From: a bacterium
Lineage (GTDB): Bacteria; Sumerlaeota; Sumerlaeia; SLMS01
Direction of reading: 5' to 3'
Assembly: GCA_016125005.1 (NCBI GenBank)
Contig: WGMQ01000054.1
Span: 1-64,000 of the forward strand
Length of the DNA stretch: 64,000 bases
How positions within the stretch are numbered: the stretch's first letter is position 1; every line of letters starts with the position of its first letter. Position numbers and translations under genes: made by a program. A model generated the notes under the pieces. That model searched no databases. It was not told the DNA's origin and worked only from the letters and a program-made list of their open reading frames with translations. Shown here one piece after another: positions 1 through 64,000 of this stretch.

Positions 1-406
1 CCGTTCGTCACCGTCACCAGCACCCCGCCGATCCCCGTCTCGCCATCGTCCTTCGAGCCGTTGCCGTTCGTGTCCGTATAGACAGTGCCCGTGACGCTAC
101 CGCGCAGCTGGTAGCCGTCGGCGGTATCGACCGAGGAGCCGCCCACCACCGTCACCGTCGTCGGGTCGTTGCCGCCCGTCTGCACCGCACCAGCGGGGAG
201 GTCCGCGTCGTTGACATTCACCGAGGCTTCGCCAGCGGGCACGCCGCTGACCGACCAGGTACCGTCCGCCTCCGTCGTGTCCGTGAAGCTGCCGCCGAGG
301 CCGTTCGTCACCGTCACCAGCACCCCGCCGATTCCCGTCTCGCCATCGTCCTTCGAGCCGTTGCCGTTCGTGTCTGTATAGACAGTGCCCGTGACGCTAC
401 CGCGCA
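1..406 (-). repeat. Tandem repeat, 300-bp period, in the surface-protein gene
   Basis: Bases 1-106 and 301-406 are identical except at two positions (33/333 and 75/375). Both differences look synonymous in the minus-strand frame. The period of exactly 300 bases equals one 100-residue SdrD-like module. Each copy carries one GTATAGAC octamer (76-83 and 376-383). Near-identity at DNA level points to recent duplication or gene conversion, and more copies may lie beyond base 1. Confidence 0.85.
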
Positions 407-3400
407 TCAGCAGGGTGAAGTCACCTGAGTTGTTCGTCTGACCCGCGGTCAACGTGATGGTCACCGGGTTGGTGCTTGTCACGCTGGTGCCCGCCGGAAG
501 CGAAGCCGTCACCGGGGAGACGCGATATTGGCCCGGCGCAAGCCCGGTGAAGGAGTAGTTGCCGGAAGCATTCGTCGACTGGGTGCCGTAATTGATATCG
601 TCCGAGGTGCCGAAAGTATTGTCGGCCCCCAGGCCAATCAGGTTGATCTGCACGCCGCTGGGGAGCGTGTCCGTCCCAGCCTGGTAGGTGCCGTTGCCAT
701 TGATGTCCACAAAGACAAAGTCGCCGATGGCGCCGAGCGCGTCGTTGCGCGTGGCCGTCGTGGGAACCGTGTTGGCCGAATAGAGAGTCGCGCTGTTCGT
801 CAGCGTGGTCACACCGGATGGAGCGGGCTGGACTGGGATCGCCTGGAAGGTCGCCGTCACCGTCTCGCCCGGGTAGAGCGTGAAGCCCTGCGCCAGAATC
901 GAAGGCGACGATCCGACCAGCGTCGTCGTCGTCCGCGTGGTGTACTCGATCTCGACGTTGTCGACGTAGACGATATCGTCGTTCCCGAGGCTCGAAGATG
1001 TCAGGAACCGGATGCGGACGTTGTTGTTGCCGGCAAACGCCGCGAGGCTGGCCGAGAATGGCAGGTATGCCGCATCGGTGGTGGTTCCGCTCGCGGCGCC
1101 GGCGATGGCGCTTCCTAGCTGCGTCCAGGAGGTACCGTTGCTGGAGGCCTGCACCACGACATTGTCGTTGGCGTTGTCGAGTGCCTCGCGACGGTAGATG
1201 AAGCGGAGGGTCGGATCCACGGCGCCGGTCAGGTTCACCGAGCGAGTGATGCTCAGGTCGTTGTCCTTGATGCGCAGGCGGCTACTGCCCTGATCGGAGG
1301 TGATAATGATGTCGCCACCTGATGCGTCTGTCGATTCGCCGCTTTCCGTCCACGAACTGGCGGTGGTGTTGGCGCGCCAAGTCTGAGTACCGCGATTGAG
1401 GCTGTAGCTGGCGCTGTCGAAATAGTCTGCAACGGTCACGTAGTTGCCGTTGATCGGGCGGGTGATAGTCGAGGTTCCACTGACATAGGTCAACGAATTG
1501 GGGAGCTGATCCCAGAGCGTCACATTCGTGGCAGCGTTTGTCGCACCGGTGTTTTGGGCCGTGATGGTGTAGGTGATGGGATCGGTCTGGTGCGTGCGCG
1601 TGCTGGCGTTGCTGGTCTTGGTGACACTGACCGTTGTCGTTGCCGGTCCGGCCACCAGAATGTCGGCTGTGGCAGACGGACGGAAGATCGCGTTCGTGGG
1701 GTCCGACTCGTTGACGATACTGGTTCCGAAGGCGGAAGCCGTCGACGTGTTCAAGCCGGCATTGGAACCGGTCGTGCTGGCCTGATAGGTGATCGTGATC
1801 GTCTTGTTTGCCAGGAGATCGTGATCCAACGCCCAGGTGAGATTCAGGCCGCTGACTGACGGATTCGCCGTCGAGTTGGGCGTGCCGTCGTCATAGGTGA
1901 CCGTCGAGCTTCCACTCACATAGGTCCAGCCTGTCGGCATCGTCGCATAGATGTCCACGTTGAACGTGTCGTAGGAGGAAGTCTTGACAGTGGTGGTGAA
2001 GGTTGCCGTCCCGCCACTTGAACTCATCGCAATGGGGGTCGCCGTGTGGGTAATGCCCAGCACTGGATCGTACCAGTAAAGGGGAAGGACCGTGTAGCCC
2101 TGATCGTAGTCGGGATTCGGCTCGTTGGGTGTAAACTCGGTGTCGTCCTGACCCCAGGCGAGCTGGAACGGGCCGTTTCCGTAGACGTGCGCACCCGTCG
2201 CTACCGTGTCGGGATCATAGACCTGACGAGTGTCAAAGCGGTTCATCAGGTAAGTGCGATCCGCGACGCCGTCCGTATTGAAATCCACGTAGACAGTGGT
2301 GTTGTCGTTCAGCGGCGTGACATGCAGCGGGTTGTTCGGAGCGAAGGGGACGTAGTAGTCATTGAGGAGGAAGTCGACGGGAAGAGCCTGATGACCCCAG
2401 TCCACGTTATCGCGCTGGTCGTCGCTGGCCACCAGAACCTGAATCTTCTTGGTGGTATCGGTGGAACGGAAACGAGCACCCAAGCGACCAGCACGCTGGC
2501 CGGCCGTGGCCCGCGGCATCTGGAAACGAAAGACGTCATTGGCGTTCAACACCTGGGTCGTCGTCCCCGAGGCTGTGCTGATCTCCACCGTGGTGCTGTT
2601 GGACTTGGCGAAGATGTAGGCTGCGGTGTTGACGTTACGGCCGCCTTCCTCGTTTGTCGGGTGCGTCATTGAGGGGACGCCAACGATGTATTCAGAGCCG
2701 ACGAAGGAATCCGGGCTGAGCGAGTAGTAGCGGCTGTCGATGCCACTCGTGCTGGTGTAGAGGTGGGCCTGAACGGGGCGAGGTGTGGAGGACCCGTTCA
2801 GGGTTGCCACCACCGTGGTGCCTTTCAGCACACCCGTCTGCTTGATCGACTTTCCTGCGGCAAGGACCGTGGATGAGAGCTGGGTTCCAGTCGGTCCGTA
2901 GACGATAACGCGCGTGTTATCGTAGCGCGCCTGAACGAAAAGGTCCGTCAATGTGAATGGCTTATTGGTGTTTCCCGCAGCCGCAGGAATATCCGTACCG
3001 ATAGGGACCGTGAAGGTGGACTGCCAATACTGGACGGGGAAGAGGGGCCAGGAGCCCGACACGAAAGTGCCCGGATCATCCGCCCAGCAAGTACGCACCA
3101 CTGAAACCGGAGCGCCCGTGACGTAGATGCGATCGCCAGCATCGATGCCCTGACTGCCGGTCACGTAGGTGTTGGTCTCGGAAAGCGTCAGCACCTGACC
3201 CCGGGTCAGCGCTGCTCCCTGCTCGCCGGAACCGGTCGTCGCCACGTCCCACTTCGCATCTGCCGTCGTCAGGGGACTGGCAGGATTGAACTCGTAGCCA
3301 TCCTCCCACTCGTCGATGAAGATCTGGACGTTATCGGCGCTTGAAACGATGCTGAGGACTGAGTTGATGTTTGCTGCCGTCTGACTCGCGGGCGCCCCGG

Positions 3401-3629
3401 CGCCGGGAGTGGCGATGATGGAGGCGATCAGGTCGGCCTCTTCGCCGGGAATGTAGTATTCAGCATAGCCGAGGGTGCTTTGGGCGGCGAGCGGACTTGC
3501 CGCGCTGAGCAGGACTGCCAAGGCCAGCAGACCCGCTGGACGCCGCAGCGCCTGAGTGAGGCGCGGCGCCTGAATTGAAGAACGGCGCAAGTCGGCTGCT
3601 GCGGGGATCATCGAGCAGTGATGATTCAT
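1..3629 (-). CDS. Large secreted surface protein, 5' part (DUF11 and SdrD/Cna-B-like repeats); C-terminus beyond window
   Basis: The minus-strand frame is open from ATG at 3629 to the window edge, at least 1,209 residues. A GGGAG ribosome site lies about 10 bases upstream of the start. The N-terminus has a long basic n-region, a hydrophobic core (LLALAVLLSAASPLAA) and an Ala-X-Ala-like cleavage site at about residue 49, so export is expected. Residues 50-600 are Thr/Ser/Asn-rich beta-type sequence that I cannot assign. Residues about 660-720 (VTKTSN..., ITYTITAQNTG) match the DUF11 conserved repeat found in cell-surface proteins. From about residue 960, segments such as GDFVFVDINGNG and VYTDTNGNG are typical of SdrD B-like/Cna-B-like beta-sandwich repeats, which act as stalks. 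The last visible part is a tandem repeat of about 100 residues. An adhesin or cell-envelope stalk role is inferred. No anchor can be judged because the 3' end is missing. Confidence 0.8.
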   Translation of the reverse strand, partial: MNHHCSMIPAAADLRRSSIQAPRLTQALRRPAGLLALAVLLSAASPLAAQSTLGYAEYYIPGEEADLIASIIATPGAGAPASQTAANINSVLSIVSSADNVQIFIDEWEDGYEFNPASPLTTADAKWDVATTGSGEQGAALTRGQVLTLSETNTYVTGSQGIDAGDRIYVTGAPVSVVRTCWADDPGTFVSGSWPLFPVQYWQSTFTVPIGTDIPAAAGNTNKPFTLTDLFVQARYDNTRVIVYGPTGTQLSSTVLAAGKSIKQTGVLKGTTVVATLNGSSTPRPVQAHLYTSTSGIDSRYYSLSPDSFVGSEYIVGVPSMTHPTNEEGGRNVNTAAYIFAKSNSTTVEISTASGTTTQVLNANDVFRFQMPRATAGQRAGRLGARFRSTDTTKKIQVLVASDDQRDNVDWGHQALPVDFLLNDYYVPFAPNNPLHVTPLNDNTTVYVDFNTDGVADRTYLMNRFDTRQVYDPDTVATGAHVYGNGPFQLAWGQDDTEFTPNEPNPDYDQGYTVLPLYWYDPVLGITHTATPIAMSSSGGTATFTTTVKTSSYDTFNVDIYATMPTGWTYVSGSSTVTYDDGTPNSTANPSVSGLNLTWALDHDLLANKTITITYQASTTGSNAGLNTSTASAFGTSIVNESDPTNAIFRPSATADILVAGPATTTVSVTKTSNASTRTHQTDPITYTITAQNTGATNAATNVTLWDQLPNSLTYVSGTSTITRPINGNYVTVADYFDSASYSLNRGTQTWRANTTASSWTESGESTDASGGDIIITSDQGSSRLRIKDNDLSITRSVNLTGAVDPTLRFIYRREALDNANDNVVVQASSNGTSWTQLGSAIAGAASGTTTDAAYLPFSASLAAFAGNNNVRIRFLTSSSLGNDDIVYVDNVEIEYTTRTTTTLVGSSPSILAQGFTLYPGETVTATFQAIPVQPAPSGVTTLTNSATLYSANTVPTTATRNDALGAIGDFVFVDINGNGTYQAGTDTLPSGVQINLIGLGADNTFGTSDDINYGTQSTNASGNYSFTGLAPGQYRVSPVTASLPAGTSVTSTNPVTITLTAGQTNNSGDFTLLMRGSVTGTVYTDTNGNGSKDDGETGIGGVLVTVTNGLGGSFTDTTEADGTWSVSGVPAGEASVNVNDADLPAGAVQTGGNDPTTVTVVGGSSVDTADGYQLRGSVTGTVYTDTNGNGSKDDGETGIGGVLVTVTN

Positions 3630-4498
3630 GGGGGGTGAACTCCCGGGATCTGGATCTGGCCTGGGTCGCCAATCCGTTCGTGGCTCGCCGTGGAGGGCGA
3701 GGCGCCAGACGGGATTGTGGACCGGAGGTCGTAGGGCAAGATTCGCACCAGATAAGGGTTTACCCTATTCTATGCATCAGGGAATCCCCAAGGCTCCTGA
3801 CCCGGCGTTTACGGAGCCGGTTGGTGGCCCCGAGGGGAATGCAGAGCCAGGTGTTAGTACAGAAAAGAGACGCTCCCGATTCCGGAGATGCGGACTGAGA
3901 GACGCACGACCAATCTCTTATCCGATGATTGAAAATAAATCGTTTGCAATATCACAGCAATAAAGCTGCAACACTTTAGGTACATGGATCAACGCACCCA
4001 GACTACAACAATCACTGCTCGCCAGTGGATTTCTTGACACAATACACAATCAATTGTTTTTTCAAAGCCGCCGATTCGCTCAAAATTGGCTACAATAGAG
4101 ACTTTCCGCCCATTTGAGTCCCACATTGAAACGCCAGTCCACAAATGATAATCCTTTCAGTAGACCTACTACCCCCTGGATCAAACAATATGGTTTCCGC
4201 CAGTAGAGAGAATGCTGCTGATGCAATAGTCGCTCTACGTCGCATCGCCTGGTCTCCATAAAATGCTGATTTTGATGGCTTTATGGATTCTCTCTCGTCC
4301 GATTACGATCTGCAGGTTCTGTCTCTGTTGGAGCCGAGGATTGGTCCGTGGGCGACGGTGGATCTGGCGTCGGACGACACTTGATTACACGACTGATGAT
4401 TCGAAGACATATAAGGTTTTTCCTGATACGTAGGCACAGGGCGTGCGTTGTGTTCTGACAATCGCCATCTCTGGGTTCGAGTCGGAGAGGAACCTCTA
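3630..4498. other. Long divergent intergenic region, AT-rich in its right half
   Basis: No convincing gene lies between the minus-strand surface protein and the plus-strand polysaccharide cluster. Bases about 3900-4440 are clearly richer in A/T than the rest of the window. The promoters of both flanking units must lie here, but I cannot identify a well-spaced -35/-10 pair; a TTGACA at 4034-4039 has no matching -10. A 38-codon open frame (ATG 4145, stop ending 4261) has no ribosome site and is not called. No tRNA or riboswitch fold is recognised. Confidence 0.6.
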
Positions 4499-5737
4499 AT
4501 GATTCTCGCGGATCTTGCGCTTGTGTGCCTGCTGGGTGTTCCAGCCACGGCCGTGGCCCTGTATCCTGCGACGATGGCTGTTCGCTCTCTGGCCCTGCGG
4601 GGTCGGCGACTCTCCCCACCCGCTCTGAAGATCCCCCCCCCTCCATTGACCGTCGTCATCTCGGCGTTTAATGAGGAGACGTCCATTCGCCATCGCATCG
4701 AGAACGTGCTGGCGATGGAATATCCGGCGGGATTGCTGCACATCCTTGTGGTGAGCGACGGCTCTGCGGACCGAACGGCGGAGCTGGCTCGCAGCTATTC
4801 CGAGTTTGGCGTCAGGGTCATCGAATACGCCGAGAATCTCGGAAAGTCCGGGGCGCTGGCCGCCGCATCGAAGCATATCGAGACTCATTTGGCGGTGTTC
4901 ACGGACGCCAACTCCCGCTACGACCGCGATGCACTCCTGCGCTTGGTCCGCTGGTTCCAGTATCCGGACCTCGGCGCGGTTTGTGGCCGGCTGGTCTACG
5001 ATAGAACCGGGAACAGCCGCGTGGAGGCGGAGGAGGATCGCTACTGGCGGTGGGATAACTGGATCAAGGATGCGGAGTCGCGGACCGGCCACATGGTGGC
5101 GGGCAACGGCTCGATCCTGGCCATCCGGACCAAGCTGGCGGAGGCGATTCCATCGTATCTTGCCAACGATTTTGCCTGGCTGAATATTGCACGCCTGCGG
5201 GGTTTCAAGGTCTGCTTCGATCCGACGGCGATCGCTCGCGAGGAGACGGCTCCCACCATGAGGGGCGAGTTCCGTCGGCGCACGCGAATCATGACGCGTG
5301 GCCTAAACGCGGTGCTGCATGCCGTCCAATACCACAGTGCCCTGAATCCAGCCGATCGCCTTCCAGCGGCTGATGCGGCCTTCTTCTTCTCCCAACTCGT
5401 CTGCAAGAAGCTCTTCCGCTACCTGGCTTTCCCCGCGCTTCTGCTGGCGATGCTTCTGGCCCCCTTCCTTTCACCGGGACTGCCAATGGCACTCGGCGCA
5501 TGCCTGTGGGTGCTGGTGAGTGGGCTTGTGGCCGTCGGTATCGTGCATCCACGGATGGTCGAGCGGTACCCTTCGTGGCCAAACACGCTGTATCACCTGG
5601 CAATGGCGTCCGCCAGCCTTGTCGCGATCACGCGGTTCTTGAAGGGACGTCGGGTGAGCACTTGGGTTCCCGAGCGCCCCGAGCCGTCCGTCGCCACTGC
5701 TCCTGCCCTCTCTGATACCCAAAAAGCGGTGGCGTGA
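4499..5737 (+). CDS. Membrane glycosyltransferase, family 2 (processive type)
   Basis: Product of 412 aa. An upstream in-frame ATG exists at 4448, but ATG 4499 is preceded by GGAGAGGAA at good spacing and starts a hydrophobic helix (MILADLALVCLLG), so I use it. The GT-A fold is recognisable: VVISAFNEE, then VVSDGSADRT (nucleotide-sugar binding), FTDANSRYD (DXD-like metal site) and NGSILAIR, followed by an arginine-rich segment near an acceptor-site motif. About three transmembrane helices follow at residues 295-390. This resembles PgaC/cellulose-synthase-like enzymes that polymerise sugars at the inner membrane. It is the first gene of the exopolysaccharide cluster, one base upstream of the next gene. 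Sugar specificity cannot be read from sequence. Confidence 0.85.
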   Translation: MILADLALVCLLGVPATAVALYPATMAVRSLALRGRRLSPPALKIPPPPLTVVISAFNEETSIRHRIENVLAMEYPAGLLHILVVSDGSADRTAELARSYSEFGVRVIEYAENLGKSGALAAASKHIETHLAVFTDANSRYDRDALLRLVRWFQYPDLGAVCGRLVYDRTGNSRVEAEEDRYWRWDNWIKDAESRTGHMVAGNGSILAIRTKLAEAIPSYLANDFAWLNIARLRGFKVCFDPTAIAREETAPTMRGEFRRRTRIMTRGLNAVLHAVQYHSALNPADRLPAADAAFFFSQLVCKKLFRYLAFPALLLAMLLAPFLSPGLPMALGACLWVLVSGLVAVGIVHPRMVERYPSWPNTLYHLAMASASLVAITRFLKGRRVSTWVPERPEPSVATAPALSDTQKAVA

Positions 5738-5738
5738 T

Positions 5739-8700
5739 ATGGCTCGAGGACCGGCCACTTTTGCGCATGAACCACAGGCACAAAAGCGTGTGATTGATTC
5801 CACACTGCGCGTGGCCTATATCTGCGCGCGATTCCCCAAATTGTCTGAGGTTTTTGTCGCCAGGGAACTGGAAGAACTCCGTGCTCAGGGCGTGCAGGCA
5901 GAGGTTTACTCGCTGCTGTCCGGCGAGCAGGGTGGGATGAGCCCTGAGGTCCCCGTCCAAGGCCGCCCTTCGCTGACGCGAATGATTGGGAATCACCTCC
6001 GCGAGCTGGCTTCGCATCCGGTAGGATACCTCAGAGCGCTCGGGATTGCACTGAGTGCAATCGGTGGCGGGCCGCGGGAACTTGCTGAGGGCGTCTATCT
6101 GTTTGCGGTGAGCGGGTCCTGGGCGGGGGCGATCCGGTCCTCCGGCGTTTCCCGAATTCATGCGCATTTCGCCGGTGCCCCAACGACAGCGGCCTGGCTG
6201 GTCTCCACGATGACCGGCCTACCCTTCAGCTTCACCTCCCACGCAAACGACATATTCGTCAAGCCATGGGCCTTGAATGCCAAAATTGAGTACTCAACCC
6301 ATGTTGTGACGGTTACTGAGTACAACCGGCGCCATCTGGCAAAGCTCTGTCCCGGGGCGGAAGGTAAGCTACACGTGCTGCCGACGGGCCTTCCGAGCGA
6401 CGAGATGGCGAGCGCATCTGAGCGGTCGGTAGAGCCGGGATTCGTGCTGGCGGTCGGTCGGCTGGTTCCCAAAAAGGGGTTCGCTGCCTTGATCGAGGCC
6501 TTCGCCCTGCTCAGGGAGAAAGGAACCGTCGCCCGCTGTGTGATCGTGGGAGATGGTCCCGAGCGCCATCGCCTGTCAGCACTCGTCAAGACTCTTAACT
6601 TGACTGACTGCGTGGAGCTGTTGGGTGCGCGAGGCAACTCGGAGGTCGCTGACCTTCTTGGCCGCGCCGCGGTTTTCGCCCTACCCTGCCGCATCGCAGC
6701 GGATGGGGATCGTGATGGTCTCCCCCACTCCATCATGGAGGCGATGGCGGCGGGCGTGCCGGTGGTTTCCACTCGGGTCGTGGGGATCCCTGAACTGGTT
6801 GAGGACGGTGTCTCCGGCCTTCTTGTGGAGCCCGATGATGGGGCGGCTTTGGCCGATGCGATTGAGCGCCTGGTGACGGATCGTCAACTGGCGGCTCGAC
6901 TTGCAGCCGCCGGGAAAGTTCGGGTCAGGGAAGTCTGTGACCTGACGAGCATCGTGGCGCGACTGAAGGCGCTCTTCAGCACGGCGACCCTTCGGAGTGT
7001 GGGCGTGGCTTTCCTGCTCGGCGGGCTGACGGTGGGGCCTGCGATGGCAGCGGAACTCTTTCCTGATCCAGACCTCAAGACGCCTGAGAAGTTCCTCCGC
7101 CCCTACTCCAATTTCGGAAAGAGTGATCCGGTCATTGGCTGGAAGTCCCGTATCGAGGCGGGCCGAGCAGTCGTGACCGGCGACCAGCGGCAGCCCGCCG
7201 CACGAGTGGGCGTTCGCACGGTTCCGGTGCCGCTCGGCACGGGCGACTATCTGGCAAAGATTCGGGTGAAAGGCTCGGGCATCCGCCGGTTGGGGCTCTA
7301 TGCGATTCTGGTGGATGCGTCGGATAACGCCCTGGCGACGCAGGAACTTGTGGGGCCCGCGGGGGATTTCGACTCCGAGTTCGCGATGGGACTGACCGTC
7401 CAGCCTGAGCAGGCGAAGGTTGAGGCGCGTGTCATCCTGTACGTGTTCCATGACGGAGTCGGCACCTTCGAAGTGACGCATATAAGCATCGACGATGCGA
7501 TTGGCGCGGAGCGGAAAGTGGCCCCGCGACGCGACCTGAAGCCGATCTTTCAGCGTTTGGTGCTGCCCGGTCCGCTGTTCAGCGCCGACTTCCCGTCGAG
7601 CAATACGGCGCTTCTGCCGGGCGAGCGGCGCTTTGTGGACGGCGCGGTGAGTGCCGACGGTGCGGAACTCTTCACCATGTCGAATCGCGAAGTGGCGCTC
7701 TCCTGGGAAATGGGAGTCGAGGCCCCGACGCCGTTCTGGCTGACGCCGACCGAGAGCCCTGCACCGGGCGATCACGTGGTCAGCCGCGTGACGGGCATTC
7801 CTTCCGCAGGCGTTGAAGCCCTCCCTCCCCTGCCTGCCGAGCGGGGGGTTTACCTGTTTTACTATGGCGCCTATCGCTACGGCAAGAAACCGCGCGACCT
7901 GAAGAAGGACGCGGCTGCGCTGGCGAAGTTGCGCGAGGATGGGGTGACCGGCATCGGATTCTGGGATGACTACGGGCTGGATCTGCACCGGCTTCAGGAG
8001 GGCAAGGCTCTCGACGGCTCCTACATGGTGACGATGGCGGAGGAGTACAAGAAGGCCGGCTTCACCTCCCCGATGCTGTTCTGGGTCCTCGGCGGTCTGG
8101 AGCGCGGCCGCGTGGCGTGGACCAGCGGCAGCGAAGAGGAAATGCGTCTATACATCGAGGCGCTGAAGCCGTGGATCGCACAGGCGCGGGAGAAGCTGGG
8201 CGACATCCCGCTTTGGGTGTGCCCCGCGGACGAGCCGGACGACACGGATCGGCAGGCGCTGGCCCTCAAGCAAGCGACGCTTTGGAACTCGATGATGGAC
8301 GGCGTGCCGAACTTCAACACGACGAACTGGCAGACAGCGCGCCGCCTGGCGGGAAACACGCATCTGGTGCTGGGCTCGGGCTCGCTCCCTTCCTTCGAGG
8401 AGGCGGCGAAGCTGAAGGTGGACATGAGCTATTGCAGCCTGGATGCGAACCTCCCACCGATTCGCTATCGGTACCTGGGCGGTGTCTATACATGGGCCTC
8501 GGGGATTCCGTCGCAGGGATACTGGCACGCGGAGTCCATCGCGGGGAAGATCACGAGTGACCTTGACGGTCACCTGGTCGACTTCGTGGCGCGCGAGAAC
8601 AGCGGCGAGCGCCTGGGCGTTTGCTACGCACAGTTGCTGAACGGGGTCGAGGACCTACGGCTGCTGTGCGCGTTGGAGCAGAAGGCTTCCAGCAGCGGCC

Positions 8701-8897
8701 CCCACGCGGCCGCGATTCGCGCCTTTCTTGAGGGCATCAGGGCCAGTGTCATTCCCACGGACCGCCTCGCGGCGCCGTGGAACGATGCCGCTCACTACGA
8801 GACCGTTTTTGGCAAGGGACGAGAGCTTTGGCGCCTTGCATCACAATCGTCAGGGACAAACGAAACTAACACAACCGCCCAGGAGAGTGCTCAATGA
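5739..8897 (+). CDS. Fusion: family 4 glycosyltransferase + secreted glycoside-hydrolase-like domain
   Basis: One open frame of 1,052 aa. Residues 20-412 are a GT-B family 4 glycosyltransferase: FPKLSEVFV at the N-terminus, AVGRLVPKKGF, VGDGPER, and the E-x7-E-like DGLPHSIMEAMAAG nucleotide-sugar site. Residues about 421-438 (GVAFLLGGLTVGPAMAAE) look exactly like a signal peptide with an Ala-X-Ala cleavage site. Residues 440-1052 are a separate module: a beta-rich carbohydrate-binding-like part (to about 620), then a TIM-barrel-like part with GIGFWDDYG and CPADEPD, whose acidic residues could be catalytic. The two halves belong in different compartments, so this is either a genuine fusion with the second half pushed across the membrane, or two genes merged by a lost stop or a sequencing error. 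It starts one base after the previous stop and overlaps the next gene by ATGA. Confidence 0.75.
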   Translation: MARGPATFAHEPQAQKRVIDSTLRVAYICARFPKLSEVFVARELEELRAQGVQAEVYSLLSGEQGGMSPEVPVQGRPSLTRMIGNHLRELASHPVGYLRALGIALSAIGGGPRELAEGVYLFAVSGSWAGAIRSSGVSRIHAHFAGAPTTAAWLVSTMTGLPFSFTSHANDIFVKPWALNAKIEYSTHVVTVTEYNRRHLAKLCPGAEGKLHVLPTGLPSDEMASASERSVEPGFVLAVGRLVPKKGFAALIEAFALLREKGTVARCVIVGDGPERHRLSALVKTLNLTDCVELLGARGNSEVADLLGRAAVFALPCRIAADGDRDGLPHSIMEAMAAGVPVVSTRVVGIPELVEDGVSGLLVEPDDGAALADAIERLVTDRQLAARLAAAGKVRVREVCDLTSIVARLKALFSTATLRSVGVAFLLGGLTVGPAMAAELFPDPDLKTPEKFLRPYSNFGKSDPVIGWKSRIEAGRAVVTGDQRQPAARVGVRTVPVPLGTGDYLAKIRVKGSGIRRLGLYAILVDASDNALATQELVGPAGDFDSEFAMGLTVQPEQAKVEARVILYVFHDGVGTFEVTHISIDDAIGAERKVAPRRDLKPIFQRLVLPGPLFSADFPSSNTALLPGERRFVDGAVSADGAELFTMSNREVALSWEMGVEAPTPFWLTPTESPAPGDHVVSRVTGIPSAGVEALPPLPAERGVYLFYYGAYRYGKKPRDLKKDAAALAKLREDGVTGIGFWDDYGLDLHRLQEGKALDGSYMVTMAEEYKKAGFTSPMLFWVLGGLERGRVAWTSGSEEEMRLYIEALKPWIAQAREKLGDIPLWVCPADEPDDTDRQALALKQATLWNSMMDGVPNFNTTNWQTARRLAGNTHLVLGSGSLPSFEEAAKLKVDMSYCSLDANLPPIRYRYLGGVYTWASGIPSQGYWHAESIAGKITSDLDGHLVDFVARENSGERLGVCYAQLLNGVEDLRLLCALEQKASSSGPHAAAIRAFLEGIRASVIPTDRLAAPWNDAAHYETVFGKGRELWRLASQSSGTNETNTTAQESAQ

Positions 8898-10309
8898 CGT
8901 TAACATGGAGAACGATTTTCGCTTCGCTGCTGCTGGCGATCGCGGTTGTCGGCAGTTCGGGGTGCGGTCCGCGGGACCACACACCGTACAAGACGGAAGG
9001 CATCCCGCTGGCGCAGTACGAGGGGCGCCCGGAAAGCCGTCGCTATCGCACAAACCAGATGGACCCAGCGACTTCGGATACTCTGGCGGCAATGCACCTG
9101 CCGCTGCCGGTTCTGCCTCGTGTCTCCGCCGAGGAGGCTGCGGCGGCGGCGAATCAGGGCTATGAACTTGGTCCCGGCGACGTGTTGGAAATCATCTATC
9201 AGCTGAAGAGCGAGCGCAGCAACGAGGCCTACCGCCTGGAAGTGCTCGACGCCTTCAAGGTGACGTTCCTCTACACGCCGAATCTGGATGCAGAGGTCTT
9301 CGTGCGCCCCGACGGCAAGGCGAACCTGCCCATGGTTGGTGACATCCAGGCGGCGGGACGCAGCACAGAGGAGATTCGCGAGGAACTCGTCAAGGCATAC
9401 AGCGAGCAGCTTCGCGATCCGGTGATCCAGGTGCTGGTGACGCGGTCGAACAACGCGATCGAAGAACTCAAGCGCGCCATCACCACCGCGCCGCGTGGAC
9501 AGAGCCGTCTGACTCCGGTTCGTCCGGACGGTTACATCTCCCTGCCGCTGATTGGCGACATCAAGGCCGCTGGTCGGACGATCCCTGACCTCAGCACGGA
9601 GATCGTTGACCGTTATCGTCAGGCGAGCGTGCGAAACATCGACGCGACGGTGGTGCTGCTGGAAGTCAAGGCGCCGGTCATCTACGTGATGGGTGAAGTG
9701 ACCCGTCCCGGCCCGATGGTACTGACCACCCCGACGGACATCTGGCGGGCGGTCGGCGAGGCTGGAGGGTTCCTGGAAAGCGCGAATCCCCGCGAGGTTG
9801 TCCTGGCCCGTACAACAGACGGCAAGGAAGGGCGCTATACGCTCGACTTCAACCGCTGGTCCACCGGCGTTTCTCCCGATGAAAACGTCCAGCTCAAGCG
9901 CGGCGATGTGGTTTTTGTGCCGAAGGAGGCTGGTCGTTACGTCTACGTGATGGGTGAAGTGGAAAAGCCGGGCCGCGTGCGACTCGAGCCGGGAGAGCAG
10001 ATGCGCGTCAGCCAGGCCTTGGCCATGACCGGTCGCATCAAGAGCTCGGCGCTCAAGCGTCGCGTGCTGCTGCTGAGCCGCAACGGCCGGGAGCCGGTCG
10101 TGACGCAGGTGAACCTCAAGGAGATCATGCACCCGCGGCACTACGAGCAGCTGGGTGACTATCCGCCCCGCGACCCGATCGTGAAGCCGGGAGACGTGGT
10201 GTATGTGACCTCCTCTGGTATCGGCGACTTCAACACCTTCGCGGAGAATTGGTTCCGCAATGGCGTCTGGACCGTGTTCCCATTCATCGCGACGTACAAC
10301 CTGAACTGA
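8894..10309 (+). CDS. Polysaccharide export outer-membrane lipoprotein, Wza-like
   Basis: Product of 471 aa. The N-terminal signal ends in a lipobox (SSGC, Cys 24), so the protein is lipidated. Residues about 93-175 are the Poly_export (Wza N) domain (YELGPGDVLEI, then VFVRPDGKANLPMVGDI). A second copy of the RPDG...LP..GDI.AAGRT unit follows at about 207-255, so part of the module is internally duplicated. Two SLBB beta-grasp domains start with IYVMGEV (about 262) and VYVMGEV (about 349). Family members form the outer-membrane channel for capsular or exopolysaccharide. The start overlaps the preceding stop (ATGA), and the Wzz-like partner follows immediately, as is usual for this export pair. 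The final C-terminal helix (NWFRNGVWTVFPFI) is amphipathic, as expected for the Wza pore helix. Confidence 0.9.
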   Translation: MTLTWRTIFASLLLAIAVVGSSGCGPRDHTPYKTEGIPLAQYEGRPESRRYRTNQMDPATSDTLAAMHLPLPVLPRVSAEEAAAAANQGYELGPGDVLEIIYQLKSERSNEAYRLEVLDAFKVTFLYTPNLDAEVFVRPDGKANLPMVGDIQAAGRSTEEIREELVKAYSEQLRDPVIQVLVTRSNNAIEELKRAITTAPRGQSRLTPVRPDGYISLPLIGDIKAAGRTIPDLSTEIVDRYRQASVRNIDATVVLLEVKAPVIYVMGEVTRPGPMVLTTPTDIWRAVGEAGGFLESANPREVVLARTTDGKEGRYTLDFNRWSTGVSPDENVQLKRGDVVFVPKEAGRYVYVMGEVEKPGRVRLEPGEQMRVSQALAMTGRIKSSALKRRVLLLSRNGREPVVTQVNLKEIMHPRHYEQLGDYPPRDPIVKPGDVVYVTSSGIGDFNTFAENWFRNGVWTVFPFIATYNLN

Positions 10310-10332
10310 CCCGGACGGACGGAACGATACCC

Positions 10333-11793
10333 ATGACAACGAACGAAAATCGCAAAGCATCCAACGGGTCGGGTGAAGGCACGCCGCAGATCGACCTTGA
10401 AGTCCTGTTGAACATCCTCTTCGCGGGGCGGACCAAGATCCTGTTCGCCCTGCTGGTCACGGTGGGCGCGACAGCCCTGCTGACACTGCTGGCGCCGCGG
10501 ACCTATGAGTCATCAGTCAAGCTGATGGCCGAGCCGCGCCGCGAACAGACTCCCTATCAGTTCGAAATCCGCTCCTATCAGGACCGGAAGGTGTTCCTCG
10601 AAACGGTGAAGGAACTCCTGATCAGCCAGTCGGTCCTGAAGGCCGCGGTCGCCCAGATCGACAAGCGGCCAGAGGACACGGTGACGGCGCATGATGCAGA
10701 GAAGCTTTCGAGGCAGATTCTGCTCCAGTCCCGCGCAAGCCTGACCCGCAGCCTGATCGGCGGCGATGGCATCGGTGAGACGAACACTTTTTTCGTCACG
10801 GTGCGTGACAGCAACCCGCAGCGGGCAGCCACCGTTGCCAACACGATCGTGGAGAAGTACCTGGAGCTGAACAGCAGCATCCGAAGCAAGCAAGTGCAGG
10901 AGGCGACGCGGTCGCTGCGTACCAGCGTCGACGAAACAACCCGCCAGGTGAAGGACGCCCATGCGGCGTTGGTGGCCTTCGAATCGGAGGCGGGTCCGCT
11001 GCTGCCGGAACTAATGAACATCGACAAGGCCAACATCCGCGTTTTCCCCGAACTCGAGGATCTGCGCACGGCCTTCGAGGATGGTGAGATCACCCTGGCC
11101 GAGCGCCGCGAGCGCGTTGAGGTGCTGGAGGAAGCCTTCGCGGATACCGAGGACGGCGCCTTCCCGGTGCTTCCGGAGTTCGCCTACGAGGCGATCCCGG
11201 CGCTTCGCGAACTGACCACGCGCGTGGCCGAGCTCAACATGAAGGCGAACTCGCTGCTCCCCTTCTACCTGGAGGAATCACGCGAGATTCAGAACATCCG
11301 CACCGAGCTGGAGCTGACCCGCAAGGACATCCTGAAGCACGCGTCGGCGCTGGTCGCATCGGAGCAGCAGGCGGTGAAGATGCTCGAGGCCTCGCAGGCG
11401 GCCCGCAGCAAGTCGCTGGAAGGCTACGACGAGAAGCTCATCAAGCTGAGCCAGCTCAACAGCCGCTATCAGGAGCTGAAGCGGGACTACAGCGCGAAGG
11501 CACGCGCACTGGACAGCCAGATCCAATCGCTGGCAGAGGCCGACTCCTCCGCGGCGGAAAAGCTCGGCGGACAGGCCACGATCACGGTGATCGACAAGGC
11601 GGTCGAGAATGGAACCCCTGTTTCACCGCGCCCCCTCGTCAACATGCTGGTCGCACTGGTGGTGGGCCTGCTGCTCGGCCTGCTGGCCGTGTTGCTCGGT
11701 CACTACACGAACCCTGTCTTCGTTCACCCGCGCCAAGTTGAGCTGACCACCGGACTTCCCGTGGTCGGGATCCTCACGGAGGAGAAGTCCTAA
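10333..11793 (+). CDS. Chain-length determinant / polysaccharide co-polymerase (Wzz/GumC-like)
   Basis: Product of 486 aa from ATG 10333; the longer frame from 10249 overlaps the Wza gene and is rejected. The layout is typical of the family: a short cytoplasmic N-terminus, TM1 at about 35-55 (ILFALLVTVGATALLTLL), a long periplasmic coiled-coil region (55-440, rich in Glu/Lys/Leu/Arg) and a Pro-flanked TM2 at about 446-466 (PRPLVNMLVALVVGLLLG). There is no C-terminal tyrosine kinase domain; the neighbouring gene carries a remnant of one. Wzz/GumC proteins set polysaccharide length and bridge the inner membrane to Wza. The stop overlaps the next start (TAATG). Confidence 0.88.
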   Translation: MTTNENRKASNGSGEGTPQIDLEVLLNILFAGRTKILFALLVTVGATALLTLLAPRTYESSVKLMAEPRREQTPYQFEIRSYQDRKVFLETVKELLISQSVLKAAVAQIDKRPEDTVTAHDAEKLSRQILLQSRASLTRSLIGGDGIGETNTFFVTVRDSNPQRAATVANTIVEKYLELNSSIRSKQVQEATRSLRTSVDETTRQVKDAHAALVAFESEAGPLLPELMNIDKANIRVFPELEDLRTAFEDGEITLAERRERVEVLEEAFADTEDGAFPVLPEFAYEAIPALRELTTRVAELNMKANSLLPFYLEESREIQNIRTELELTRKDILKHASALVASEQQAVKMLEASQAARSKSLEGYDEKLIKLSQLNSRYQELKRDYSAKARALDSQIQSLAEADSSAAEKLGGQATITVIDKAVENGTPVSPRPLVNMLVALVVGLLLGLLAVLLGHYTNPVFVHPRQVELTTGLPVVGILTEEKS

Positions 11794-12461
11794 TGTCCCA
11801 GTCGAATCCCACCACGATGTTCGCCATGCGGCGAACGGTCTTTGGCAGCAACCTGATGGACACGATCGAGAGCATGGCGCAGTCGAGCGGAACAAAGGGC
11901 GGTCTGAAGATCGGTTTCTTCCCGTGCGGACCCGAGTCCTTCGACAACCGGGCACTGTCCGAACTCGCCATCAGCGCCATGAGTGTGCGTCGCAAGGTCG
12001 CGACGGTATACTTGGATCCGGCGATCATTCCGGCGAAAGGCCTGGACGAGGACGTGGAGGCGCTGGAGCAGTTCATGGATGAGACGTCGATGAAGGAGAT
12101 TCCACGCCGCCGGAGTCTGGTGCTGCGCTGCTCGCCAGCGGCGCCGGGCACTTCCGGCGAAGCCACATCGCGCGGCCTGTACTCACTGGTGTCTCGTCTC
12201 GCGGCGGACTACGATCTGGTTTTGCTGGTGGCCAGTGACACATTGAAGTCGAGCCTCGGTGTGGCCGTGGCAAACACGTGCGACCAGTGCTACCTCTTCG
12301 TTCATCAAGGGACGACCGGGATCGGCGATGTGGAGCGTGTCCGTCAGCGTCTGGAGCTCTCTGCGGCGAAGGCCTGTGGGGTCATCTATACAGGTCGCAG
12401 CCGCTTGATTCCCGACTGGCTATACAACCAGCTCTTCGCGAGAAACGCCGCAAGGAAGTGA
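11793..12461 (+). CDS. CpsD/BY-kinase-like protein lacking the Walker A motif
   Basis: Product of 222 aa. Placement directly after a Wzz/GumC gene and the overall pattern match the cytoplasmic ATPase half of bacterial tyrosine (BY) kinases: a beta strand KIGFFPCGPES where Walker A should be, YDLVLLVASD in the Walker B/A'-like position, and a late CGVIYTG strand corresponding to the usual GVVLN. The phosphate-binding Gly-Lys-Ser/Thr is absent (FPCGPESFDNRA) and there is no C-terminal tyrosine cluster. ATP hydrolysis is therefore unlikely by this route. A structural or regulatory role at the Wzz protein is inferred. The alternative, an unrelated protein with a similar fold, cannot be excluded. 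Confidence 0.6.
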   Translation: MSQSNPTTMFAMRRTVFGSNLMDTIESMAQSSGTKGGLKIGFFPCGPESFDNRALSELAISAMSVRRKVATVYLDPAIIPAKGLDEDVEALEQFMDETSMKEIPRRRSLVLRCSPAAPGTSGEATSRGLYSLVSRLAADYDLVLLVASDTLKSSLGVAVANTCDQCYLFVHQGTTGIGDVERVRQRLELSAAKACGVIYTGRSRLIPDWLYNQLFARNAARK

Positions 12462-12466
12462 CCCCG

Positions 12467-13939
12467 ATGGCAGGTGTTGAGGGCAGCGAGATGAGGGGCG
12501 TCGCGGATGCGTCGCCCCTCAAGGGGTTCGGTGCCCTGCTTGCCAGCAGCTTGGCGGCGCGGGCTCTTGGGCTGCTCAAGCTCCTGCTCTTTGCACCATT
12601 GCTCGGCCCTGCGGCCTTCGGGGCATTCCGCCTCGCTTCAAGCGCCGCCAACATCATGTTCTCGCTGGCCGCCCTCGGCATTCACACCAGCTATCTCCGC
12701 TACCTTCCTGAACTCCCGCGCAACGCCCAGCGCCGACGCTATATGCTCCGGTCGCTGGCACTCTCCATGGGCTGCACGCTGTTTGTGGCACTGCTGCTGC
12801 AACCGGTGCTCCCGCGGGTGACGATGTTCATTTTCTCCGAGTCGACAGATCCGGTACTGGCGCTTTTGCTCTTGGTGGCGCTGCCGACGATCCTACTCTA
12901 CCAGTCGGGTACGGGAATCACGCGAGGCCTCGGGCTTTTCGCAGCCTCGGCGTTTGGCGAGGTGCTGCAGAACTTCCTCCACGTGGGGCTCGGTCTTGCT
13001 GCAATCATGGTCCTTGGAGTTTCCGCGTCGGCCGTCTTCGGCGCCATGCTCGTCGGCTTCCTGGTCGCGGGAGTCCTCATGTTGGCGATGGGACTTCGGG
13101 CGACACCCAAGGATGCCGGCGACGCAACGTTACCAGTCGGCTTCGGCGGGCGCGTGCTACGATTCTCCGTGTGGTACGCCCTGATCCCGGTCTGCCAGTA
13201 TCTGTTCGACTTCACGGATCGCTGGGCGCTGGCGCGCTTTCGAGGACTTGAAAGCGCGGGGGTGTACTCACTGGTGCCGCTTTTCACGGGGGGGATGATC
13301 GTCCTCGGGACAAGCCTGGCCCCGGTTGTTGCGCGAACGTCGACGTTGGCTCTCTCATCGAAGACCGGCCCTGTCTATACAACGGTGTGGTCGTCAATCT
13401 CCATCGCGGTGCTGGGATCGCTGGTGTACTCGGTGGCCATTCGGCTCGGCGAGCCGCTGATCTGGATGGTCGCATCGGGACAATGGGCTGCCGCAAGTTC
13501 GACAGTCCCGTGGTTTCTCGTCTACTTTTCGTGGTTCAATGCGTACTATGTGATCGGAGCCATCGCCACCGTCGAGGAAGCAACGTGGGTACACTTGGCA
13601 TCGCTCGGCGTGGGTGGAGCGATGAACCTTGCGCTGAATCTGATTCTGGTTCCCTCGCATGGCATGGAGGGGGCTGCATTTGCCACGTGTGTCTCGATCC
13701 TCGGCACAATCGCCACGCACGTGGCCTTTGTCCAGTTCCGTGGCATCCCGATACCGGGCAGGTTCTGGGTCGCCTTGGCGCTTCCGCTATGCGCGCTCAT
13801 GCCGGTCTGGGCGCTCGTGCCGGTGTGCATCCTTGCTGCGGTACTGGCGGCAGGAACCAGCCTGATTGTTGATGCTCAAGGGAAGGCGGAGTTGCTTGCC
13901 TACTGCCGTGGAATCGTCAGGAGGTTCCGTCGCCCATGA
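12467..13939 (+). CDS. Polysaccharide flippase, Wzx/MATE-like
   Basis: Product of 490 aa from ATG 12467, preceded by AAGGAAG at good spacing; a longer frame from 12278 runs through the previous gene and is rejected. The sequence is almost entirely hydrophobic with about 12-14 transmembrane helices, starting with the family-typical GALLASSLAARALGLLKLLL and containing LGPAAFGAFRLASSAAN. Wzx proteins move lipid-linked repeat units across the inner membrane. It sits between the Wza/Wzz export genes and further glycosyltransferases and ends in an ATGA overlap with the next gene. One octamer (13373) lies inside it. Confidence 0.85.
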   Translation: MAGVEGSEMRGVADASPLKGFGALLASSLAARALGLLKLLLFAPLLGPAAFGAFRLASSAANIMFSLAALGIHTSYLRYLPELPRNAQRRRYMLRSLALSMGCTLFVALLLQPVLPRVTMFIFSESTDPVLALLLLVALPTILLYQSGTGITRGLGLFAASAFGEVLQNFLHVGLGLAAIMVLGVSASAVFGAMLVGFLVAGVLMLAMGLRATPKDAGDATLPVGFGGRVLRFSVWYALIPVCQYLFDFTDRWALARFRGLESAGVYSLVPLFTGGMIVLGTSLAPVVARTSTLALSSKTGPVYTTVWSSISIAVLGSLVYSVAIRLGEPLIWMVASGQWAAASSTVPWFLVYFSWFNAYYVIGAIATVEEATWVHLASLGVGGAMNLALNLILVPSHGMEGAAFATCVSILGTIATHVAFVQFRGIPIPGRFWVALALPLCALMPVWALVPVCILAAVLAAGTSLIVDAQGKAELLAYCRGIVRRFRRP

Positions 13940-14889
13940 GCGAACCTCTTGTCTATACAGTGGTGGTGCCGACCATGAACCGGCCGGAGGAACTGTGCAA
14001 GTGCCTGAAACTCGCCATCGCGCAGGATCCTGCTCCCGCGGAGTTGCTGGTCATTGATGATGGCAGGCTCGATGAGGATGCATTGCGCAGTTCGCTGGGC
14101 AAAGCAGCACCGCCGCTTCGGGTCGAGCGAAAGGAACGTCCGGGTCTGGTCGCTTCGCTGAACATTGCGGGAAAGCTCTGCCGCACGCCATGGTTGCTGG
14201 CTCTGGACGACGATATTTATCTGGAAGCCGGTTACATGCGGGCCTGCCAGGACGCGGTCGATCGCCATCCTGACCGCGCGCGGCTTGCTGCTATCGCCGG
14301 CTATCCGCTGCTGGCCGGTCGAAGCCGAACTTGGCGGGCGGCGATCCGCCTCGCCATCGAACGGCTTTTCCTGCTCAACGGGCTGGCGGAGGGACGATTC
14401 CTGCCGTCGAGCTACTTCACCGATTTCGAGTGCGGGCGTCCCCATCGCGAGCCTTGGGCAGTGGAGCATGTGCCCGGCGGCCTGGCCCTTTGGCGCACCG
14501 ATGTTTTTCGCGATCTCGGATACGATCCGTGGTTCGAGGGATACGCCTATGGCTGCGACATGGAGTTGGCCTATCGCGCCACGCGCCAATGGGAGGCCAT
14601 CTGTGTCCCGACCGCCCGGGCACTCCACGACAAGAGCCCGCGTTCGCGAGTTCCGAATGCGCGTATGGGCGAGCTGAAGGTCCGCAACCAGCGCTACTTC
14701 TACCGAAAGCACTTCGCTGGTTCGTTGTTACACTTCGTGTGCTTTCACTGGGCGCTGCTGGGACAGGTCGCGATGCTGACGCTCGCAGCACTGACGGCGC
14801 CGCGGTCGTTTGGTGTTCGGATAAGCGAAGTGGCGGGAATGATCGCCGAGATCTGTCGCCCGTGGCCGATCGTGGGAGGACGCTCATGA
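13936..14889 (+). CDS. Glycosyltransferase family 2
   Basis: Product of 317 aa. YTVVVPTMNRPEEL at the N-terminus, LLVIDDGRLDED and the metal-binding LALDDDIYLE are the GT-A motifs. Later segments HVPGGLALWRTDVF and YGCDMELAYRATRQW (the acidic acceptor-site region) agree with rhamnosyl/hexosyl transferases of family 2. A weak hydrophobic stretch near residues 270-285 may associate it with the membrane. The start overlaps the flippase stop and its stop overlaps the next start, both as ATGA, so translation is probably coupled. The octamer at 13951 falls in codons 6-8 (V-Y-T). Confidence 0.85.
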   Translation: MSEPLVYTVVVPTMNRPEELCKCLKLAIAQDPAPAELLVIDDGRLDEDALRSSLGKAAPPLRVERKERPGLVASLNIAGKLCRTPWLLALDDDIYLEAGYMRACQDAVDRHPDRARLAAIAGYPLLAGRSRTWRAAIRLAIERLFLLNGLAEGRFLPSSYFTDFECGRPHREPWAVEHVPGGLALWRTDVFRDLGYDPWFEGYAYGCDMELAYRATRQWEAICVPTARALHDKSPRSRVPNARMGELKVRNQRYFYRKHFAGSLLHFVCFHWALLGQVAMLTLAALTAPRSFGVRISEVAGMIAEICRPWPIVGGRS

Positions 14890-16010
14890 GCCAGCGTCCG
14901 CGTCGCATTGCGTTCGTGCTCGATACGCTGGAGGTTGGCGGGATTCAGCGCCAGTTGCTCGAGGTATGCCGTGCGCTGGTGGGGTCTGGCTGGCAGGTGA
15001 GGATTCTTTGCCTGCGCAGTGACGGCGCCGCGATGGAGCCGCAGTTCCGCGCCGCAGGCTGTCGGGTCAAGTTACTGGGAAAGCAGCAGCGGTTCGATTG
15101 GGCTGCCATCATGCGGTTGCGCGAGGCCCTCCGTACCCCCCGTCCGCATGTGGTTCACGCCATGACCCCGCAGTCGGCGATTTGGTGCAGCATCGTCCTA
15201 CCTTTCCGACGCCGACCTGCCTTCGTGGGAGCATTCCTGAATACCTTCGCATTCGACAAGGAACTCCCCCGCTGGGCAGAGCGCCTGATTGTGCGGCCGC
15301 GGCTCGACGCCGTGCTGGTGAACTCCCGCGCGGCGCGTCGTCTATACAAGAAGCGCATCAGCGACGGCGTTCCCATCGCGTGCATTCACAATGGGGTCGC
15401 GGAGTGTCCGCCAGTGGACCGCGTGGCGTTACGCGGATCGCTTGGCTTCGCTGCAAGCGTTCCCCTCATCGTGGCCGTGGGGCGACTGGTTCCGGTGAAG
15501 GGGCTTGAGTTCCTGATTAGGGCATTCGCTCGCATCGCGCCGCAACATCCCGAGGCACGCGTCTGCCTGATCGGCGATGGTCCGTTGCGCAAGAGCCTCG
15601 GCTGGCTGGCGACGCGCCTTGGCGTGGTTGATCGGGTGCATTTTCTTGGCGAACGTGAGGAGCCCATGGCCCTCCTGCCGGCCTTCGACATCCTTGTGCT
15701 GCCATCACTCAGTGAAGGCCTGCCGAATGCATTGCTCGAAGGCATGTCGGCGGGACTCGCCTGCGTGGCGAGCCGCGTTGGCGGCATCCCGGAGATCGGC
15801 GATAAGTCAGGTGTCGCTTTGGTCGAGCCCGGCGACATTGCCAGTCTTGCGGAAGCAATCGGGCGGTTTGTGGAGAACCAAGGCGAGCGGTTGGCCGCTG
15901 GTGAGGCGTCGCGAAGATGCGCAGCCGGGCAGTTTCCCATGCAGAAGATGATAGACCGGACGTTGTCGATGTACGAGAAAGTCCTTCGGAAGAATGGAGC
16001 CAGGCGATGA
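14886..16010 (+). CDS. Glycosyltransferase family 4
   Basis: Product of 374 aa from ATG 14886; the longer upstream frame is a shadow of the previous gene. IAFVLDTLEVGGIQRQLLE is the typical N-terminal GT4 glycine-rich strand. The C-terminal Rossmann half has VAVGRLVPVKGLEFLIRAF, IGDGPLRKSL, VHFLGERE and the donor site LPSLSEGLPNALLEGMSAG. These are retaining GT-B enzymes acting on lipid-linked intermediates at the cytoplasmic face. Part of the coupled cluster (ATGA overlaps at both ends). Sugar specificity is unknown. Confidence 0.88.
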   Translation: MSQRPRRIAFVLDTLEVGGIQRQLLEVCRALVGSGWQVRILCLRSDGAAMEPQFRAAGCRVKLLGKQQRFDWAAIMRLREALRTPRPHVVHAMTPQSAIWCSIVLPFRRRPAFVGAFLNTFAFDKELPRWAERLIVRPRLDAVLVNSRAARRLYKKRISDGVPIACIHNGVAECPPVDRVALRGSLGFAASVPLIVAVGRLVPVKGLEFLIRAFARIAPQHPEARVCLIGDGPLRKSLGWLATRLGVVDRVHFLGEREEPMALLPAFDILVLPSLSEGLPNALLEGMSAGLACVASRVGGIPEIGDKSGVALVEPGDIASLAEAIGRFVENQGERLAAGEASRRCAAGQFPMQKMIDRTLSMYEKVLRKNGARR

Positions 16011-17371
16011 AAAGTGCGGAGATTCAGAGTAGGGAAGTCCCGCCCGCGGCCGCGCATTCGCGGCTTCCCCAGAGCTATCTCGTGATCGTGGCGGTGGGAC
16101 TCGCCGCCGCCCTTGCCATCTCGCTCGGCAGCCTGGCGGGGGCGCTTGTCTTCCTCGTGGCGCTGTGCGCCATTCCGCTGATGACCCGCCCCTTCCTGAC
16201 GCTCAATGTGCTGATCGCCTTCTCAGCCTTCGATGCGATCAACACGCTGATTCCTTCGGCTGTCTATACAGTGACGGCGACCAAGCTGGTTGGTTACCTC
16301 ATGGCACTCTCGCTGCTTCTGCACATGGCGGTGCATAGGACGCTGCCGCGATTGGACGCACCGATGATCCTCATCGCGGCGTTGCTGGTGCTGATCACAG
16401 CGTCAGCATGGAATGCGGAGAACCTGGAACTGCTGGTCACAGATGCTCTTCGTCTGCTGCAGCTGACGATTCTCTTCATCGCGGTGCGGCAACTCTGCAC
16501 CACGGCGAAGCAGCAGCGCACCATTGCCATCACCATCGTGGCGAGCCTCAGCATTGGCGCGGTGATCGCGCTCGTGGAAGGCATCCAGGCGGTGGATCGC
16601 ATCAGCGGCGTATCGCAGAACGCAGCGATTCTGGCGGCGGACCTCTTCGTGGGTCTCGCAATGGCGGTGGCGTTGCTGCTGACGACGCGGCGCAAGGGAG
16701 TGCGCGTGCTGCTTGCCGCCTGCGTGGTGCTGATCGGCTTGGTGCTTTCGATGACCGAGACCCGCGCCGCGTTTCTGGCGCTTCTACCCGCCGGGATTTT
16801 TGCAGCGCTCGTATCACGGCGCTTCAACGGGTTGCTCGCGATCCTCACGGTGGTCCTGATGGGTGCCTTCGTGGCGCTCGGAGGAATGAATGAGCGTCTC
16901 GCAGAGGCGGCTGCAGCCTCGGACAATTCGACACGCGGTCACCTGCGGACGCTCTACGCGGGCGTAAAGATGGTGGAGGAGCACCCGCTGCTCGGCGTGG
17001 GTCTCGGCAACTTCCGGATGCACTACCTGCGCCTGACGAACGATCCGCTGGGCCTTCCCAAGACGGCCCACAACACCTACCTTTCCTTCGCGGCAGAGCT
17101 GGGCCTCGGCGGGCTGATCCTGTGGTCGGGGCTCGTGCTAGTTAGCATCGTGGCACTGTTCCGCGCCGCACGCGTCGCGCGGCTCCGGGACGAGCTGGGG
17201 CACGTCGCCTGGCATAGCGCGCTGGTGTTTGCGCTCGTGGGAACGGCCATCATGGCAGTCTTCCACACGCTGCACTTCTCGAAGTACCTGTGGCTGCTCA
17301 TGGCGTTGGCCGCCAACGCGAAGGCCTCGATTCCGCCCCCCGCGGAGAAGGATTCCAGCGCCCGCGGATAG
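16007..17371 (+). CDS. O-antigen ligase/polymerase-like membrane protein (Wzy/WaaL family)
   Basis: Product of 454 aa from ATG 16007, which overlaps the previous stop. About 11-12 transmembrane helices, with the Wzy_C periplasmic signature region: a hydrophilic loop after helix MGAFVALGGMN, then HPLLGVGLGNFR, KTAHNTYLSFAAELGLGGLILW. Family members polymerise or ligate exopolysaccharide or O-antigen units in the periplasm. It is the last gene of the cluster and ends one base before the convergent stop of the next gene, with no visible hairpin between them. Confidence 0.87.
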   Translation: MKSAEIQSREVPPAAAHSRLPQSYLVIVAVGLAAALAISLGSLAGALVFLVALCAIPLMTRPFLTLNVLIAFSAFDAINTLIPSAVYTVTATKLVGYLMALSLLLHMAVHRTLPRLDAPMILIAALLVLITASAWNAENLELLVTDALRLLQLTILFIAVRQLCTTAKQQRTIAITIVASLSIGAVIALVEGIQAVDRISGVSQNAAILAADLFVGLAMAVALLLTTRRKGVRVLLAACVVLIGLVLSMTETRAAFLALLPAGIFAALVSRRFNGLLAILTVVLMGAFVALGGMNERLAEAAAASDNSTRGHLRTLYAGVKMVEEHPLLGVGLGNFRMHYLRLTNDPLGLPKTAHNTYLSFAAELGLGGLILWSGLVLVSIVALFRAARVARLRDELGHVAWHSALVFALVGTAIMAVFHTLHFSKYLWLLMALAANAKASIPPPAEKDSSARG

Positions 17372-17372
17372 G

Positions 17373-20300
17373 CTATTGCAGCATCCAGCCGTTCGTCGCT
17401 GCGTCGATTGGCTGAGGAGCCAGCGTCATGCCGGTGAAATCCACGAGGCTGTTGCCGATCGTGAGCGTATTATCGAACTCGCCCAGCGATTCGTCGTAGA
17501 TCGCCAGCGTCGATGGGAGCGACCCGAAGACGCTCTCGTGAAGGGCCTTGGCGATGAAAAGCTGGCGCACCTCCCGAGAATAGTGCATGGCGATTCTCCC
17601 GCCCGGTTCGAAGGGGGCGGCGGTGATCATGCGCACCTGACGGGAGGTCCTGTCTATGCGACAAAGAACGACCGTCGCTCCCCCAGTTGACGCTGTATAG
17701 ACAACTCCGGGTGGGCCGAAAGCCAACCCCTCCAGTGGGGCAGAAACACCGCTGAGGGTGAGACTCCGGCGGCTGCGCTCTGAGGCGCCATCGCGCTCGA
17801 GCAATGCCACTGAATAGGTGGCAGAATCCTCCAGCAGGCAGGCCCACGCGCTTTCTGCCGGGTCCCAGGCGAAGCCAACGATTGGCAGTTGCGGTGCCGC
17901 GAGTGCGAGCGGCGAGGTGGCCAGCAGTTCGCCTGTCGCTGCATCGAACTGATGAAAGCGAGGGATTCCACCTTGCTCCACTGTATAGACACGGTCGTCG
18001 CCGCCCGCCAGATAGTCAGCATCCGTCAGGTGGAGGAATGGCTGATAGTGGACGCGACGTCGCGCGATGGCGGGATCCTCGGAGGTGGTGTGAAGCACGA
18101 CTCCTCCCGGCGCGAGGAACATTGCAGGGCGCCCGATGAACGGATCCTCATCCTCGATCGTGATGTCTCCGGGCGACGAAAGAACCGCGATCTCCGGCAC
18201 CGACGGCGTGAGCAAGAATCGGAAGCTGCGATCATCCTGGGCCGCACTGTTGCCGAGAAGACTAAGGGGAAGAAGAACTGCGGCCGCATCGGCGAGAATG
18301 GGCGCTTCGCCGCCGGGCGCGAGGTAGTCGACACCCTCCGAAGCGGTTCCCGACTGAGAATTGAACTGGAGCGACGCTGCAGCTGTGGGCGGAGGAACGA
18401 GGTCCACCGTCACGGTTCGCGATGTTGGCGTGTCACCTTCCAGCAGGGACTGCGGACGCAGCAGGGCGATAGAGTGCCCGGCTGGGATTCGCTCCGTGAG
18501 GATGCGCCAGTCGTCGATGAGGAAACGATCAATGGGAAGGTCGCGCAGCCGAATGCGAAAACGGACGTCGGAGCGAAGCGCCACCGCATTGCTAGCATCG
18601 ATCACGAACTCGGCGGGAGAAGCGGCCGAGCTGGCCGTGAGGCTGTCGCTGGTCGGGGCCAGCAGCGGTTGCCACCGATTGCCCCCGTCGACGCTGTACT
18701 CGAGAAGAGGAAGAATGGCGGTCTTCGAGCGGTCATACTCAAGCGCCTGGCGCCATTCGATGCGCACCCAAGCATTGGCGCTGAAGTTGAAGGACGGTGT
18801 CTCAAGGGCGAGGTCGGGAAGCGGAGAGCCATCGGCGCTGGTCAGCTCGATCAGGGGAAGCGTCCAGTTCGGTGACGCGCCGACCTCCAGCACCGTCCCA
18901 CGCATCGTGTAGCTTTGCGGCCCGGGCGGGTCGATATGCCGCACCGACCAGGCGAGCGGGTCGCCGCCACCGAGTGGATGATCCTCTAGCGCGTAACGCA
19001 GGACTCGGTTGGTGTCCTGTATAGACACGCGCGCAAGATCAATGGAGGCGGCTGCAGGAGCCTCCACAGTCAGAGTGGCCGCAAAGTCCAGCGCGCCGGA
19101 AGGAAAGCCGTCAGAGGCCACCGTATAGACAGTCGTCGTGCCGGGGGAGTTGGCGGGAAGCGCGATGATCGTGGCTTGGGGGAGCCGATAGTTCCGTCCC
19201 TGCGACGCCGCGCCGTCGATCGCTCCCACGGTGACGGTGAGTGGCTGGTCGATGGGTGGATCCGTCACGATCGACAGCGGAAGAGGTGTCTCGTCGGTCA
19301 GCGGCTCGTCCAGCACGACATCGGCAGCGAAGGAAACGTAGGTGGCCGGAATGCTGGCCGGTGGGAGGATTCCCCACACGGGTCGCTGCGAAACAGGGTA
19401 AAGCAGGCTGTCGCTGGCAACGGCATTCGACGAACCGATGAGCGGGCGAACAGCACCCGAAAGGTGGTTAACGAGCCAAAGCGTGGGACTGATAGTACCG
19501 GTGCTGTCGGTTGCATTGCCGGGAATGTATAGACGCCCGCTTGCGGTCGAGAAAGCGGCGTCAACTGGTGTCGCATCGAAGTGGGAAGCGGGCAGCGTCG
19601 CGACGCGTTGACCGATCCCGGTCGCGGTATCAGCGCGCCAGAACTCGCCCGGAGTCATCGCATAGAGGGCACCGGTGATCGGGTGGATGGCGAAGCTAAG
19701 CCAATCGGCGGGTATAGACAGCTCGGCCAACGGGGAAAGCGCAGCGCTCGCCACGTCCACGCTGTATAGACGCGGTGCGTCGCCAGATACAGAGAGCGCC
19801 AGCAGACGGTCGCCTGAGCGATCATAGTCAATGCCACCGACAGTCTCTCCCGAGGCAAGTGCGGTCAGCAATCCAACCCGGGTAGGCAGAAGCGACGTGG
19901 GATCGATCAGCGTCAGGGCGACGCCATCTTCCTCGGTTGCGACCAACGCGAAGCGGCTGCTGTCGAGGAATGCACCTCCGATGGCTCCTGTATAGACACC
20001 GGGGCGTTCGACATAGGATCCGAGCACATTTCCCGGATCGAACTCGAAGGTGCCGCTCCCACTGACCCCAAAAACGTAGCCCTCGGGGAGAGGATCATCG
20101 TTGAGGATCGTCACGGGAAGTCGGTCGGGAACGAGTGTCACGCCACCGAGAGGCTCGAGCACGGTAAGGTTGACGGAGAGAAGCTCGCTGCTCTCGCGAA
20201 CGGTGTCGTTGAGGACCGACAGGTTGACGGTCAGCGTGCTGGCACCGCCTCCGGCAAAGGTCAGCGTGCCGACCAAGGGCACATAATCCCGGCCCGAGCG

Positions 20301-20525
20301 CGCAGCGCCGTAGACGCCGGTCGCGATGCCGTCCTGAGCCTGGTAGCGGACGCGGACCTGACTGCCGGTGGGAACAGGCGGATCGACGGTGAAGCGGAGT
20401 TGAAGCTGGCTGGAGCCGACGTTGCCCTCGGCCATCGGATTCGCCGTGGCGGTAACGGTATAGGGCTGGGCCAGGGCACCCAATGGAAGCAGCGCGGTGG
20501 CGATGAGCAGGCCGGTCCTTATCAT
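17373..20525 (-). CDS. Secreted Calx-beta-domain protein
   Basis: Product of 1,050 aa with signal peptide (MIRTGLLIATALLPLGALAQ). The start is supported by GAGG seven bases upstream. Calx-beta-like sandwiches are visible at about 22-147 (ending VTILNDD), 400-510 and 720-800 (EGDTPTSRTVTVDL... ending ITIEDEDPF). The stretches at 150-395 and 800-1040 have repeated short strands with turn sequences such as GGIDYDRSGDRLLALSV, suggesting beta-propeller-like folds. The last residues are NGWMLQ, with no recognisable sorting signal. The role is likely extracellular, perhaps matrix-associated given the polysaccharide cluster beside it; that is inference. Eight of the window's 32 GTCTATAC octamers lie in this gene, in three different frames. 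Confidence 0.8.
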   Translation of the reverse strand: MIRTGLLIATALLPLGALAQPYTVTATANPMAEGNVGSSQLQLRFTVDPPVPTGSQVRVRYQAQDGIATGVYGAARSGRDYVPLVGTLTFAGGGASTLTVNLSVLNDTVRESSELLSVNLTVLEPLGGVTLVPDRLPVTILNDDPLPEGYVFGVSGSGTFEFDPGNVLGSYVERPGVYTGAIGGAFLDSSRFALVATEEDGVALTLIDPTSLLPTRVGLLTALASGETVGGIDYDRSGDRLLALSVSGDAPRLYSVDVASAALSPLAELSIPADWLSFAIHPITGALYAMTPGEFWRADTATGIGQRVATLPASHFDATPVDAAFSTASGRLYIPGNATDSTGTISPTLWLVNHLSGAVRPLIGSSNAVASDSLLYPVSQRPVWGILPPASIPATYVSFAADVVLDEPLTDETPLPLSIVTDPPIDQPLTVTVGAIDGAASQGRNYRLPQATIIALPANSPGTTTVYTVASDGFPSGALDFAATLTVEAPAAASIDLARVSIQDTNRVLRYALEDHPLGGGDPLAWSVRHIDPPGPQSYTMRGTVLEVGASPNWTLPLIELTSADGSPLPDLALETPSFNFSANAWVRIEWRQALEYDRSKTAILPLLEYSVDGGNRWQPLLAPTSDSLTASSAASPAEFVIDASNAVALRSDVRFRIRLRDLPIDRFLIDDWRILTERIPAGHSIALLRPQSLLEGDTPTSRTVTVDLVPPPTAAASLQFNSQSGTASEGVDYLAPGGEAPILADAAAVLLPLSLLGNSAAQDDRSFRFLLTPSVPEIAVLSSPGDITIEDEDPFIGRPAMFLAPGGVVLHTTSEDPAIARRRVHYQPFLHLTDADYLAGGDDRVYTVEQGGIPRFHQFDAATGELLATSPLALAAPQLPIVGFAWDPAESAWACLLEDSATYSVALLERDGASERSRRSLTLSGVSAPLEGLAFGPPGVVYTASTGGATVVLCRIDRTSRQVRMITAAPFEPGGRIAMHYSREVRQLFIAKALHESVFGSLPSTLAIYDESLGEFDNTLTIGNSLVDFTGMTLAPQPIDAATNGWMLQ

Positions 20526-20591
20526 GTCGCCACCTCTCCCAAGAATGCCGAAATCGTCGCGTGATTGGGCTGGTCGGTCAATGCTGAAGGG

Positions 20592-21077
20592 TCAGGCGGT
20601 GAGCCCACCGCGGAGCGGGCCCTCGTGCGGTTTGATGGGGCTGCCGACGCGGATGATGCCCTCGGTGAGAATGACTGCGCGTAGCCCCCCGCCGACGCGT
20701 TTCATGGCCTCGCAGACGCCGGGAATCGTGATGGAATCCAGATAGCCGCAGGGGGCGCAGTGCCGGTCGCCACGCATGAGGACGGGGCCCACGGAGAAAT
20801 CGCGGCCAATCAGCGAATCGAGATCCACGCCGACGGTGATAAGGCTGCGGCGATGGGCGCCGGGCGGGAGGTCGATGCCGTGTTCCAAGCGAAGGCGCTC
20901 CAGCGTCTCGCTGGCGATGAGGGTCACCTCGCGTCCGGCACCGGGCCAGCGCGAGTAGGAGCCGGTTCCGTGGAAGTAGCGATCTCCCTCCAGCCCGCGG
21001 CCCGGGACGGCGCGCACCTCCTCGACAGAGTGCATGGGCTCGCGCCGCACGGGGCAGATGAAGATGGCGGTGATCAC
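20592..21077 (-). CDS. MOSC-domain protein
   Basis: Product of 161 aa from GTG 21077, which overlaps the RNase HI stop as GTGA; an ATG at 21122 in the same frame would add 15 residues inside rnhA. Features of the MOSC (molybdenum cofactor sulfurase C-terminal) fold are present: [17 protein letters not shown] near the N-terminus, [29 protein letters not shown] and the cysteine-containing CAPCGYLD near residues 122-129. MOSC proteins bind or transfer Mo-cofactor-linked sulfur or act as stand-alone reductase components. No molybdenum gene is nearby, so the substrate is unknown. Confidence 0.82.
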
Positions 21078-21532
21078 CGCGGCTCGCCGCCCGCTTCCAG
21101 GCGGTCGATCTCTAGGGTGCACAGCTCGTCGCAGCGGTTGTTCAGGGGATTGTCGGCATGTCCCTTTACCCAGGTCCAGTTCACCTTGTGAACGCCCATG
21201 AGCTGGTCAAGTTGCTGCCAGAGGTCCTTGTTCTTCACGGGGCCGTCCTTCGTCTTCCAGCCGTTGCGCTTCCAGCCATGAATCCAGGAGGTGATGCCGT
21301 TGCGCAGGTAGGCGGAATCGGTGTGAAAGTCGACGTCGCAGGGCTTCTTGAGGCTTTCGAGGGCCTTGATAGCGCCGAGCATTTCCATGCGGTTGTTGGT
21401 GGTCTCGCGCTCGCCGCCGACGAGTTCCTTGCGATGCTCGCCGTGGATCAGGATGGCGGCCCAGGCACCGGTGCCCGGGTTGGGTCGGCAGCCGCCGTCG
21501 GTATAGATGGTGACTCTTGGTCGATTGGTCAT
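21074..21532 (-). CDS. rnhA: Ribonuclease HI
   Basis: Product of 152 aa, the usual length for the family. It cleaves the RNA strand of RNA-DNA hybrids. The catalytic carboxylates are all in place: Asp 12 (IYTDGG), Glu 50 (NNRMEM), Asp 72 (HTDSAYL) and Asp 135, with the conserved His 125 in [15 protein letters not shown]. The basic-protrusion segment ([11 protein letters not shown]) identifies the bacterial RnhA type. The stop overlaps the start of the MOSC gene, so the two are probably one transcript. Confidence 0.95.
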
Positions 21533-21669
21533 GGAAAAGCCCGTCGTGCGCGAATGATGGGAAAATCGGCAGGAGTGGGTTTGCAGGCCAACCCTTTTTG
21601 GCCCGGGGTGGTCTGGTGATTATCCGAAGCCAGCGTTCCAAGATGCTGGGAAAGGATGATTTTGGTCTT

Positions 21670-21780
21670 GCCCAAGTGAGCATGGGCCGACAGGCTGCCT
21701 GTCGACTAGGTAGATCGCGTCCACCTAGACTGAGCAGCCGGACGGCCCGCCTCCCCCCTCGGCGGGCCGTCGGCATTTTG
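21670..21780 (+). ncRNA. Candidate small RNA: three hairpins plus intrinsic terminator
   Basis: In a gap between rnhA (minus strand, start 21532) and the importer operon (plus strand), consecutive perfect stems occur: GCCCA/TGGGC (21670-21687), CGACAGG/CCTGTCG with a 3-base loop (21688-21704), CTAGGT/ACCTAG (21706-21728), then a strong GC stem with a short T-run (21741-21777). No coding gene on the plus strand ends here, so a terminator-like hairpin suggests a short independent transcript, or a leader with attenuator for the importer operon. No known RNA family is recognised. The rest of 21533-21876 contains only the candidate promoter listed separately. Confidence 0.4.
21741..21777 (+). terminator. 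Intrinsic terminator-like hairpin
   Basis: An 11-bp perfect stem GACGGCCCGCC/GGCGGGCCGTC with a 9-base C-rich loop, followed by GGCATTTT. The T-run is only on the plus strand, so it would terminate plus-strand transcription. Confidence 0.6.
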
Positions 21781-21793
21781 TCCGCAGGGGGAA

Positions 21794-21825
21794 TTGACGC
21801 GGTGCCCGCGGGGCGGCCATAGAGT
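21794..21825 (+). promoter_or_regulatory. Candidate sigma-70-type promoter for the importer operon
   Basis: TTGACG (21794-21799) is followed by a weak -10 region CATAGAGT (from 21818, spacer about 18). It lies just downstream of the terminator hairpin and about 50 bases before the yejB-like start. The -10 is poor, so the call is tentative. Confidence 0.35.
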
Positions 21826-21876
21826 AGCGATCCTGTGATCTTGCAGGTGAACTCGAAGGGAAGGGTTTCCAGGTCG

Positions 21877-22920
21877 ATGGCGGCACCAAAGCACAGCCTT
21901 CTCGTCTACTGCCTCAAACGCCTGATGCTCATGGTACCGACGTTCGTTGGCGTGACGCTCTGTGTCTTTGTGCTTTGCCAGTTTGTACCCGGAGGCCCGA
22001 TCGACCAACTGATCATGTCGAGCGCAGGCGCGTCGGACGGGGGCGAGGGCGGTGGTGGAGGCGGGCGGCGCACGGTCAGCATCTCCGACAAGGACCTGGC
22101 GGCGATGAAGGCCTACTACAACTTCGACAAACCCATCCACCTTGCCTACTACCACTACGTGAAGAACCTGGTGACGCTGGACTTGGGGACCTCGTTCCGC
22201 TACACGCGGCCCGTGAAGGACGTCATCTTCCAGCGCCTCCCCATCTCAATCTACTACGGTTTGGTGACGACGATTCTGACCTACGCGGTTTGCATCCCGC
22301 TCGGTGTGTTGAAGGCGATCCGGCACCGAACATGGCTGGATACTTCGACGTCCGTGCTGATCTTCATCGGCTACGCCATTCCCGGGTTTGCGCTGGGTGC
22401 GTTGCTGTTGTCTGTGCTGGCGGTGAACCATCAGATTTTTCCGCTGGCGGGCTTCAAGGGACCGGACTTCGACAAGCTCTCGACGCTGGGCAAGGTGCGC
22501 GATGTGGTGTGGCACTCGATCCTGCCGGTGTTCTGCTACATGATCGGCGGCTTTGCGCTCATGACGATGCTGGTGAAGAACAGCCTGCTTGAGAACCTGG
22601 CAGCGGACTATGTGCGGACGGCGATGGCGAGCGGCCTTTCGTGGCGCCGCGCCGTGGTGGGACACGCGCTGAGGAATTCGCTCATCCCGCTGGCGACCAG
22701 CTTCGGCAACAACATCGCTCTCCTGCTGGCGGGGTCACTGCTGATCGAACGCGTCTTCACGATCCCGGGCATGGGACTGCTCTTCTACGAGTCGATCACG
22801 GCTCGCGATTATCCGGTGGTCATGGGGCTGACGGTGATCAGCGCCCTCCTGATGCTGGTGGGAAACCTGCTGAGCGACCTCTGCGTCGCGGCGGTGGATC
22901 CGCGCGTGAGGTTCAACTGA
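21877..22920 (+). CDS. ABC peptide importer permease, YejB-like
   Basis: Product of 347 aa from ATG 21877; an in-frame GTG at 21835 would add 14 residues. The DppB/OppB fold has about six transmembrane helices and the permease EAA-type loop (YVRTAMASGLSWRRAVVGHALRNSLIPL). A glycine-rich periplasmic insertion after TM1 (about residues 45-65) followed by MKAYYNFDKPI is characteristic of YejB rather than OppB. Yej systems import microcin C and oligopeptides. The partner permease starts four bases downstream, followed by the binding protein and two ATPases. Confidence 0.87.
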   Translation: MAAPKHSLLVYCLKRLMLMVPTFVGVTLCVFVLCQFVPGGPIDQLIMSSAGASDGGEGGGGGGRRTVSISDKDLAAMKAYYNFDKPIHLAYYHYVKNLVTLDLGTSFRYTRPVKDVIFQRLPISIYYGLVTTILTYAVCIPLGVLKAIRHRTWLDTSTSVLIFIGYAIPGFALGALLLSVLAVNHQIFPLAGFKGPDFDKLSTLGKVRDVVWHSILPVFCYMIGGFALMTMLVKNSLLENLAADYVRTAMASGLSWRRAVVGHALRNSLIPLATSFGNNIALLLAGSLLIERVFTIPGMGLLFYESITARDYPVVMGLTVISALLMLVGNLLSDLCVAAVDPRVRFN

Positions 22921-22923
22921 TCC

Positions 22924-24006
22924 ATGTGGACCTGGTTTCGCATTTCGCCGCTGCTGCGCCGACGCATCGCGCGGTTCTGTCAGATCCGCCGCGGCTTCTA
23001 TTCGCTGATCATTCTTTCGCTGGCGATCTTCGTATCCCTATTCTCCAACTATATCGCGAATAATCGCGCGATCATCGTGAAGTACAACGGCGAGTATTAC
23101 TTCCCGACGTACAAATTCATGGCGATGGAGGTCTTCGGACAAGAGGACGAGTGGGGCTTCACCGACGCGGAGACCGACTACGTGCGGCTGAAGAAGGAGT
23201 GGGAGGGGACGGAGAACTGGGTGATGATGCCGCTCATTCCCTTCAACCCGAGCCAGAACGACTTCGATTTCTATAAGGACAAGGACGAGCAACCGATCCC
23301 GCCTCCGCACCCGCCGGATGATCGGCATTTGCTGGGGACGGACAGCCAGGGGCGCGACGTGGCCGCGCGCCTGCTCTACGGGTTTCGTCTCTCGATCTTC
23401 TTCGCGCTGATGTTGACCCTTTGCGGCTATGTGATCGGCGTGGTGATCGGGAGTCTTCAGGGATTCCTCGCGGGTTGGTTCGACTTAACGACGCAGCGCT
23501 TCATCGAGATCTGGAGTCTGCTTCCCGTCCTGTACGTGGTGATCCTACTGAGGACAGTGGTGGAGCCGACGTTCTGGACGCTGCTGGCGGTGATGCTGAT
23601 CTTCGAGTGGATGGGGATCACCTACTACATGCGAACCGAGGTCTACCGGGAGAAGACGCGTGAGTACGCGCTGGCGGCACGCGCGGCGGGTGCCTCCACG
23701 TTCCGCATCGTCTTCAAGCACCTGCTCCCCAACTGCCTGACGCCACTGATCACGTTCGGTCCGTTTGCCATCATCGCGGGGATTTCCGCGCTGACGTCGC
23801 TCGACTATCTCGGCTATGGCCTGCCGCCGCCGACGCCAAGCTGGGGCGAGTTGATCGAGCAGTCGATGGACTCCTCGAACCGCGGCAAGCTCTGGCTCGT
23901 GCTTTCGCCTTTCGTTGCGCTCACCTTCACACTCATTCTGGTCACGATGATCGGCGAATCGATCCGCGAGGCCTTTGATCCGCGCCGCCAGTCGCGCTAC
24001 GACTAA
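22924..24006 (+). CDS. ABC peptide importer permease, YejE-like
   Basis: Product of 360 aa. After the first transmembrane helix (SLIILSLAIFVSLFSNYIANN) comes the long periplasmic segment typical of YejE (NGEYYFPTYKF, PIPPPHPPDDRHLLGTDSQGRDVAARLLYG). Five more helices follow, with the coupling loop EYALAARAAGASTFRIVFKHLLPN. It forms the inner-membrane channel together with the YejB-like protein. Start ATG 22924 is four bases after the upstream stop. Confidence 0.88.
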   Translation: MWTWFRISPLLRRRIARFCQIRRGFYSLIILSLAIFVSLFSNYIANNRAIIVKYNGEYYFPTYKFMAMEVFGQEDEWGFTDAETDYVRLKKEWEGTENWVMMPLIPFNPSQNDFDFYKDKDEQPIPPPHPPDDRHLLGTDSQGRDVAARLLYGFRLSIFFALMLTLCGYVIGVVIGSLQGFLAGWFDLTTQRFIEIWSLLPVLYVVILLRTVVEPTFWTLLAVMLIFEWMGITYYMRTEVYREKTREYALAARAAGASTFRIVFKHLLPNCLTPLITFGPFAIIAGISALTSLDYLGYGLPPPTPSWGELIEQSMDSSNRGKLWLVLSPFVALTFTLILVTMIGESIREAFDPRRQSRYD

Positions 24007-24023
24007 CCCAAAGGAGACTGCCC

Positions 24024-25829
24024 ATGAAGACGCTTTTCGCATCCGCCGCCATCCTTCTTGTTGCCGCGATGACCCATGCGGAGGAGGCCCCCGCGCCCGC
24101 CGCGACACTCCCGGAGGGGTTGAAGTGGCAGACCAATTGGGACGATCCGCCCATCGGCGACCCGGAACACGCGATCAAGGGCGGGACGCTCCGCGACGCG
24201 ATCTCGTCCTACCCCAAGACCTTCCGCGTCATTGGGCCGAACTCCAACGAGATGTGGGCGAACTGGCGAAGGAATTATACGGAGTTCTCGGGCCTTGTGG
24301 GTCGCCATCCCAACACGGACAACTACATCCCGGCGCTGGCGGTCGAGTGGGCCATCACGGACGACAACAAGTCCGTCTATTACCGCCTCGATCCGACGGC
24401 GACCTGGAGCGACGGCAAGCCCATCACGGCGGACGATTTCGTCTTCGGCTACCAGACGGCGCTCAACCCGGGAATCCTCGATCCCTTCGTCAATCAATAC
24501 ACCGGCGACGTGCTGGAGTCGGTGGAGAAGATCGACACCCACACGATCAAGGTGACTGGGCGCCAGCCGAGCTGGCGCGTGCTGGAGGATCTCGGCATCT
24601 TTCCGCTTCCGGCCCATGTGATGAAGATCGAGCCGGGATGGGAGGTCGCCACCAACTACCATGTCCCCGTGACCGCCGGTCCCTATACCATCGGCGAGTC
24701 GAAGGAGGGCGAGTCGGTCACGCTGGTTCGCAATCCGAACTGGTGGGGCTACAAGAACAAGTACTACGCTGGTCTATACAACGCGGACAAGATCGTTGTG
24801 CGGGTCGTACCCGAGGACGACCGCGTGTATGACTTCTTCAAGCGTGGTGAACTCGACTTCATTCAGGTCAATCGGGCGCGACGCTGGGCGACCGAGATGG
24901 ACATCGACATCTTCAAGCGCGGCTACGCGGCGCGCAAGATGCTCTTCACCGATACCCCCGACGGCATGTCGGGCATCGGCATGAACCTCAACACGCCGAT
25001 CCTCAAGAACAAGGACTTCCGCAAAGCCCTTCAGTACATGTTCAACTTCGAGGAGTTGAACACCCAGCTCATGTTCAATGCCTACTTCCGCAAGGTCTCG
25101 GCGTTCGATGGGACCGAGTTCGCGAACCCAGACCTGAAGCCCTATGGCTTCGATCCGCGCAAGGCACGCGAGCACCTCCAGAAGGCCGGGTTTACGCAGC
25201 GAGGTGCCGATGGCATTCTGGTGAACAAGGCGGGGCAGCGCGCCAGCGTGACGCTCATGACCGGTGGCAAGTCGCTCGAGGCACACCTCAACATCGTGCA
25301 GAACACCTACAAGAAGGCGGGCATCGAGCTAAAAATCCAGTCGCTAGAAGGCGCCACCTACTTCGAGAAAATTCGCGAGAAGGCATCCGAGGCCTTCATG
25401 CTCAGCATGACCGGAGGCTTCTACCCGGAGCCGTTCCAGTACTTCAACAGCACCCAGGCCAAGGAGCCGCAGACGAATAACTTCTTCGCCTTCTCGAATC
25501 CGCGCGCCGATGAGCTGATCGATATTTACCGCTTCGACATGGATAAGCAGAAGCGCCTGGATGCGATGCACGAATTGGACGCCATGATCCAGGACGAGGC
25601 CTTTTACATCCCCTTCTGGAACGCGCCGTTCATTCGATTTGCCTACTATCGCTGGATCGAGTTCCCCGCGGATTACTTCCCGAAGCGGACGGAATCGTAC
25701 CTCGACTATCCGACCTATTGGATCAACGAGCAGAAGAAAGCCGACATTGAAGCGGCGATGAAGGAGAACCGCGTGCTCGCGGCGGATCCGGTCATCGAGG
25801 TCGATCCCCACGGCGTAAAGCCGAAGTAA
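24024..25829 (+). CDS. Peptide-binding protein, SBP family 5, YejA-like
   Basis: Product of 601 aa with a signal peptide cleaved around MTHAEE, preceded by AAGGAG seven bases before ATG 24024. SBP_bac_5 features are clear: AIKGGTLRDAISSYPKTF, AVEWAITDDNKSVYYRL, ATWSDGKPITADDFVFGYQT. The length and segment TNWDDPPIGDP fit YejA. It captures peptides in the periplasm and delivers them to the two permeases encoded just upstream. Gene order (permease, permease, binding protein, ATPase, ATPase) differs from the E. coli yejABEF order. Confidence 0.88.
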   Translation: MKTLFASAAILLVAAMTHAEEAPAPAATLPEGLKWQTNWDDPPIGDPEHAIKGGTLRDAISSYPKTFRVIGPNSNEMWANWRRNYTEFSGLVGRHPNTDNYIPALAVEWAITDDNKSVYYRLDPTATWSDGKPITADDFVFGYQTALNPGILDPFVNQYTGDVLESVEKIDTHTIKVTGRQPSWRVLEDLGIFPLPAHVMKIEPGWEVATNYHVPVTAGPYTIGESKEGESVTLVRNPNWWGYKNKYYAGLYNADKIVVRVVPEDDRVYDFFKRGELDFIQVNRARRWATEMDIDIFKRGYAARKMLFTDTPDGMSGIGMNLNTPILKNKDFRKALQYMFNFEELNTQLMFNAYFRKVSAFDGTEFANPDLKPYGFDPRKAREHLQKAGFTQRGADGILVNKAGQRASVTLMTGGKSLEAHLNIVQNTYKKAGIELKIQSLEGATYFEKIREKASEAFMLSMTGGFYPEPFQYFNSTQAKEPQTNNFFAFSNPRADELIDIYRFDMDKQKRLDAMHELDAMIQDEAFYIPFWNAPFIRFAYYRWIEFPADYFPKRTESYLDYPTYWINEQKKADIEAAMKENRVLAADPVIEVDPHGVKPK

Positions 25830-25848
25830 CGAAAGGGAACCCGCCCGC

Positions 25849-26832
25849 TTGGCGCTGCTCGAGATCAAGAACCTGAAGGTGGAGTTCGACACCGAGGCGG
25901 GGGTCAACCACGCGGTGGATGGCGTGTCGCTATCCATCGAGGCGGGGAAGACCCTAGGGGTCGTCGGCGAGTCGGGCTGCGGCAAGAGCGTCACGGCCAT
26001 GTCGGTACTGCGCCTGATTCCCCGTCCTCCGGGGCGCATTGTGGGGGGCGAGGTCCTGTGGAAGGGACGCAACCTGCTGGCAATCCCGGCGAAGGAATTG
26101 CCGGACGTCCGCGGCAAGCAGATCGCGATGGTCTTCCAGGACCCGATGACCTCGCTGAATCCTGTCTATACAGTGTGGCGGATCTTCGGCGAGGTGCTGG
26201 AGAAACAATTTGGGCTGAAGGGCGCCGCGGCGCGACGGCACGCCATCGAGGCGCTCACCCGCGTCGGCATGTCGGAGCCGGAAACGCGGCTGGACCAATA
26301 CCCACACGAGCTTTCCGGTGGGATGAAGCAGCGCGTCCTGATCGCGCTGGCGCTGCTCGGCGAGCCGGAGCTACTCATCGCCGATGAGCCGACGACGGCG
26401 CTCGATGTGACCATCCAAAAGCAAATCCTGGTGCTGCTGAAGGAAATCCAGCGGCAACGCGACATGGCGATCATGCTCATCACGCACAGCCTCGGCGTGG
26501 TGGCGGAAACCTGCGACGATGTGCTGGTGATGTATGCGGGACGCGTGGTGGAATGGTGCGCGGTCGAGCAGCTCTTCGCCAGCCCGGCGCACCCATACAC
26601 AGAGGGCCTGCTCGGCAGCATCCCTCGCCCGGGGCAAACACGCGAGACGCCGCTGCAAACCATCGAGGGAACCGTGCCGGCGCTCTTCGAGGTTCCCAAG
26701 GGTTGTCGCTTCGCGGATCGTTGCCCGCGGAGCCAGGAGCGATGCCGTATAGACGATCCCCAGCTTCGCCTCATCGCTCCGGGTCATCGCGTGGCGTGCC
26801 ACTTCCCACTCATCGAGGAGGATGAACAGTGA
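25849..26832 (+). CDS. Peptide ABC importer ATPase, OppD/DppD type
   Basis: Product of 327 aa with a TTG start at 25849 (GAAAGGG upstream). ATPase motifs: Walker A GESGCGKS, Q-loop VFQDPMTSLNP, signature LSGGMKQR, Walker B LLIADEPTTALD and H-loop THSLGVV. The C-terminal cysteine-rich extension (GCRFADRCPRSQERC) is the OppD/F-type domain. It powers the Yej-like importer with the next gene. Octamers occur at 26164 and 26747; the second is in reverse orientation and costs a rare ATA codon (R-I-D). Confidence 0.92.
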   Translation: MALLEIKNLKVEFDTEAGVNHAVDGVSLSIEAGKTLGVVGESGCGKSVTAMSVLRLIPRPPGRIVGGEVLWKGRNLLAIPAKELPDVRGKQIAMVFQDPMTSLNPVYTVWRIFGEVLEKQFGLKGAAARRHAIEALTRVGMSEPETRLDQYPHELSGGMKQRVLIALALLGEPELLIADEPTTALDVTIQKQILVLLKEIQRQRDMAIMLITHSLGVVAETCDDVLVMYAGRVVEWCAVEQLFASPAHPYTEGLLGSIPRPGQTRETPLQTIEGTVPALFEVPKGCRFADRCPRSQERCRIDDPQLRLIAPGHRVACHFPLIEEDEQ

Positions 26833-27800
26833 CCCTCCTCGACGTGCGCGATCTATCGAAGCACTTCCCCGTGGGGGGCGGATTCTTTCGAGGGAGCAAG
26901 GCCCTCGTGCGCGCGGTGGAGCAGGTATCCTTCACGGTGAACGAGGGGGAAACGCTCGGGCTTGTGGGCGAGAGCGGCTGCGGAAAATCGACGCTGGGAC
27001 GCACGTTGCTGCGCCTGGAGGAAGCCACCAGCGGCACGGTTCGCTTTGGCGACAAGGACGTGCTGAAAGCATCGCGTTCGGAGCTGTTCGCGCTGCGGCG
27101 CGACATGCAAATGGTGTTTCAGGACCCCTACTCGTCGCTGAATCCACGGCTGACGGTGGGCGAGAGCGTTGCTGAGCCTCTGGAGATTCATCGCATCGGC
27201 TCGCGTCGGGAACGGCGCGAGATGGTGCGAGAGCTTTTCCGCAAGGTGGGCCTGCGCGACGAGATGCTGGACCGGTTTCCGAACGAGTTCTCGGGCGGCC
27301 AGCGGCAGCGCGTGGGCTTGGCGCGGGCCCTGGCGCTGCGTCCGCGGCTTATCGTCGCCGACGAGCCCGTGTCGGCGCTCGACGTATCGGTGCAGGCACA
27401 GGTCCTGAACCTGATGGCGGCTTTGCAGCGCGAGTTCGGCCTCACCTACATCTTCATCTCCCACGACCTGTCGGTGGTGGACTACATCAGCGATCGCATC
27501 GCGGTAATGTACCTCGGCCGCATCGTGGAGATCGGCCCGCGCGAACGGGTCTTCCGCCAGACGGCCCATCCCTACTCGCGGGCGCTCATCGCGAGCAGCC
27601 CGATCCCTGACCCGACCCGACGCGGCGAGAGCAGCGTCATCAGGGGCGAGATCGCGAGCCCGCTCAATCCGCCGTCCGGTTGTGCCTTCAATCCGCGCTG
27701 TCCCTTGGCAACAGAACAATGCCTGCGGGAGCGCCCAGAGTTGCTGCCTGTGCTTGGCGATGCGTCGCACCAGACCGCCTGCCACCACGCGCCGCGCTGA
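26829..27800 (+). CDS. Peptide ABC importer ATPase, OppF/DppF type
   Basis: Product of 323 aa with a GTG start overlapping the previous stop (GTGA). Walker A GESGCGKST, Q-loop VFQDPYSSLNPR, signature FSGGQRQR, Walker B LIVADEPVSALD, H-loop ISHDLSVV, and the C-terminal CAFNPRCPLATEQC motif. In E. coli the two ATPase modules of Yej are fused in YejF; here they are separate genes. Confidence 0.92.
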   Translation: MTLLDVRDLSKHFPVGGGFFRGSKALVRAVEQVSFTVNEGETLGLVGESGCGKSTLGRTLLRLEEATSGTVRFGDKDVLKASRSELFALRRDMQMVFQDPYSSLNPRLTVGESVAEPLEIHRIGSRRERREMVRELFRKVGLRDEMLDRFPNEFSGGQRQRVGLARALALRPRLIVADEPVSALDVSVQAQVLNLMAALQREFGLTYIFISHDLSVVDYISDRIAVMYLGRIVEIGPRERVFRQTAHPYSRALIASSPIPDPTRRGESSVIRGEIASPLNPPSGCAFNPRCPLATEQCLRERPELLPVLGDASHQTACHHAPR

Positions 27801-27801
27801 C

Positions 27802-28749
27802 ATGCCCCACACCCGCCACCAGCCAGAGGTTTCGATCGTCGTCATCAATTGGGAGGGCGAGGAGTGGCTCGCGCGCTGCTTGTCGTCCCTGCAATTGTCC
27901 GCGCGCCATGCGGGACGAAGCCACGAGTTGATCGTCGTCGACGATGCGAGCACCGACGGAAGCGTGGCGCTGGTCCGCGAGCGATTCCCCAAGGTGACGC
28001 TGCTGGCTAATCCCCACAACCGCGGCTTCGCGTGGTCGGTGAACCGCGCGGTGCTGGCGGCACGCGGGCGGCTGGTGGTGCTGTGCAACAACGACCTGGT
28101 GGCACGCGAGGAATTCGTCGGCGAGTTGCTGGCCCCATTCGACGGGGAGCTTTCGGACCGGCTCTTCGCGGTGAGCGCCCGCACCATGGGTTGGTACGAC
28201 GGTAAGCCCAACCAGCTTTGCATGGGAGCCGTCTGGAAGGGTGGGCGCGTGACGCCCGCGTGGAGCGACCCCGAGTCGGTAGCCCCTTGCCTGTTCGTGC
28301 AGGCGGGCGCCGCCGCCTATCGACGCGACCAGTGGATGCGCCTCGGTGGTCTGGCGTCGATCTACGAGCCGGGCTACTGGGAGGACTATGACCTGTCGTG
28401 GCGGGCCGCCAAGGCGGGACTCGAACAAGTGTACGCGCCAAAGGCGCTGGCGCTCCACGTGGGCGGAGGGTCGATGCGGAAGCGATACGGGCACGAAGGC
28501 GTGGAGCGCATGAAGGCACGCAACCATCTGCTGTTCGAGATCGCGAATCTGACATCGCCACTGTTGCTGGCGGAGTGGAGCGCGCGGGTGCCGCTGCACG
28601 TTGCGCGGCGGCTGCCGTACTATCGTCGCGGATTGCTCATGGCGGCCCCGCGGTTGGCGGCCGCGCTGGCCCGCCGGCGGTCGCTCCCCCGGGTGGTCCC
28701 TGATTCTGAGCTGCTGGACCGGACCCGTCACTTCACGCCATCGTACTAA
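27802..28749 (+). CDS. Glycosyltransferase family 2 (rhamnosyltransferase-like)
   Basis: Product of 315 aa from ATG 27802, one base after the OppF-like stop. Motifs: VSIVVINWEGEEWLARCL, IVVDDASTDGS, the metal site VVLCNNDLV, FVQAGAAAYRRDQW and GYWEDYDLSWRAAKAG. These fit inverting GT-A enzymes such as rhamnosyltransferases. It is transcribed with the peptide importer but has no obvious link to it; it probably modifies an envelope glycan. Confidence 0.83.
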   Translation: MPHTRHQPEVSIVVINWEGEEWLARCLSSLQLSARHAGRSHELIVVDDASTDGSVALVRERFPKVTLLANPHNRGFAWSVNRAVLAARGRLVVLCNNDLVAREEFVGELLAPFDGELSDRLFAVSARTMGWYDGKPNQLCMGAVWKGGRVTPAWSDPESVAPCLFVQAGAAAYRRDQWMRLGGLASIYEPGYWEDYDLSWRAAKAGLEQVYAPKALALHVGGGSMRKRYGHEGVERMKARNHLLFEIANLTSPLLLAEWSARVPLHVARRLPYYRRGLLMAAPRLAAALARRRSLPRVVPDSELLDRTRHFTPSY

Positions 28750-28828
28750 ACGAGGGAAAACGCTGGACTACCAGCCCTCGGTCGTGTGCGAATCCTCGCT
28801 GGAATTCAACCTCACGCTCCGACACCCC

Positions 28829-29509
28829 ATGCTGCGCCTGACCCTCGCCGACCAGACCTTCGAACTGCTCCCGCAACGTGCGCTCTTCTGGTTCGAGCAG
28901 CGAACCCTTGTCATTTCGGATCCCTTGTTCTCCCGATCGACGGCCTTCCCGTCTGCTGACGTACCCTATCCGAACACGGCGAAGGCCTCGGCGCTCAACC
29001 GGCTGACGACGCTCCTGAACTTCTTCGAGCCAGAGTTGCTCATCATCCTCGGCGACGTGCTGGATCCGGCGGATGCTGAAGATCCGGAGTTGCAAGAGGG
29101 GTTGATCTACTGGCGGCGGCAATTCTCCGAAACGAGCTTCTTCCGAATCCACAACGGTGTTGCCAGCAGCCGCGATTTTCTGGAGGACTTTCAGCTGAAG
29201 GAGTCGCGTGAGAGCCAACATTTGGCCCCCTTCGAGTTCCATCTGGCGAAGGTGGCGAGCAAAGGCTTCGTGATCGCGGGGCGACCGCATCCGGCGCTGA
29301 AGTTCCTTGATCGTCGCGAGGGCACCGGCGTGAAGGCATCGTGCTTCCACCTGCAGAGCGCGAGCCTAACGCTCCCGGGATTCTGCTCCGCCGCGTCGGC
29401 GACGGCCGCGTCCATCAGCCCGAAGGACGGCGACCGCGTCTTCATCATCGGCCCCAACGAAGTGGTCGAGATTCCGATCTCGCTCGCCATGACGGCCGAC
29501 CAGCCCTGA
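28829..29509 (+). CDS. PdeM-like (ligase-associated) metallophosphoesterase, catalytic residues lost
   Basis: Product of 226 aa from ATG 28829. Upstream in-frame GTG (28784) or CTG (28763, with GAGGGAAAA seven bases before it) are possible. The segment LLPQRALFWFEQRTLVISD...PYPNTAKASALNRLTTLL...ELLIILGDV follows the PdeM (DNA ligase-associated phosphoesterase) pattern. However, the metal ligands are replaced: DPLFSR instead of D-L-H-L-G-K, GDVLD instead of GDV.H, HNGV instead of GNHD, and the late His motifs are weak (GRPHPAL). It is likely a non-catalytic relative. It precedes an MrfA/Lhr-like helicase gene by 13 bases, as PdeM genes often sit near DNA-repair helicases. Confidence 0.65.
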   Translation: MLRLTLADQTFELLPQRALFWFEQRTLVISDPLFSRSTAFPSADVPYPNTAKASALNRLTTLLNFFEPELLIILGDVLDPADAEDPELQEGLIYWRRQFSETSFFRIHNGVASSRDFLEDFQLKESRESQHLAPFEFHLAKVASKGFVIAGRPHPALKFLDRREGTGVKASCFHLQSASLTLPGFCSAASATAASISPKDGDRVFIIGPNEVVEIPISLAMTADQP

Positions 29510-29522
29510 ATCGAGACGAACC

Positions 29523-31871
29523 TTGGCACGCCCAGAGCGATCTTTTCCCACCATCCCCATCGTCAAGCCGGACGGTCAGCGCCCGGACGTGGAGCACGAC
29601 ATCACGAAGGTGCTCGCCGAATTGCTCGAGCACCCGGGCCTGAAGGAATGCTTTCACCACAAGCACGAGATCCCGGCGCGCCCCGCCGTCTACGGCGATT
29701 GGCCGGCGAACTTTCCCGATGGTCTTCGCGCCGCCCTGGCCAAGCGCGGCATCGAGCGCCCGTATAGACACCAGGCCGTCGCCATCGACCACGCACTGGC
29801 GCGACGCAACACGGTCGTCATCACCCCGACCGCCAGCGGAAAATCGCTCTGCTACAACGCGCCGGTGGTGCAGTCGATCCTCGAGGACCCCAACGCGCGC
29901 GCCCTCTACCTGTTTCCCACGAAGGCGCTCAGCCACGACCAGTACGGCGAGCTCTACGAGCTGACCCAGGCCAGTGGCGGCGACATCAAGATCTATACAT
30001 ACGATGGCGATACCCCGCCGGCGACACGGCGCGCCCTGCGCGATTCGGGCAACATCGTGGTGACGAACCCGGACATGCTCCACGCGGGGATTCTCCCACA
30101 CCACACCCAGTGGATTCGCCTGTTCGAGAACCTGCGCTACGTCATCATCGACGAGCTGCACCAGTACCGCGGCGTCTTCGGCAGCCACATGGCCGGGGTA
30201 CTGGCACGCCTGCGCCGCGTGTGCGCCTTCTATGGCCGACAGCCTACATTCCTTTGCTCGAGCGCCACGATCGCCAATCCCAAGGAACTGGCCGAGCAAC
30301 TGCTGGGCGAGCCCGTGGAACTGGTCGACGAGAATGGTGCCCCCACCGGATCGCGCACCTTCCTGTTCTACAACCCGCCGGTGGTGAATCGCGAGTTGAA
30401 CGTGCGGCGCAGCGTCCGCCTGGAGGCACGTCGCCTCGCAATGCGCTTCCTCGCCAACGAGCATCAGGTCATCGTCTTTGGCCGCTCGCGCATGGACGTG
30501 GAGGTGATGACCACCTACCTGAAGCGCGGCATGACGCGCCTGCACCGTGACCCGGAAAAGGTGACCGGCTACCGGGGCGGGTACTTGCCGAACGAGCGCC
30601 GCGCCATCGAGAAGGGGCTGCGGACGAAGGAGATCCTTGGCGTCATTTCAACGAACGCGCTGGAACTGGGCGTGGACATTGGCTCGCTGGAGGTCTCCAT
30701 CATGGCGGGCTATCCGGGGACCATCGCCAGCGCCTGGCAGCAGGCGGGACGCGCCGGTCGGCGAGGCTCGCCCAGCGTCTCCATCTATATCGCCGGGAGC
30801 ACCCCCCTCGACCAGTTCCTCATGAAGCACCCGGAGTACTTCTTTGGAGCGTCACCAGAAGCAGCCCACATCAACCCCTCCAACCTCCCCATCTACGCTG
30901 CCCACGTGAAGTGCGCCTCCTTCGAGGTTCCCTTCGAGGACGGCGAACCGTTCTGCCAGACCGATCCGGGCGCGGTCCTTCAGTTTCTGGAGGACGAACA
31001 CCTGCTCCGGCACAGCGGCAACCGGTGGCACTACGCCAGCGACGCCTATCCGGCGGAGGACATTTCCCTTCGGAGCGCTGCCGGGGAGAACTTTATCGTT
31101 CTCGATTCGGGACGAAATAACGAGGTTGTCGCTGAATTGGACTACGATTCAGCGCCATTTTTTATCCATGACGATGCGGTCTACATCCACAACGGGAAGA
31201 CCTATCTGGTCGAGAAGCTCGACTGGGACCGGCGCACGGCCTTCGTCCGCCACAAGGTCGTCGACTATTACACCGATGCAGAAGCCTCCTCCACGGTGCA
31301 GGTCCTCCAGATTGACGAGGAACTGCCCGGTCCAAAGGGGAGCCCCATCGCCTGCTCGCGCCTTGGGGACGTGAGCGTGCAGACGGTGATCGCCAAGTTC
31401 AAGAAGGTGAAGTTCGAGACCCAGGAAAGCATCGGCTACGGCCCGGTCCAAGTGCCTACGCTCGAGATCCAGACGCAGGCGGCGTGGCTGACGTTCGACC
31501 AGGATCTTCTTCGCGGAAAGTTTGGCGCACGTGCCAGCGATGTGGGAGGGAGCCTGCGGGGCCTCGCGGCGTTGCTTCGCCACGCGATTCCACTCCATGT
31601 GCTCTGCGATTCGCGGGACTTCTCCGTGATGGCGACGCTCAAGGCGCCCTTCGACCAACGCCCCGCCGTGTACGTGTGGGATCGCTATCCGGGAGGAATC
31701 GGCATCGCCCAGCGGGTTCATCGCAACCTGAGGGACATCGTGGTGACGGCCGACCGCATGGTGAAGGAATGCCGCTGCGTCCACGGCTGCCCATCCTGTG
31801 TCGGCGCCCAGCTTGATACGGAAAAGGACCTCAAGCAGGCAACAATCGCCCTGCTTGAGGCCCTAAGCTAA
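29523..31871 (+). CDS. DEAD/DEAH-box helicase, MrfA/YprA type with DUF1998 domain
   Basis: Product of 782 aa with a TTG start at 29523. Superfamily 2 motifs in order: YRHQ (Q-motif region), Walker A TPTASGKS (about 102-109), DELH (about 209), SSAT (about 243), STNALELGVDIG and QQAGRAGRRG. The C-terminal DUF1998-like region ends in a four-cysteine cluster, CRCVHGCPSC (about 749-758), that binds iron-sulfur or zinc in MrfA. MrfA-type helicases unwind DNA with 3'-5' polarity and act in mitomycin-type adduct repair. The partner nuclease MrfB is not in the window. The octamer at 29762 is in reverse orientation and uses the rare AGA codon. Confidence 0.87.
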   Translation: MARPERSFPTIPIVKPDGQRPDVEHDITKVLAELLEHPGLKECFHHKHEIPARPAVYGDWPANFPDGLRAALAKRGIERPYRHQAVAIDHALARRNTVVITPTASGKSLCYNAPVVQSILEDPNARALYLFPTKALSHDQYGELYELTQASGGDIKIYTYDGDTPPATRRALRDSGNIVVTNPDMLHAGILPHHTQWIRLFENLRYVIIDELHQYRGVFGSHMAGVLARLRRVCAFYGRQPTFLCSSATIANPKELAEQLLGEPVELVDENGAPTGSRTFLFYNPPVVNRELNVRRSVRLEARRLAMRFLANEHQVIVFGRSRMDVEVMTTYLKRGMTRLHRDPEKVTGYRGGYLPNERRAIEKGLRTKEILGVISTNALELGVDIGSLEVSIMAGYPGTIASAWQQAGRAGRRGSPSVSIYIAGSTPLDQFLMKHPEYFFGASPEAAHINPSNLPIYAAHVKCASFEVPFEDGEPFCQTDPGAVLQFLEDEHLLRHSGNRWHYASDAYPAEDISLRSAAGENFIVLDSGRNNEVVAELDYDSAPFFIHDDAVYIHNGKTYLVEKLDWDRRTAFVRHKVVDYYTDAEASSTVQVLQIDEELPGPKGSPIACSRLGDVSVQTVIAKFKKVKFETQESIGYGPVQVPTLEIQTQAAWLTFDQDLLRGKFGARASDVGGSLRGLAALLRHAIPLHVLCDSRDFSVMATLKAPFDQRPAVYVWDRYPGGIGIAQRVHRNLRDIVVTADRMVKECRCVHGCPSCVGAQLDTEKDLKQATIALLEALS
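31829..31860 (+). terminator. Strong inverted repeat at the 3' end of the helicase gene
   Basis: CCTCAAGCAGG and CCTGCTTGAGG form an 11-bp perfect stem with a 10-base loop, ending 11 bases before the end of the stop codon. There is no T-run, so it may stabilise the mRNA end or assist termination against the convergent tetR gene rather than act as a classical terminator. Confidence 0.4.
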
Positions 31872-31894
31872 GACCATAACTGATTACAAGCGAG

Positions 31895-32440
31895 TTAGAG
31901 CGGCTTGCCCACCAGCTCCATCGCGGCGGCGATGAGGCGGGGCGAGTAGTCCGCCAGCTTGCCCGGCAGCTGGGCCGACTCGACGGCGACGCTCACCTGG
32001 ACAATGATGCCAAGAACCAGCTGGGCGATGAAGTCGGAGGACGGACCACCGATGGCACGCGCCAGGGCAGCCACGAAATCCCGTTCACCCACACGCACTT
32101 CCTTGAGCAGGTGATGGTTGAGAACCAGAACGTAGCGGAAGACGTAAGAGTCACGTGCATGCAGCTCGACGAGCTGGGCGATCATGAGGCGGATGCGATC
32201 CGACGGGCTGGTGGAGGTACTCGCCAGAGCCTCCATGATCTCTCCAAAATGGGTGAAGCTCTGGAGATAGAGGTGGCGGACCAGGTCGTCCTTGCTGCGG
32301 TGGTGGCGATAGAGGGCGCCCTCCGTGACACCGGCCCGCTGGGCAATGTCACGAATGCTGGTGCCGTCCACGCCTTTTTCGACGAAAAGCTCGAGTGCCG
32401 AGCGCTCGATCGCGCCCTTCTTGAGAGGGGGTCTACCCAT
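31895..32440 (-). CDS. TetR-family transcriptional regulator
   Basis: Product of 181 aa from ATG 32440, with GGAGG nine bases upstream. The helix-turn-helix is clear at residues 10-55: RSALELFVEKGVDGTSIRDIAQRAGVTEGALYRHHRSKDDLV. The C-terminal helical domain would bind an unknown ligand. The start lies inside the last codons of thiD (8-base overlap), so the two are co-transcribed. The target may be this operon itself or another locus. Confidence 0.9.
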   Translation of the reverse strand: MGRPPLKKGAIERSALELFVEKGVDGTSIRDIAQRAGVTEGALYRHHRSKDDLVRHLYLQSFTHFGEIMEALASTSTSPSDRIRLMIAQLVELHARDSYVFRYVLVLNHHLLKEVRVGERDFVAALARAIGGPSSDFIAQLVLGIIVQVSVAVESAQLPGKLADYSPRLIAAAMELVGKPL

Positions 32441-33293
32441 GACGAGGGTCCTCCGGTGGAGTGAGGGAAAAAAGTTGGAATTCTGACTGGCCGAACGGCC
32501 AGAGGTGATTGACCGGGCCGATGCCCTGACCAATCGGGTAGGCGGCCTTGATGGCTGCCAGGAGATAGTGACGGGCGCGATCCACCGCTTCCGGAAGCGA
32601 GTGACCCAGGCCCAATTGGCAGGCAATGGCCGCTGAAAGCGTGCAGCCGGTGCCATGCGTGTGGATGGCGGACAACCGGGTGGACTCGAAGCGGTGCACT
32701 TCGCTTCCGTCCCACAGCACATCCACCACGACATCCGATTCCATATGGCCGCCCTTGACGAGAACCGCACCCGGAGTCAGATCGCCGAGACGACGAGCAG
32801 CCTCTTCGATCTCCTCGACCGTCGTGGGAAGGAACCCGGTCAGTTCCTCCACTTCGGGCAGATTGGGGGTGATCAGGCGAGCAATGGGAAAAAGACGGCT
32901 CTTCATTGCGGCAATAGAGTCCGCTCCAAGCAAACGGTGTCCACTCTTGGAAATCATCACCGGGTCGAGCACAATATTTCCGACACCGTGACGCTCCAAA
33001 GCGTCCGCAACAGCGACAACTGTCTCAATACGGGACAGCATCCCGATCTTGACCGCGTCGCAGCCGATGTCCTCCAATACCGCGTCCATCTGAGCGCCAA
33101 TCACCTCGGGGGTGGCATCCATCACTGCCCGAACTCCCATCGTGTTCTGGGCGGTCAGCGCGGTGATGACGCTCATTCCGTAGCATCCATGAGCCGCAAA
33201 GGTCTTCAGGTCGGCCTGAATGCCCGCGCCGCCGCCGGAATCGGAGCCGGCGATGGTCAGGATGATTGGCGGGGAGTTCGGAAGCATTCTCAT
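32433..33293 (-). CDS. thiD: Hydroxymethylpyrimidine / phosphomethylpyrimidine kinase
   Basis: Product of 286 aa from ATG 33293 (second ATG at 33287; longer frame to 33419 rejected). It phosphorylates HMP and HMP-P in thiamine synthesis and salvage. Ribokinase-fold hallmarks: ILTIAGSDSGGGAGIQADLKTF at the N-terminus, MGVRAVMDATP, VLDPVMISKSGHRLL, TPNLPEVEELTG, VLVKGGH, and the anion-hole/catalytic THGTGCTLSAAIAC with the catalytic Cys/Asp region. The C-terminal extension PVNHLWPF is usual for ThiD. No TPP riboswitch is recognised upstream, and no other thiamine genes are present. Confidence 0.93.
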   Translation of the reverse strand: MRMLPNSPPIILTIAGSDSGGGAGIQADLKTFAAHGCYGMSVITALTAQNTMGVRAVMDATPEVIGAQMDAVLEDIGCDAVKIGMLSRIETVVAVADALERHGVGNIVLDPVMISKSGHRLLGADSIAAMKSRLFPIARLITPNLPEVEELTGFLPTTVEEIEEAARRLGDLTPGAVLVKGGHMESDVVVDVLWDGSEVHRFESTRLSAIHTHGTGCTLSAAIACQLGLGHSLPEAVDRARHYLLAAIKAAYPIGQGIGPVNHLWPFGQSEFQLFSLTPPEDPRHG

Positions 33294-33561
33294 TTTGAAA
33301 CCGTCTGGAATGCAGATTACTGAATACGAGAGTCGTGCCAAAAGTAAGTGAAGCGTCGAACATTGCAGAGAGAAAATTGAAACGAGGCTTGCCAAGCACT
33401 CACAACCAGAGCATATCATCGCATCAGGATAGGTTGATATAGAACCAATGCTTTGCCCCTGCTGTCAGCTACCACCTCATCTCGTCGACCCGGGCAAGCA
33501 CCAGATCGCCGCCGATAAGCCTGCCAGGCTTTCCATCCGACCAATCAAGGAACTTCAGCTC

Positions 33562-37305
<3,744 letters not shown>

Positions 37306-37333
37306 AAAGATAGCAATCTATCCAAGAAGACAT

Positions 37334-37365
37334 CGGCGACCTCGCAAGGGGTCGCCGCTTTCTTT
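37334..37365 (+). terminator. Intrinsic terminator of metH
   Basis: Perfect 8-bp stem CGGCGACC/GGTCGCCG with an 8-base loop followed by CTTTCTTT, 29 bases after the metH stop. It just overlaps the last base of the convergent ABC permease stop codon. Confidence 0.8.
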
Positions 37366-38905
37366 AGCTACGGAAGAGGACGGACTCACGATGGAACTGC
37401 CAGGTGCAGAATGCGAGGGCAGCGGCAGCGACCGTTAGCGAGGATCCCATCGCCATGAAGTAGTATCCCGCATGGAAGTTCCCGACCAGGTAGTCGCGGG
37501 CAATGAGTGCTGTATTCACCATCGGGATGAGCGCCGTGCGGCCGTTCAGTTCGGACCACGGCAGCAGCGCGTAGGCTGGTGGTAGCGTGAGGACGACACC
37601 GAGCGGCGACAGGTAGTTTTGCGCTTCCTTGAATGATCGCGCAAACAGCGCAGTACCCAGGAAAACACCCGCGAAGGTGCAGGCCAGTGGGAATGCGAGC
37701 GCGACGACCGCGAGGAGCCCCTCCAGCGAGGGCTTGAGCGACGTCATCTCACGGACCTCCGGCGGAAGGATGGCCGCCGCCATCAGCGCTGCCGTACACA
37801 CGCCAACCAAGGCACTCGTCATCGACGTTGTGACGACGACCAGAAACTTGCCGAGCGCGATCTCCAGGCGCCCAACCGGAGCCAGCAGGAGCGTCTCCAG
37901 CGTGTTTCGCTCCTTCTCTCCAGCGCCCAGATCGATGGCGGGAAACATGGCCCCGATGTAGGCAAACAGGATGATGAAATAGGGAACCATCCCGCCGATC
38001 ATCGAGCGCATGGCGTTCTTCGGATTGGAGAGCGCAGCCGGGACATCCACATTGATCGGATCGGCCAGGTGTGAGGGTTGCCGGAGCGAGCGCAAACGCT
38101 CCGCGACGATGGCTGTGGAAGCCGCATCGAGCGTCCGGCGAAGACGGCTTGCCGCCTCCTGGGCAGTCGGCTGGGTCGCGTCGTAGTAGAGAGAGACCTG
38201 CGCGGTCTTCCAAGGCTTGGCGTCGATCGGCCCCTTCGGCATCTGTATAGACATCCATACATCTATACGGCGATTGTCGAGGGCACTCTGGATGCGCTTG
38301 GCATCGGGCAATTCCTTGAGCGCCAGTGAAAGGGAGTCGGAGGTGATCCTCTCGTCGACCTCGACCTCGGCCGGAGTCATCCATTTTACCATGCCGATCC
38401 CACGCACCGTCTGGATGAAGAAATCCTCGCCCGCGCCACGAAAGGACTCCGGCACGGCGATGTTCGCGCGACTGGGACGCGAGACGGCCTCCCCGGCTCG
38501 CTCGCGCATCTGGCTCGCAAGGCCGCGGGCCCATTCCGCATAGGCAGCGGGCTGACTGACAACAGCCCCCATGTCGTCCGGGAGCTTCAATCCTTGGATT
38601 GGCGAGGGAAGTATGGCCCCGAGGATCGGGTTGGCGAGGCGCTCCAGCGTCTTGCCAACCTTGGTTTCGAGGAAGGCGCGATGGGCAAGTTCCTCATAGG
38701 CGGCGCGCGTTTCCGGAGTCGCCACGACCACGATGTCCCGCATGGCGACCTCCTTGACGAAGGCACCCACGAGGCGCGATGCCCCGAGCGAAATCAGGCA
38801 AATGCTAAGCGCAGGGACGGCGAGTACGAACAGCAGGGTGCGACGGTCGCGCAACGTTTCCAGTAGGTCCTTGCGATAGATCGTGAGGACGTCACGGAGT
38901 CTCAC
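37364..38905 (-). CDS. ABC-2 type exporter permease (NatB-like)
   Basis: Product of 513 aa. An N-terminal transmembrane helix (LLFVLAVPALSICLISLG) follows the typical YRKDLLETLRDRRTL amphipathic segment. A large extracytoplasmic loop (about residues 40-300) is followed by about five C-terminal helices from PYFIILFAYIGAMFPAIDL, with GEKERNTLETLLLAPV, a hallmark of the ABC-2 permease loop. NatB-type proteins export sodium or unknown substrates. Its start overlaps the stop of the ATPase gene by four bases, making a two-gene exporter. Confidence 0.87.
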   Translation of the reverse strand: MRLRDVLTIYRKDLLETLRDRRTLLFVLAVPALSICLISLGASRLVGAFVKEVAMRDIVVVATPETRAAYEELAHRAFLETKVGKTLERLANPILGAILPSPIQGLKLPDDMGAVVSQPAAYAEWARGLASQMRERAGEAVSRPSRANIAVPESFRGAGEDFFIQTVRGIGMVKWMTPAEVEVDERITSDSLSLALKELPDAKRIQSALDNRRIDVWMSIQMPKGPIDAKPWKTAQVSLYYDATQPTAQEAASRLRRTLDAASTAIVAERLRSLRQPSHLADPINVDVPAALSNPKNAMRSMIGGMVPYFIILFAYIGAMFPAIDLGAGEKERNTLETLLLAPVGRLEIALGKFLVVVTTSMTSALVGVCTAALMAAAILPPEVREMTSLKPSLEGLLAVVALAFPLACTFAGVFLGTALFARSFKEAQNYLSPLGVVLTLPPAYALLPWSELNGRTALIPMVNTALIARDYLVGNFHAGYYFMAMGSSLTVAAAALAFCTWQFHRESVLFRS

Positions 38906-39636
38906 CTGGCACCTCGCATGACGGCCCGGACGCCCGCCTCAACGCTTTCATGAGCGGAGACGAGTTCCTGTGTCTTGCCATCGAAGACAACACTTCCCGC
39001 CGCCATGACAATCACCCGACGACACAATCGCGCCACCTCGCCCATCACGTGCGTCGAAAGCAGGATTGTCTTTCCCTCATCGCGGCACCGCTCAAGGAAA
39101 CTCATCACCAACTCGTTGGCGTCGATGTCGAGCCCGAGCGTCGGCTCGTCGAGGATGAGGATTGGTGGGTCGTGGAGGATTGTGCGTGCCAGGCTCACGC
39201 GCTGGCGCATGCCGGTCGAAAGCTTGTCGCACTGTCTATCCAGAAACGATTCCAGCTCCAGCAATTCGACTGCGCGCGCAAGCTCCATCGGGATTCTGTC
39301 GGCGGGAATGCTGTATAGACGGGCATAGTGCGTCAGCAGCTCACGGGGAGTAAGCCGGAGATATAGACCGGTGTTCGTGGAAAGGAACCCGATGCGGCGA
39401 CGTATCTCGGGGGCATCACGATGAACGTCGAAGCCCGCCAACTGGGCGTCGCCACCGGTGGGTCGGATCGCCGTTGCCAACATGCGGAGCGTGGTGGTCT
39501 TGCCAGCCCCGTTGGAGCCAACCAGCGCGGTTGCCTCTCCGGGAGCGCAGCGAAAGGACACGGAGCGAACCGCAGCCACGGGCCGACCAAAGAACCCACC
39601 GGGGAATGTCTTGGCCAACTCATGGACTTCGATCAT
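38902..39636 (-). CDS. ABC exporter ATPase (NatA-like)
   Basis: Product of 244 aa. Walker A GSNGAGKTT, signature LSTGMRQRVSLAR, Walker B ILILDEPTLGLD, H-loop STHVMGEV. Its partner is the NatB-like permease immediately downstream (4-base overlap). Its own start overlaps the lepB stop by four bases. An octamer at 39313 encodes R-L-Y. Confidence 0.92.
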   Translation of the reverse strand: MIEVHELAKTFPGGFFGRPVAAVRSVSFRCAPGEATALVGSNGAGKTTTLRMLATAIRPTGGDAQLAGFDVHRDAPEIRRRIGFLSTNTGLYLRLTPRELLTHYARLYSIPADRIPMELARAVELLELESFLDRQCDKLSTGMRQRVSLARTILHDPPILILDEPTLGLDIDANELVMSFLERCRDEGKTILLSTHVMGEVARLCRRVIVMAAGSVVFDGKTQELVSAHESVEAGVRAVMRGAR

Positions 39637-40175
39637 TCGATGCGACCGCGTTGGTTCCAGGGTGAATACCGATAGGTGACAATGCCATAGATCATGCTGC
39701 CGTCAACGGCGCCGAACTCGGTGCTGTCATGGCTCTTGGGGCGGTTGTCGCCCGCGACGAAGAACTTATTGGGAGCTAGCAGAATCTCGAAGTCCTTGGC
39801 GCCCGGGTGCCAATTCTCTCCCGGCGCGGGCGGGCTCTCCAGCTGACCATTCCGGTACAGGATACCCTTGCGAAGCTCGATCTTGTCGCCCGGTACGCCA
39901 ACCACGCGCTTGACCAGGTCGGGGCCATTGTCGTCGGGCGACTTCAGCGCCACCACCTGACCGTAGAGCGGCGCCCTCCCGTCGAGCAGTGTGACCAGCA
40001 ATCGATCTCCGATGGCGATGGTCGGCTCCATCGAACCGCTTGTGACTTCCACGGCGCGGACCTGACCGGTGTAGAGCAACGCCCACGCGACGCCCAAAAC
40101 CAACAGGACGGCGAAGGAAATCATCAACCTGATGAAACCGACTCCGCGCTTCTTCCCCTCTTTGCCCGATGCCAT
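39633..40175 (-). CDS. lepB: Signal peptidase I
   Basis: Product of 180 aa, short but complete for this family. One N-terminal transmembrane helix (about 17-36) anchors it in the inner membrane. Catalytic Ser 48 is in SGSMEPT and the general-base Lys 89 in KRVVGVPGD; box E is GDNRPKSHDSTEFG. It removes signal peptides from secreted proteins, of which this window encodes several. It is co-transcribed with the exporter genes (4-base overlap) for no obvious reason. Confidence 0.94.
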   Translation of the reverse strand: MASGKEGKKRGVGFIRLMISFAVLLVLGVAWALLYTGQVRAVEVTSGSMEPTIAIGDRLLVTLLDGRAPLYGQVVALKSPDDNGPDLVKRVVGVPGDKIELRKGILYRNGQLESPPAPGENWHPGAKDFEILLAPNKFFVAGDNRPKSHDSTEFGAVDGSMIYGIVTYRYSPWNQRGRIE

Positions 40176-40228
40176 TTTGGCCTCCTCGCAGACCTGCTCG
40201 TTGCACCACGAAAGGAAAAACGTGCCAA

Positions 40229-42763
40229 TCAGAGTTCGCGTATTGTCTTGAAGAAGACGCGGGCTTTTGGCGGGGTGCCGCGCTCTGCGGACGGCACGAA
40301 CTGGGCAATCCAGCCATCGGGATCGATCTCAAAAACGAGCGGACGATCGATGGTGGTGAGCTGGATCGTGGCCCGCGATTCGGGACCGAGCCACTCCTTG
40401 CCAGTGATGGGGTCGCCTTCGGTCTGGAGACGCCACGGGACGGGCATGGTACCGGTTCCGCGATTTTCGATCTCGACCGAAACACGATAGGTCAGCGCGC
40501 GCGTTCCCGTCTCCCGGAGGAGGAGCGCGTCGCCCTCCAACACCGCGTAGTCGGGACACGCCCCGTGATCTATCCAATCCGCAAAGAACCAGTCGAGTGG
40601 CTTGCCGTAGGCCCGCTCCGCTCGCGCGCGGAACGCCGCGAGCGTCAGGTCATCGACTTCATCGAGCGACCGGAGAAAGCCGAGATACGGCTCCTCGCCC
40701 AGCACCCCGCGCAACATGTGGTGAATCGCCAGGATGCGGTGGACGGCGATGGCGGAGTGATCCCCGGGGAGGAGAGGACCACTCCAGAGTTCGCGCTCGC
40801 CCTTCGCAAGATCGAAGGGGCGTCGCTCGCGCAACGGTGCATTCCAAGGGACAAAGGCGAGGTCGCGACGCGTCTTTCGGGTGAGGTCGCCGTGCTTCCC
40901 CTCTGCATACGCAAACCGGTGGAGGTAGGCCGCCAGTCCCTCGCCGAGGAAATCTGGATACTCGATGGAGTTGTAGCGTGCCAGATGGAGGCGTCGCAGG
41001 GATTCACGATGGATGGGCTCGAACAGCGCATCGAAGAGAGGACGGGTGGGCTTTTCAAAGTCGTCGATGGTAGGAAGCGATTCCGAAAGTTCGTTCAGTA
41101 GAAACGATGAGAGGGCGAAAGGGTCGGGACTCTGCGCGTCGGGAATTTCGTATAGATTGATAGATCCCCCGCGGGGAAAAATCCGGGCTAGACGGGCGTA
41201 CTCTACTTCGTACAGACGAGGGAACTGGGAGGCGAAGGTGCCACGTTGATTCAGGGTGCGCAGGCAGAGCGCGATGCTTCCCGAGGTACATAAATCGACG
41301 GAGTTGGATGCAACCAGAGCGGCCGGGAGCCCGCGTCCGTTGCTGCGCAACAGGATGGTACCGTCGGCCTGGGGCTCCGATGTCGCCGTGCTGCAATTCC
41401 ATTCGAGGGGAGCGGCGGGGGGAACCTGAATTGTATAGACGGCCATCTCGTTGTGCGGGAGGGCGGTGCCGTCAGGCTCGACGGTATAGCTCGTCCCCCA
41501 CCACGCTCCCAGCGGTGCAAAGCGATGAATACCCGGGTGCCAGCACTCCTCCCAAACACGGCGGCCACGAATGCTGGGGCGCAGGAGGAATCCGAAGCTC
41601 GTCGCCTGATCGGCCGGGGTAACCTGAACGGCACCCGTCCCGCCCTCGAGTCGCAGCGGAGAGACGGAGCCTCCGTCGGCATGGGCAACCTCGAGGGCCG
41701 AGCCAAAGCTGATGGCGAAGGGCTCTGTCGGAGCCTTCGTATAGACGAGGGTTAGGCGGATCGGCTCCGACGCGGAAGGATCTAGGACGATCTCGCGAGA
41801 GTGAAGCGGCGGCGGGGACTTGAGGGCCGTGGGTCGCGAGAGATCGCTGCCACCGGGCATGAATCCGAGTGTGGCCTCGCCGAAAGCAAGGGGACCGCGC
41901 GCGATCACGATCGCGGCAGCGAGCCCCACAACGGCGGCGGCGGTTGCGATCATGCCGTTCAGCCTGAATGTCGCCGTAATGCCGTATAGATAGCTAGACG
42001 CAGGGATTCCTGCCTCATCGACGCGGAATCGGCGCAGTAGGACGGTGGCGATTGCGATGAGCGCAGCGCCGAAAAGCGTCACCCAGGTCGCGTCCCCCAC
42101 TAGAAGTGGCGCGGGGATCAGCACGCCGAGTGACGGGCTGGCGAGCTGAAACAGATCGGCCGGGTCGGCAATCCGGAGCCTCCAGAAAATCACGGGAGAG
42201 AGAAGCAGCGCTGAACCGGCAAAGGCCAGGGCGTCGTTCCGAAGAGCCAGACGCGAGAGCAATCCCGCGCCTGCTCCGGCGACGAGGGTTGGGAGCGCGA
42301 CGACCAGCAGGAAAAAGGCGGAGGGCACGATGTTGATCGAGAGGCCCTCGCGGAGCGCGCCAACCAGTGGCCAAGCCGTATAGACAACTGCGAGCGGAAA
42401 CAACGCGGCCAGGACCGTCACCGTCCAGTGGAGGCACTGCACGAAGGGAGAGCACACCGAATGCTGAAGCAGCACCGCGGCCCGCGAGCGTTCCCAGCAG
42501 GCCACCGCGTCTGACGCCATGATGGCGGCAAGGAGGGCGAGCGTGACACAGAACGGCAGCACGCCCGAGGCGCCGCCGGGGAAATGGACCGTGGCGCCGA
42601 GACCGAAACCTGCGCCGCGGCTAAACCACCAGGCGGCGACCAGAAAGCCGAGCGCAATCACACGCCACCGCCAGCCTCGTGCGACCCGGCGCAGTTCGAT
42701 GAGCATCGACGAGGTACTGGAGGCGATCAGGGAGGGTGACCCGATGGGGGGGATTGCTTTCAT
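40229..42763 (-). CDS. ABC-2 permease-like / M1-peptidase-like fusion without zinc motif
   Basis: Product of 844 aa. Residues about 25-300 contain roughly seven transmembrane helices of ABC-2 permease type. A periplasmic region (about 320-844) ends in an M1-aminopeptidase-like helical domain: YNSIEYPDFLGEGLAAYLHRFAY corresponds to the family's W-L-N-E-G-x-A segment, and YLGFLRSLDE...KPLDWFFADWID resembles the M1 C-terminal part. The HEXXH zinc motif expected before the Glu is missing, so peptidase activity is doubtful. No dedicated ATPase is adjacent; the NatA-like one is two genes away. The stop side is 53 bases from lepB; the start overlaps the dinB stop by four bases. Confidence 0.65.
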   Translation of the reverse strand: MKAIPPIGSPSLIASSTSSMLIELRRVARGWRWRVIALGFLVAAWWFSRGAGFGLGATVHFPGGASGVLPFCVTLALLAAIMASDAVACWERSRAAVLLQHSVCSPFVQCLHWTVTVLAALFPLAVVYTAWPLVGALREGLSINIVPSAFFLLVVALPTLVAGAGAGLLSRLALRNDALAFAGSALLLSPVIFWRLRIADPADLFQLASPSLGVLIPAPLLVGDATWVTLFGAALIAIATVLLRRFRVDEAGIPASSYLYGITATFRLNGMIATAAAVVGLAAAIVIARGPLAFGEATLGFMPGGSDLSRPTALKSPPPLHSREIVLDPSASEPIRLTLVYTKAPTEPFAISFGSALEVAHADGGSVSPLRLEGGTGAVQVTPADQATSFGFLLRPSIRGRRVWEECWHPGIHRFAPLGAWWGTSYTVEPDGTALPHNEMAVYTIQVPPAAPLEWNCSTATSEPQADGTILLRSNGRGLPAALVASNSVDLCTSGSIALCLRTLNQRGTFASQFPRLYEVEYARLARIFPRGGSINLYEIPDAQSPDPFALSSFLLNELSESLPTIDDFEKPTRPLFDALFEPIHRESLRRLHLARYNSIEYPDFLGEGLAAYLHRFAYAEGKHGDLTRKTRRDLAFVPWNAPLRERRPFDLAKGERELWSGPLLPGDHSAIAVHRILAIHHMLRGVLGEEPYLGFLRSLDEVDDLTLAAFRARAERAYGKPLDWFFADWIDHGACPDYAVLEGDALLLRETGTRALTYRVSVEIENRGTGTMPVPWRLQTEGDPITGKEWLGPESRATIQLTTIDRPLVFEIDPDGWIAQFVPSAERGTPPKARVFFKTIREL

Positions 42764-43956
42764 GAAGTTCCCTCGCTGCTGGCCCGGCGAATGCCGCCAT
42801 AGCCATGCTTGCCGCGAATACGATCAAGCGCGGCGTGCAGGCGGTCGCGCTTCTCGCGCCCCTCTTCTGCCAACAGGTCCAACTGAGCGCTGGATTCCGT
42901 CAAACCAGAGGTCGTGACGCCAAGCAGACGGATGGCTCGCCTGCCACCCCACTTGGCCGCGAGAAGTCCGCGCGCCGCCTCGAGGATAGCCAACTCGTCG
43001 TCCACGGGATAGGCGAGCGTTGTGGCGGCGGTGTGCGTCTCAAAGTCGTGGAATCGGTACTTGAGCGTTATCGTGGATGCCACGATACCTTCGGCGCGAA
43101 GGCGGGACGCGACTTTCTCGGAGAGAGCACTCAGCGAGGCGTCCAGCACTTCCGCATCGGAGCAATCGCGATCAAAGGTCTCCTCCGCGCCGATGGACTT
43201 GGCTGGCTCGTGCTCGGTGACGTGCGCGGAGGAGACGCCGCTGCAACGGCTGTATAGATCGCGACCATGCTCGCCGAAGTGCTTATCAAGTGTGGCCGCC
43301 CCGAGCGTCACCACGTCGCCAACACGGCGCGCCCCGATGGCATGGAGCCGTTCGGCGATACGATGCCCCACGCCGGGGATTCGCTCGATGGGAAGCGGCG
43401 CGAGGAAACGCTCCTCGCTGCCGGGCGGCACCCATAGGAGGCCCTTCGGCTTGCAAAGATCACTGGCCACCTTGGCGACAAGGCGGTTGGAGCCGATCCC
43501 GATGGAGCAAGGGAGCCGGGTCTCGGCGAGCACATCGCGGCGGAGGCGCTCGGCGGCAACGAGCGGTGTGCCGTATAGACGCCCGGTTCCCGTCAGATCC
43601 AGGTAGGCCTCATCCTGCGAGGCCATGCGGACCACAGGCGCGTAACGGCGGAAGATCTCCGCGAGTGCGGCCGAGTGCTTGGCATACATCCCGTAGCTGC
43701 CGCGCACCACGACGAGTTGGGGGCATAGGCGCATCGCCTGTCCCATCGGCATGGCGGATCGCACCCCGAATCGACGGGCTTCGTAGCTGGCGGAGGAAAC
43801 CACGCCGCGCCCGTCCGGTGAACCGCCTACGGCAACGGGCAGGCCGTTGAGACTCGGATCAAGCAGTCGCTCGACCGACACATAGAAGCAATCCATGTCC
43901 ACGTGCATGACCACCGTTTCCGCGGGGGTGACTCCCTGGGTGGACTGCTGGAGCAT
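42760..43956 (-). CDS. dinB: DNA polymerase IV (Y-family)
   Basis: Product of 398 aa from ATG 43956 (GAGG eight bases upstream); the frame to 44064 overlaps the regulator gene and is rejected. Error-prone translesion polymerase. Catalytic carboxylates are in VMHVDMDCFYVSVE and SQDEAYLDLTG. Further family segments: VAVGGSPDGRGVVSSASYEARRFGVRSAMP, CSIGIGSNRLVAKVASDLCKPKG, the helix-hairpin-helix PIERIPGVGHRIAERLHAIG, and the little-finger domain. It lies 10 bases after the NtrC-type gene, so it shares its transcript. No LexA-type box is evident. Confidence 0.95.
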   Translation of the reverse strand: MLQQSTQGVTPAETVVMHVDMDCFYVSVERLLDPSLNGLPVAVGGSPDGRGVVSSASYEARRFGVRSAMPMGQAMRLCPQLVVVRGSYGMYAKHSAALAEIFRRYAPVVRMASQDEAYLDLTGTGRLYGTPLVAAERLRRDVLAETRLPCSIGIGSNRLVAKVASDLCKPKGLLWVPPGSEERFLAPLPIERIPGVGHRIAERLHAIGARRVGDVVTLGAATLDKHFGEHGRDLYSRCSGVSSAHVTEHEPAKSIGAEETFDRDCSDAEVLDASLSALSEKVASRLRAEGIVASTITLKYRFHDFETHTAATTLAYPVDDELAILEAARGLLAAKWGGRRAIRLLGVTTSGLTESSAQLDLLAEEGREKRDRLHAALDRIRGKHGYGGIRRASSEGTS

Positions 43957-43966
43957 GGACGTTGCC

Positions 43967-45421
43967 TCAGGATTCCTCGGAGAAAAGGCCGTAGCGAACC
44001 ATCTTGTTATGGAGACTCTTGCGGCTGATGCCGAGCAGGTCGGCGGACTCCTGTCGATGCGCACCAGCCTTCTTGAGGGCAGCGCGGATCAGATGCTTCT
44101 CAAGGTGATCGCTGATCAGCTGGAGACGCTCGGCCAGGGGGGTTGAGAAGTCCTCAGTGTTGAGAAGCGAGGCCAGGTCGATGTCCTTCAGAACCTCGAT
44201 TCCGACAGGTACCTCATCGGAGCTGGGACGTTGTGCGAGCTTCGATTCGCCGCGCAGGCTCGGCGGGAGGTCCGCCTCCTGGATCGTGGTGCCAGTGGCC
44301 ATGACCATGGTGCGCTGCATGGTGTTCTCAAGCTCGCGGATATTGCCGGGCCAGTTGTAATTGAGGAGCTTCTGGAGGGCGGTCTCGGTGAGAGCCTGAA
44401 TGTTCCGGCGCAGCTTCGGGTTGTACTCGGCGATGAAGTGATCGATGAGCACGGGAATATCCTCGCGCCGTTTACGCAGCGGCGGAAGGTGGAGGGGAAC
44501 CACGTTGAGGCGGTAGTATAGATCCTCGCGGAAGGTGCCGCTTTCGACCATCTTGGCGAGGTCACGATTGGTGGCGGCGATGACGCGAATGTCGACCTTG
44601 ATGGTCTTGGTGGAACCGACGCGCTCGATCTCACGCTCCTGCAGGACGCGCAGGAGCTTGGCCTGAAGCGGAAGGGACATATCGCCGATTTCGTCGAGGA
44701 AGAGCGTGCCTCCATTGGCAGCCTCGACCTTGCCGAGCTTCTGGGAGACGGCCCCGGTAAAGGCGCCGCGCTCGTGGCCGAAAAGCTCGCTTTCCAGCAG
44801 GGCCTCTGGAATGGCGACCGTGTTGACCTTAACCAATGGCTTCTCGCGCCTGGCCCCGTTGTTGTGGATCGCAGTGGCGACGAGCTCCTTGCCGGTGCCA
44901 CTCTCGCCCGTGATGAGGACGGTGACGTCGTTGTCGAGCACGCGCTCCAGCAGGCGAAAGACATCCTGCATGGCCGAGCTTTGGCCAACGATGCGATCGA
45001 AGGAATAGCGGGCTTCCTCCTGCCTGCGCATCTGCTCGATCATGCGAAGGAGGCGTGCCTTCTCAATGGCGCGGCGCACGACGATGCGGACTTCGGTCAG
45101 CTCAAAGGGCTTGGTGAAGTAATCGTAGGCGCCGAGCTGGAGTGCCTCCATGGCGAGCTTCTGGGTACCGTGGGCGGTGATGAGAACCACGGTGGCCTCG
45201 GGATCGATGCTGCGAATCTCGCGCAGCGCCGTGATGCCGTCCATGCGCGGCATTCGAATGTCCATGACGACGAGCGAGTAGCGGTTCTGGCGAACCTTCT
45301 CGATGGCATTCACGCCGTCGGTGGCTTCGTCGATGACGTAGCCCTGGCCCTCGCGGCGGAGGAGTTCGTGGAGGGTGAACCGGATGTTTTCTTCGTCGTC
45401 AACGATCAGGATTCTGGACAT
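43967..45421 (-). CDS. Sigma-54-dependent response regulator, NtrC family
   Basis: Product of 484 aa. The receiver domain (1-120) has the acidic pocket VDDEE and phospho-acceptor Asp 54 (VVMDIRMP). The central AAA+ domain has Walker A GESGTGKE (about 170), the sigma-54 contact loop GAFTGA (about 218) and Walker [10 protein letters not shown]. The C-terminal Fis-type helix-turn-helix is at about 445-480 ([31 protein letters not shown]). It activates sigma-54 promoters when phosphorylated. The upstream gene in the operon is a PP2C-type phosphatase, not a histidine kinase, so its kinase must be elsewhere. Confidence 0.95.
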
Positions 45422-45445
45422 CGGGAAGGCTCGTGGGTCGGTTGG

Positions 45446-48400
45446 TTAGTTGGCGGTGGAGGGACCGGCGGAGCCAAGGCCCCGGCGAATTCGGAAGCCG
45501 ACGATGGTGATGTCGTCGCTCTGGGCGGAGGTGCCGGTGAACTGGCGCACGCCTTCGCGAAGTCGCTTGATGTCAGCTTCGATGGAATGGCCGCTGTCGG
45601 CAAGCGTGGAAAGGATGCGCGGGAGCCCAAACTCCTCGCCGACGGCGTTTGCCGCCTCGTCGACGCCGTCGGTGTAGAAAACCACCTCGTCGCCGGGTCG
45701 GAGTTGGATGGAAGCTTCCTCGAAGTGCATGTCAGGAATAATGCCGATCGCGGGGCCGAGGGCCTCGTCAAGTTCCGTGGCGACACCGCGCCGGATGAGC
45801 ACCGGCGAGGGGTGACCAGCGCGCGTGTAGGAGAACTCCAGCGTCTCCAGGTCAAGGATCCCGTAGAGGAAGGTGAAGTACTGGGTGATCTCCAGGTTCA
45901 TCGGGAAGCGGCGATTCATGGTCTCGGACACCTCCGCAGGCGAGCAGACATGGACGGCGCCGTCCTCCTCGCGCAGGAGCGCGCCCGATCCGTCCAGCAC
46001 GGCCGTCATCGAGCGGCTGAGCGACATGGAAAGCAGCGCCGCGGGGACACCGTGGCCGGAGACGTCGAGGATATAGATGCCGACCTGCTTATCGCTGAGA
46101 CGGATGAAGTTGAACATGTCGCCGGCAACTTCCTCGCAGGCGTTGAAGAGCCAGCCGAACTCGACGTGGGGAATCTCGAGCTTTTCCTGGGGAAGGCGTG
46201 AATGCTGGATGCGGGCCGCGAGCTTCAGGTCTTCCTTGATGCGAGAATGGGCGTCGGCCAGTTGCTGGGTGTAGCGGCGCCGCTCCTCCTCCGCCTGCTT
46301 GCGCTGGATCGCGTTCGCAATCTGGGAGGAGACGAAGGTCATCGTCTGCACGTCTTCCTGCTGGAAGTGACGGTCGCTGGTGTAGCTCTGCAAAATCACC
46401 GCGCCGATCACACCGTCCTGGGTGATGAGCGGCACACCGAGCCAGTTCTTCGTCGGCTTGCCGACAGGGGTGACTTCCCCGCGAGCGTACATGGCGTTGA
46501 GTTCCCCTTCGTCAACCAGGAGCGGCTTGGCATTCCGCACGATGTAGCCGGTGAGGCCCTTGCCCACGGGGCGGGTGGCGAGATTCAGGTCCACGCCGGA
46601 TTCGCGCGCGTAGGGGAAGCTGATGGTTTCCGCGTCGCGCTCGTAAAGCGCCACGTATAGATTGGTGGTGTCGATGACGGCGCTGAGGCTCTGGTGGAGG
46701 CTTCGGAAGAAGTCCTGCAGGTCAGCGCTCGTGGCGGCGGCCTGGGAGATTTCGTAGAGCACGCGATTGAGTTGCTCGGTGTGCTTGCGAAGCGTGATGT
46801 CCTCGAAGGTACCCACGAATCCGGTCAGCTGGCCGAAGTCATCCTGCATCGAGGCCCAGCGAATGCTGACCCAACGCAGTTCGCCATCGGCGCGCAGGAC
46901 CCGGGCCTCGCGCCCAACAGAGGACCCTTCATCGCGGGAGAAAATCCACTCGATCTTGAACGTCTGGCGATCCTTGGGGTGAATAGCCTCCAGCCAACCT
47001 TCGCCGAGCGATTCGGCGAGGCCGCGCCCGGTGATCTCCTGCCAACGCTTGTTTGTATAGATGCAACGACCGTCGGCGTTCACCTGAAAGACGCCGATGG
47101 GCGACGAGGAACTGAGCGAGCGGAAACGCTCCTCGCGCTCGCGGAGGGCCCATTCCACGTCGCGGCGCTCGGTGATGTCGTGCACCACGCTCTGGAATCC
47201 GTTGGGGCGGCCGTCCTCGAAAAGGAGTGTGGTGGTTTGCTCGATCCAGCGCCGACTTCCCTGCTTGGTGATGATCGGGAATTCGTAGACGGATTCTTTC
47301 TCACGGGCGCGCAGTTGCCGCAGATAGAAGGTCCGCACGGTGGCGCGCCATTCGTCATCCACGAGCATCGAGCAATTGTGGCCGATCAGTTCCGATTCCG
47401 AGTAACCGGTCAGCCTGATGATGGGCGGGTTGACATAGGTGAATTTACCCGGGATGTCCGTTGTATAGACAATGTCGCCCGCCTCCTCGATCATGCGGCG
47501 ATAACGCTTCTCGCTCTGGCGTAGCTCATCGCGGGCGTGCTCGCGTTCGATGGCGCTGGCAATGTGGCCCGAGACGAAGTTCATCACCCATGCATCGCGC
47601 CGTGTGTACTCGAGGCCTTCCTCGTGGCTGTGCACCGCCATGAGGCCCACCATCTCGCCTTTGCTGATGAGGGGAACGCCGAGCCAACTGACACTGGGGC
47701 GACCCGTGTTCGCACGGATGCGTCCTTCGTTTGTCAGGCGACGGAAATCCCCCGCGGCCAGCAGCAACGGCTTGCGGGTCTCCAGCAGAAGGCTGACGAG
47801 TGACTTGGCCACGGGAAGCGTCCGCTGTTCGCGGTCCCCGTAGAGTTCATCGACCGAGAATACGATTCGATAGGTTTCGTGTCCGGGGTCGAGCAGCGCG
47901 ATGTAGAAGTTCGTGACGTCGAGCACCTGAGAAAGGGACTCGTGGATGGCGTTGTATAGCCCTTCCAGATCCTGGGACTGGTTCACCGCCTCGGTCAGGT
48001 GCTGGAGGGAGCGCTCGAGGCGCTCCTGACGGCGCTTTTCGGTGAGGTCACGAATGATGGCGGTGTACGAGACTTCATCGCCCAGGTGGAACTCGCTGAT
48101 GTCGATCTCCACGGGGAAGAAAGTGCCATCGTGCGAGAGGGCGGAGAAGTGGCTGGTGGATCCCGGTTCTCTATCCCGATTTGCCTTCGCAAGGAACTCT
48201 TGGAATCTGGCGCCCTCCACCGCCTCGAACGCCGGGATCAGCGCACGAATGTCGCGCTGGATGGCCTCGGAGTGCTTGTAGCCGAAGAGGCGTTCCGCGG
48301 CACTGTTGAAGAGGTCGATCTTTCCGTGCTCGTCGAAGGTAACGATGGCGTCGGCCGCGTTGTCGATGATCGCGCTGGTGCGGGCCTTCTCGAGCGTGAT

Positions 48401-48733
48401 CTCCATGGTGCGCTCTCGGACACGCTCCTCCAGAGCCATGTTGTTGATGTGAAGGCGTGCCTGCACGTAACCCAGCCGTGCACACAGGGCCGCGAAGATC
48501 AGCGGCAACCCATCGAACAGGTAAAGCATGGCGTTGTCGAGATGCAGCGTATGAATGGTCACAAGGGACCAGGGCAGTTCCTCGGCGTAAGCCTTGATGC
48601 CCCAGGCGACAACGTTCAGGAGGGCCCCGAGTCCGAAACCATAAGCAGCGTACAGCGCGATGATCCGAAGCTGGATCTCCCCGGCGGCGCGACCAAATCG
48701 TTCCTCGGCCAACTGTCCAAAAATGCGTTTCAC
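45446..48733 (-). CDS. Multi-sensor PP2C/SpoIIE-type phosphatase (PAS-GAF-PAS-PAS-GAF)
   Basis: Product of 1,095 aa from GTG 48733, which has AGGA eight bases upstream; a TTG at 48844 would add 37 residues. Two or three hydrophobic helices lie at residues 28-95. Then, in order: PAS (IIDNAADAIVTFDEHGKI), GAF (NAIHESLSQVLDVTNFYIAL), PAS (MIEEAGDIVYTTD), PAS (SSSPIGVFQVNADGRCIYTN), GAF (SLHQSLSAVIDTTNLYVALY), a coiled linker and an RsbU/SpoIIE phosphatase domain (ARIQHSRLP, EEVAGDMFNFIRL, LDVSGHGVPAALLSM, YTDGVDEA, SDDITIVGF) with the metal-binding aspartates present. Such enzymes dephosphorylate anti-anti-sigma factors. None is in the window. It is 24 bases upstream of the NtrC-type gene. Confidence 0.9.
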   Translation of the reverse strand: MKRIFGQLAEERFGRAAGEIQLRIIALYAAYGFGLGALLNVVAWGIKAYAEELPWSLVTIHTLHLDNAMLYLFDGLPLIFAALCARLGYVQARLHINNMALEERVRERTMEITLEKARTSAIIDNAADAIVTFDEHGKIDLFNSAAERLFGYKHSEAIQRDIRALIPAFEAVEGARFQEFLAKANRDREPGSTSHFSALSHDGTFFPVEIDISEFHLGDEVSYTAIIRDLTEKRRQERLERSLQHLTEAVNQSQDLEGLYNAIHESLSQVLDVTNFYIALLDPGHETYRIVFSVDELYGDREQRTLPVAKSLVSLLLETRKPLLLAAGDFRRLTNEGRIRANTGRPSVSWLGVPLISKGEMVGLMAVHSHEEGLEYTRRDAWVMNFVSGHIASAIEREHARDELRQSEKRYRRMIEEAGDIVYTTDIPGKFTYVNPPIIRLTGYSESELIGHNCSMLVDDEWRATVRTFYLRQLRAREKESVYEFPIITKQGSRRWIEQTTTLLFEDGRPNGFQSVVHDITERRDVEWALREREERFRSLSSSSPIGVFQVNADGRCIYTNKRWQEITGRGLAESLGEGWLEAIHPKDRQTFKIEWIFSRDEGSSVGREARVLRADGELRWVSIRWASMQDDFGQLTGFVGTFEDITLRKHTEQLNRVLYEISQAAATSADLQDFFRSLHQSLSAVIDTTNLYVALYERDAETISFPYARESGVDLNLATRPVGKGLTGYIVRNAKPLLVDEGELNAMYARGEVTPVGKPTKNWLGVPLITQDGVIGAVILQSYTSDRHFQQEDVQTMTFVSSQIANAIQRKQAEEERRRYTQQLADAHSRIKEDLKLAARIQHSRLPQEKLEIPHVEFGWLFNACEEVAGDMFNFIRLSDKQVGIYILDVSGHGVPAALLSMSLSRSMTAVLDGSGALLREEDGAVHVCSPAEVSETMNRRFPMNLEITQYFTFLYGILDLETLEFSYTRAGHPSPVLIRRGVATELDEALGPAIGIIPDMHFEEASIQLRPGDEVVFYTDGVDEAANAVGEEFGLPRILSTLADSGHSIEADIKRLREGVRQFTGTSAQSDDITIVGFRIRRGLGSAGPSTAN

Positions 48734-48869
48734 GGGACGATTCCTGACTGCCTCCCACGGCAGTTGTCGCTCAGCAAACCAGTCGGCACAATCAGCGAGA
48801 GCCGGTAGGAACGCAAGGACGGATGAGGCGGGGACGACGCGCAACGCAATTCACCCGCCCGCCATTTCC

Positions 48870-48899
48870 TTGACAGCCTTGGGCGGCATTGAACTTGAT
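48870..48899 (+). promoter_or_regulatory. Candidate promoter for the processing-protease gene
   Basis: A perfect -35 TTGACA (48870-48875) precedes a weak -10 CTTGAT (48894-48899, spacer 18), about 60 bases before the ctpA-like start. The -10 match is poor. Confidence 0.35.
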
Positions 48900-48961
48900 G
48901 GACTAGTTTTACCGGTGGTCGCGATTGCGCCACTCTGACCCGGAGAAAGCAGGAAGATCGC

Positions 48962-50518
48962 ATGAGGAGCTTCATGAAGAAGGTAACCGTCGTTGACCGG
49001 TGGCTGTTGGGAGGATCGGTCGCGAGCCTGGTTGTGGCGCTGATGCTGGTGGGAATGCGGCTCGACGCGGCACCTAAGACCGACAGCGACAACGAGGAAT
49101 TTGTCCGATTTATCGACGTTTCCGCCGAAGTCTACCGCGAAATCCGCGGCAAGTACGTGGACGATGTCGAGGGACGCAAGGTGCTGGAGGCAGCCCTTCA
49201 GGGCATGTTCACGGCCCTCGACGAGCATAGCCAGTATATGGATCCGCGGACGCTCGACAGCCTGAACAAGGACACGGGCGGCAACTTCTCCGGCATCGGC
49301 ATCCACATCACCCAGCGTCAGGGTCTCCTCACCGTCATCGCACCGATCCCCGGCTCTCCGTCGCAAGCCGTCGGCCTCCTCCCGTGGGACCGCATCATCG
49401 AGATCGAGGGCGAGACCACCGAGGGCATGACCCTCCAGGACGCCGTCGACAAGCTGACCGGCCCCTCCGGCACCCAGGTCACCATCAAGGTCTTCCGCGA
49501 AGGCGAGCCCGAACCCCTCGAGTTCACTATCACGCGCGCGACCATCAAGATCGAGTCCGTCGCCTCGCAGATGCTGGAAAGCAACATCGCCTACATCCGC
49601 ATCGTCCGCTTCAGCGAAAGCACCACGGCAGACATGCGCCGCGCCTTCCTCGATCTGAAGGCCCAGGGCGCCACCAGCCTGGTCCTCGACCTGCGCTTCA
49701 ACACGGGCGGCCTACTCCGCGAAGCCATCGAGGTCAGCGACCTCTTCCTCCCCAAGCACGAGATCATCGTCTCGACCAACGGTCGCCTCAAGAGCCAGAA
49801 GCGCGAGTACCGCGCCGTGGAAGACCCGATCATCACCATGCCGACCTTCGTCCTGGTGAACGAAGGCTCCGCGTCCGCCTCCGAGATCGTCGCCGGCGCC
49901 CTGCAGGATCACAAGCGCGCGGTCATTATCGGACCGAAGGGGAAGAACACCTTCGGCAAGGGCTCGGTCCAGACGATCGAGCAGCTCCGCCACTCGCTCT
50001 ATGACGACGAGGACGGCAACCCCAAGGCGAGCGCCATCCGCCTCACCACGGCCCGCTACTACACGCCCTCCGGCCGCACCATCCACCACATCGGCATCAC
50101 GCCTGACATCGGCATCCCGCTCCCCAAGAACCACGAACGGGATCTGCTCCGTCACGGACTCCTCGGCGACACCACCATTCCCACCACCGCCGACGAACAG
50201 CCCGAGACGCCCGAATCCGCCAACCCCGACGGCACCGAGGAGACCCCCTCCGAGTCCATCGAGCTGAACGAGCAGCCCGCCCCGGTCACTCCCGAGGAAG
50301 GCAGCGAGCAGCCCGAAGCCCCCAAGACGGAAGGCAGCGAGCCCTTCTACTCCAAGGCCACCAAGCCCGCGATTGTGGAAGACAAGTTCGAGGACGTCAT
50401 GCTGAACGAAGCCATCAAGATGATGAAGATCCACATGATCCTCGAGGCCGGCAGCGGCGCCAACGCCACCAAGGTGGCCTCCGCCGAACCGGCGCCCGAC
50501 ACCCCGGAAGCCAACTAA
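48962..50518 (+). CDS. C-terminal processing protease, S41 family (CtpA-like)
   Basis: Product of 518 aa. An N-terminal transmembrane anchor or signal (WLLGGSVASLVVALMLVGM, about 14-32) places it in the periplasm. The PDZ domain (about 105-185, GNFSGIGIHITQRQGLLTVIAPIPGSPS) precedes the catalytic core with LRFNTGGLL, the nucleophile Ser in NEGSASASE and the Lys in NTFGKGSVQ. Such serine/lysine proteases process or degrade periplasmic proteins. The C-terminal 120 residues are a Pro/Glu-rich low-complexity segment followed by a short helical tail, which is unusual. Start ATG 48962; a second ATG at 48974 with AGGAG four bases before it is also plausible. Confidence 0.92.
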   Translation: MRSFMKKVTVVDRWLLGGSVASLVVALMLVGMRLDAAPKTDSDNEEFVRFIDVSAEVYREIRGKYVDDVEGRKVLEAALQGMFTALDEHSQYMDPRTLDSLNKDTGGNFSGIGIHITQRQGLLTVIAPIPGSPSQAVGLLPWDRIIEIEGETTEGMTLQDAVDKLTGPSGTQVTIKVFREGEPEPLEFTITRATIKIESVASQMLESNIAYIRIVRFSESTTADMRRAFLDLKAQGATSLVLDLRFNTGGLLREAIEVSDLFLPKHEIIVSTNGRLKSQKREYRAVEDPIITMPTFVLVNEGSASASEIVAGALQDHKRAVIIGPKGKNTFGKGSVQTIEQLRHSLYDDEDGNPKASAIRLTTARYYTPSGRTIHHIGITPDIGIPLPKNHERDLLRHGLLGDTTIPTTADEQPETPESANPDGTEETPSESIELNEQPAPVTPEEGSEQPEAPKTEGSEPFYSKATKPAIVEDKFEDVMLNEAIKMMKIHMILEAGSGANATKVASAEPAPDTPEAN

Positions 50519-50521
50519 GCC

Positions 50522-50950
50522 ATGCCCTGCAACGATGTGACCGAACTCCTCCGCGTCGTCCTCGACGCGGAGGATTCTCTTGTGGGCTACGAGCTCATCA
50601 AGCGCAGCTGCGGCCGCGCCGTGGGTGAACGGAGCCTACTGCTCGACCGCTGGAACGGACACACCGCCGCGGCCATCCTGACGCTCGACGGCGACGAGTT
50701 CGCCGAGGCCCTCGACGTGTCCGACGACACGGAGCTGGTCCTCACCATGAAGCACTTTTTCGCGGTGCAATCGGGGCTGCGAGTGCTTCTGGGCCAGGAA
50801 TCCGGCGGCGCGCTCGACCCCGTGCGGGTTGCCTCCATCGGCACCACACACACCGGCGGCCTAGTGCTCGAAGCCGAAATCGCCATCGACGTACTGACGG
50901 AAAAAATCCAGGCCTGCGGACGATGCCGGGGATGCGGAGTGAAGAGGTAG
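50522..50950 (+). CDS. Hypothetical cytoplasmic protein with C-terminal CxxCxxC
   Basis: Product of 142 aa, not recognised. It starts three bases after the ctpA-like stop, so it is probably co-transcribed. No signal peptide or membrane helix. It carries Cys 3, Cys 30 and a terminal cluster ACGRCRGCG, suggestive of metal or iron-sulfur binding. The middle region (LLLDRWNGHTAAAILTLDGDEFAEAL) has alternating strand/helix character. Its codon usage matches neighbours. The 3' end overlaps the start of the next small gene by 19 bases. Confidence 0.6.
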   Translation: MPCNDVTELLRVVLDAEDSLVGYELIKRSCGRAVGERSLLLDRWNGHTAAAILTLDGDEFAEALDVSDDTELVLTMKHFFAVQSGLRVLLGQESGGALDPVRVASIGTTHTGGLVLEAEIAIDVLTEKIQACGRCRGCGVKR

Positions 50951-51297
50951 GGGATCAGGAGACAGAGATCGGCGGCGACGAATCGGGTCGCAACCTGCCG
51001 CCGCCCATCGCGGTGGCGCCGACAAGCCGCGAGGGTGGCGCAAGCCTTCGGGCTATCTTGTGTCTCTCCCTGGGGATCAGCTCTGCCTTAATGTGGTGTA
51101 CACCCATCTTGCCCGTCGGCTTCTTTCTGGCGATTGTGGCGATGCGCCTGGCATGGGTAGAGCACCGAAAACCCCACGAGGAGGGGACGGACGCCAGCAA
51201 ACGGTTTTGTGATTGGGGCTCTTTCGCGGCGCTCTTCGGAATAATCGGTCCAATCATGATGGTCCTACCCCAACTGGTTATGTGGTGGATGGAATGA
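50932..51297 (+). CDS. Small two-helix membrane protein (paralogue A)
   Basis: Product of 121 aa. The start at ATG 50932 is chosen because MRSEEVGDQE then aligns with MQSEQEGDQE of its neighbour; ATG 50923 is an alternative. A polar N-terminus with the motif SGRNLPPPI is followed by two hydrophobic helices (about 41-70 and 95-118) around a conserved AWVEHRK linker. It resembles small DUF4190-like membrane proteins, but I cannot assign a family. It forms a tandem pair with the next gene. Confidence 0.6.
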   Translation: MRSEEVGDQETEIGGDESGRNLPPPIAVAPTSREGGASLRAILCLSLGISSALMWCTPILPVGFFLAIVAMRLAWVEHRKPHEEGTDASKRFCDWGSFAALFGIIGPIMMVLPQLVMWWME

Positions 51298-51400
51298 AGG
51301 GACCCTCGTTCAGAATGTGGGCACTGCTTGGCGATGAGCACCGCTCCTTCTGCCAACCGATGTGCCGACAGTAGAATCCTGATTTGCGAGCGAGGCAGCG

Positions 51401-51754
51401 ATGCAGAGTGAACAGGAAGGGGATCAGGAGGCAGAGACAGGCTCTGACCGGTCTGGCCGCAATCTGCCGCCCCCTATCTATGTGCCGCCGGAAAGTCGCG
51501 GCGGAGGCGCAAGCGTCGGCGCCATCACTTGCCTGTGCCTTGGAATCAGCTCCGGCGTGCTGGCCTGCTGCATTCCTCCCGGATTCCTTCTCGGAATAGC
51601 AGCGCTAAGTCTGGCATGGGTTGAGCATAGGAAGCGACCCGAGGAGCGAACAGAGAAAGACCGGCAGTTCGTCAAGCTGGGGGTGCTCGGGGCGATCATC
51701 GGAGTGACCGTCCCCCTGGTCCTGATACTGACCGTTTTGCTGGAGGCTCGTTGA
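51401..51754 (+). CDS. Small two-helix membrane protein (paralogue B)
   Basis: Product of 117 aa from ATG 51401 (GAGG six bases upstream). It shares with the preceding gene the N-terminal S-E-x-x-GDQE-x-E, the SGRNLPPPI block, GGAS, the C-L-x-LGISS start of the first helix and LAWVEHRK between the helices. The second helix (LGVLGAIIGVTVPLVLILTVLL) is less similar. This is a clear tandem gene duplication with substantial divergence. Function unknown. Confidence 0.65.
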   Translation: MQSEQEGDQEAETGSDRSGRNLPPPIYVPPESRGGGASVGAITCLCLGISSGVLACCIPPGFLLGIAALSLAWVEHRKRPEERTEKDRQFVKLGVLGAIIGVTVPLVLILTVLLEAR

Positions 51755-51756
51755 CA

Positions 51757-52428
51757 ATGGGCAGTTTTATCGGCCGTACGGGGGCGATGCTCTTCACCGT
51801 GATGTTACTCTCGTTGCGACATGCCATTTTCGCCGAGGACGCCCCGGACAACCCAGCGGCAGACCCCCAGCTTGTGTCCGGGGACTCTGTCCTGGTCTAC
51901 TTTTCCGCTCAGGACGAGCAGTTGTTCCGCCGAAATGTCGATGCGGCGATCGCTCAGGCACGACAGTCCTCCGGGGCGACGGACCGCTCGCTGGTCACGC
52001 CACCGCTGCAAGGCACGTTGGTCGCCCACGAGTCAGGGCACGAACGACTCCTCTTCATGGGTAACCGCGCCAACACGGTGTTCTATGCACTCGCCGATGA
52101 CGTCACGACCGGGACCAGCTTACTGCAACTGGCAGAGTCGCATGGCCGCGTCGCGGCCGAGGACTACACGCCAATGCACTGCCTCGACCGCTTTGCCATC
52201 TACATAGTCGATGGAGGTGGGGTCAGTCGACTCGTCTGGTCCCAATGCGCCCTGGGCCTGACGCCTGAATCTGACCTCCCCAAACGAGGAACCCTCGAGG
52301 ATGGCCCAGCAGCGCGCCTGTTGCGCGCACTGAGGACCGCCTTTCCAACCGATACACCGAATCGGGAAATGGACCACTCGCTCAGAGTCGCAATCGATGG
52401 CGATAGAATGCGTTTGGTCCGGGATTGA
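51757..52428 (+). CDS. Secreted hypothetical protein
   Basis: Product of 223 aa. ATG 51757 has GGAGG ten bases upstream; a TTG at 51751 overlapping the previous stop is the alternative. The N-terminus (about 1-28, GAMLFTVMLLSLRHAIFAED) is a signal peptide. The mature part is a mixed alpha/beta sequence with no recognised motif (VLVYFSAQDEQLF, LLFMGNRANTVFYAL, RFAIYIVDGGGVSRLVW). It follows the two small membrane proteins closely and may work with them; that is only a positional argument. Confidence 0.55.
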   Translation: MGSFIGRTGAMLFTVMLLSLRHAIFAEDAPDNPAADPQLVSGDSVLVYFSAQDEQLFRRNVDAAIAQARQSSGATDRSLVTPPLQGTLVAHESGHERLLFMGNRANTVFYALADDVTTGTSLLQLAESHGRVAAEDYTPMHCLDRFAIYIVDGGGVSRLVWSQCALGLTPESDLPKRGTLEDGPAARLLRALRTAFPTDTPNREMDHSLRVAIDGDRMRLVRD

Positions 52429-52549
52429 GGGACGGGGCACTGCGGCTGCAATCGAGCGCATGACCTAGGCGCCAACGCCCCCACCAAATCTGCGGCCTCT
52501 GCGTCATCTGCGGATGGTCTTGGACTTTTCCCCCACCCCGCGTTTTGCC

Positions 52550-52580
52550 TTGGACTTGGCGGCGCCGGGGTTCGTATAGT
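52550..52580 (+). promoter_or_regulatory. Candidate promoter of the mcsA-mcsB-clpC operon
   Basis: TTGGAC (52550-52555) and TATAGT (52575-52580) with a 19-base spacer, 33 bases before the mcsA start. The -10 is good and the spacer slightly long. I see no CtsR-type heptad direct repeat around it. Confidence 0.45.
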
Positions 52581-52612
52581 GTCCGCCTGAACGGCGCAGG
52601 GGCGTTCCATCG

Positions 52613-53161
52613 ATGATCTGTCAGAATTGTCAGAAGGCCGAGGCCACCATTCGCATCACGCGCATCTCCCAAGGGAAGCCCACGGACATGAACCTGTGTG
52701 GCGAGTGCGCGCTCGAACTCTCTCCCTACCACGCCAAGCTGGCGAAGAAGAAGCAGGCGGACCTGCTCTCGGTCGAGAACCTGCTCAAGGAAATGCTCCA
52801 CGAACAGGGCGGCGCCATCGAGGAAGTGACGGAGGAGGTCGAGGCCGAGGGGGCCGTCTGTCCCTCGTGCGGGCTCGATTTTTCCGCCTACAAGCGCACC
52901 TGCATGGTGGGTTGCGCGGACTGCTACGATTCGTTCGGCGACCTGATCCTTCGCGACATCATGAAGCTGCATGGCGCAACGGAGCATCGGGGCGAGCGGG
53001 TGTCGACGCCCCCGGCGCCCACCATGGACATGCAGGCACGGCTTCGCATGATGAAGGATGAGCTGGAGGAGTGTGTGGCCAACGAGGACTTCGAGCGGGC
53101 TGCGGTGTTGCGCGACGAGATTCGCTCCCTGCAGGAGAAGATGCGGGAGGAAGCCCCATGA
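52613..53161 (+). CDS. mcsA: McsA-like zinc-finger/UVR protein, McsB activator
   Basis: Product of 182 aa. Two pairs of CxxC zinc motifs at the N-terminus (CQNC at 3-6; CGEC at 29-32) and a further set in the middle (CPSC, C..GCADC) match McsA. The C-terminal UVR motif (about 140-178, MMKDELEECVANEDFERAAVLRDEIRSL) is shared with UvrB/UvrC and ClpC. In Bacillus, McsA activates the arginine kinase McsB, which marks proteins for ClpC. The stop overlaps the mcsB start (ATGA), supporting the pairing. Confidence 0.9.
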   Translation: MICQNCQKAEATIRITRISQGKPTDMNLCGECALELSPYHAKLAKKKQADLLSVENLLKEMLHEQGGAIEEVTEEVEAEGAVCPSCGLDFSAYKRTCMVGCADCYDSFGDLILRDIMKLHGATEHRGERVSTPPAPTMDMQARLRMMKDELEECVANEDFERAAVLRDEIRSLQEKMREEAP

Positions 53162-54222
53162 GCCTGCCGTCGACCCTGGTCCAGAACAGCGTGCAGTGGC
53201 TGTCGGAAGCGGCGCCCTGCGACGCGGTGGTGGTGAGCACGCGCGTCCGCTTTGCGCGGAACGTGGCGGGGCACCCCTTCGCGCCCCATGCGACGTCGCT
53301 CATCCTCCAGCGGGTGCGTCGCGACATCGGCGAGGCCTTCGCCCAGGCGCCTCACTTCAACGAGTATTACAGCCTCGAAATGACGGACGTTTCCGGGACA
53401 GAGCGCGGCTTCATGAAGGAGGCGCGGCTTGTCAGCAAGGAAATGGAGCGGGGCGGCGCGAGCCGTGCCGTCTATGTGGCCCACGACCTTCGCTCCTCCG
53501 TGATGGTGAACGAGGAGGACCACCTGCGGCTTCAGGCGCTGGAGCCGGGCTTCCAACTGGCGCGCGCCCAGGAGGCACTGACGCAATTGGAGGCAGAAAT
53601 CGGGCGGGCACTCCCCTATGCGTTCCATCCGCGGCTGGGCTACCTGACCGCGTGTCCGACGAATCTTGGGACGGGGTTGCGGGCGAGCGTGATGATGCAC
53701 CTACCGGCGTTGGCGCTGAAGCGCGAGGTGGAAAGCCTCGCCGCGCCGCTCCAGCGTCAGGGCCTGACCGTGCGCGGCTTCCACGGCGAGAACTCGGACC
53801 ACACGGGCGATCATTTCCAGGTTAGTAACGAGGTGACGCTGGGACGATCCGTGGAGGAAATCGAGGAACTGCTGGCTGCGACGGTCAACGCCATCATGGA
53901 GCGGGAAATGGAGGCTCGATCCTTGCTCCTTACCAAAGGGGGCGTCGCGGCGCTCGATACGATTTGGCGGAGCTACGGCGTCTTGACCAACGCACGAAAG
54001 ATCGATTCCAACGAGGCGATGAAGCTTCTGAGCCGTGTTCGGCTCGGGATCGACCACGGATGTTTTCCGCACCTGACCCACGCGGGTCTCAATGCGTTGG
54101 TGGCGGAGGTCCAGCCCGGCCACTTGGTGCTAAGGCACGGGGCGGGCGAGGAAACCGAGGAGCGGGACATCGTCCGCGCCTCGCTCATTCGCCAGATCCT
54201 GACCGCGCAGGCCCAACAGTAA
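53158..54222 (+). CDS. mcsB: Protein arginine kinase McsB
   Basis: Product of 354 aa from ATG 53158, close to the Bacillus protein's length. Guanido-kinase core motifs are intact: VVSTRVRFARNV, the catalytic NEEDHLR (about 121-127) and CPTNLGTGLRASVM. The later segment DHTGDHFQVSNEVTLGRSVEEIEE corresponds to the phosphoarginine-binding region. It phosphorylates arginines on misfolded proteins or repressors so that ClpC/ClpP degrade them. Encoded between mcsA and clpC. Confidence 0.93.
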   Translation: MSLPSTLVQNSVQWLSEAAPCDAVVVSTRVRFARNVAGHPFAPHATSLILQRVRRDIGEAFAQAPHFNEYYSLEMTDVSGTERGFMKEARLVSKEMERGGASRAVYVAHDLRSSVMVNEEDHLRLQALEPGFQLARAQEALTQLEAEIGRALPYAFHPRLGYLTACPTNLGTGLRASVMMHLPALALKREVESLAAPLQRQGLTVRGFHGENSDHTGDHFQVSNEVTLGRSVEEIEELLAATVNAIMEREMEARSLLLTKGGVAALDTIWRSYGVLTNARKIDSNEAMKLLSRVRLGIDHGCFPHLTHAGLNALVAEVQPGHLVLRHGAGEETEERDIVRASLIRQILTAQAQQ

Positions 54223-54352
54223 CCACCGCGGGCGGAAGGGGCTGCGACCCCTCCCCCACCCGCTCCCCACAAGGGTTGTCGCACATCATCCGTTTGGTGC
54301 TTGCGCCCACTCCCGCCGTACCCGGAAATCATGGACATGGAGGACTGATCCA

Positions 54353-56869
54353 ATGGCTCTCAACGATACCCCATTCACCCCTGGCTGGAAGGAAGTCATG
54401 CGCCAGTCCCGCAACGAAGCGGGGCGACTCGGCCACGACTACATCGGCCCGGAACATTTCCTCCTCGGCATCATCCGCAAGGGTGAAGGCCTCGCTGTCC
54501 AGACCCTCCTTAACATGGAAGTCGACCTCGACGACCTGAAGCTGGAGATGGAACGGCTCCTCGACGTCGGCAAGGGCCCGACCGTCGGCATTTTCCCGCA
54601 AAACGTCGAGGCCAAGAAGGTCATCGAATCGACACGCCAGATTGCCAAGCAGCTCAAGCACAACTGGATCGGCACCGAACACCTGCTGCTCGCCCTCATC
54701 AAGGAGGAGAACACCCTCGCCGCCCGCGTGCTGAAGTCCTTCAACGTGGACTTCAACCGCACGAAGCGCGAGGTTCTCAACCTGATCGAAGGGAACAGCT
54801 CCGGCTCTCCGTCCAAGGGACCGTCCTCCTCCGCCCCGAAGGCGGAAGGGAACGAGAAGAGCAAGACACCGGCGCTGGATACCTTTGGCCGCGACCTGAC
54901 CCAGCTCGCCCGCGAAGGGAAGCTGGACCCGGTCATCGGTCGCGAGGACGAGGTGGAGCGCATCCTCCAGGTTCTCTGCCGCCGCACCAAGAACAACCCG
55001 ATCCTGCTCGGCGAGCCGGGCGTCGGCAAGACGGCCATCGTCGAAGGCCTCGCCCAGCGCATCGTCTCCGAGGACATCCCGGAGATCCTGCGCGACAAGC
55101 GCCTGCTGTCGCTTGACTTGGCCGCCATCGTGGCCGGCACCAAGTACCGCGGCCAGTTCGAGGAACGCCTCAAGGCCATCATGCAGGAAATCCGCCGCAG
55201 CAAGGACGTGCTCATCTTCATCGATGAGTTGCACACGCTCGTTGGTGCGGGTGCGGCCGAGGGCGCCATCGACGCCAGCAACATGCTCAAGCCGGCCCTC
55301 AGCCGCGGCGAAATCCAGTGCATCGGCGCCACGACCCTTGAGGAATTCCGCAAGTACATCGAGAAGGACGGCGCCCTTGAGCGTCGCTTCCAGTCCATCA
55401 TCATCAACCAGCCGAACCCGGACCAGGCGATCCAGATCCTGAAGGGTCTCCGCCCCCGTTACGAGTCGCACCACAACGTCATCTTCAGCGACGAATCGGT
55501 CGACCAGGCCGTGCGCCTCAGCGACCGCTACGTCACCGACCGGTTCCTGCCGGACAAGGCCATCGACGTGATCGATGAGGCCGGCTCTCGTGCACGCCTT
55601 CAGGCCAGCGTCAAGCCCCAGGAGATCAAGGACCTCGAGAAGCAGGTCGCCGACCTCGGCGAGCAGCTTCGCGAGCTGAAGATCGCCCAGGAATTCGAGA
55701 AGTGCCAGCAGATCAAGGACGAGCGCGACCAGCTCACCGAGAAGAAGGACAAGCTGGTCGAGGAGTGGAACGAGCGGAAGTCCAACAAGGAATCGATGCA
55801 GACCATCACCGGCGACGATGTGGCCTACATCATCTCCAAGTGGACCGGCATCCCGATCAACCGTCTCGAAGAAGAAGAGAGCAAGAAGCTCATCCGCATG
55901 GAAGAGGAGCTGGCCAAGCGCGTCATCTCCCAGAGGGAAGCGATCGAAAGCGTCGCGAAAGCGATTCGTCGTTCGCGCTCGGGCCTCAAGGATCCGCAGC
56001 GCCCCACCGGGTGCTTCCTGTTCCTCGGCCCCACGGGCGTCGGCAAGACCGAGCTCGCCAAGGCCCTCGCCGAATTCCTCTTCGGCGACCAGGACGCCCT
56101 CATCCGCATCGACATGTCGGAATACATGGAAAAGTACTCGGTCAGCCGCCTCATGGGTGCGCCTCCCGGGTACGTCGGTTACGAAGAAGGTGGCCAGCTC
56201 ACCGAGAAGGTGCGCCAGCGCCCCTACTCGGTCGTGCTCCTCGACGAGGTCGAGAAGGCTCACCCCGACGTGTTCAGCCTCCTCCTTCAGGTGTTCGACG
56301 ACGGACGCCTGACCGATAGCTGGGGCCACGTGGTGAACTTCCGCAACTCGGTCATCATCCTGACCTCCAACGTGGGCACCAAGCGTCTCAAGCAGGCCAA
56401 GACCATGGGCTTCGGCGCCGAGGATTCCCCCGCCGCCGACTACGCCGCCATGAAGGAAAAGGTCATGGTCGACGTGAAGAAGGTCTTCAACCCTGAGTTC
56501 CTCAACCGTCTCGACGAGATCATCGTCTTCCACTCGCTCACCGGCGAGGACATCCACCGGATCCTCGACATCATGCTGGTGCGCGTGAACAAGCGCCTCT
56601 CGGAGAAGAGCATCACGCTCAAGCTCGACGACGAGGTGAAGGAGTTCCTCGGCAAAGAGGGCTACGACCCCGAATACGGCGCCCGCCCCCTCCGCCGCAC
56701 GATCCAGCGTCACCTGGAGGACCCACTCTCCCACTCGCTCATCTCGGGCGACATTCCCGAGGGCAGCGAAATCGTCGCGAGCCTGAAGGACAAGGAAGTG
56801 GTCTTCCAGATCAACAAGCCGGAGGCCAGCGAACAGCTCGAAACCGAGCCCGCCGGCAGCGCCAGCTAA
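54353..56869 (+). CDS. clpC: ATP-dependent Clp protease ATPase subunit ClpC
   Basis: Product of 838 aa. The N-domain (1-150) carries two Clp-N repeats ([30 protein letters not shown]). AAA-1 has Walker A GEPGVGKT (about 221). The middle domain (about 423-468, [32 protein letters not shown]) contains a UVR-like helix pair, the ClpC hallmark that contacts adaptor proteins. AAA-2 has Walker A GPTGVGKT (about 561). It unfolds substrates for ClpP, including those marked by McsB. A 130-base gap separates it from mcsB, so it may also have its own promoter. Translation is strongly C-ending, as for a highly expressed gene. Confidence 0.96.
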
Positions 56870-56898
56870 CCTGCAGCACATCGACGATCATCATCTCG

Positions 56899-56928
56899 GG
56901 GCGCCGGACAAAATCCGGCGCCCTTTTT
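56899..56928 (+). terminator. Intrinsic terminator of clpC
   Basis: A 10-bp stem (GGGCGCCGGA/TCCGGCGCCC) with loop CAAAA, followed by TTTTT, 29 bases after the clpC stop. A textbook Rho-independent terminator. Confidence 0.9.
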
Positions 56929-57103
56929 CGTTGGCGGTTCGGGGGGCGACCGAGAGTTGCTGACCTTCTCGGAACACTGAAACTCTACCACCATTTCCCC
57001 TAGGCGGGTTTCGATCGCAGAGTGCGGGGAGAATTGAAGGTTGCAGAACCGTCGGGGCGATGGTTGGGATGTAGGAGTCCAACTAGTCCCTGGGAGCACC
57101 GCG

Positions 57104-60100
57104 ATGAGACGATTGTCGATTCTGGTGGCGATGTGGAGTTTCGTGTGGGCGAGTGCGTTCGCCGTGACCTTTCGCGACCTAGTGCCTGGCGCCGGCCTGC
57201 CGGGCACCGACGTCCGATTGTCCGCCACGGAGGCGCTGGCAGGGTCGTTTTCCGTTCGGATCGGTGAGACAGGGGCTTCGATCCCGGCCACCGTCGAGGG
57301 AAGCGACCTACTATTCGCCATTCCTCCCGGCACCACGACGGGCGATGTCTTTGTCTCCGCCGATGGCGGGGACTTCGAGAAGGCCGGCTACACCTTCCGG
57401 GTGGCACGGGCGGTTCCGGTCCGCTTTGACGTGCCCAATGCGGGAGTCTTCGTCAGTCACGATGTGGGCTCGACCATCGAGGACGCGGTGCTTGAGCAGG
57501 GAACGCTGATGGTGCTGGTGCCGGTCGGCGAGACGGCCCTCATCGCAGCTACCGCGGAGGACCCCGAGGCTCCGCAGCTCATGGCGTTCATCACCGACTC
57601 GATGACGGAGGCCGTGCTCGGTGCGGAATCAACCGCGACCGCGATGGTGTTCCTCTCCCCCGGCATCCATTCGTCGGATCCGGTGGAAGCCGATCCTCGG
57701 CTGGCTGCGATCCGGGCGCTCGACGGGGTCGTGCAGGCGGCACAGGTAGCGAACTCCCATCTGGCGGTCGGACGTGATTTTCTTCAGGACGCGCGCTATG
57801 AGGACGCGCTGGTCGCCGCCCTGACGGAGTACAGCCAAATCGTGGCGGCGGGCATCGATGAAGAGTTGGAGGAAAAGGGATCGCAGGGGGAAAAGCTCTC
57901 CGAGGATACGGTGTCGGAGGACTACGATTTTGCGAACGGGAGCCCGCGCGACCTGCCGGGGGCCATCAACGTGCTTCTCGCGAGTGCCATGGACCCGACC
58001 GTGGATGCGAACAACGTTCCGGTTCGGCGCATGAATCTGGAGGGACGTCCCCTGGGGGTGCTCGGCAAGAAGATCAACCCGCTCGATTGGATCGCCCATG
58101 CGTGGGCATTGGACCCGGAGCAGTTCTCCGGACTCGCCGAGGTCAACGCGATGACCGCTGCCCAGGCGGAGGCCCGCGTCTATACCCGGCAGGGGACGCA
58201 GCCGGTTTCCTCGCTGAGCGTGAAGGCCACCAACGTCCTGAAGAACTTCAACCTGATCGACGTGGTGGCGGATGCCCTGCTGGGTTTCGCGCCTAGCTTT
58301 CCGCCGAAAGACGGCCTCGAGTTCCCTGCGGATCGGGCCGGGGTGTACATGGTGAGGTCGTACAGCGGCGCCGTGTATCCGGCGCTTGATCCGCTGATAT
58401 CCGCGCTCCCCGAGGGTGGCGATGAGGACGCGGCCATGAAGGGGATCAACGTGGTCCTCGCCGTGGTGGATTTTGCCTCCATCTTCCTTCCGATCAAGAC
58501 GATCCTTGGGAACGAACTGCTGGCAAAGATCGCCTATCGTTCCGCGCGGGAGGTTACAGCGGCCATCATTCGCGAGGGGAACGAGGGGCGCGCCCTGACG
58601 GCGGAGTTCGTGACCACAGTCTTTCTGGAGGTGGCGAAGGGAATCACGAAGCAGATCTTCTCGACTCTGGCGGATCTGGGGCTGAAAGCCATCCCACGGC
58701 TTGGAAAGTCGGTGGCGAAGTTCGTGAACGTGCTGGGCAAGGTGGCCAGTGGTGGCGCCGCGGTGGAACGCCTGGCGGCGCTCACCAACGCTTCACGCAT
58801 CCTCAGCGAGAGGGCGTTCTTCGCGCCGTCGGTGGAATCCTCGATCGTGGTGATAGGCGATCCGTTCGCACCGGAAGTGGTCGAGGTTCGCCCCCGGCGC
58901 GCACATCGTGGACGCTTTGTCACGCTGACGGGACGCCGGTTCCTTGATGGCCAGGCAGCAGCCCACATCGTCCGCTTCGGCGGCGGGGGCACCGATCCCT
59001 ACCAGACGGGCGGTGCCGGGCGCGTGATCGTGGCGACCCGCGACACGCTTGTTGTGGAAGTGCCCGAGGAGGCAGAGACCGGTCCCATCACCGTGGCCAT
59101 CGTGGATCGAGGCGTGGCGAATACCGTGCGAATCGCAGATGGCATGGGGCTGTTCACGGTCATCCCCGATCCGGTGATCACGGCAGTGTCGCCGTCGTCG
59201 ATCATCCCGGGCGGAATGGTCCGCGTGGAGGGAAGCGGCTTTGCCGCCGTGATGGAGGACAACCGTGTCACCTTCTCGGGGAGTTCCAGCCAGGCCCTTT
59301 CCGTCCTGGTCGGTACGGATAGCGAACTGCTGGTGCAGGCTCCCTCGGATCTCGCCAGTGGCACGGTGACAGTGAAAGTCGGCAACCGAACCAGCAATGG
59401 GTTCCCGCTGAGTACGGTGCTTCCAGCCATCATCCCCGCGGGCGGCACCCTCTTCGTCAGCACCACCGCCGACAACACCGCGGCCGACGGCCAATTGACT
59501 CTTCGCGAAGCGATGCTCCATGCCTCCGGTCGACTTGGGCGCGCGCTGACCTCGCCCCCACCCGACCCGCCAGAGGGTTCCTCCTACGAGTCCAACTTCG
59601 TGAGTGGGAGTCCCGGAGCCGGCGTCCGCGATCAGATCATCGTCACGTTCTCCGATCCGACCGTGCTGACTCCCGGGGCACCGCTCCCCACGTTCGGGAA
59701 CTTTGACGAGGTCCAGTTTACCAACGTGACGATCAATGGCGCCACTGCTGGAGGGGACGGCCTTGTCTTCGATGGCATCCGCAGCCGGATACAGAATGTT
59801 ACGGTAACGGGATTTGCGGGAAACGGAGTTCGGTTCACGGGTGATGCGCTCGGTTGCGAGGCCGCGCGCGTGAAGGTGCTATCTCCCGGTGCTCACGGCG
59901 CTCTGTTCGACGGAAACGCCCAGCTCAACGTACTTGATGCGTTCTCGGTCGAGGATGCAGTCGGCGATGGCGTGCGACTGGAGGGGAGCGGGGTGCGGTT
60001 CAACCGCATGACGCGCCCGGGCGTGACCGGGCCGGACGTGGACATCGGGCACATCCTGCGATCGGGTGGCCACGGTGTCGTCATCATGGGGGGCGCCACG

Positions 60101-62845
60101 GCGAACTGGCTCGCGTTTGGTGACGTCATGCAGAGCGCGCAAGGGGGAGTGCTGGTGGCGAGTGACTCGCCCGGGAACATGCTGGGTCGGGCGGACAGCT
60201 CGATCGGTATCTTCCCAAAGGTCTTCTCGAACCAGGGTCCCGGCGTGACCGTCGAGGCCGCCCGCACCGCTGTGCGCTACCTGAACGTGGGCTCCAACGT
60301 GGGCGACGGGATCCTGCTTCAGGGCGCCTCCGCCACGGACTGCATTGTGGATTTGGTACGGGTAGGCTTTGAATACGACACGGGGGCGGCGGCGCCGAAC
60401 CAAGGGCACGGGATCCATATCCGCTCGGGGGCTTCCCGCATCTTGGTCGGCCGTCGGGAGAACTCGAGCTTTGGCGCTCGCACGAGTATCGCCGGGAACC
60501 GCGACGATGGGATTCGCGTCGATGGCACCGCCGGGGGCGCTTCCTTCGTCGATGTGAAGCACTGCCACATCGGCCTGGCAATCTCGGGCATTAGCAGTGA
60601 GGTTTCCCGCGGCAACGGAGGCGCGGGGGTCGCCCTGGTCAATGCCAGCGACTGCGAGATTGGTGATCTCTCGACGTCGCTCGACGTCCACATCAACAAC
60701 CATGCGACAGAGGGCATCCTGATCTCGGGAGAAGCATCGACCCGCAACCGAGTGTTCAACTGCCAGATCGGCAGCCACCACGACGGGCGGGACGGCATCG
60801 GCAACGCCGTGGGTATCCGCGTGGCAGGGGGCGCTTGGCGAAACATCATCGGGCAGCGCAATGGTCCATTCTTCGCCTTCGACGGCGCCTTTTTCCTGGA
60901 TGGAAAGGGGGCCAATGTGATCATGAACAACAGCGACGCTGGCATCGTGCTGGCCAGCGGCGGCGATCCCACCACCACGCAAAACCCCACGGATCCGCCC
61001 TCGGGCGGCAATACAATCATCGGCAATCGCATCGGCGGCCCCGCGGACAACAACCCGATCCATCGCGGTAACGGCGTGGGACTGCGCCTTGAGGATGGAG
61101 CCCGTTACAATCGCATCGGCGGTCGCGAGGAAGGGGACGCGAATCGCTTTGCGGCGAACATCCGTGCGGGAATCCATATCAACGGAGGCAAGGTCTCGGG
61201 GCGCTCTGTGAACCGCATCATCGGCAACACCTTCGAGCGACAGGGCGAAACGGCTCCACCGTCTGGGGACCCCCTCACCTCTCGACCCGACGGAGTTGGC
61301 GTCCTCGTCACGGGCGGAGCCACGGGGCACCTCATCGGCAGCAGCGATCCGATTTCAGGAAACGAGTTCACCGACAACATGGTCGGTGTCTATACAGAGG
61401 ACAGCGAGGAAATCACCATCGCAGGGAACGAGTTCACGGGCAACGTTTTGGCGGGGGCGATCCTGCTCAATAGCCAACGCTGCGTTTGCGGACCCCACAA
61501 CACTCTGCACACCAACGGAAACAATACCGACCCGCTCGCAGCCATCGTGCTGGCCGGTGGCGGAGAGCACCGCGTCTGGGGGAACGAAATCGGCGGCCGC
61601 GCGCCCGACGATCCGGTCGAGCTCGGTAACCAGGGACATGGGGTCACGATCCTCGACAGCGCCGACAACCTGATCGGCGGAGGCAACGGCGCGGGCAACG
61701 TCATCGTCCGCAACCAAGGCAACGGGATCCTGATTCGAGGGGTCGGCTCAACGGGCAACCAGATCGCGACAAACCGGATCGGCACGCGAACGAACTTCGG
61801 CCCGGCCCCCCGTCCGAACACAGAGGACGGCATTCGGCTCGATCAGGGCGCCAACAACAACACCATCGGTGGCATGCTCACGATCAACCGGGCCGGGGCC
61901 CAGCTTGCCCTCCCCGTGGGCAACAAGATCGTCGCAAACGGGATGCACGGCGTGCACGTGGACGGCGCCGCGACCATCGCCAACACGATCACCTGGAACG
62001 CGATCGGCGACCACGACGAGCTTTCCGGGTTCCTTGGCATTCACCTCAGCAACGGGGGCAATCAGTCGCTCGCTCCGCCCGCCATCACCCGGTTCGAGGC
62101 AGGCGTCATCAGCGGCACTTCGACTGCGCCGAATGGAAGCCTGGTACAGGTCTTCTGTGACCCTTCGGATGAGGGCATGATCCTTCTCGGCGAGGCGCTC
62201 GTCGCGGGCGGCGAGTGGAACATCCTGCCCGGTCTCGTCCTCCACCCAAACCTGACCGCAACCGTCACCCACGTCACCACGGGCTCCACCTCCGAGTTCG
62301 GCACCCGCATCCACATTGATGACCTGCGTGGACCCGCCCTGGTCGTGCGCCGCTCCGACCGGGGCGCCCCCCAGGACGCACCCGTCTTGGGCGGACGCCC
62401 CTCCGCCATTCATGACTTCGAGCTGGAGAGCGACGAATCCCCCATCCGCATCACCGGCATGGAGTTCCGCCTGAACCCCGACCTGACCCAGCCACAACTC
62501 GCCGACCTCCCCTACCTGCTCCATGACACCAACGAGAACGGCCGTCCCGACGCGGGAGACCGGATCATCTCCGGCCCACCGACCGACGATGGGACCACCG
62601 GCGTTTGGAACTTTGATGACATCGACGTGGTCATCGACCCGGGAAGTGTCCAGCGATGGCTGCTGGTCGGCACCGTCAGTGGCACCACGGGACCATTCCA
62701 GTTGAGCATCGAGTCCGCCACTTCAGTGGATTCTGTCGTGTTGTTCCCCGCCGCGCTCATCACCGCAACCGGCCCGTTTCCCGTCCCGGCGGACAGGCTG
62801 ACGCTGATCGAAGTCGTCGATCCCACCCAGTGGACGCTGTATTGA
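57104..62845 (+). CDS. Giant secreted protein: TIG domains, CSLREA-like motif, parallel beta-helix
   Basis: Product of 1,913 aa from ATG 57104 (GGGAG seven bases upstream), starting with a signal peptide (MRRLSILVAMWSFVWASAFA). Residues 20-590 are a mixed region with two hydrophobic alanine-rich stretches. Two IPT/TIG-like sandwiches follow (about 589-682; 687-775, ITAVSPSSIIPGGMVRVEGSGF). A CSLREA-type start (STTADNTAADGQLTLREAM, about 784) introduces a long right-handed parallel beta-helix to about 1690, with repeated GNRIGG, HNIIGG-like and NGIRVDG turns (Asn-Gly-rich rungs). The C-terminus (1740-1913) is a beta sandwich ending PTQWTLY. An adhesin or polysaccharide-binding/cleaving surface role is inferred; no lyase catalytic site is evident. 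Confidence 0.82.
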   Translation: MRRLSILVAMWSFVWASAFAVTFRDLVPGAGLPGTDVRLSATEALAGSFSVRIGETGASIPATVEGSDLLFAIPPGTTTGDVFVSADGGDFEKAGYTFRVARAVPVRFDVPNAGVFVSHDVGSTIEDAVLEQGTLMVLVPVGETALIAATAEDPEAPQLMAFITDSMTEAVLGAESTATAMVFLSPGIHSSDPVEADPRLAAIRALDGVVQAAQVANSHLAVGRDFLQDARYEDALVAALTEYSQIVAAGIDEELEEKGSQGEKLSEDTVSEDYDFANGSPRDLPGAINVLLASAMDPTVDANNVPVRRMNLEGRPLGVLGKKINPLDWIAHAWALDPEQFSGLAEVNAMTAAQAEARVYTRQGTQPVSSLSVKATNVLKNFNLIDVVADALLGFAPSFPPKDGLEFPADRAGVYMVRSYSGAVYPALDPLISALPEGGDEDAAMKGINVVLAVVDFASIFLPIKTILGNELLAKIAYRSAREVTAAIIREGNEGRALTAEFVTTVFLEVAKGITKQIFSTLADLGLKAIPRLGKSVAKFVNVLGKVASGGAAVERLAALTNASRILSERAFFAPSVESSIVVIGDPFAPEVVEVRPRRAHRGRFVTLTGRRFLDGQAAAHIVRFGGGGTDPYQTGGAGRVIVATRDTLVVEVPEEAETGPITVAIVDRGVANTVRIADGMGLFTVIPDPVITAVSPSSIIPGGMVRVEGSGFAAVMEDNRVTFSGSSSQALSVLVGTDSELLVQAPSDLASGTVTVKVGNRTSNGFPLSTVLPAIIPAGGTLFVSTTADNTAADGQLTLREAMLHASGRLGRALTSPPPDPPEGSSYESNFVSGSPGAGVRDQIIVTFSDPTVLTPGAPLPTFGNFDEVQFTNVTINGATAGGDGLVFDGIRSRIQNVTVTGFAGNGVRFTGDALGCEAARVKVLSPGAHGALFDGNAQLNVLDAFSVEDAVGDGVRLEGSGVRFNRMTRPGVTGPDVDIGHILRSGGHGVVIMGGATANWLAFGDVMQSAQGGVLVASDSPGNMLGRADSSIGIFPKVFSNQGPGVTVEAARTAVRYLNVGSNVGDGILLQGASATDCIVDLVRVGFEYDTGAAAPNQGHGIHIRSGASRILVGRRENSSFGARTSIAGNRDDGIRVDGTAGGASFVDVKHCHIGLAISGISSEVSRGNGGAGVALVNASDCEIGDLSTSLDVHINNHATEGILISGEASTRNRVFNCQIGSHHDGRDGIGNAVGIRVAGGAWRNIIGQRNGPFFAFDGAFFLDGKGANVIMNNSDAGIVLASGGDPTTTQNPTDPPSGGNTIIGNRIGGPADNNPIHRGNGVGLRLEDGARYNRIGGREEGDANRFAANIRAGIHINGGKVSGRSVNRIIGNTFERQGETAPPSGDPLTSRPDGVGVLVTGGATGHLIGSSDPISGNEFTDNMVGVYTEDSEEITIAGNEFTGNVLAGAILLNSQRCVCGPHNTLHTNGNNTDPLAAIVLAGGGEHRVWGNEIGGRAPDDPVELGNQGHGVTILDSADNLIGGGNGAGNVIVRNQGNGILIRGVGSTGNQIATNRIGTRTNFGPAPRPNTEDGIRLDQGANNNTIGGMLTINRAGAQLALPVGNKIVANGMHGVHVDGAATIANTITWNAIGDHDELSGFLGIHLSNGGNQSLAPPAITRFEAGVISGTSTAPNGSLVQVFCDPSDEGMILLGEALVAGGEWNILPGLVLHPNLTATVTHVTTGSTSEFGTRIHIDDLRGPALVVRRSDRGAPQDAPVLGGRPSAIHDFELESDESPIRITGMEFRLNPDLTQPQLADLPYLLHDTNENGRPDAGDRIISGPPTDDGTTGVWNFDDIDVVIDPGSVQRWLLVGTVSGTTGPFQLSIESATSVDSVVLFPAALITATGPFPVPADRLTLIEVVDPTQWTLY

Positions 62846-63202
62846 GGATCGGGCGAAAGAGAACCGGGTGACGGTGATTGTCCCTCGCAGCCGCAGGGCC
62901 CGGTGCTAACCAGGAATGGAACGAAAGGAATAGGATCGGTGGCTCACCAACCTCAATTCGGCGCCAGGTAACGAACGCGCTGCACTCAATCAGTGCCGCG
63001 TAAATTTCGGGGACCCGGGTGGCAAAAGGGCCCGCGTTTTCCAGCGCCAGAGTCACGAGTCACCACGATTGTCTTCATCCTCGCATATCCCCCTGTGGTA
63101 ACCTCAAAGTGCCTGATCGTCTGCGGGACTCTCCCGATATTCCGCTGGACGCTCCTCGCTTCCCGGTAGCCTCTAGGCACGACTAGATTTGGAGGGATCC
63201 CC
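62846..63202. other. Intergenic region, nothing recognised
   Basis: About 357 bases between the beta-helix gene and the DUF4349 gene. No open frame with a ribosome site, no strong hairpin with T-run and no convincing promoter could be identified, although the promoter of the downstream gene presumably lies in its right half. Confidence 0.5.
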
Positions 63203-64000
63203 ATGCGGCAACTACTGTTTTCCACGATGATCGTCATGCTGACCACCGCCTGCGCCACCAGCGACTCGGCACCGCCGATGATGGTGAGCGACATGAGCAG
63301 AGTGGCACCCTCCGGCGCTTCGTTCGGCTATACGGCGTGGGATGGCATTCTGGAGTCTGGAGAGGTTGCTTCGCGCAAGATGGCGGCTTCGTCACCCGTG
63401 GCGGATCGCAAGATCGTCTATACGGCAAGCCTGGCCATCATGGTGAGCCTGCGCTCCACGGCGATCGAGCGGATCGGTAAGTTGGCGGAGGAGAAGGGCG
63501 GGATCGTTTCGCGTTCGTCGCTGCGGGACATCACGATCCGCGTTCCCCCCGACCAGTTGCAGGCAACGCTTCGCGAAATCGAGGCGCTCGGAGAGGTCCT
63601 TGACCGGAATGTCTCGAGCGATGACATCACCGAGTCCTATCGCGACGTCGAGGGGCGCCTGAGCACGGCGAAGGCCTCACGCGACCGGCTGCTGAAGCTC
63701 CTCGAAACCGCGGAGGAAACCAAGGACGTGCTCCTGATCGAGCAGGACCTGAGGCGCCTGACGGAGGAAATCGAGCAGATCGAGCGCTCGCTTCGCGGCA
63801 TGGACAACCAGGTCCAGTTTGCGACGATCCAGATAAGCGTCGAGGAGCGCGCCCGCGAGCAGGTCAATGTGGTGCGTCCGCCGTCCCCCTTCACCTGGAT
63901 GGAAAAGCTCGGCATCGACGAAGTCATGGCAACCCGCCGTAACCCCTCCCTCTCGGGACCGCGCCGCTCCCTGCCGTGGTTGCTGCATGGCAATCCGTTC
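63203..64000 (+). CDS. DUF4349 lipoprotein, 3' end beyond window
   Basis: ATG 63203 with GGAGG seven bases upstream opens a frame that is still open at the window edge (266 codons). The N-terminus MRQLLFSTMIVMLTTAC has a lipobox with Cys 17, so it should be a membrane-anchored lipoprotein. IVYTASLAIMVSLRST, EEKGGIVSRSS, ITIRVPPDQLQATL, LGEVLDRNVSSDDITESYRDVEGRL and the long coiled coil LIEQDLRRLTEEIEQIERSLR are the DUF4349 pattern. The usual C-terminal transmembrane helix is not reached. Function of the family is unknown. The octamer at 63416 encodes V-Y-T in the first conserved strand. Confidence 0.85.
   Translation, partial: MRQLLFSTMIVMLTTACATSDSAPPMMVSDMSRVAPSGASFGYTAWDGILESGEVASRKMAASSPVADRKIVYTASLAIMVSLRSTAIERIGKLAEEKGGIVSRSSLRDITIRVPPDQLQATLREIEALGEVLDRNVSSDDITESYRDVEGRLSTAKASRDRLLKLLETAEETKDVLLIEQDLRRLTEEIEQIERSLRGMDNQVQFATIQISVEERAREQVNVVRPPSPFTWMEKLGIDEVMATRRNPSLSGPRRSLPWLLHGNPF

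What the first reader, a model, noticed from the sequence alone, without database searches (positions are those of the whole stretch)
76..63423. Octamer GTCTATAC is about 30-40 times over-represented
I located 32 copies of GTCTATAC/GTATAGAC by eye; independent bases at about 64% GC predict about one in 64 kb. The copies sit in unrelated genes (glycosyltransferases, metH, dinB, lepB-operon ABC genes, surface proteins, importer ATPase). Flanks are constrained too: pyrimidine before in 31 of 32, purine after in 30 of 32, giving YGTCTATACR, a near-palindrome whose outer bases pair (TGT...ACA in many copies). This density is comparable to known genome-wide words such as DNA uptake sequences or HIP1. 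I know of no described word with this sequence; it could be an uptake-like signal, a methyltransferase or nucleoid-protein target, or a maintenance motif.
Basis: partly seen in the sequence, partly recalled or inferred. Interest (0 to 1): 0.88.

Follow-up and report, generated by a model that had tools for sequence, protein, structure and literature searches.

The report
Genome-wide DNA word in Sumerlaeota bacteria
One family of uncultured Sumerlaeota bacteria has peppered its genomes with more than a thousand copies of a short DNA word, GTCTATAC, like the 'recognition words' that a few other bacteria use to recognise their own DNA; no earlier report of this word was found and its job is not yet known.

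Summary
The window holds exactly 32 GTCTATAC (about 0.2 expected). The whole genome (4.69 Mb, a Candidatus Sumerlaeota MAG) holds 1,078, against 22 for the reversed control. Six of seven genomes of the same family are enriched; the other 33 Sumerlaeota genomes and 251 genomes from elsewhere are not. The motif is YRTCTATACR(R), with a palindromic sister, GTATATAC. Codon use does not explain it. 97 of 99 Val-Tyr-Thr tripeptides use the word, and within coding sequence the odds of the word over synonymous spellings are raised about 100-300 fold in all three sense frames and 35-100 fold in antisense. Sites arise by point substitution, not insertion, and do not follow replication direction. Type IV pilus, ComEC and DprA genes are present, and the one family member lacking the word also lacks a recognisable canonical dprA. 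Against it: the window's genome has no copies in true intergenic DNA, the pressure does not weaken close to another copy, and a threefold sense-strand preference remains. Best guess: a sequence-recognition drive, DNA uptake first, an internal HIP1-like or DNA-binding role second.

The parts
76..83 (-). word, sense in ORF 3-3629(-) (SdrD_B-like surface protein), frame 0 VYT
376..383 (-). word, sense in ORF 3-3629(-), VYT
8146..8153 (+). word, sense in glycosyltransferase ORF 5739-8897, frame 1 RLY
8484..8491 (+). word, sense in glycosyltransferase ORF 5739-8897, VYT
13373..13380 (+). word, sense in polysaccharide flippase ORF 12278-13939, VYT
13951..13958 (+). word, sense in GT2 ORF 13936-14889, VYT
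15340..15347 (+). word, sense in GT4 ORF 14331-16010, RLY
16262..16269 (+). word, sense in O-antigen ligase-like ORF 15917-17371, VYT
17695..17702 (-). word, sense in Calx-beta surface protein ORF 17373-20525(-), VYT
17983..17990 (-). word, sense in ORF 17373-20525(-), VYT
19019..19026 (-). word, sense in ORF 17373-20525(-), frame 2 VSIQ
19123..19130 (-). word, sense in ORF 17373-20525(-), VYT
19527..19534 (-). word, sense in ORF 17373-20525(-), RLY
19712..19719 (-). word, sense in ORF 17373-20525(-), frame 2 LSIP
19764..19771 (-). word, sense in ORF 17373-20525(-), RLY
19990..19997 (-). word, sense in ORF 17373-20525(-), VYT
24772..24779 (+). word, sense in SBP_bac_5 ORF 24024-25829, GLY
26164..26171 (+). 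word, sense in ORF 25849-26832 (importer operon), VYT
26747..26754 (-). word, antisense in ORF 25849-26832(+), RID
29762..29769 (-). word, antisense in MrfA-like helicase ORF 29523-31871(+), PYRH
36391..36398 (+). word, sense in metH ORF 33448-37305, VYT
36521..36528 (+). word, sense in metH, RLY
38245..38252 (-). word, sense in ABC-2 permease ORF 37364-38905(-), frame 2 MSIQ; an ATCTATAC variant in the other orientation lies at 38261
39313..39320 (-). word, sense in ABC ATPase ORF 38902-39636(-), RLY
41433..41440 (-). word, sense in ORF 40229-42763(-) (no Pfam match), VYT
41739..41746 (-). word, sense in ORF 40229-42763(-), VYT
42378..42385 (-). word, sense in ORF 40229-42763(-), VYT
43573..43580 (-). 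word, sense in dinB-type polymerase ORF 42760-44064(-), RLY
47463..47470 (-). word, sense in PAS/GAF/SpoIIE ORF 45446-48844(-), VYT
58178..58185 (+). word, sense in 1934-aa beta-helix/TIG surface protein ORF 57041-62845, VYT
61388..61395 (+). word, sense in ORF 57041-62845, VYT
63416..63423 (+). word, sense in ORF starting at 63203, VYT

Best explanation
GTCTATAC (YRTCTATACR, with GTATATAC and ATCTATAC as variants) is a highly iterated recognition word of one Sumerlaeota family, held far above chance by a drive or selection on the DNA word itself. The mechanism I think most likely is a DNA-uptake-type drive. A type IV pilus minor pilin, not identified here, binds the word; DNA carrying it is imported through ComEC and recombined with DprA/ComM help; alleles that carry the word, including chance point mutations that create it, replace those that do not. 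Shown: over-representation, family restriction, origin by substitution, action in every open frame and on both strands, presence of the competence genes. Inferred: that import is sequence-specific and that it is the driver.
For: 1,078 copies against 22 control. Enrichment in 6 of 7 family genomes and in none of the other Sumerlaeota families nor in 251 other genomes. The sister word GTATATAC varies in share between genera, like dialects. One-mismatch neighbours are raised in a graded way, with positions 4 and 6 least tolerant. Codon-aware odds multiplier K about 290/270/100 in the three sense frames and 98/35 antisense, against about 1 or below for most control words. Homologous genes show substitutions, no indels, at the sites. 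In relative G006 intergenic copies exist at K about 96, mostly between convergent genes and none between divergent ones, as DUS sit at gene ends (PMC3630211). ComEC in all seven family genomes, PilT family and ComM/YifB in all. Canonical dprA in every family genome except G003, the only one without the word. Word orientation follows genes, not GC skew.
Against: No copies in strictly intergenic DNA of the window's own genome, where K near 90 would predict about 20. K does not fall near another copy, although one word per imported fragment should suffice. The sense preference of about threefold remains after codon correction. ComEC, DprA and PilT are phylum-wide, so they do not single out the word's carriers. 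G003 is only 80% complete, so the missing dprA may be an assembly gap; it keeps ComEC. No receptor was identified.
Confidence: 0.42

Rival explanations
1. The word is a binding or modification site used inside the cell, HIP1-like: a dimeric DNA-binding protein or orphan methyltransferase recognises the near-palindrome TGTMTATACA, and each site is selected or repaired toward the word on its own.
For: Near-palindromic, with the perfect palindrome GTATATAC also enriched. Flank preferences are independent, as for protein contacts rather than a hairpin. Deviations at position 6 are almost absent, as at the central positions of HIP1 (PMC4390886). No weakening near other copies. Intergenic copies avoid divergent, promoter-type regions in G006.
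Against: N6/N4 methyltransferases (PF01555) are absent in word-bearing G005, and D12 methyltransferases (PF02086) are absent in word-bearing G002, G004 and G006. Other methyltransferase families were not searched. The palindromic form is the minority form.
Confidence: 0.33
2. The word acts on transcripts or transcription: an RNA-binding protein or pausing element reads it in the sense strand of genes.
For: Confined to coding sequence in the window's genome; 176 sense against 29 antisense. Threefold sense preference after codon correction. The variant ATCTATAC is almost only sense: 52 against 3 and 33 against 1.
Against: Antisense copies are still enriched 35-100 fold, and G006 has intergenic copies at K about 96. 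For ATCTATAC the sense excess is strong in frames 1 and 2 but weak in frame 0, so codon context may contribute. Positions along genes look uniform.
Confidence: 0.12
3. The excess is a by-product of codon, di-codon or protein-motif usage (e.g. VYT-rich surface proteins).
For: Half of the copies encode VYT and several lie in surface proteins; density depends on how tolerant a gene's codon usage is.
Against: Three sense frames and both antisense frames with quite different codons (rare CTA, ATA, AGA, TCT) have K of about 35-300. 97 of 99 VYT use exactly this spelling, about 14 expected. Most control words have K near 1 or below.
Confidence: 0.03
4. Replication- or recombination-polar motif such as Chi or KOPS.
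For: Oriented octamer; about 1,000 copies in 4.7 Mb resembles the number of Chi sites in E. coli (from general knowledge, not tested).
Against: Word orientation follows gene orientation while GC skew stays positive along most of a 188-kb contig. Over-representation far exceeds that known for Chi (general knowledge).
Confidence: 0.05

Closest known systems
DNA uptake sequences of Neisseriaceae (DUS) and uptake signal sequences of Pasteurellaceae (USS)
   Same: 10-12-bp effective motif; roughly 1,000-2,000 copies; family-restricted with variants; one-mismatch neighbours raised; any open reading frame; one orientation commoner in genes; type IV pilus and ComEC present
   Different: Unrelated sequence, near-palindromic, in an uncultured phylum; no intergenic copies in the window's genome; no receptor or uptake shown
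HIP1 (GCGATCGC) of cyanobacteria
   Same: Extreme octamer over-representation, central positions least tolerant, function unresolved
   Different: HIP1 is a perfect palindrome tied to GATC/CGATCG methyltransferases; here two methyltransferase families do not track the word
Chi sites
   Same: Oriented octamer, about 1,000 per genome, mostly in coding DNA
   Different: No replication polarity seen on the one long contig examined; much stronger over-representation

Membership tests
DUS/USS | Extreme genome-wide over-representation of one 9-12-mer | tested here: met
DUS/USS | Taxon-restricted, with related variants (dialects) in relatives | tested here: met
DUS/USS | Arises by point mutation in unrelated genes, in any open frame | tested here: met
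DUS/USS | More frequent in non-coding DNA than an unbiased distribution predicts | tested here: inconclusive
   Not met in G000 (0 strictly intergenic) but met in G006 (13 in 30.7 kb)
DUS/USS | Host encodes type IV pilus, ComEC and DprA | tested here: met
   but phylum-wide, so not diagnostic
DUS/USS | Little clustering, because one site per imported fragment suffices | tested here: not met
   clustering and no fall of K near another copy. Reported additive effect of DUS number (PMC3630211) softens this
DUS/USS | The word enhances uptake and has a cognate pilin receptor (ComP type) | not testable with these tools
   uncultured organism
HIP1-like | Perfect palindrome | tested here: not met
   GTCTATAC differs from the palindrome GTATATAC at position 3; the palindrome is rarer
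HIP1-like | Associated DNA methyltransferase across the carriers | tested here: inconclusive
   PF01555 and PF02086 show no consistent carrier; other families not searched
Chi/KOPS | Orientation follows replication direction | tested here: not met
   one 188-kb contig

The most novel reading that the evidence does not exclude
A new class of genome-wide word whose force acts independently at each site, stronger in the sense strand of genes, and is neither uptake nor methylation: for example a transcription-linked or nucleoid-protein site spread over about a thousand places.
Probability: 0.2. Interest if true: 0.9.

Novelty: new variant of a known kind. Interest (0 to 1): 0.74.

Why it matters
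Words repeated a thousand times by point mutation are known in very few lineages, and only the proteobacterial uptake sequences have an accepted function. A clear new case in a distant phylum, with relatives that carry less of it or none, lets one test which machinery gain or loss goes with the word. It could reveal sequence-specific sexual isolation in uncultured bacteria, or help resolve what HIP1-like words do. It also gives a simple marker for recognising DNA native to this family in metagenomes.

Tried and rejected
Exact-word literature search gave only primers and unrelated sequences among the 40 of 1,161 papers listed. Hairpin formation by the outer bases: no covariation. Insertion of a short element: homologues show substitutions, no indels. 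Apparent intergenic copies in G000 were genes missed by my caller or stretches with ambiguous ORFs. My interim conclusion 'coding only' did not hold in G006. Word density differences between genes track codon permissiveness while K stays broadly similar. GTCTATC excess in G006 looks mostly like ordinary Val-Tyr codons plus a weaker antisense variant. A MrfA tree could not tell loss from late gain of the word.

Full report
What is there. GTCTATAC occurs 32 times in the window at exactly the span given; shuffles and an order-2 Markov model expect about 0.2. In the whole genome it occurs 1,078 times against 22 for the reversed word. It is the most over-represented octamer in the window and in the first 405 kb sampled (118 observed, 1.3 expected). 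The window is about twice as dense as the genome average.

Whose genome. A window protein finds its nearest named relatives in Candidatus Sumerlaeota MAGs. Of the 40 Sumerlaeota genomes held, GTCTATAC is strongly enriched in six of the seven of the window's family: G000 1078, G004 969, G006 930, G002 477, G005 274, G001 247. It is not enriched in G003 of that family (26 against 39 control), in the sister family, or elsewhere in the phylum beyond about twofold. None of 251 genomes outside the phylum shows such a ratio. The palindromic sister GTATATAC is enriched in the same family only, with different shares by genus: G000 102 places against 5, G005 176 against 0, G004 197 against 13. G003 shows a weak trace (16 against 3).

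Motif. Positions outside about -1 to +10 carry no signal. The consensus is Y-R(G>>A)-T-C-T-A-T-A-C-R-(R). One-mismatch neighbours are raised for A1, A3, T/A8 and C/G7, but not at position 4, and position 6 is almost invariant. The bases before and after are chosen independently (p=0.99 and 0.46), so the outer bases do not behave as a hairpin stem.

Not codon usage. In the 771 kb of this genome sampled, Val-Tyr-Thr occurs 99 times where 23 are expected, and 97 of the 99 are spelled with the word. I computed, for each frame, the odds of the word over synonymous spellings relative to codon usage (K). With words masked and codon usage taken per GC3 quartile: sense frames 294, 271 and 96; antisense 98 and 35. 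Most control words give K near 1 or below. In G006: all 31 VYT spelled as the word, then 395 and 83 in sense; 115 and 16 in antisense. A single scaled force of about ln K = 4-6 acting on the DNA word therefore accounts for most of the pattern. A sense excess of about threefold remains: ln ratio 1.08 (0.55-1.58) in G000 and 0.97 (0.33-1.55) in G006.

Where the copies lie. In the window 30 are sense and 2 antisense inside ORFs, none between genes. In the 771 kb, 176 sense, 29 antisense, and no convincing intergenic copy in about 50 kb of uncovered DNA; the three left over are one Pfam-supported gene and two in an ambiguous ORF. G006 differs: 13 copies in 30.7 kb uncovered, about 96 fold over expectation, six of them in 4.8 kb between convergent genes and none in 6 kb between divergent genes. 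I cannot explain the intergenic void of G000. The strength does not fall near another copy: K about 280 within 300 bp and 46 beyond 3 kb in G000; 120 and 108 in G006. Orientation follows gene orientation within a 188-kb contig whose GC skew stays positive over most of its length, against a replication-polar motif.

How sites arise. In 29 site-to-homologue comparisons at 48-70% protein identity, none needed an insertion or deletion; two sites were shared, and in several cases the partner gene carries the word, or a one-off of it, at or near the same place.

Machinery. ComEC is present in all seven family genomes and PilT-family ATPases and ComM/YifB in all, but these are phylum-wide. Canonical dprA is found in every family genome (partial in G002) except G003, the one without the word; G003 keeps only a second dprA-like gene. 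G003 is 80% complete, so this is suggestive only. Two methyltransferase families do not track the word.

Comparison with what is known. DUS and USS are raised by point mutation and drive, show raised one-off neighbours and are commoner than expected in non-coding DNA (PMC1939737); one orientation is commoner in genes (PMC2346458); they have dialects and sit in inverted pairs near gene ends (PMC3630211). HIP1 is a palindrome linked to methyltransferases, with its centre most intolerant (PMC4390886). The Sumerlaeota word shares features of both and fails one test of each: no diminishing return and no intergenic copies in G000 for uptake sequences, imperfect palindrome for HIP1.

Verdict. A real, family-specific, genome-wide DNA word with no earlier report found in the library searched. 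The most likely driver is uptake-biased recombination (0.42), then an intracellular binding or modification role (0.33). Neither is shown.

Noticed in passing
window 37306-37363 and L139 11911, L136 3108, C15 of G000 at 168022 and 10119: A few intergenic stretches of this genome carry AT-rich composites such as GTCTAGCAATCTATACATCTAGATC or hairpins GATAG-CAAT-CTATC, built from degenerate pieces of the word; possible gene-end elements.
   Followed up: partly
L055 (Sumerlaeota isolate SJ802): 11.8 kb with no GTCTATAC but three GTATATAC (about 0.01 expected): possibly a relative that uses the palindromic form as its main word.
   Followed up: partly
window 53071-54222 and 54353-56869: A protein-arginine-kinase-like gene (ATP:guanido phosphotransferase domain) next to a ClpC-like ATPase, as in the McsB-ClpC system of Firmicutes.
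   Followed up: no
G000 ATCTATAC copies: ATCTATAC is almost exclusively in the sense strand of genes (52:3 in G000, 33:1 in G006), more one-sided than GTCTATAC.
   Followed up: partly
G008 contigs (L110-L114): Top octamers ATTGAAAC/GGATTGAA at about 45 copies in 100 kb look like a CRISPR-type repeat array in the sister family.
   Followed up: no

Follow-up and report, generated by a model that had tools for sequence, protein, structure and literature searches.

We identified GTATAGAC (reverse complement GTCTATAC) as a short DNA word that is enriched genome-wide and irrespective of reading frame, restricted to one clade, saturating at silent sites, linked in its density to codon bias, and accompanied by competence genes. 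With a probability of roughly 0.6, and judging from sequence comparisons, we propose that GTATAGAC, with its longer consensus YGTATAGACR, would be what a natural-transformation system in one family of Candidatus Sumerlaeota uses as its uptake word.

In the window, i.e. the whole 64-kb stretch of DNA analyzed, the word occurs 32 times where dinucleotide shuffles predict 0.2. The whole genome G000 (4.69 Mb, 112 contigs) holds 1,078 copies, or about one per 4.3 kb, compared to 22 copies of a backwards-read control; with 576 forward and 502 reverse copies, there is no chromosome-scale orientation bias. Among the 8-mers in 1.46 Mb of G000, GTATAGAC ranks first, at 68 times the expectation of a second-order Markov model. 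Gene-level figures for G000 given below likewise refer to 1.46 Mb out of 4.69 Mb and use our own gene calls, and all genomes examined are metagenome assemblies. Analysis of the flanks of genomic copies extends the word to YGTATAGACR, which is nearly palindromic (YGT-A-TA-G-ACR), and the Y...R preference recurs in intergenic copies and in the majority of frames. Enrichment, of about 18-fold, extends to the fully palindromic GTATATAC, with the asymmetric GTATAGAC about six times commoner, and GTCTAGAC shows no enrichment in the G000 sample. In a 1.1-Mb sample of G000, the variants GTATAGAT (n = 74), which retains the Y flank and not the R flank, and GTATATAC (n = 42) are enriched as well. AGTTCCTC/GAGGAACT are about 5-fold over-represented in the G000 sample, far below GTATAGAC, which probably reflects codon or peptide usage.

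Within genes, the word lies predominantly antisense (253 copies vs. 62 sense, 80%), both in plus-strand genes (120 antisense, 33 sense) and in minus-strand genes (133 and 29), while long contigs mix both orientations about equally (26 and 20 copies on contig C15). One sense frame of GTATAGAC contains a stop codon, and one antisense frame, which holds nearly half of the genic copies, reads GTC TAT AC (Val-Tyr-Thr). The antisense excess in genes is thus mostly due to the stop-bearing sense frame together with the very permissive Val-Tyr-Thr frame. Relative to what codon usage predicts, all five stop-free frames hold 20 to 169 times as many copies, with sense copies enriched 46- to 64-fold; intergenic enrichment is 16- to 25-fold. 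At fully matching amino-acid sites in frames other than Val-Tyr-Thr, both orientations are filled comparably, without a consistent leader. Altogether, enrichment in every stop-free frame, in both orientations and in non-coding DNA indicates a word of double-stranded DNA rather than an RNA or protein motif.

The Val-Tyr-Thr frame also reveals how far the word has shaped codons. Of 156 Val-Tyr-Thr tripeptides, 146 are written GTC TAT AC and hence are the word, as is every Val-Tyr-Thr in the called genes of the window. No comparable preference for GTC TAT is found where Val-Tyr precedes Ser (9/45), Ala (18/66), Val (19/56) or Gly (8/53). Furthermore, the tripeptide is 3.5 times as frequent as amino-acid composition predicts. 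As such, the word is present nearly always where silent changes suffice, and many other copies must stem from amino-acid replacement. The recoding of a single tripeptide in 146 of 156 cases provides an unusually clean gauge of the force that a DNA word exerts on codons and proteins.

What varies across genes is how frequently amino-acid changes have made the word. Taking codon bias as a stand-in for expression, word density declines about threefold across fifths of genes ranked by codon bias, being 0.37/kb where bias is weakest and 0.12/kb where it is strongest. Val-Tyr-Thr is written as the word in 56 of 61 cases in the weakest codon-bias quarter and still in 19 of 21 in the strongest, which excludes synonymous avoidance there, and the excess of the tripeptide over composition is seven-fold in the weakest quarter and 1.8-fold in the strongest. 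The claim of the initial annotation that the word avoids highly expressed genes thus holds for density, but not for the choice among synonymous codons. A Poisson model identifies codon bias (z = -4.2), gene length (z = 5.0) and the presence of at least three membrane spans (z = 4.3) as predictors of word count that act separately; an N-terminal signal contributes less (z = 2.1), and the content of Val, Tyr and Thr contributes nothing. The 287 G000 genes shorter than 600 bp together carry just 7 words, a much lower density than that of long genes, and the first 400 bp of genes are somewhat poorer in words. By crude heuristic calls, density is 0.40/kb for predicted membrane proteins, 0.29/kb for secreted and 0.20/kb for cytosolic ones. 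Hence, the suspected enrichment in secreted proteins exists, yet membrane proteins exceed it and other gene kinds lead too: the list of word-rich genes is also headed by a WD40 protein, TPR proteins, a histidine kinase, a glycosyltransferase and a solute-binding protein.

A supposed avoidance of conserved genes was not borne out. Across 166 ortholog pairs with the relative G001, density shows no trend with identity from <40% to >70% (0.30, 0.23, 0.30, 0.28 and 0.26/kb; Spearman -0.08, P = 0.28; 52 words). Local protein permissiveness at word sites was rejected as an explanation as well, the flanks of word sites being no less conserved than random sites in a weak test on 52 words (P = 0.29). 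The proposed rule that the word collects where protein constraint is weak therefore describes the pattern in part.

The gene of a predicted secreted Calx-beta protein contains eight words, all antisense to the gene, and its codon bias ranks at the 16th percentile. The eight positions reported earlier for these copies are all exact, and a direct count confirmed both stretches described as word-free (Table 1).

Table 1. Features of the 64-kb window that bear on the distribution of GTATAGAC (positions within the window).
Feature	Position	Strand	Remarks
Gene of predicted secreted Calx-beta protein, 1050 aa, eight words	17376..20525	-	Pfam PF03160, E = 7e-14; weak DUF6923
GTATAGAC copy	17695..17702	+	coding strand GTC TAT AC (Val-Tyr-Thr)
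GTATAGAC copy	17983..17990	+	Val-Tyr-Thr frame
GTATAGAC copy	19019..19026	+	V-S-I-Q frame
GTATAGAC copy	19123..19130	+	Val-Tyr-Thr frame
GTATAGAC copy	19527..19534	+	Arg-Leu-Tyr frame
GTATAGAC copy	19712..19719	+	L-S-I-P frame
GTATAGAC copy	19764..19771	+	Arg-Leu-Tyr frame
GTATAGAC copy	19990..19997	+	Val-Tyr-Thr frame
Gene ranked second by word count in the window, three words (41433, 41739, 42378)	40232..42661	-	all in Val-Tyr-Thr frame
Word-free stretch	47471..58177	.	S41 peptidase, McsA-like, McsB-like and ClpC genes among contents
Word-free stretch	8492..13372	.	polysaccharide export and Wzz-type genes

The contrast that had been drawn between this cluster and a 10.7-kb desert survives on one side only. 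When as many words were placed uniformly at random on the same contigs (1.46 Mb of G000) in 500 runs, the densest cluster within 2303 bp averaged 4.4 words and none of the runs reached the observed eight; the Calx-beta cluster is beyond chance and the densest that we saw. Gaps of at least 10,707 bp, however, are as frequent as chance predicts (11 observed vs. 10.4 simulated), and we thus rejected the longer word-free stretch as a true zone of avoidance. Genes lying wholly within it encode zero Val-Tyr-Thr, and some of its genes have a strong codon bias, those of the S41 peptidase and of ClpC both ranking at the 98th percentile. Since the window carries about twice the word density of the genome (32 vs. 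~15 expected, Poisson P = 6e-5), gaps in it seem more remarkable than they are. Overall, the word is clustered, with 145 gaps shorter than 1 kb vs. 68 simulated. An origin of the Calx-beta cluster in a composition rich in Val, Tyr and Thr was discarded, given that the content of these residues has no predictive value for density. Eight words are also found in a WD40-repeat gene (L021:1111-8343; contig C15, about 61.1-68.3 kb). A spacing of exactly 285 bp separates three of these words, which were probably copied by duplication of internal repeats rather than having arisen independently.

Although the word is distributed genome-wide, clade-restricted and similar to uptake sequences, as the initial annotation had supposed, one property of G000 departs from that expectation: density is 0.11/kb in intergenic DNA vs. 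0.25/kb in coding DNA, and 93% of the sampled words lie inside genes. Weak protein constraint alone does not predict that intergenic DNA, which is under the least such constraint, is thinner in words than genes. One guess is that the TATA-containing word is avoided near promoters. In G001 the relation is reversed, with 0.155/kb in intergenic and about 0.08/kb in coding DNA. In G001, copies between genes form inverted or overlapping pairs, GTATAGACATCTATAC for example (C4:110469, 120769; C7:129230, 261291), which resemble paired uptake sequences; inverted or overlapping pairs are found in G000 too, and are relatively more numerous in G001. One word sits within an intergenic GC-rich terminator-like hairpin, GCCCCGGCGCCGTATAGACGCCGGGGC (L079:9441, contig C51).

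Among the relatives of G000 in its family, five of six carry 247-969 copies compared to 7-33 of the control, with 930-969 copies in G003 and G006, whereas the sixth, G004, with 26 copies vs. 39 of the control, has lost the word, and no comparable k-mer was found in 158 kb of G004 that could be a replacement. In the sister family of the same order, the word is at background level. The 10-mer YGTATAGACR is not clearly enriched in 33 other Sumerlaeota genomes, two of which show a weak excess (G015, 32 vs. 12; G020, 34 vs. 7). Two Candidatus Sumerlaeota records of the isolate series CSSed165cm bear the word (6 copies in 15.5 kb, 2 in 6.3 kb); they are among the best named relatives of a 1,247-aa protein of the window, in a list from which the closest records may be absent. 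The simplest reading of these counts is that the word arose with the window's family and was subsequently lost once. Individual copies appear short-lived. The alignment of genes with G001 covered 52 words, 7 of which are at the same site in both genomes, all of them Val-Tyr-Thr, and most unshared sites face a different amino acid in G001. Such mostly unconserved positions point to rapid turnover, as expected of elements that come and go.

G000 encodes a type IV pilus, ComEA, ComEC and DprA. In all 12 genomes of the order we found ComEC as well as ComEA-like and PilT-like matches, the latter two assigned by profile match only, and ComF-like matches that are weak (12/12). The full-size DprA class is present in 11 of the 12, the exception being the word-less G004, which nonetheless keeps ComEC, a ComEA-like match and PilT-like genes. 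As the G004 assembly is 80% complete, this absence may be a gap and is a hint only. Competence genes are also present in the word-less sister family, so that such genes do not discriminate between genomes with and without the word.

We thus propose a mechanism in which a putative DNA receptor on the type IV pilus would prefer word-bearing DNA, ComEA and ComEC would import it, and DprA and RecA would recombine it into the chromosome. Pieces bearing the word would enter more often, such that mutations making the word would spread by biased transmission, a form of molecular drive. In genes, words could spread freely at codons that can be changed silently, which would explain the nearly exclusive use of GTC TAT AC for Val-Tyr-Thr. 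Spread by amino-acid change would be limited to proteins tolerating it, which could be why words are dense in genes that are long and weakly codon-biased and in those for membrane and secreted proteins; the Calx-beta gene would be an extreme case. In this scheme we infer the specificity of uptake, the receptor and the causal role of drive.

To our knowledge, Neisseriaceae and Pasteurellaceae are the only groups for which self-recognizing DNA uptake words have been established, and our literature search found no paper tying Sumerlaeota to competence or uptake sequences. Like the DUS of Neisseriaceae, which is read by the minor pilin ComP, the Sumerlaeota word is a roughly 10-mer present in hundreds to thousands of copies in both orientations in one family only, with an antisense excess in genes, occasional inverted pairs, and a type IV pilus and ComEA/ComEC present. 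It differs in that word and phylum are unrelated and 93% of the sampled copies are genic. With the USS of Pasteurellaceae it shares the copy number of hundreds to thousands, and as a parallel to the scarcity of USS in strongly constrained coding sequence its density falls with codon bias, though not with ortholog identity; it differs in the unrelated word, the scarcity of intergenic copies in G000 and the clustering of copies, those of H. influenzae being relatively even. The higher genic than intergenic density in G000 is the reverse of that in Neisseria and Haemophilus, while G001 shows their usual pattern. The antisense form of uptake sequences is commoner in genes (PMC2346458), neisserial DUS lie mostly between genes and include inverted pairs (PMC2397512), and 65% of H. 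influenzae USS are located in ORFs, with non-coding DNA over-represented (PMC1939737). In Pasteurellaceae, USS are under-represented in strongly constrained coding sequence, and sites in H. influenzae are relatively even (PMC7811141). Cyanobacterial HIP1 (GCGATCGC) is, like the Sumerlaeota word, a very frequent short genomic word of undecided function; unlike the asymmetric GTATAGAC, it forms a perfect palindrome and has been linked to DNA methyltransferases (PMC4390886).

Because the 10-mer is nearly palindromic, the main rival explanation is a nucleoid-organizing or chromosome-segregation protein: GTATAGAC would be the binding site of this intracellular protein, and copies would be kept for chromosome organization. 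The enrichment of GTATATAC fits this explanation, as do enrichment regardless of frame and orientation and the lower G000 density in intergenic DNA and near gene starts, as if promoter-near sites were disfavored. Yet few positions are shared with the relative even at this spacing of the word, which bespeaks rapid turnover; furthermore, GTATAGAC greatly outnumbers the palindrome, GTCTAGAC is unenriched, and both the codon-bias link and amino-acid replacement suggest drive rather than use at fixed places. We consider such a binding site unlikely. A Chi-like or repair-associated recombination signal would agree with an asymmetric 8-mer at this frequency. The orientation of Chi sites tracks replication direction. 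That of GTATAGAC, however, follows the gene strand, and long contigs hold both orientations in similar number, so that a Chi-like orientation was rejected; the sister family lacks the word besides, and we deem this explanation improbable.

We give very little credence to a role of the word as RNA (GUCUAUAC in mRNA) or as an element akin to a promoter, with TATAGAC serving as a -10 box in antisense orientation. The 80% of genic copies that are antisense do imply that mRNA mostly holds GUCUAUAC, but this bias stems largely from the stop-bearing sense frame and the permissive Val-Tyr-Thr frame. Moreover, sense copies are themselves strongly enriched, and the comparable filling of matching sites in both orientations in the other frames led us to reject mRNA function or an antisense promoter as the cause of the bias. 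Next to negligible, finally, is the probability that the word merely results from a preference for certain codons or dipeptides. The concentration of nearly half of the genic copies in one codon frame would suit it, but Val-Tyr before Ser, Ala, Val or Gly has no preference for GTC TAT, the other frames are more enriched relative to codon usage than the Val-Tyr-Thr frame, and the word is enriched between genes too. Such an artefact is thus contradicted by the enrichment in all frames and by the Val-Tyr controls.

Returning to the uptake word, we see about an even chance that it represents a third, independently evolved code for the uptake of self-DNA, in an uncultured candidate phylum, which would have rewritten almost every Val-Tyr-Thr and forced many replacements, and which, unlike the two known codes, is denser in genes than between them in G000. 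If true, this distant phylum would show that such uptake codes evolve repeatedly, and a comparison of family members that differ in copy number (about 1,000, about 250 or none) would offer a new test bed for molecular drive versus selection. Apart from the word, we observed that the McsA-like (UVR motif), McsB-like (guanido phosphotransferase) and ClpC genes of the window adjoin (52613-54219, 54353-56866), and their arrangement suggests a possible arginine-phosphorylation protease system outside Bacillota.
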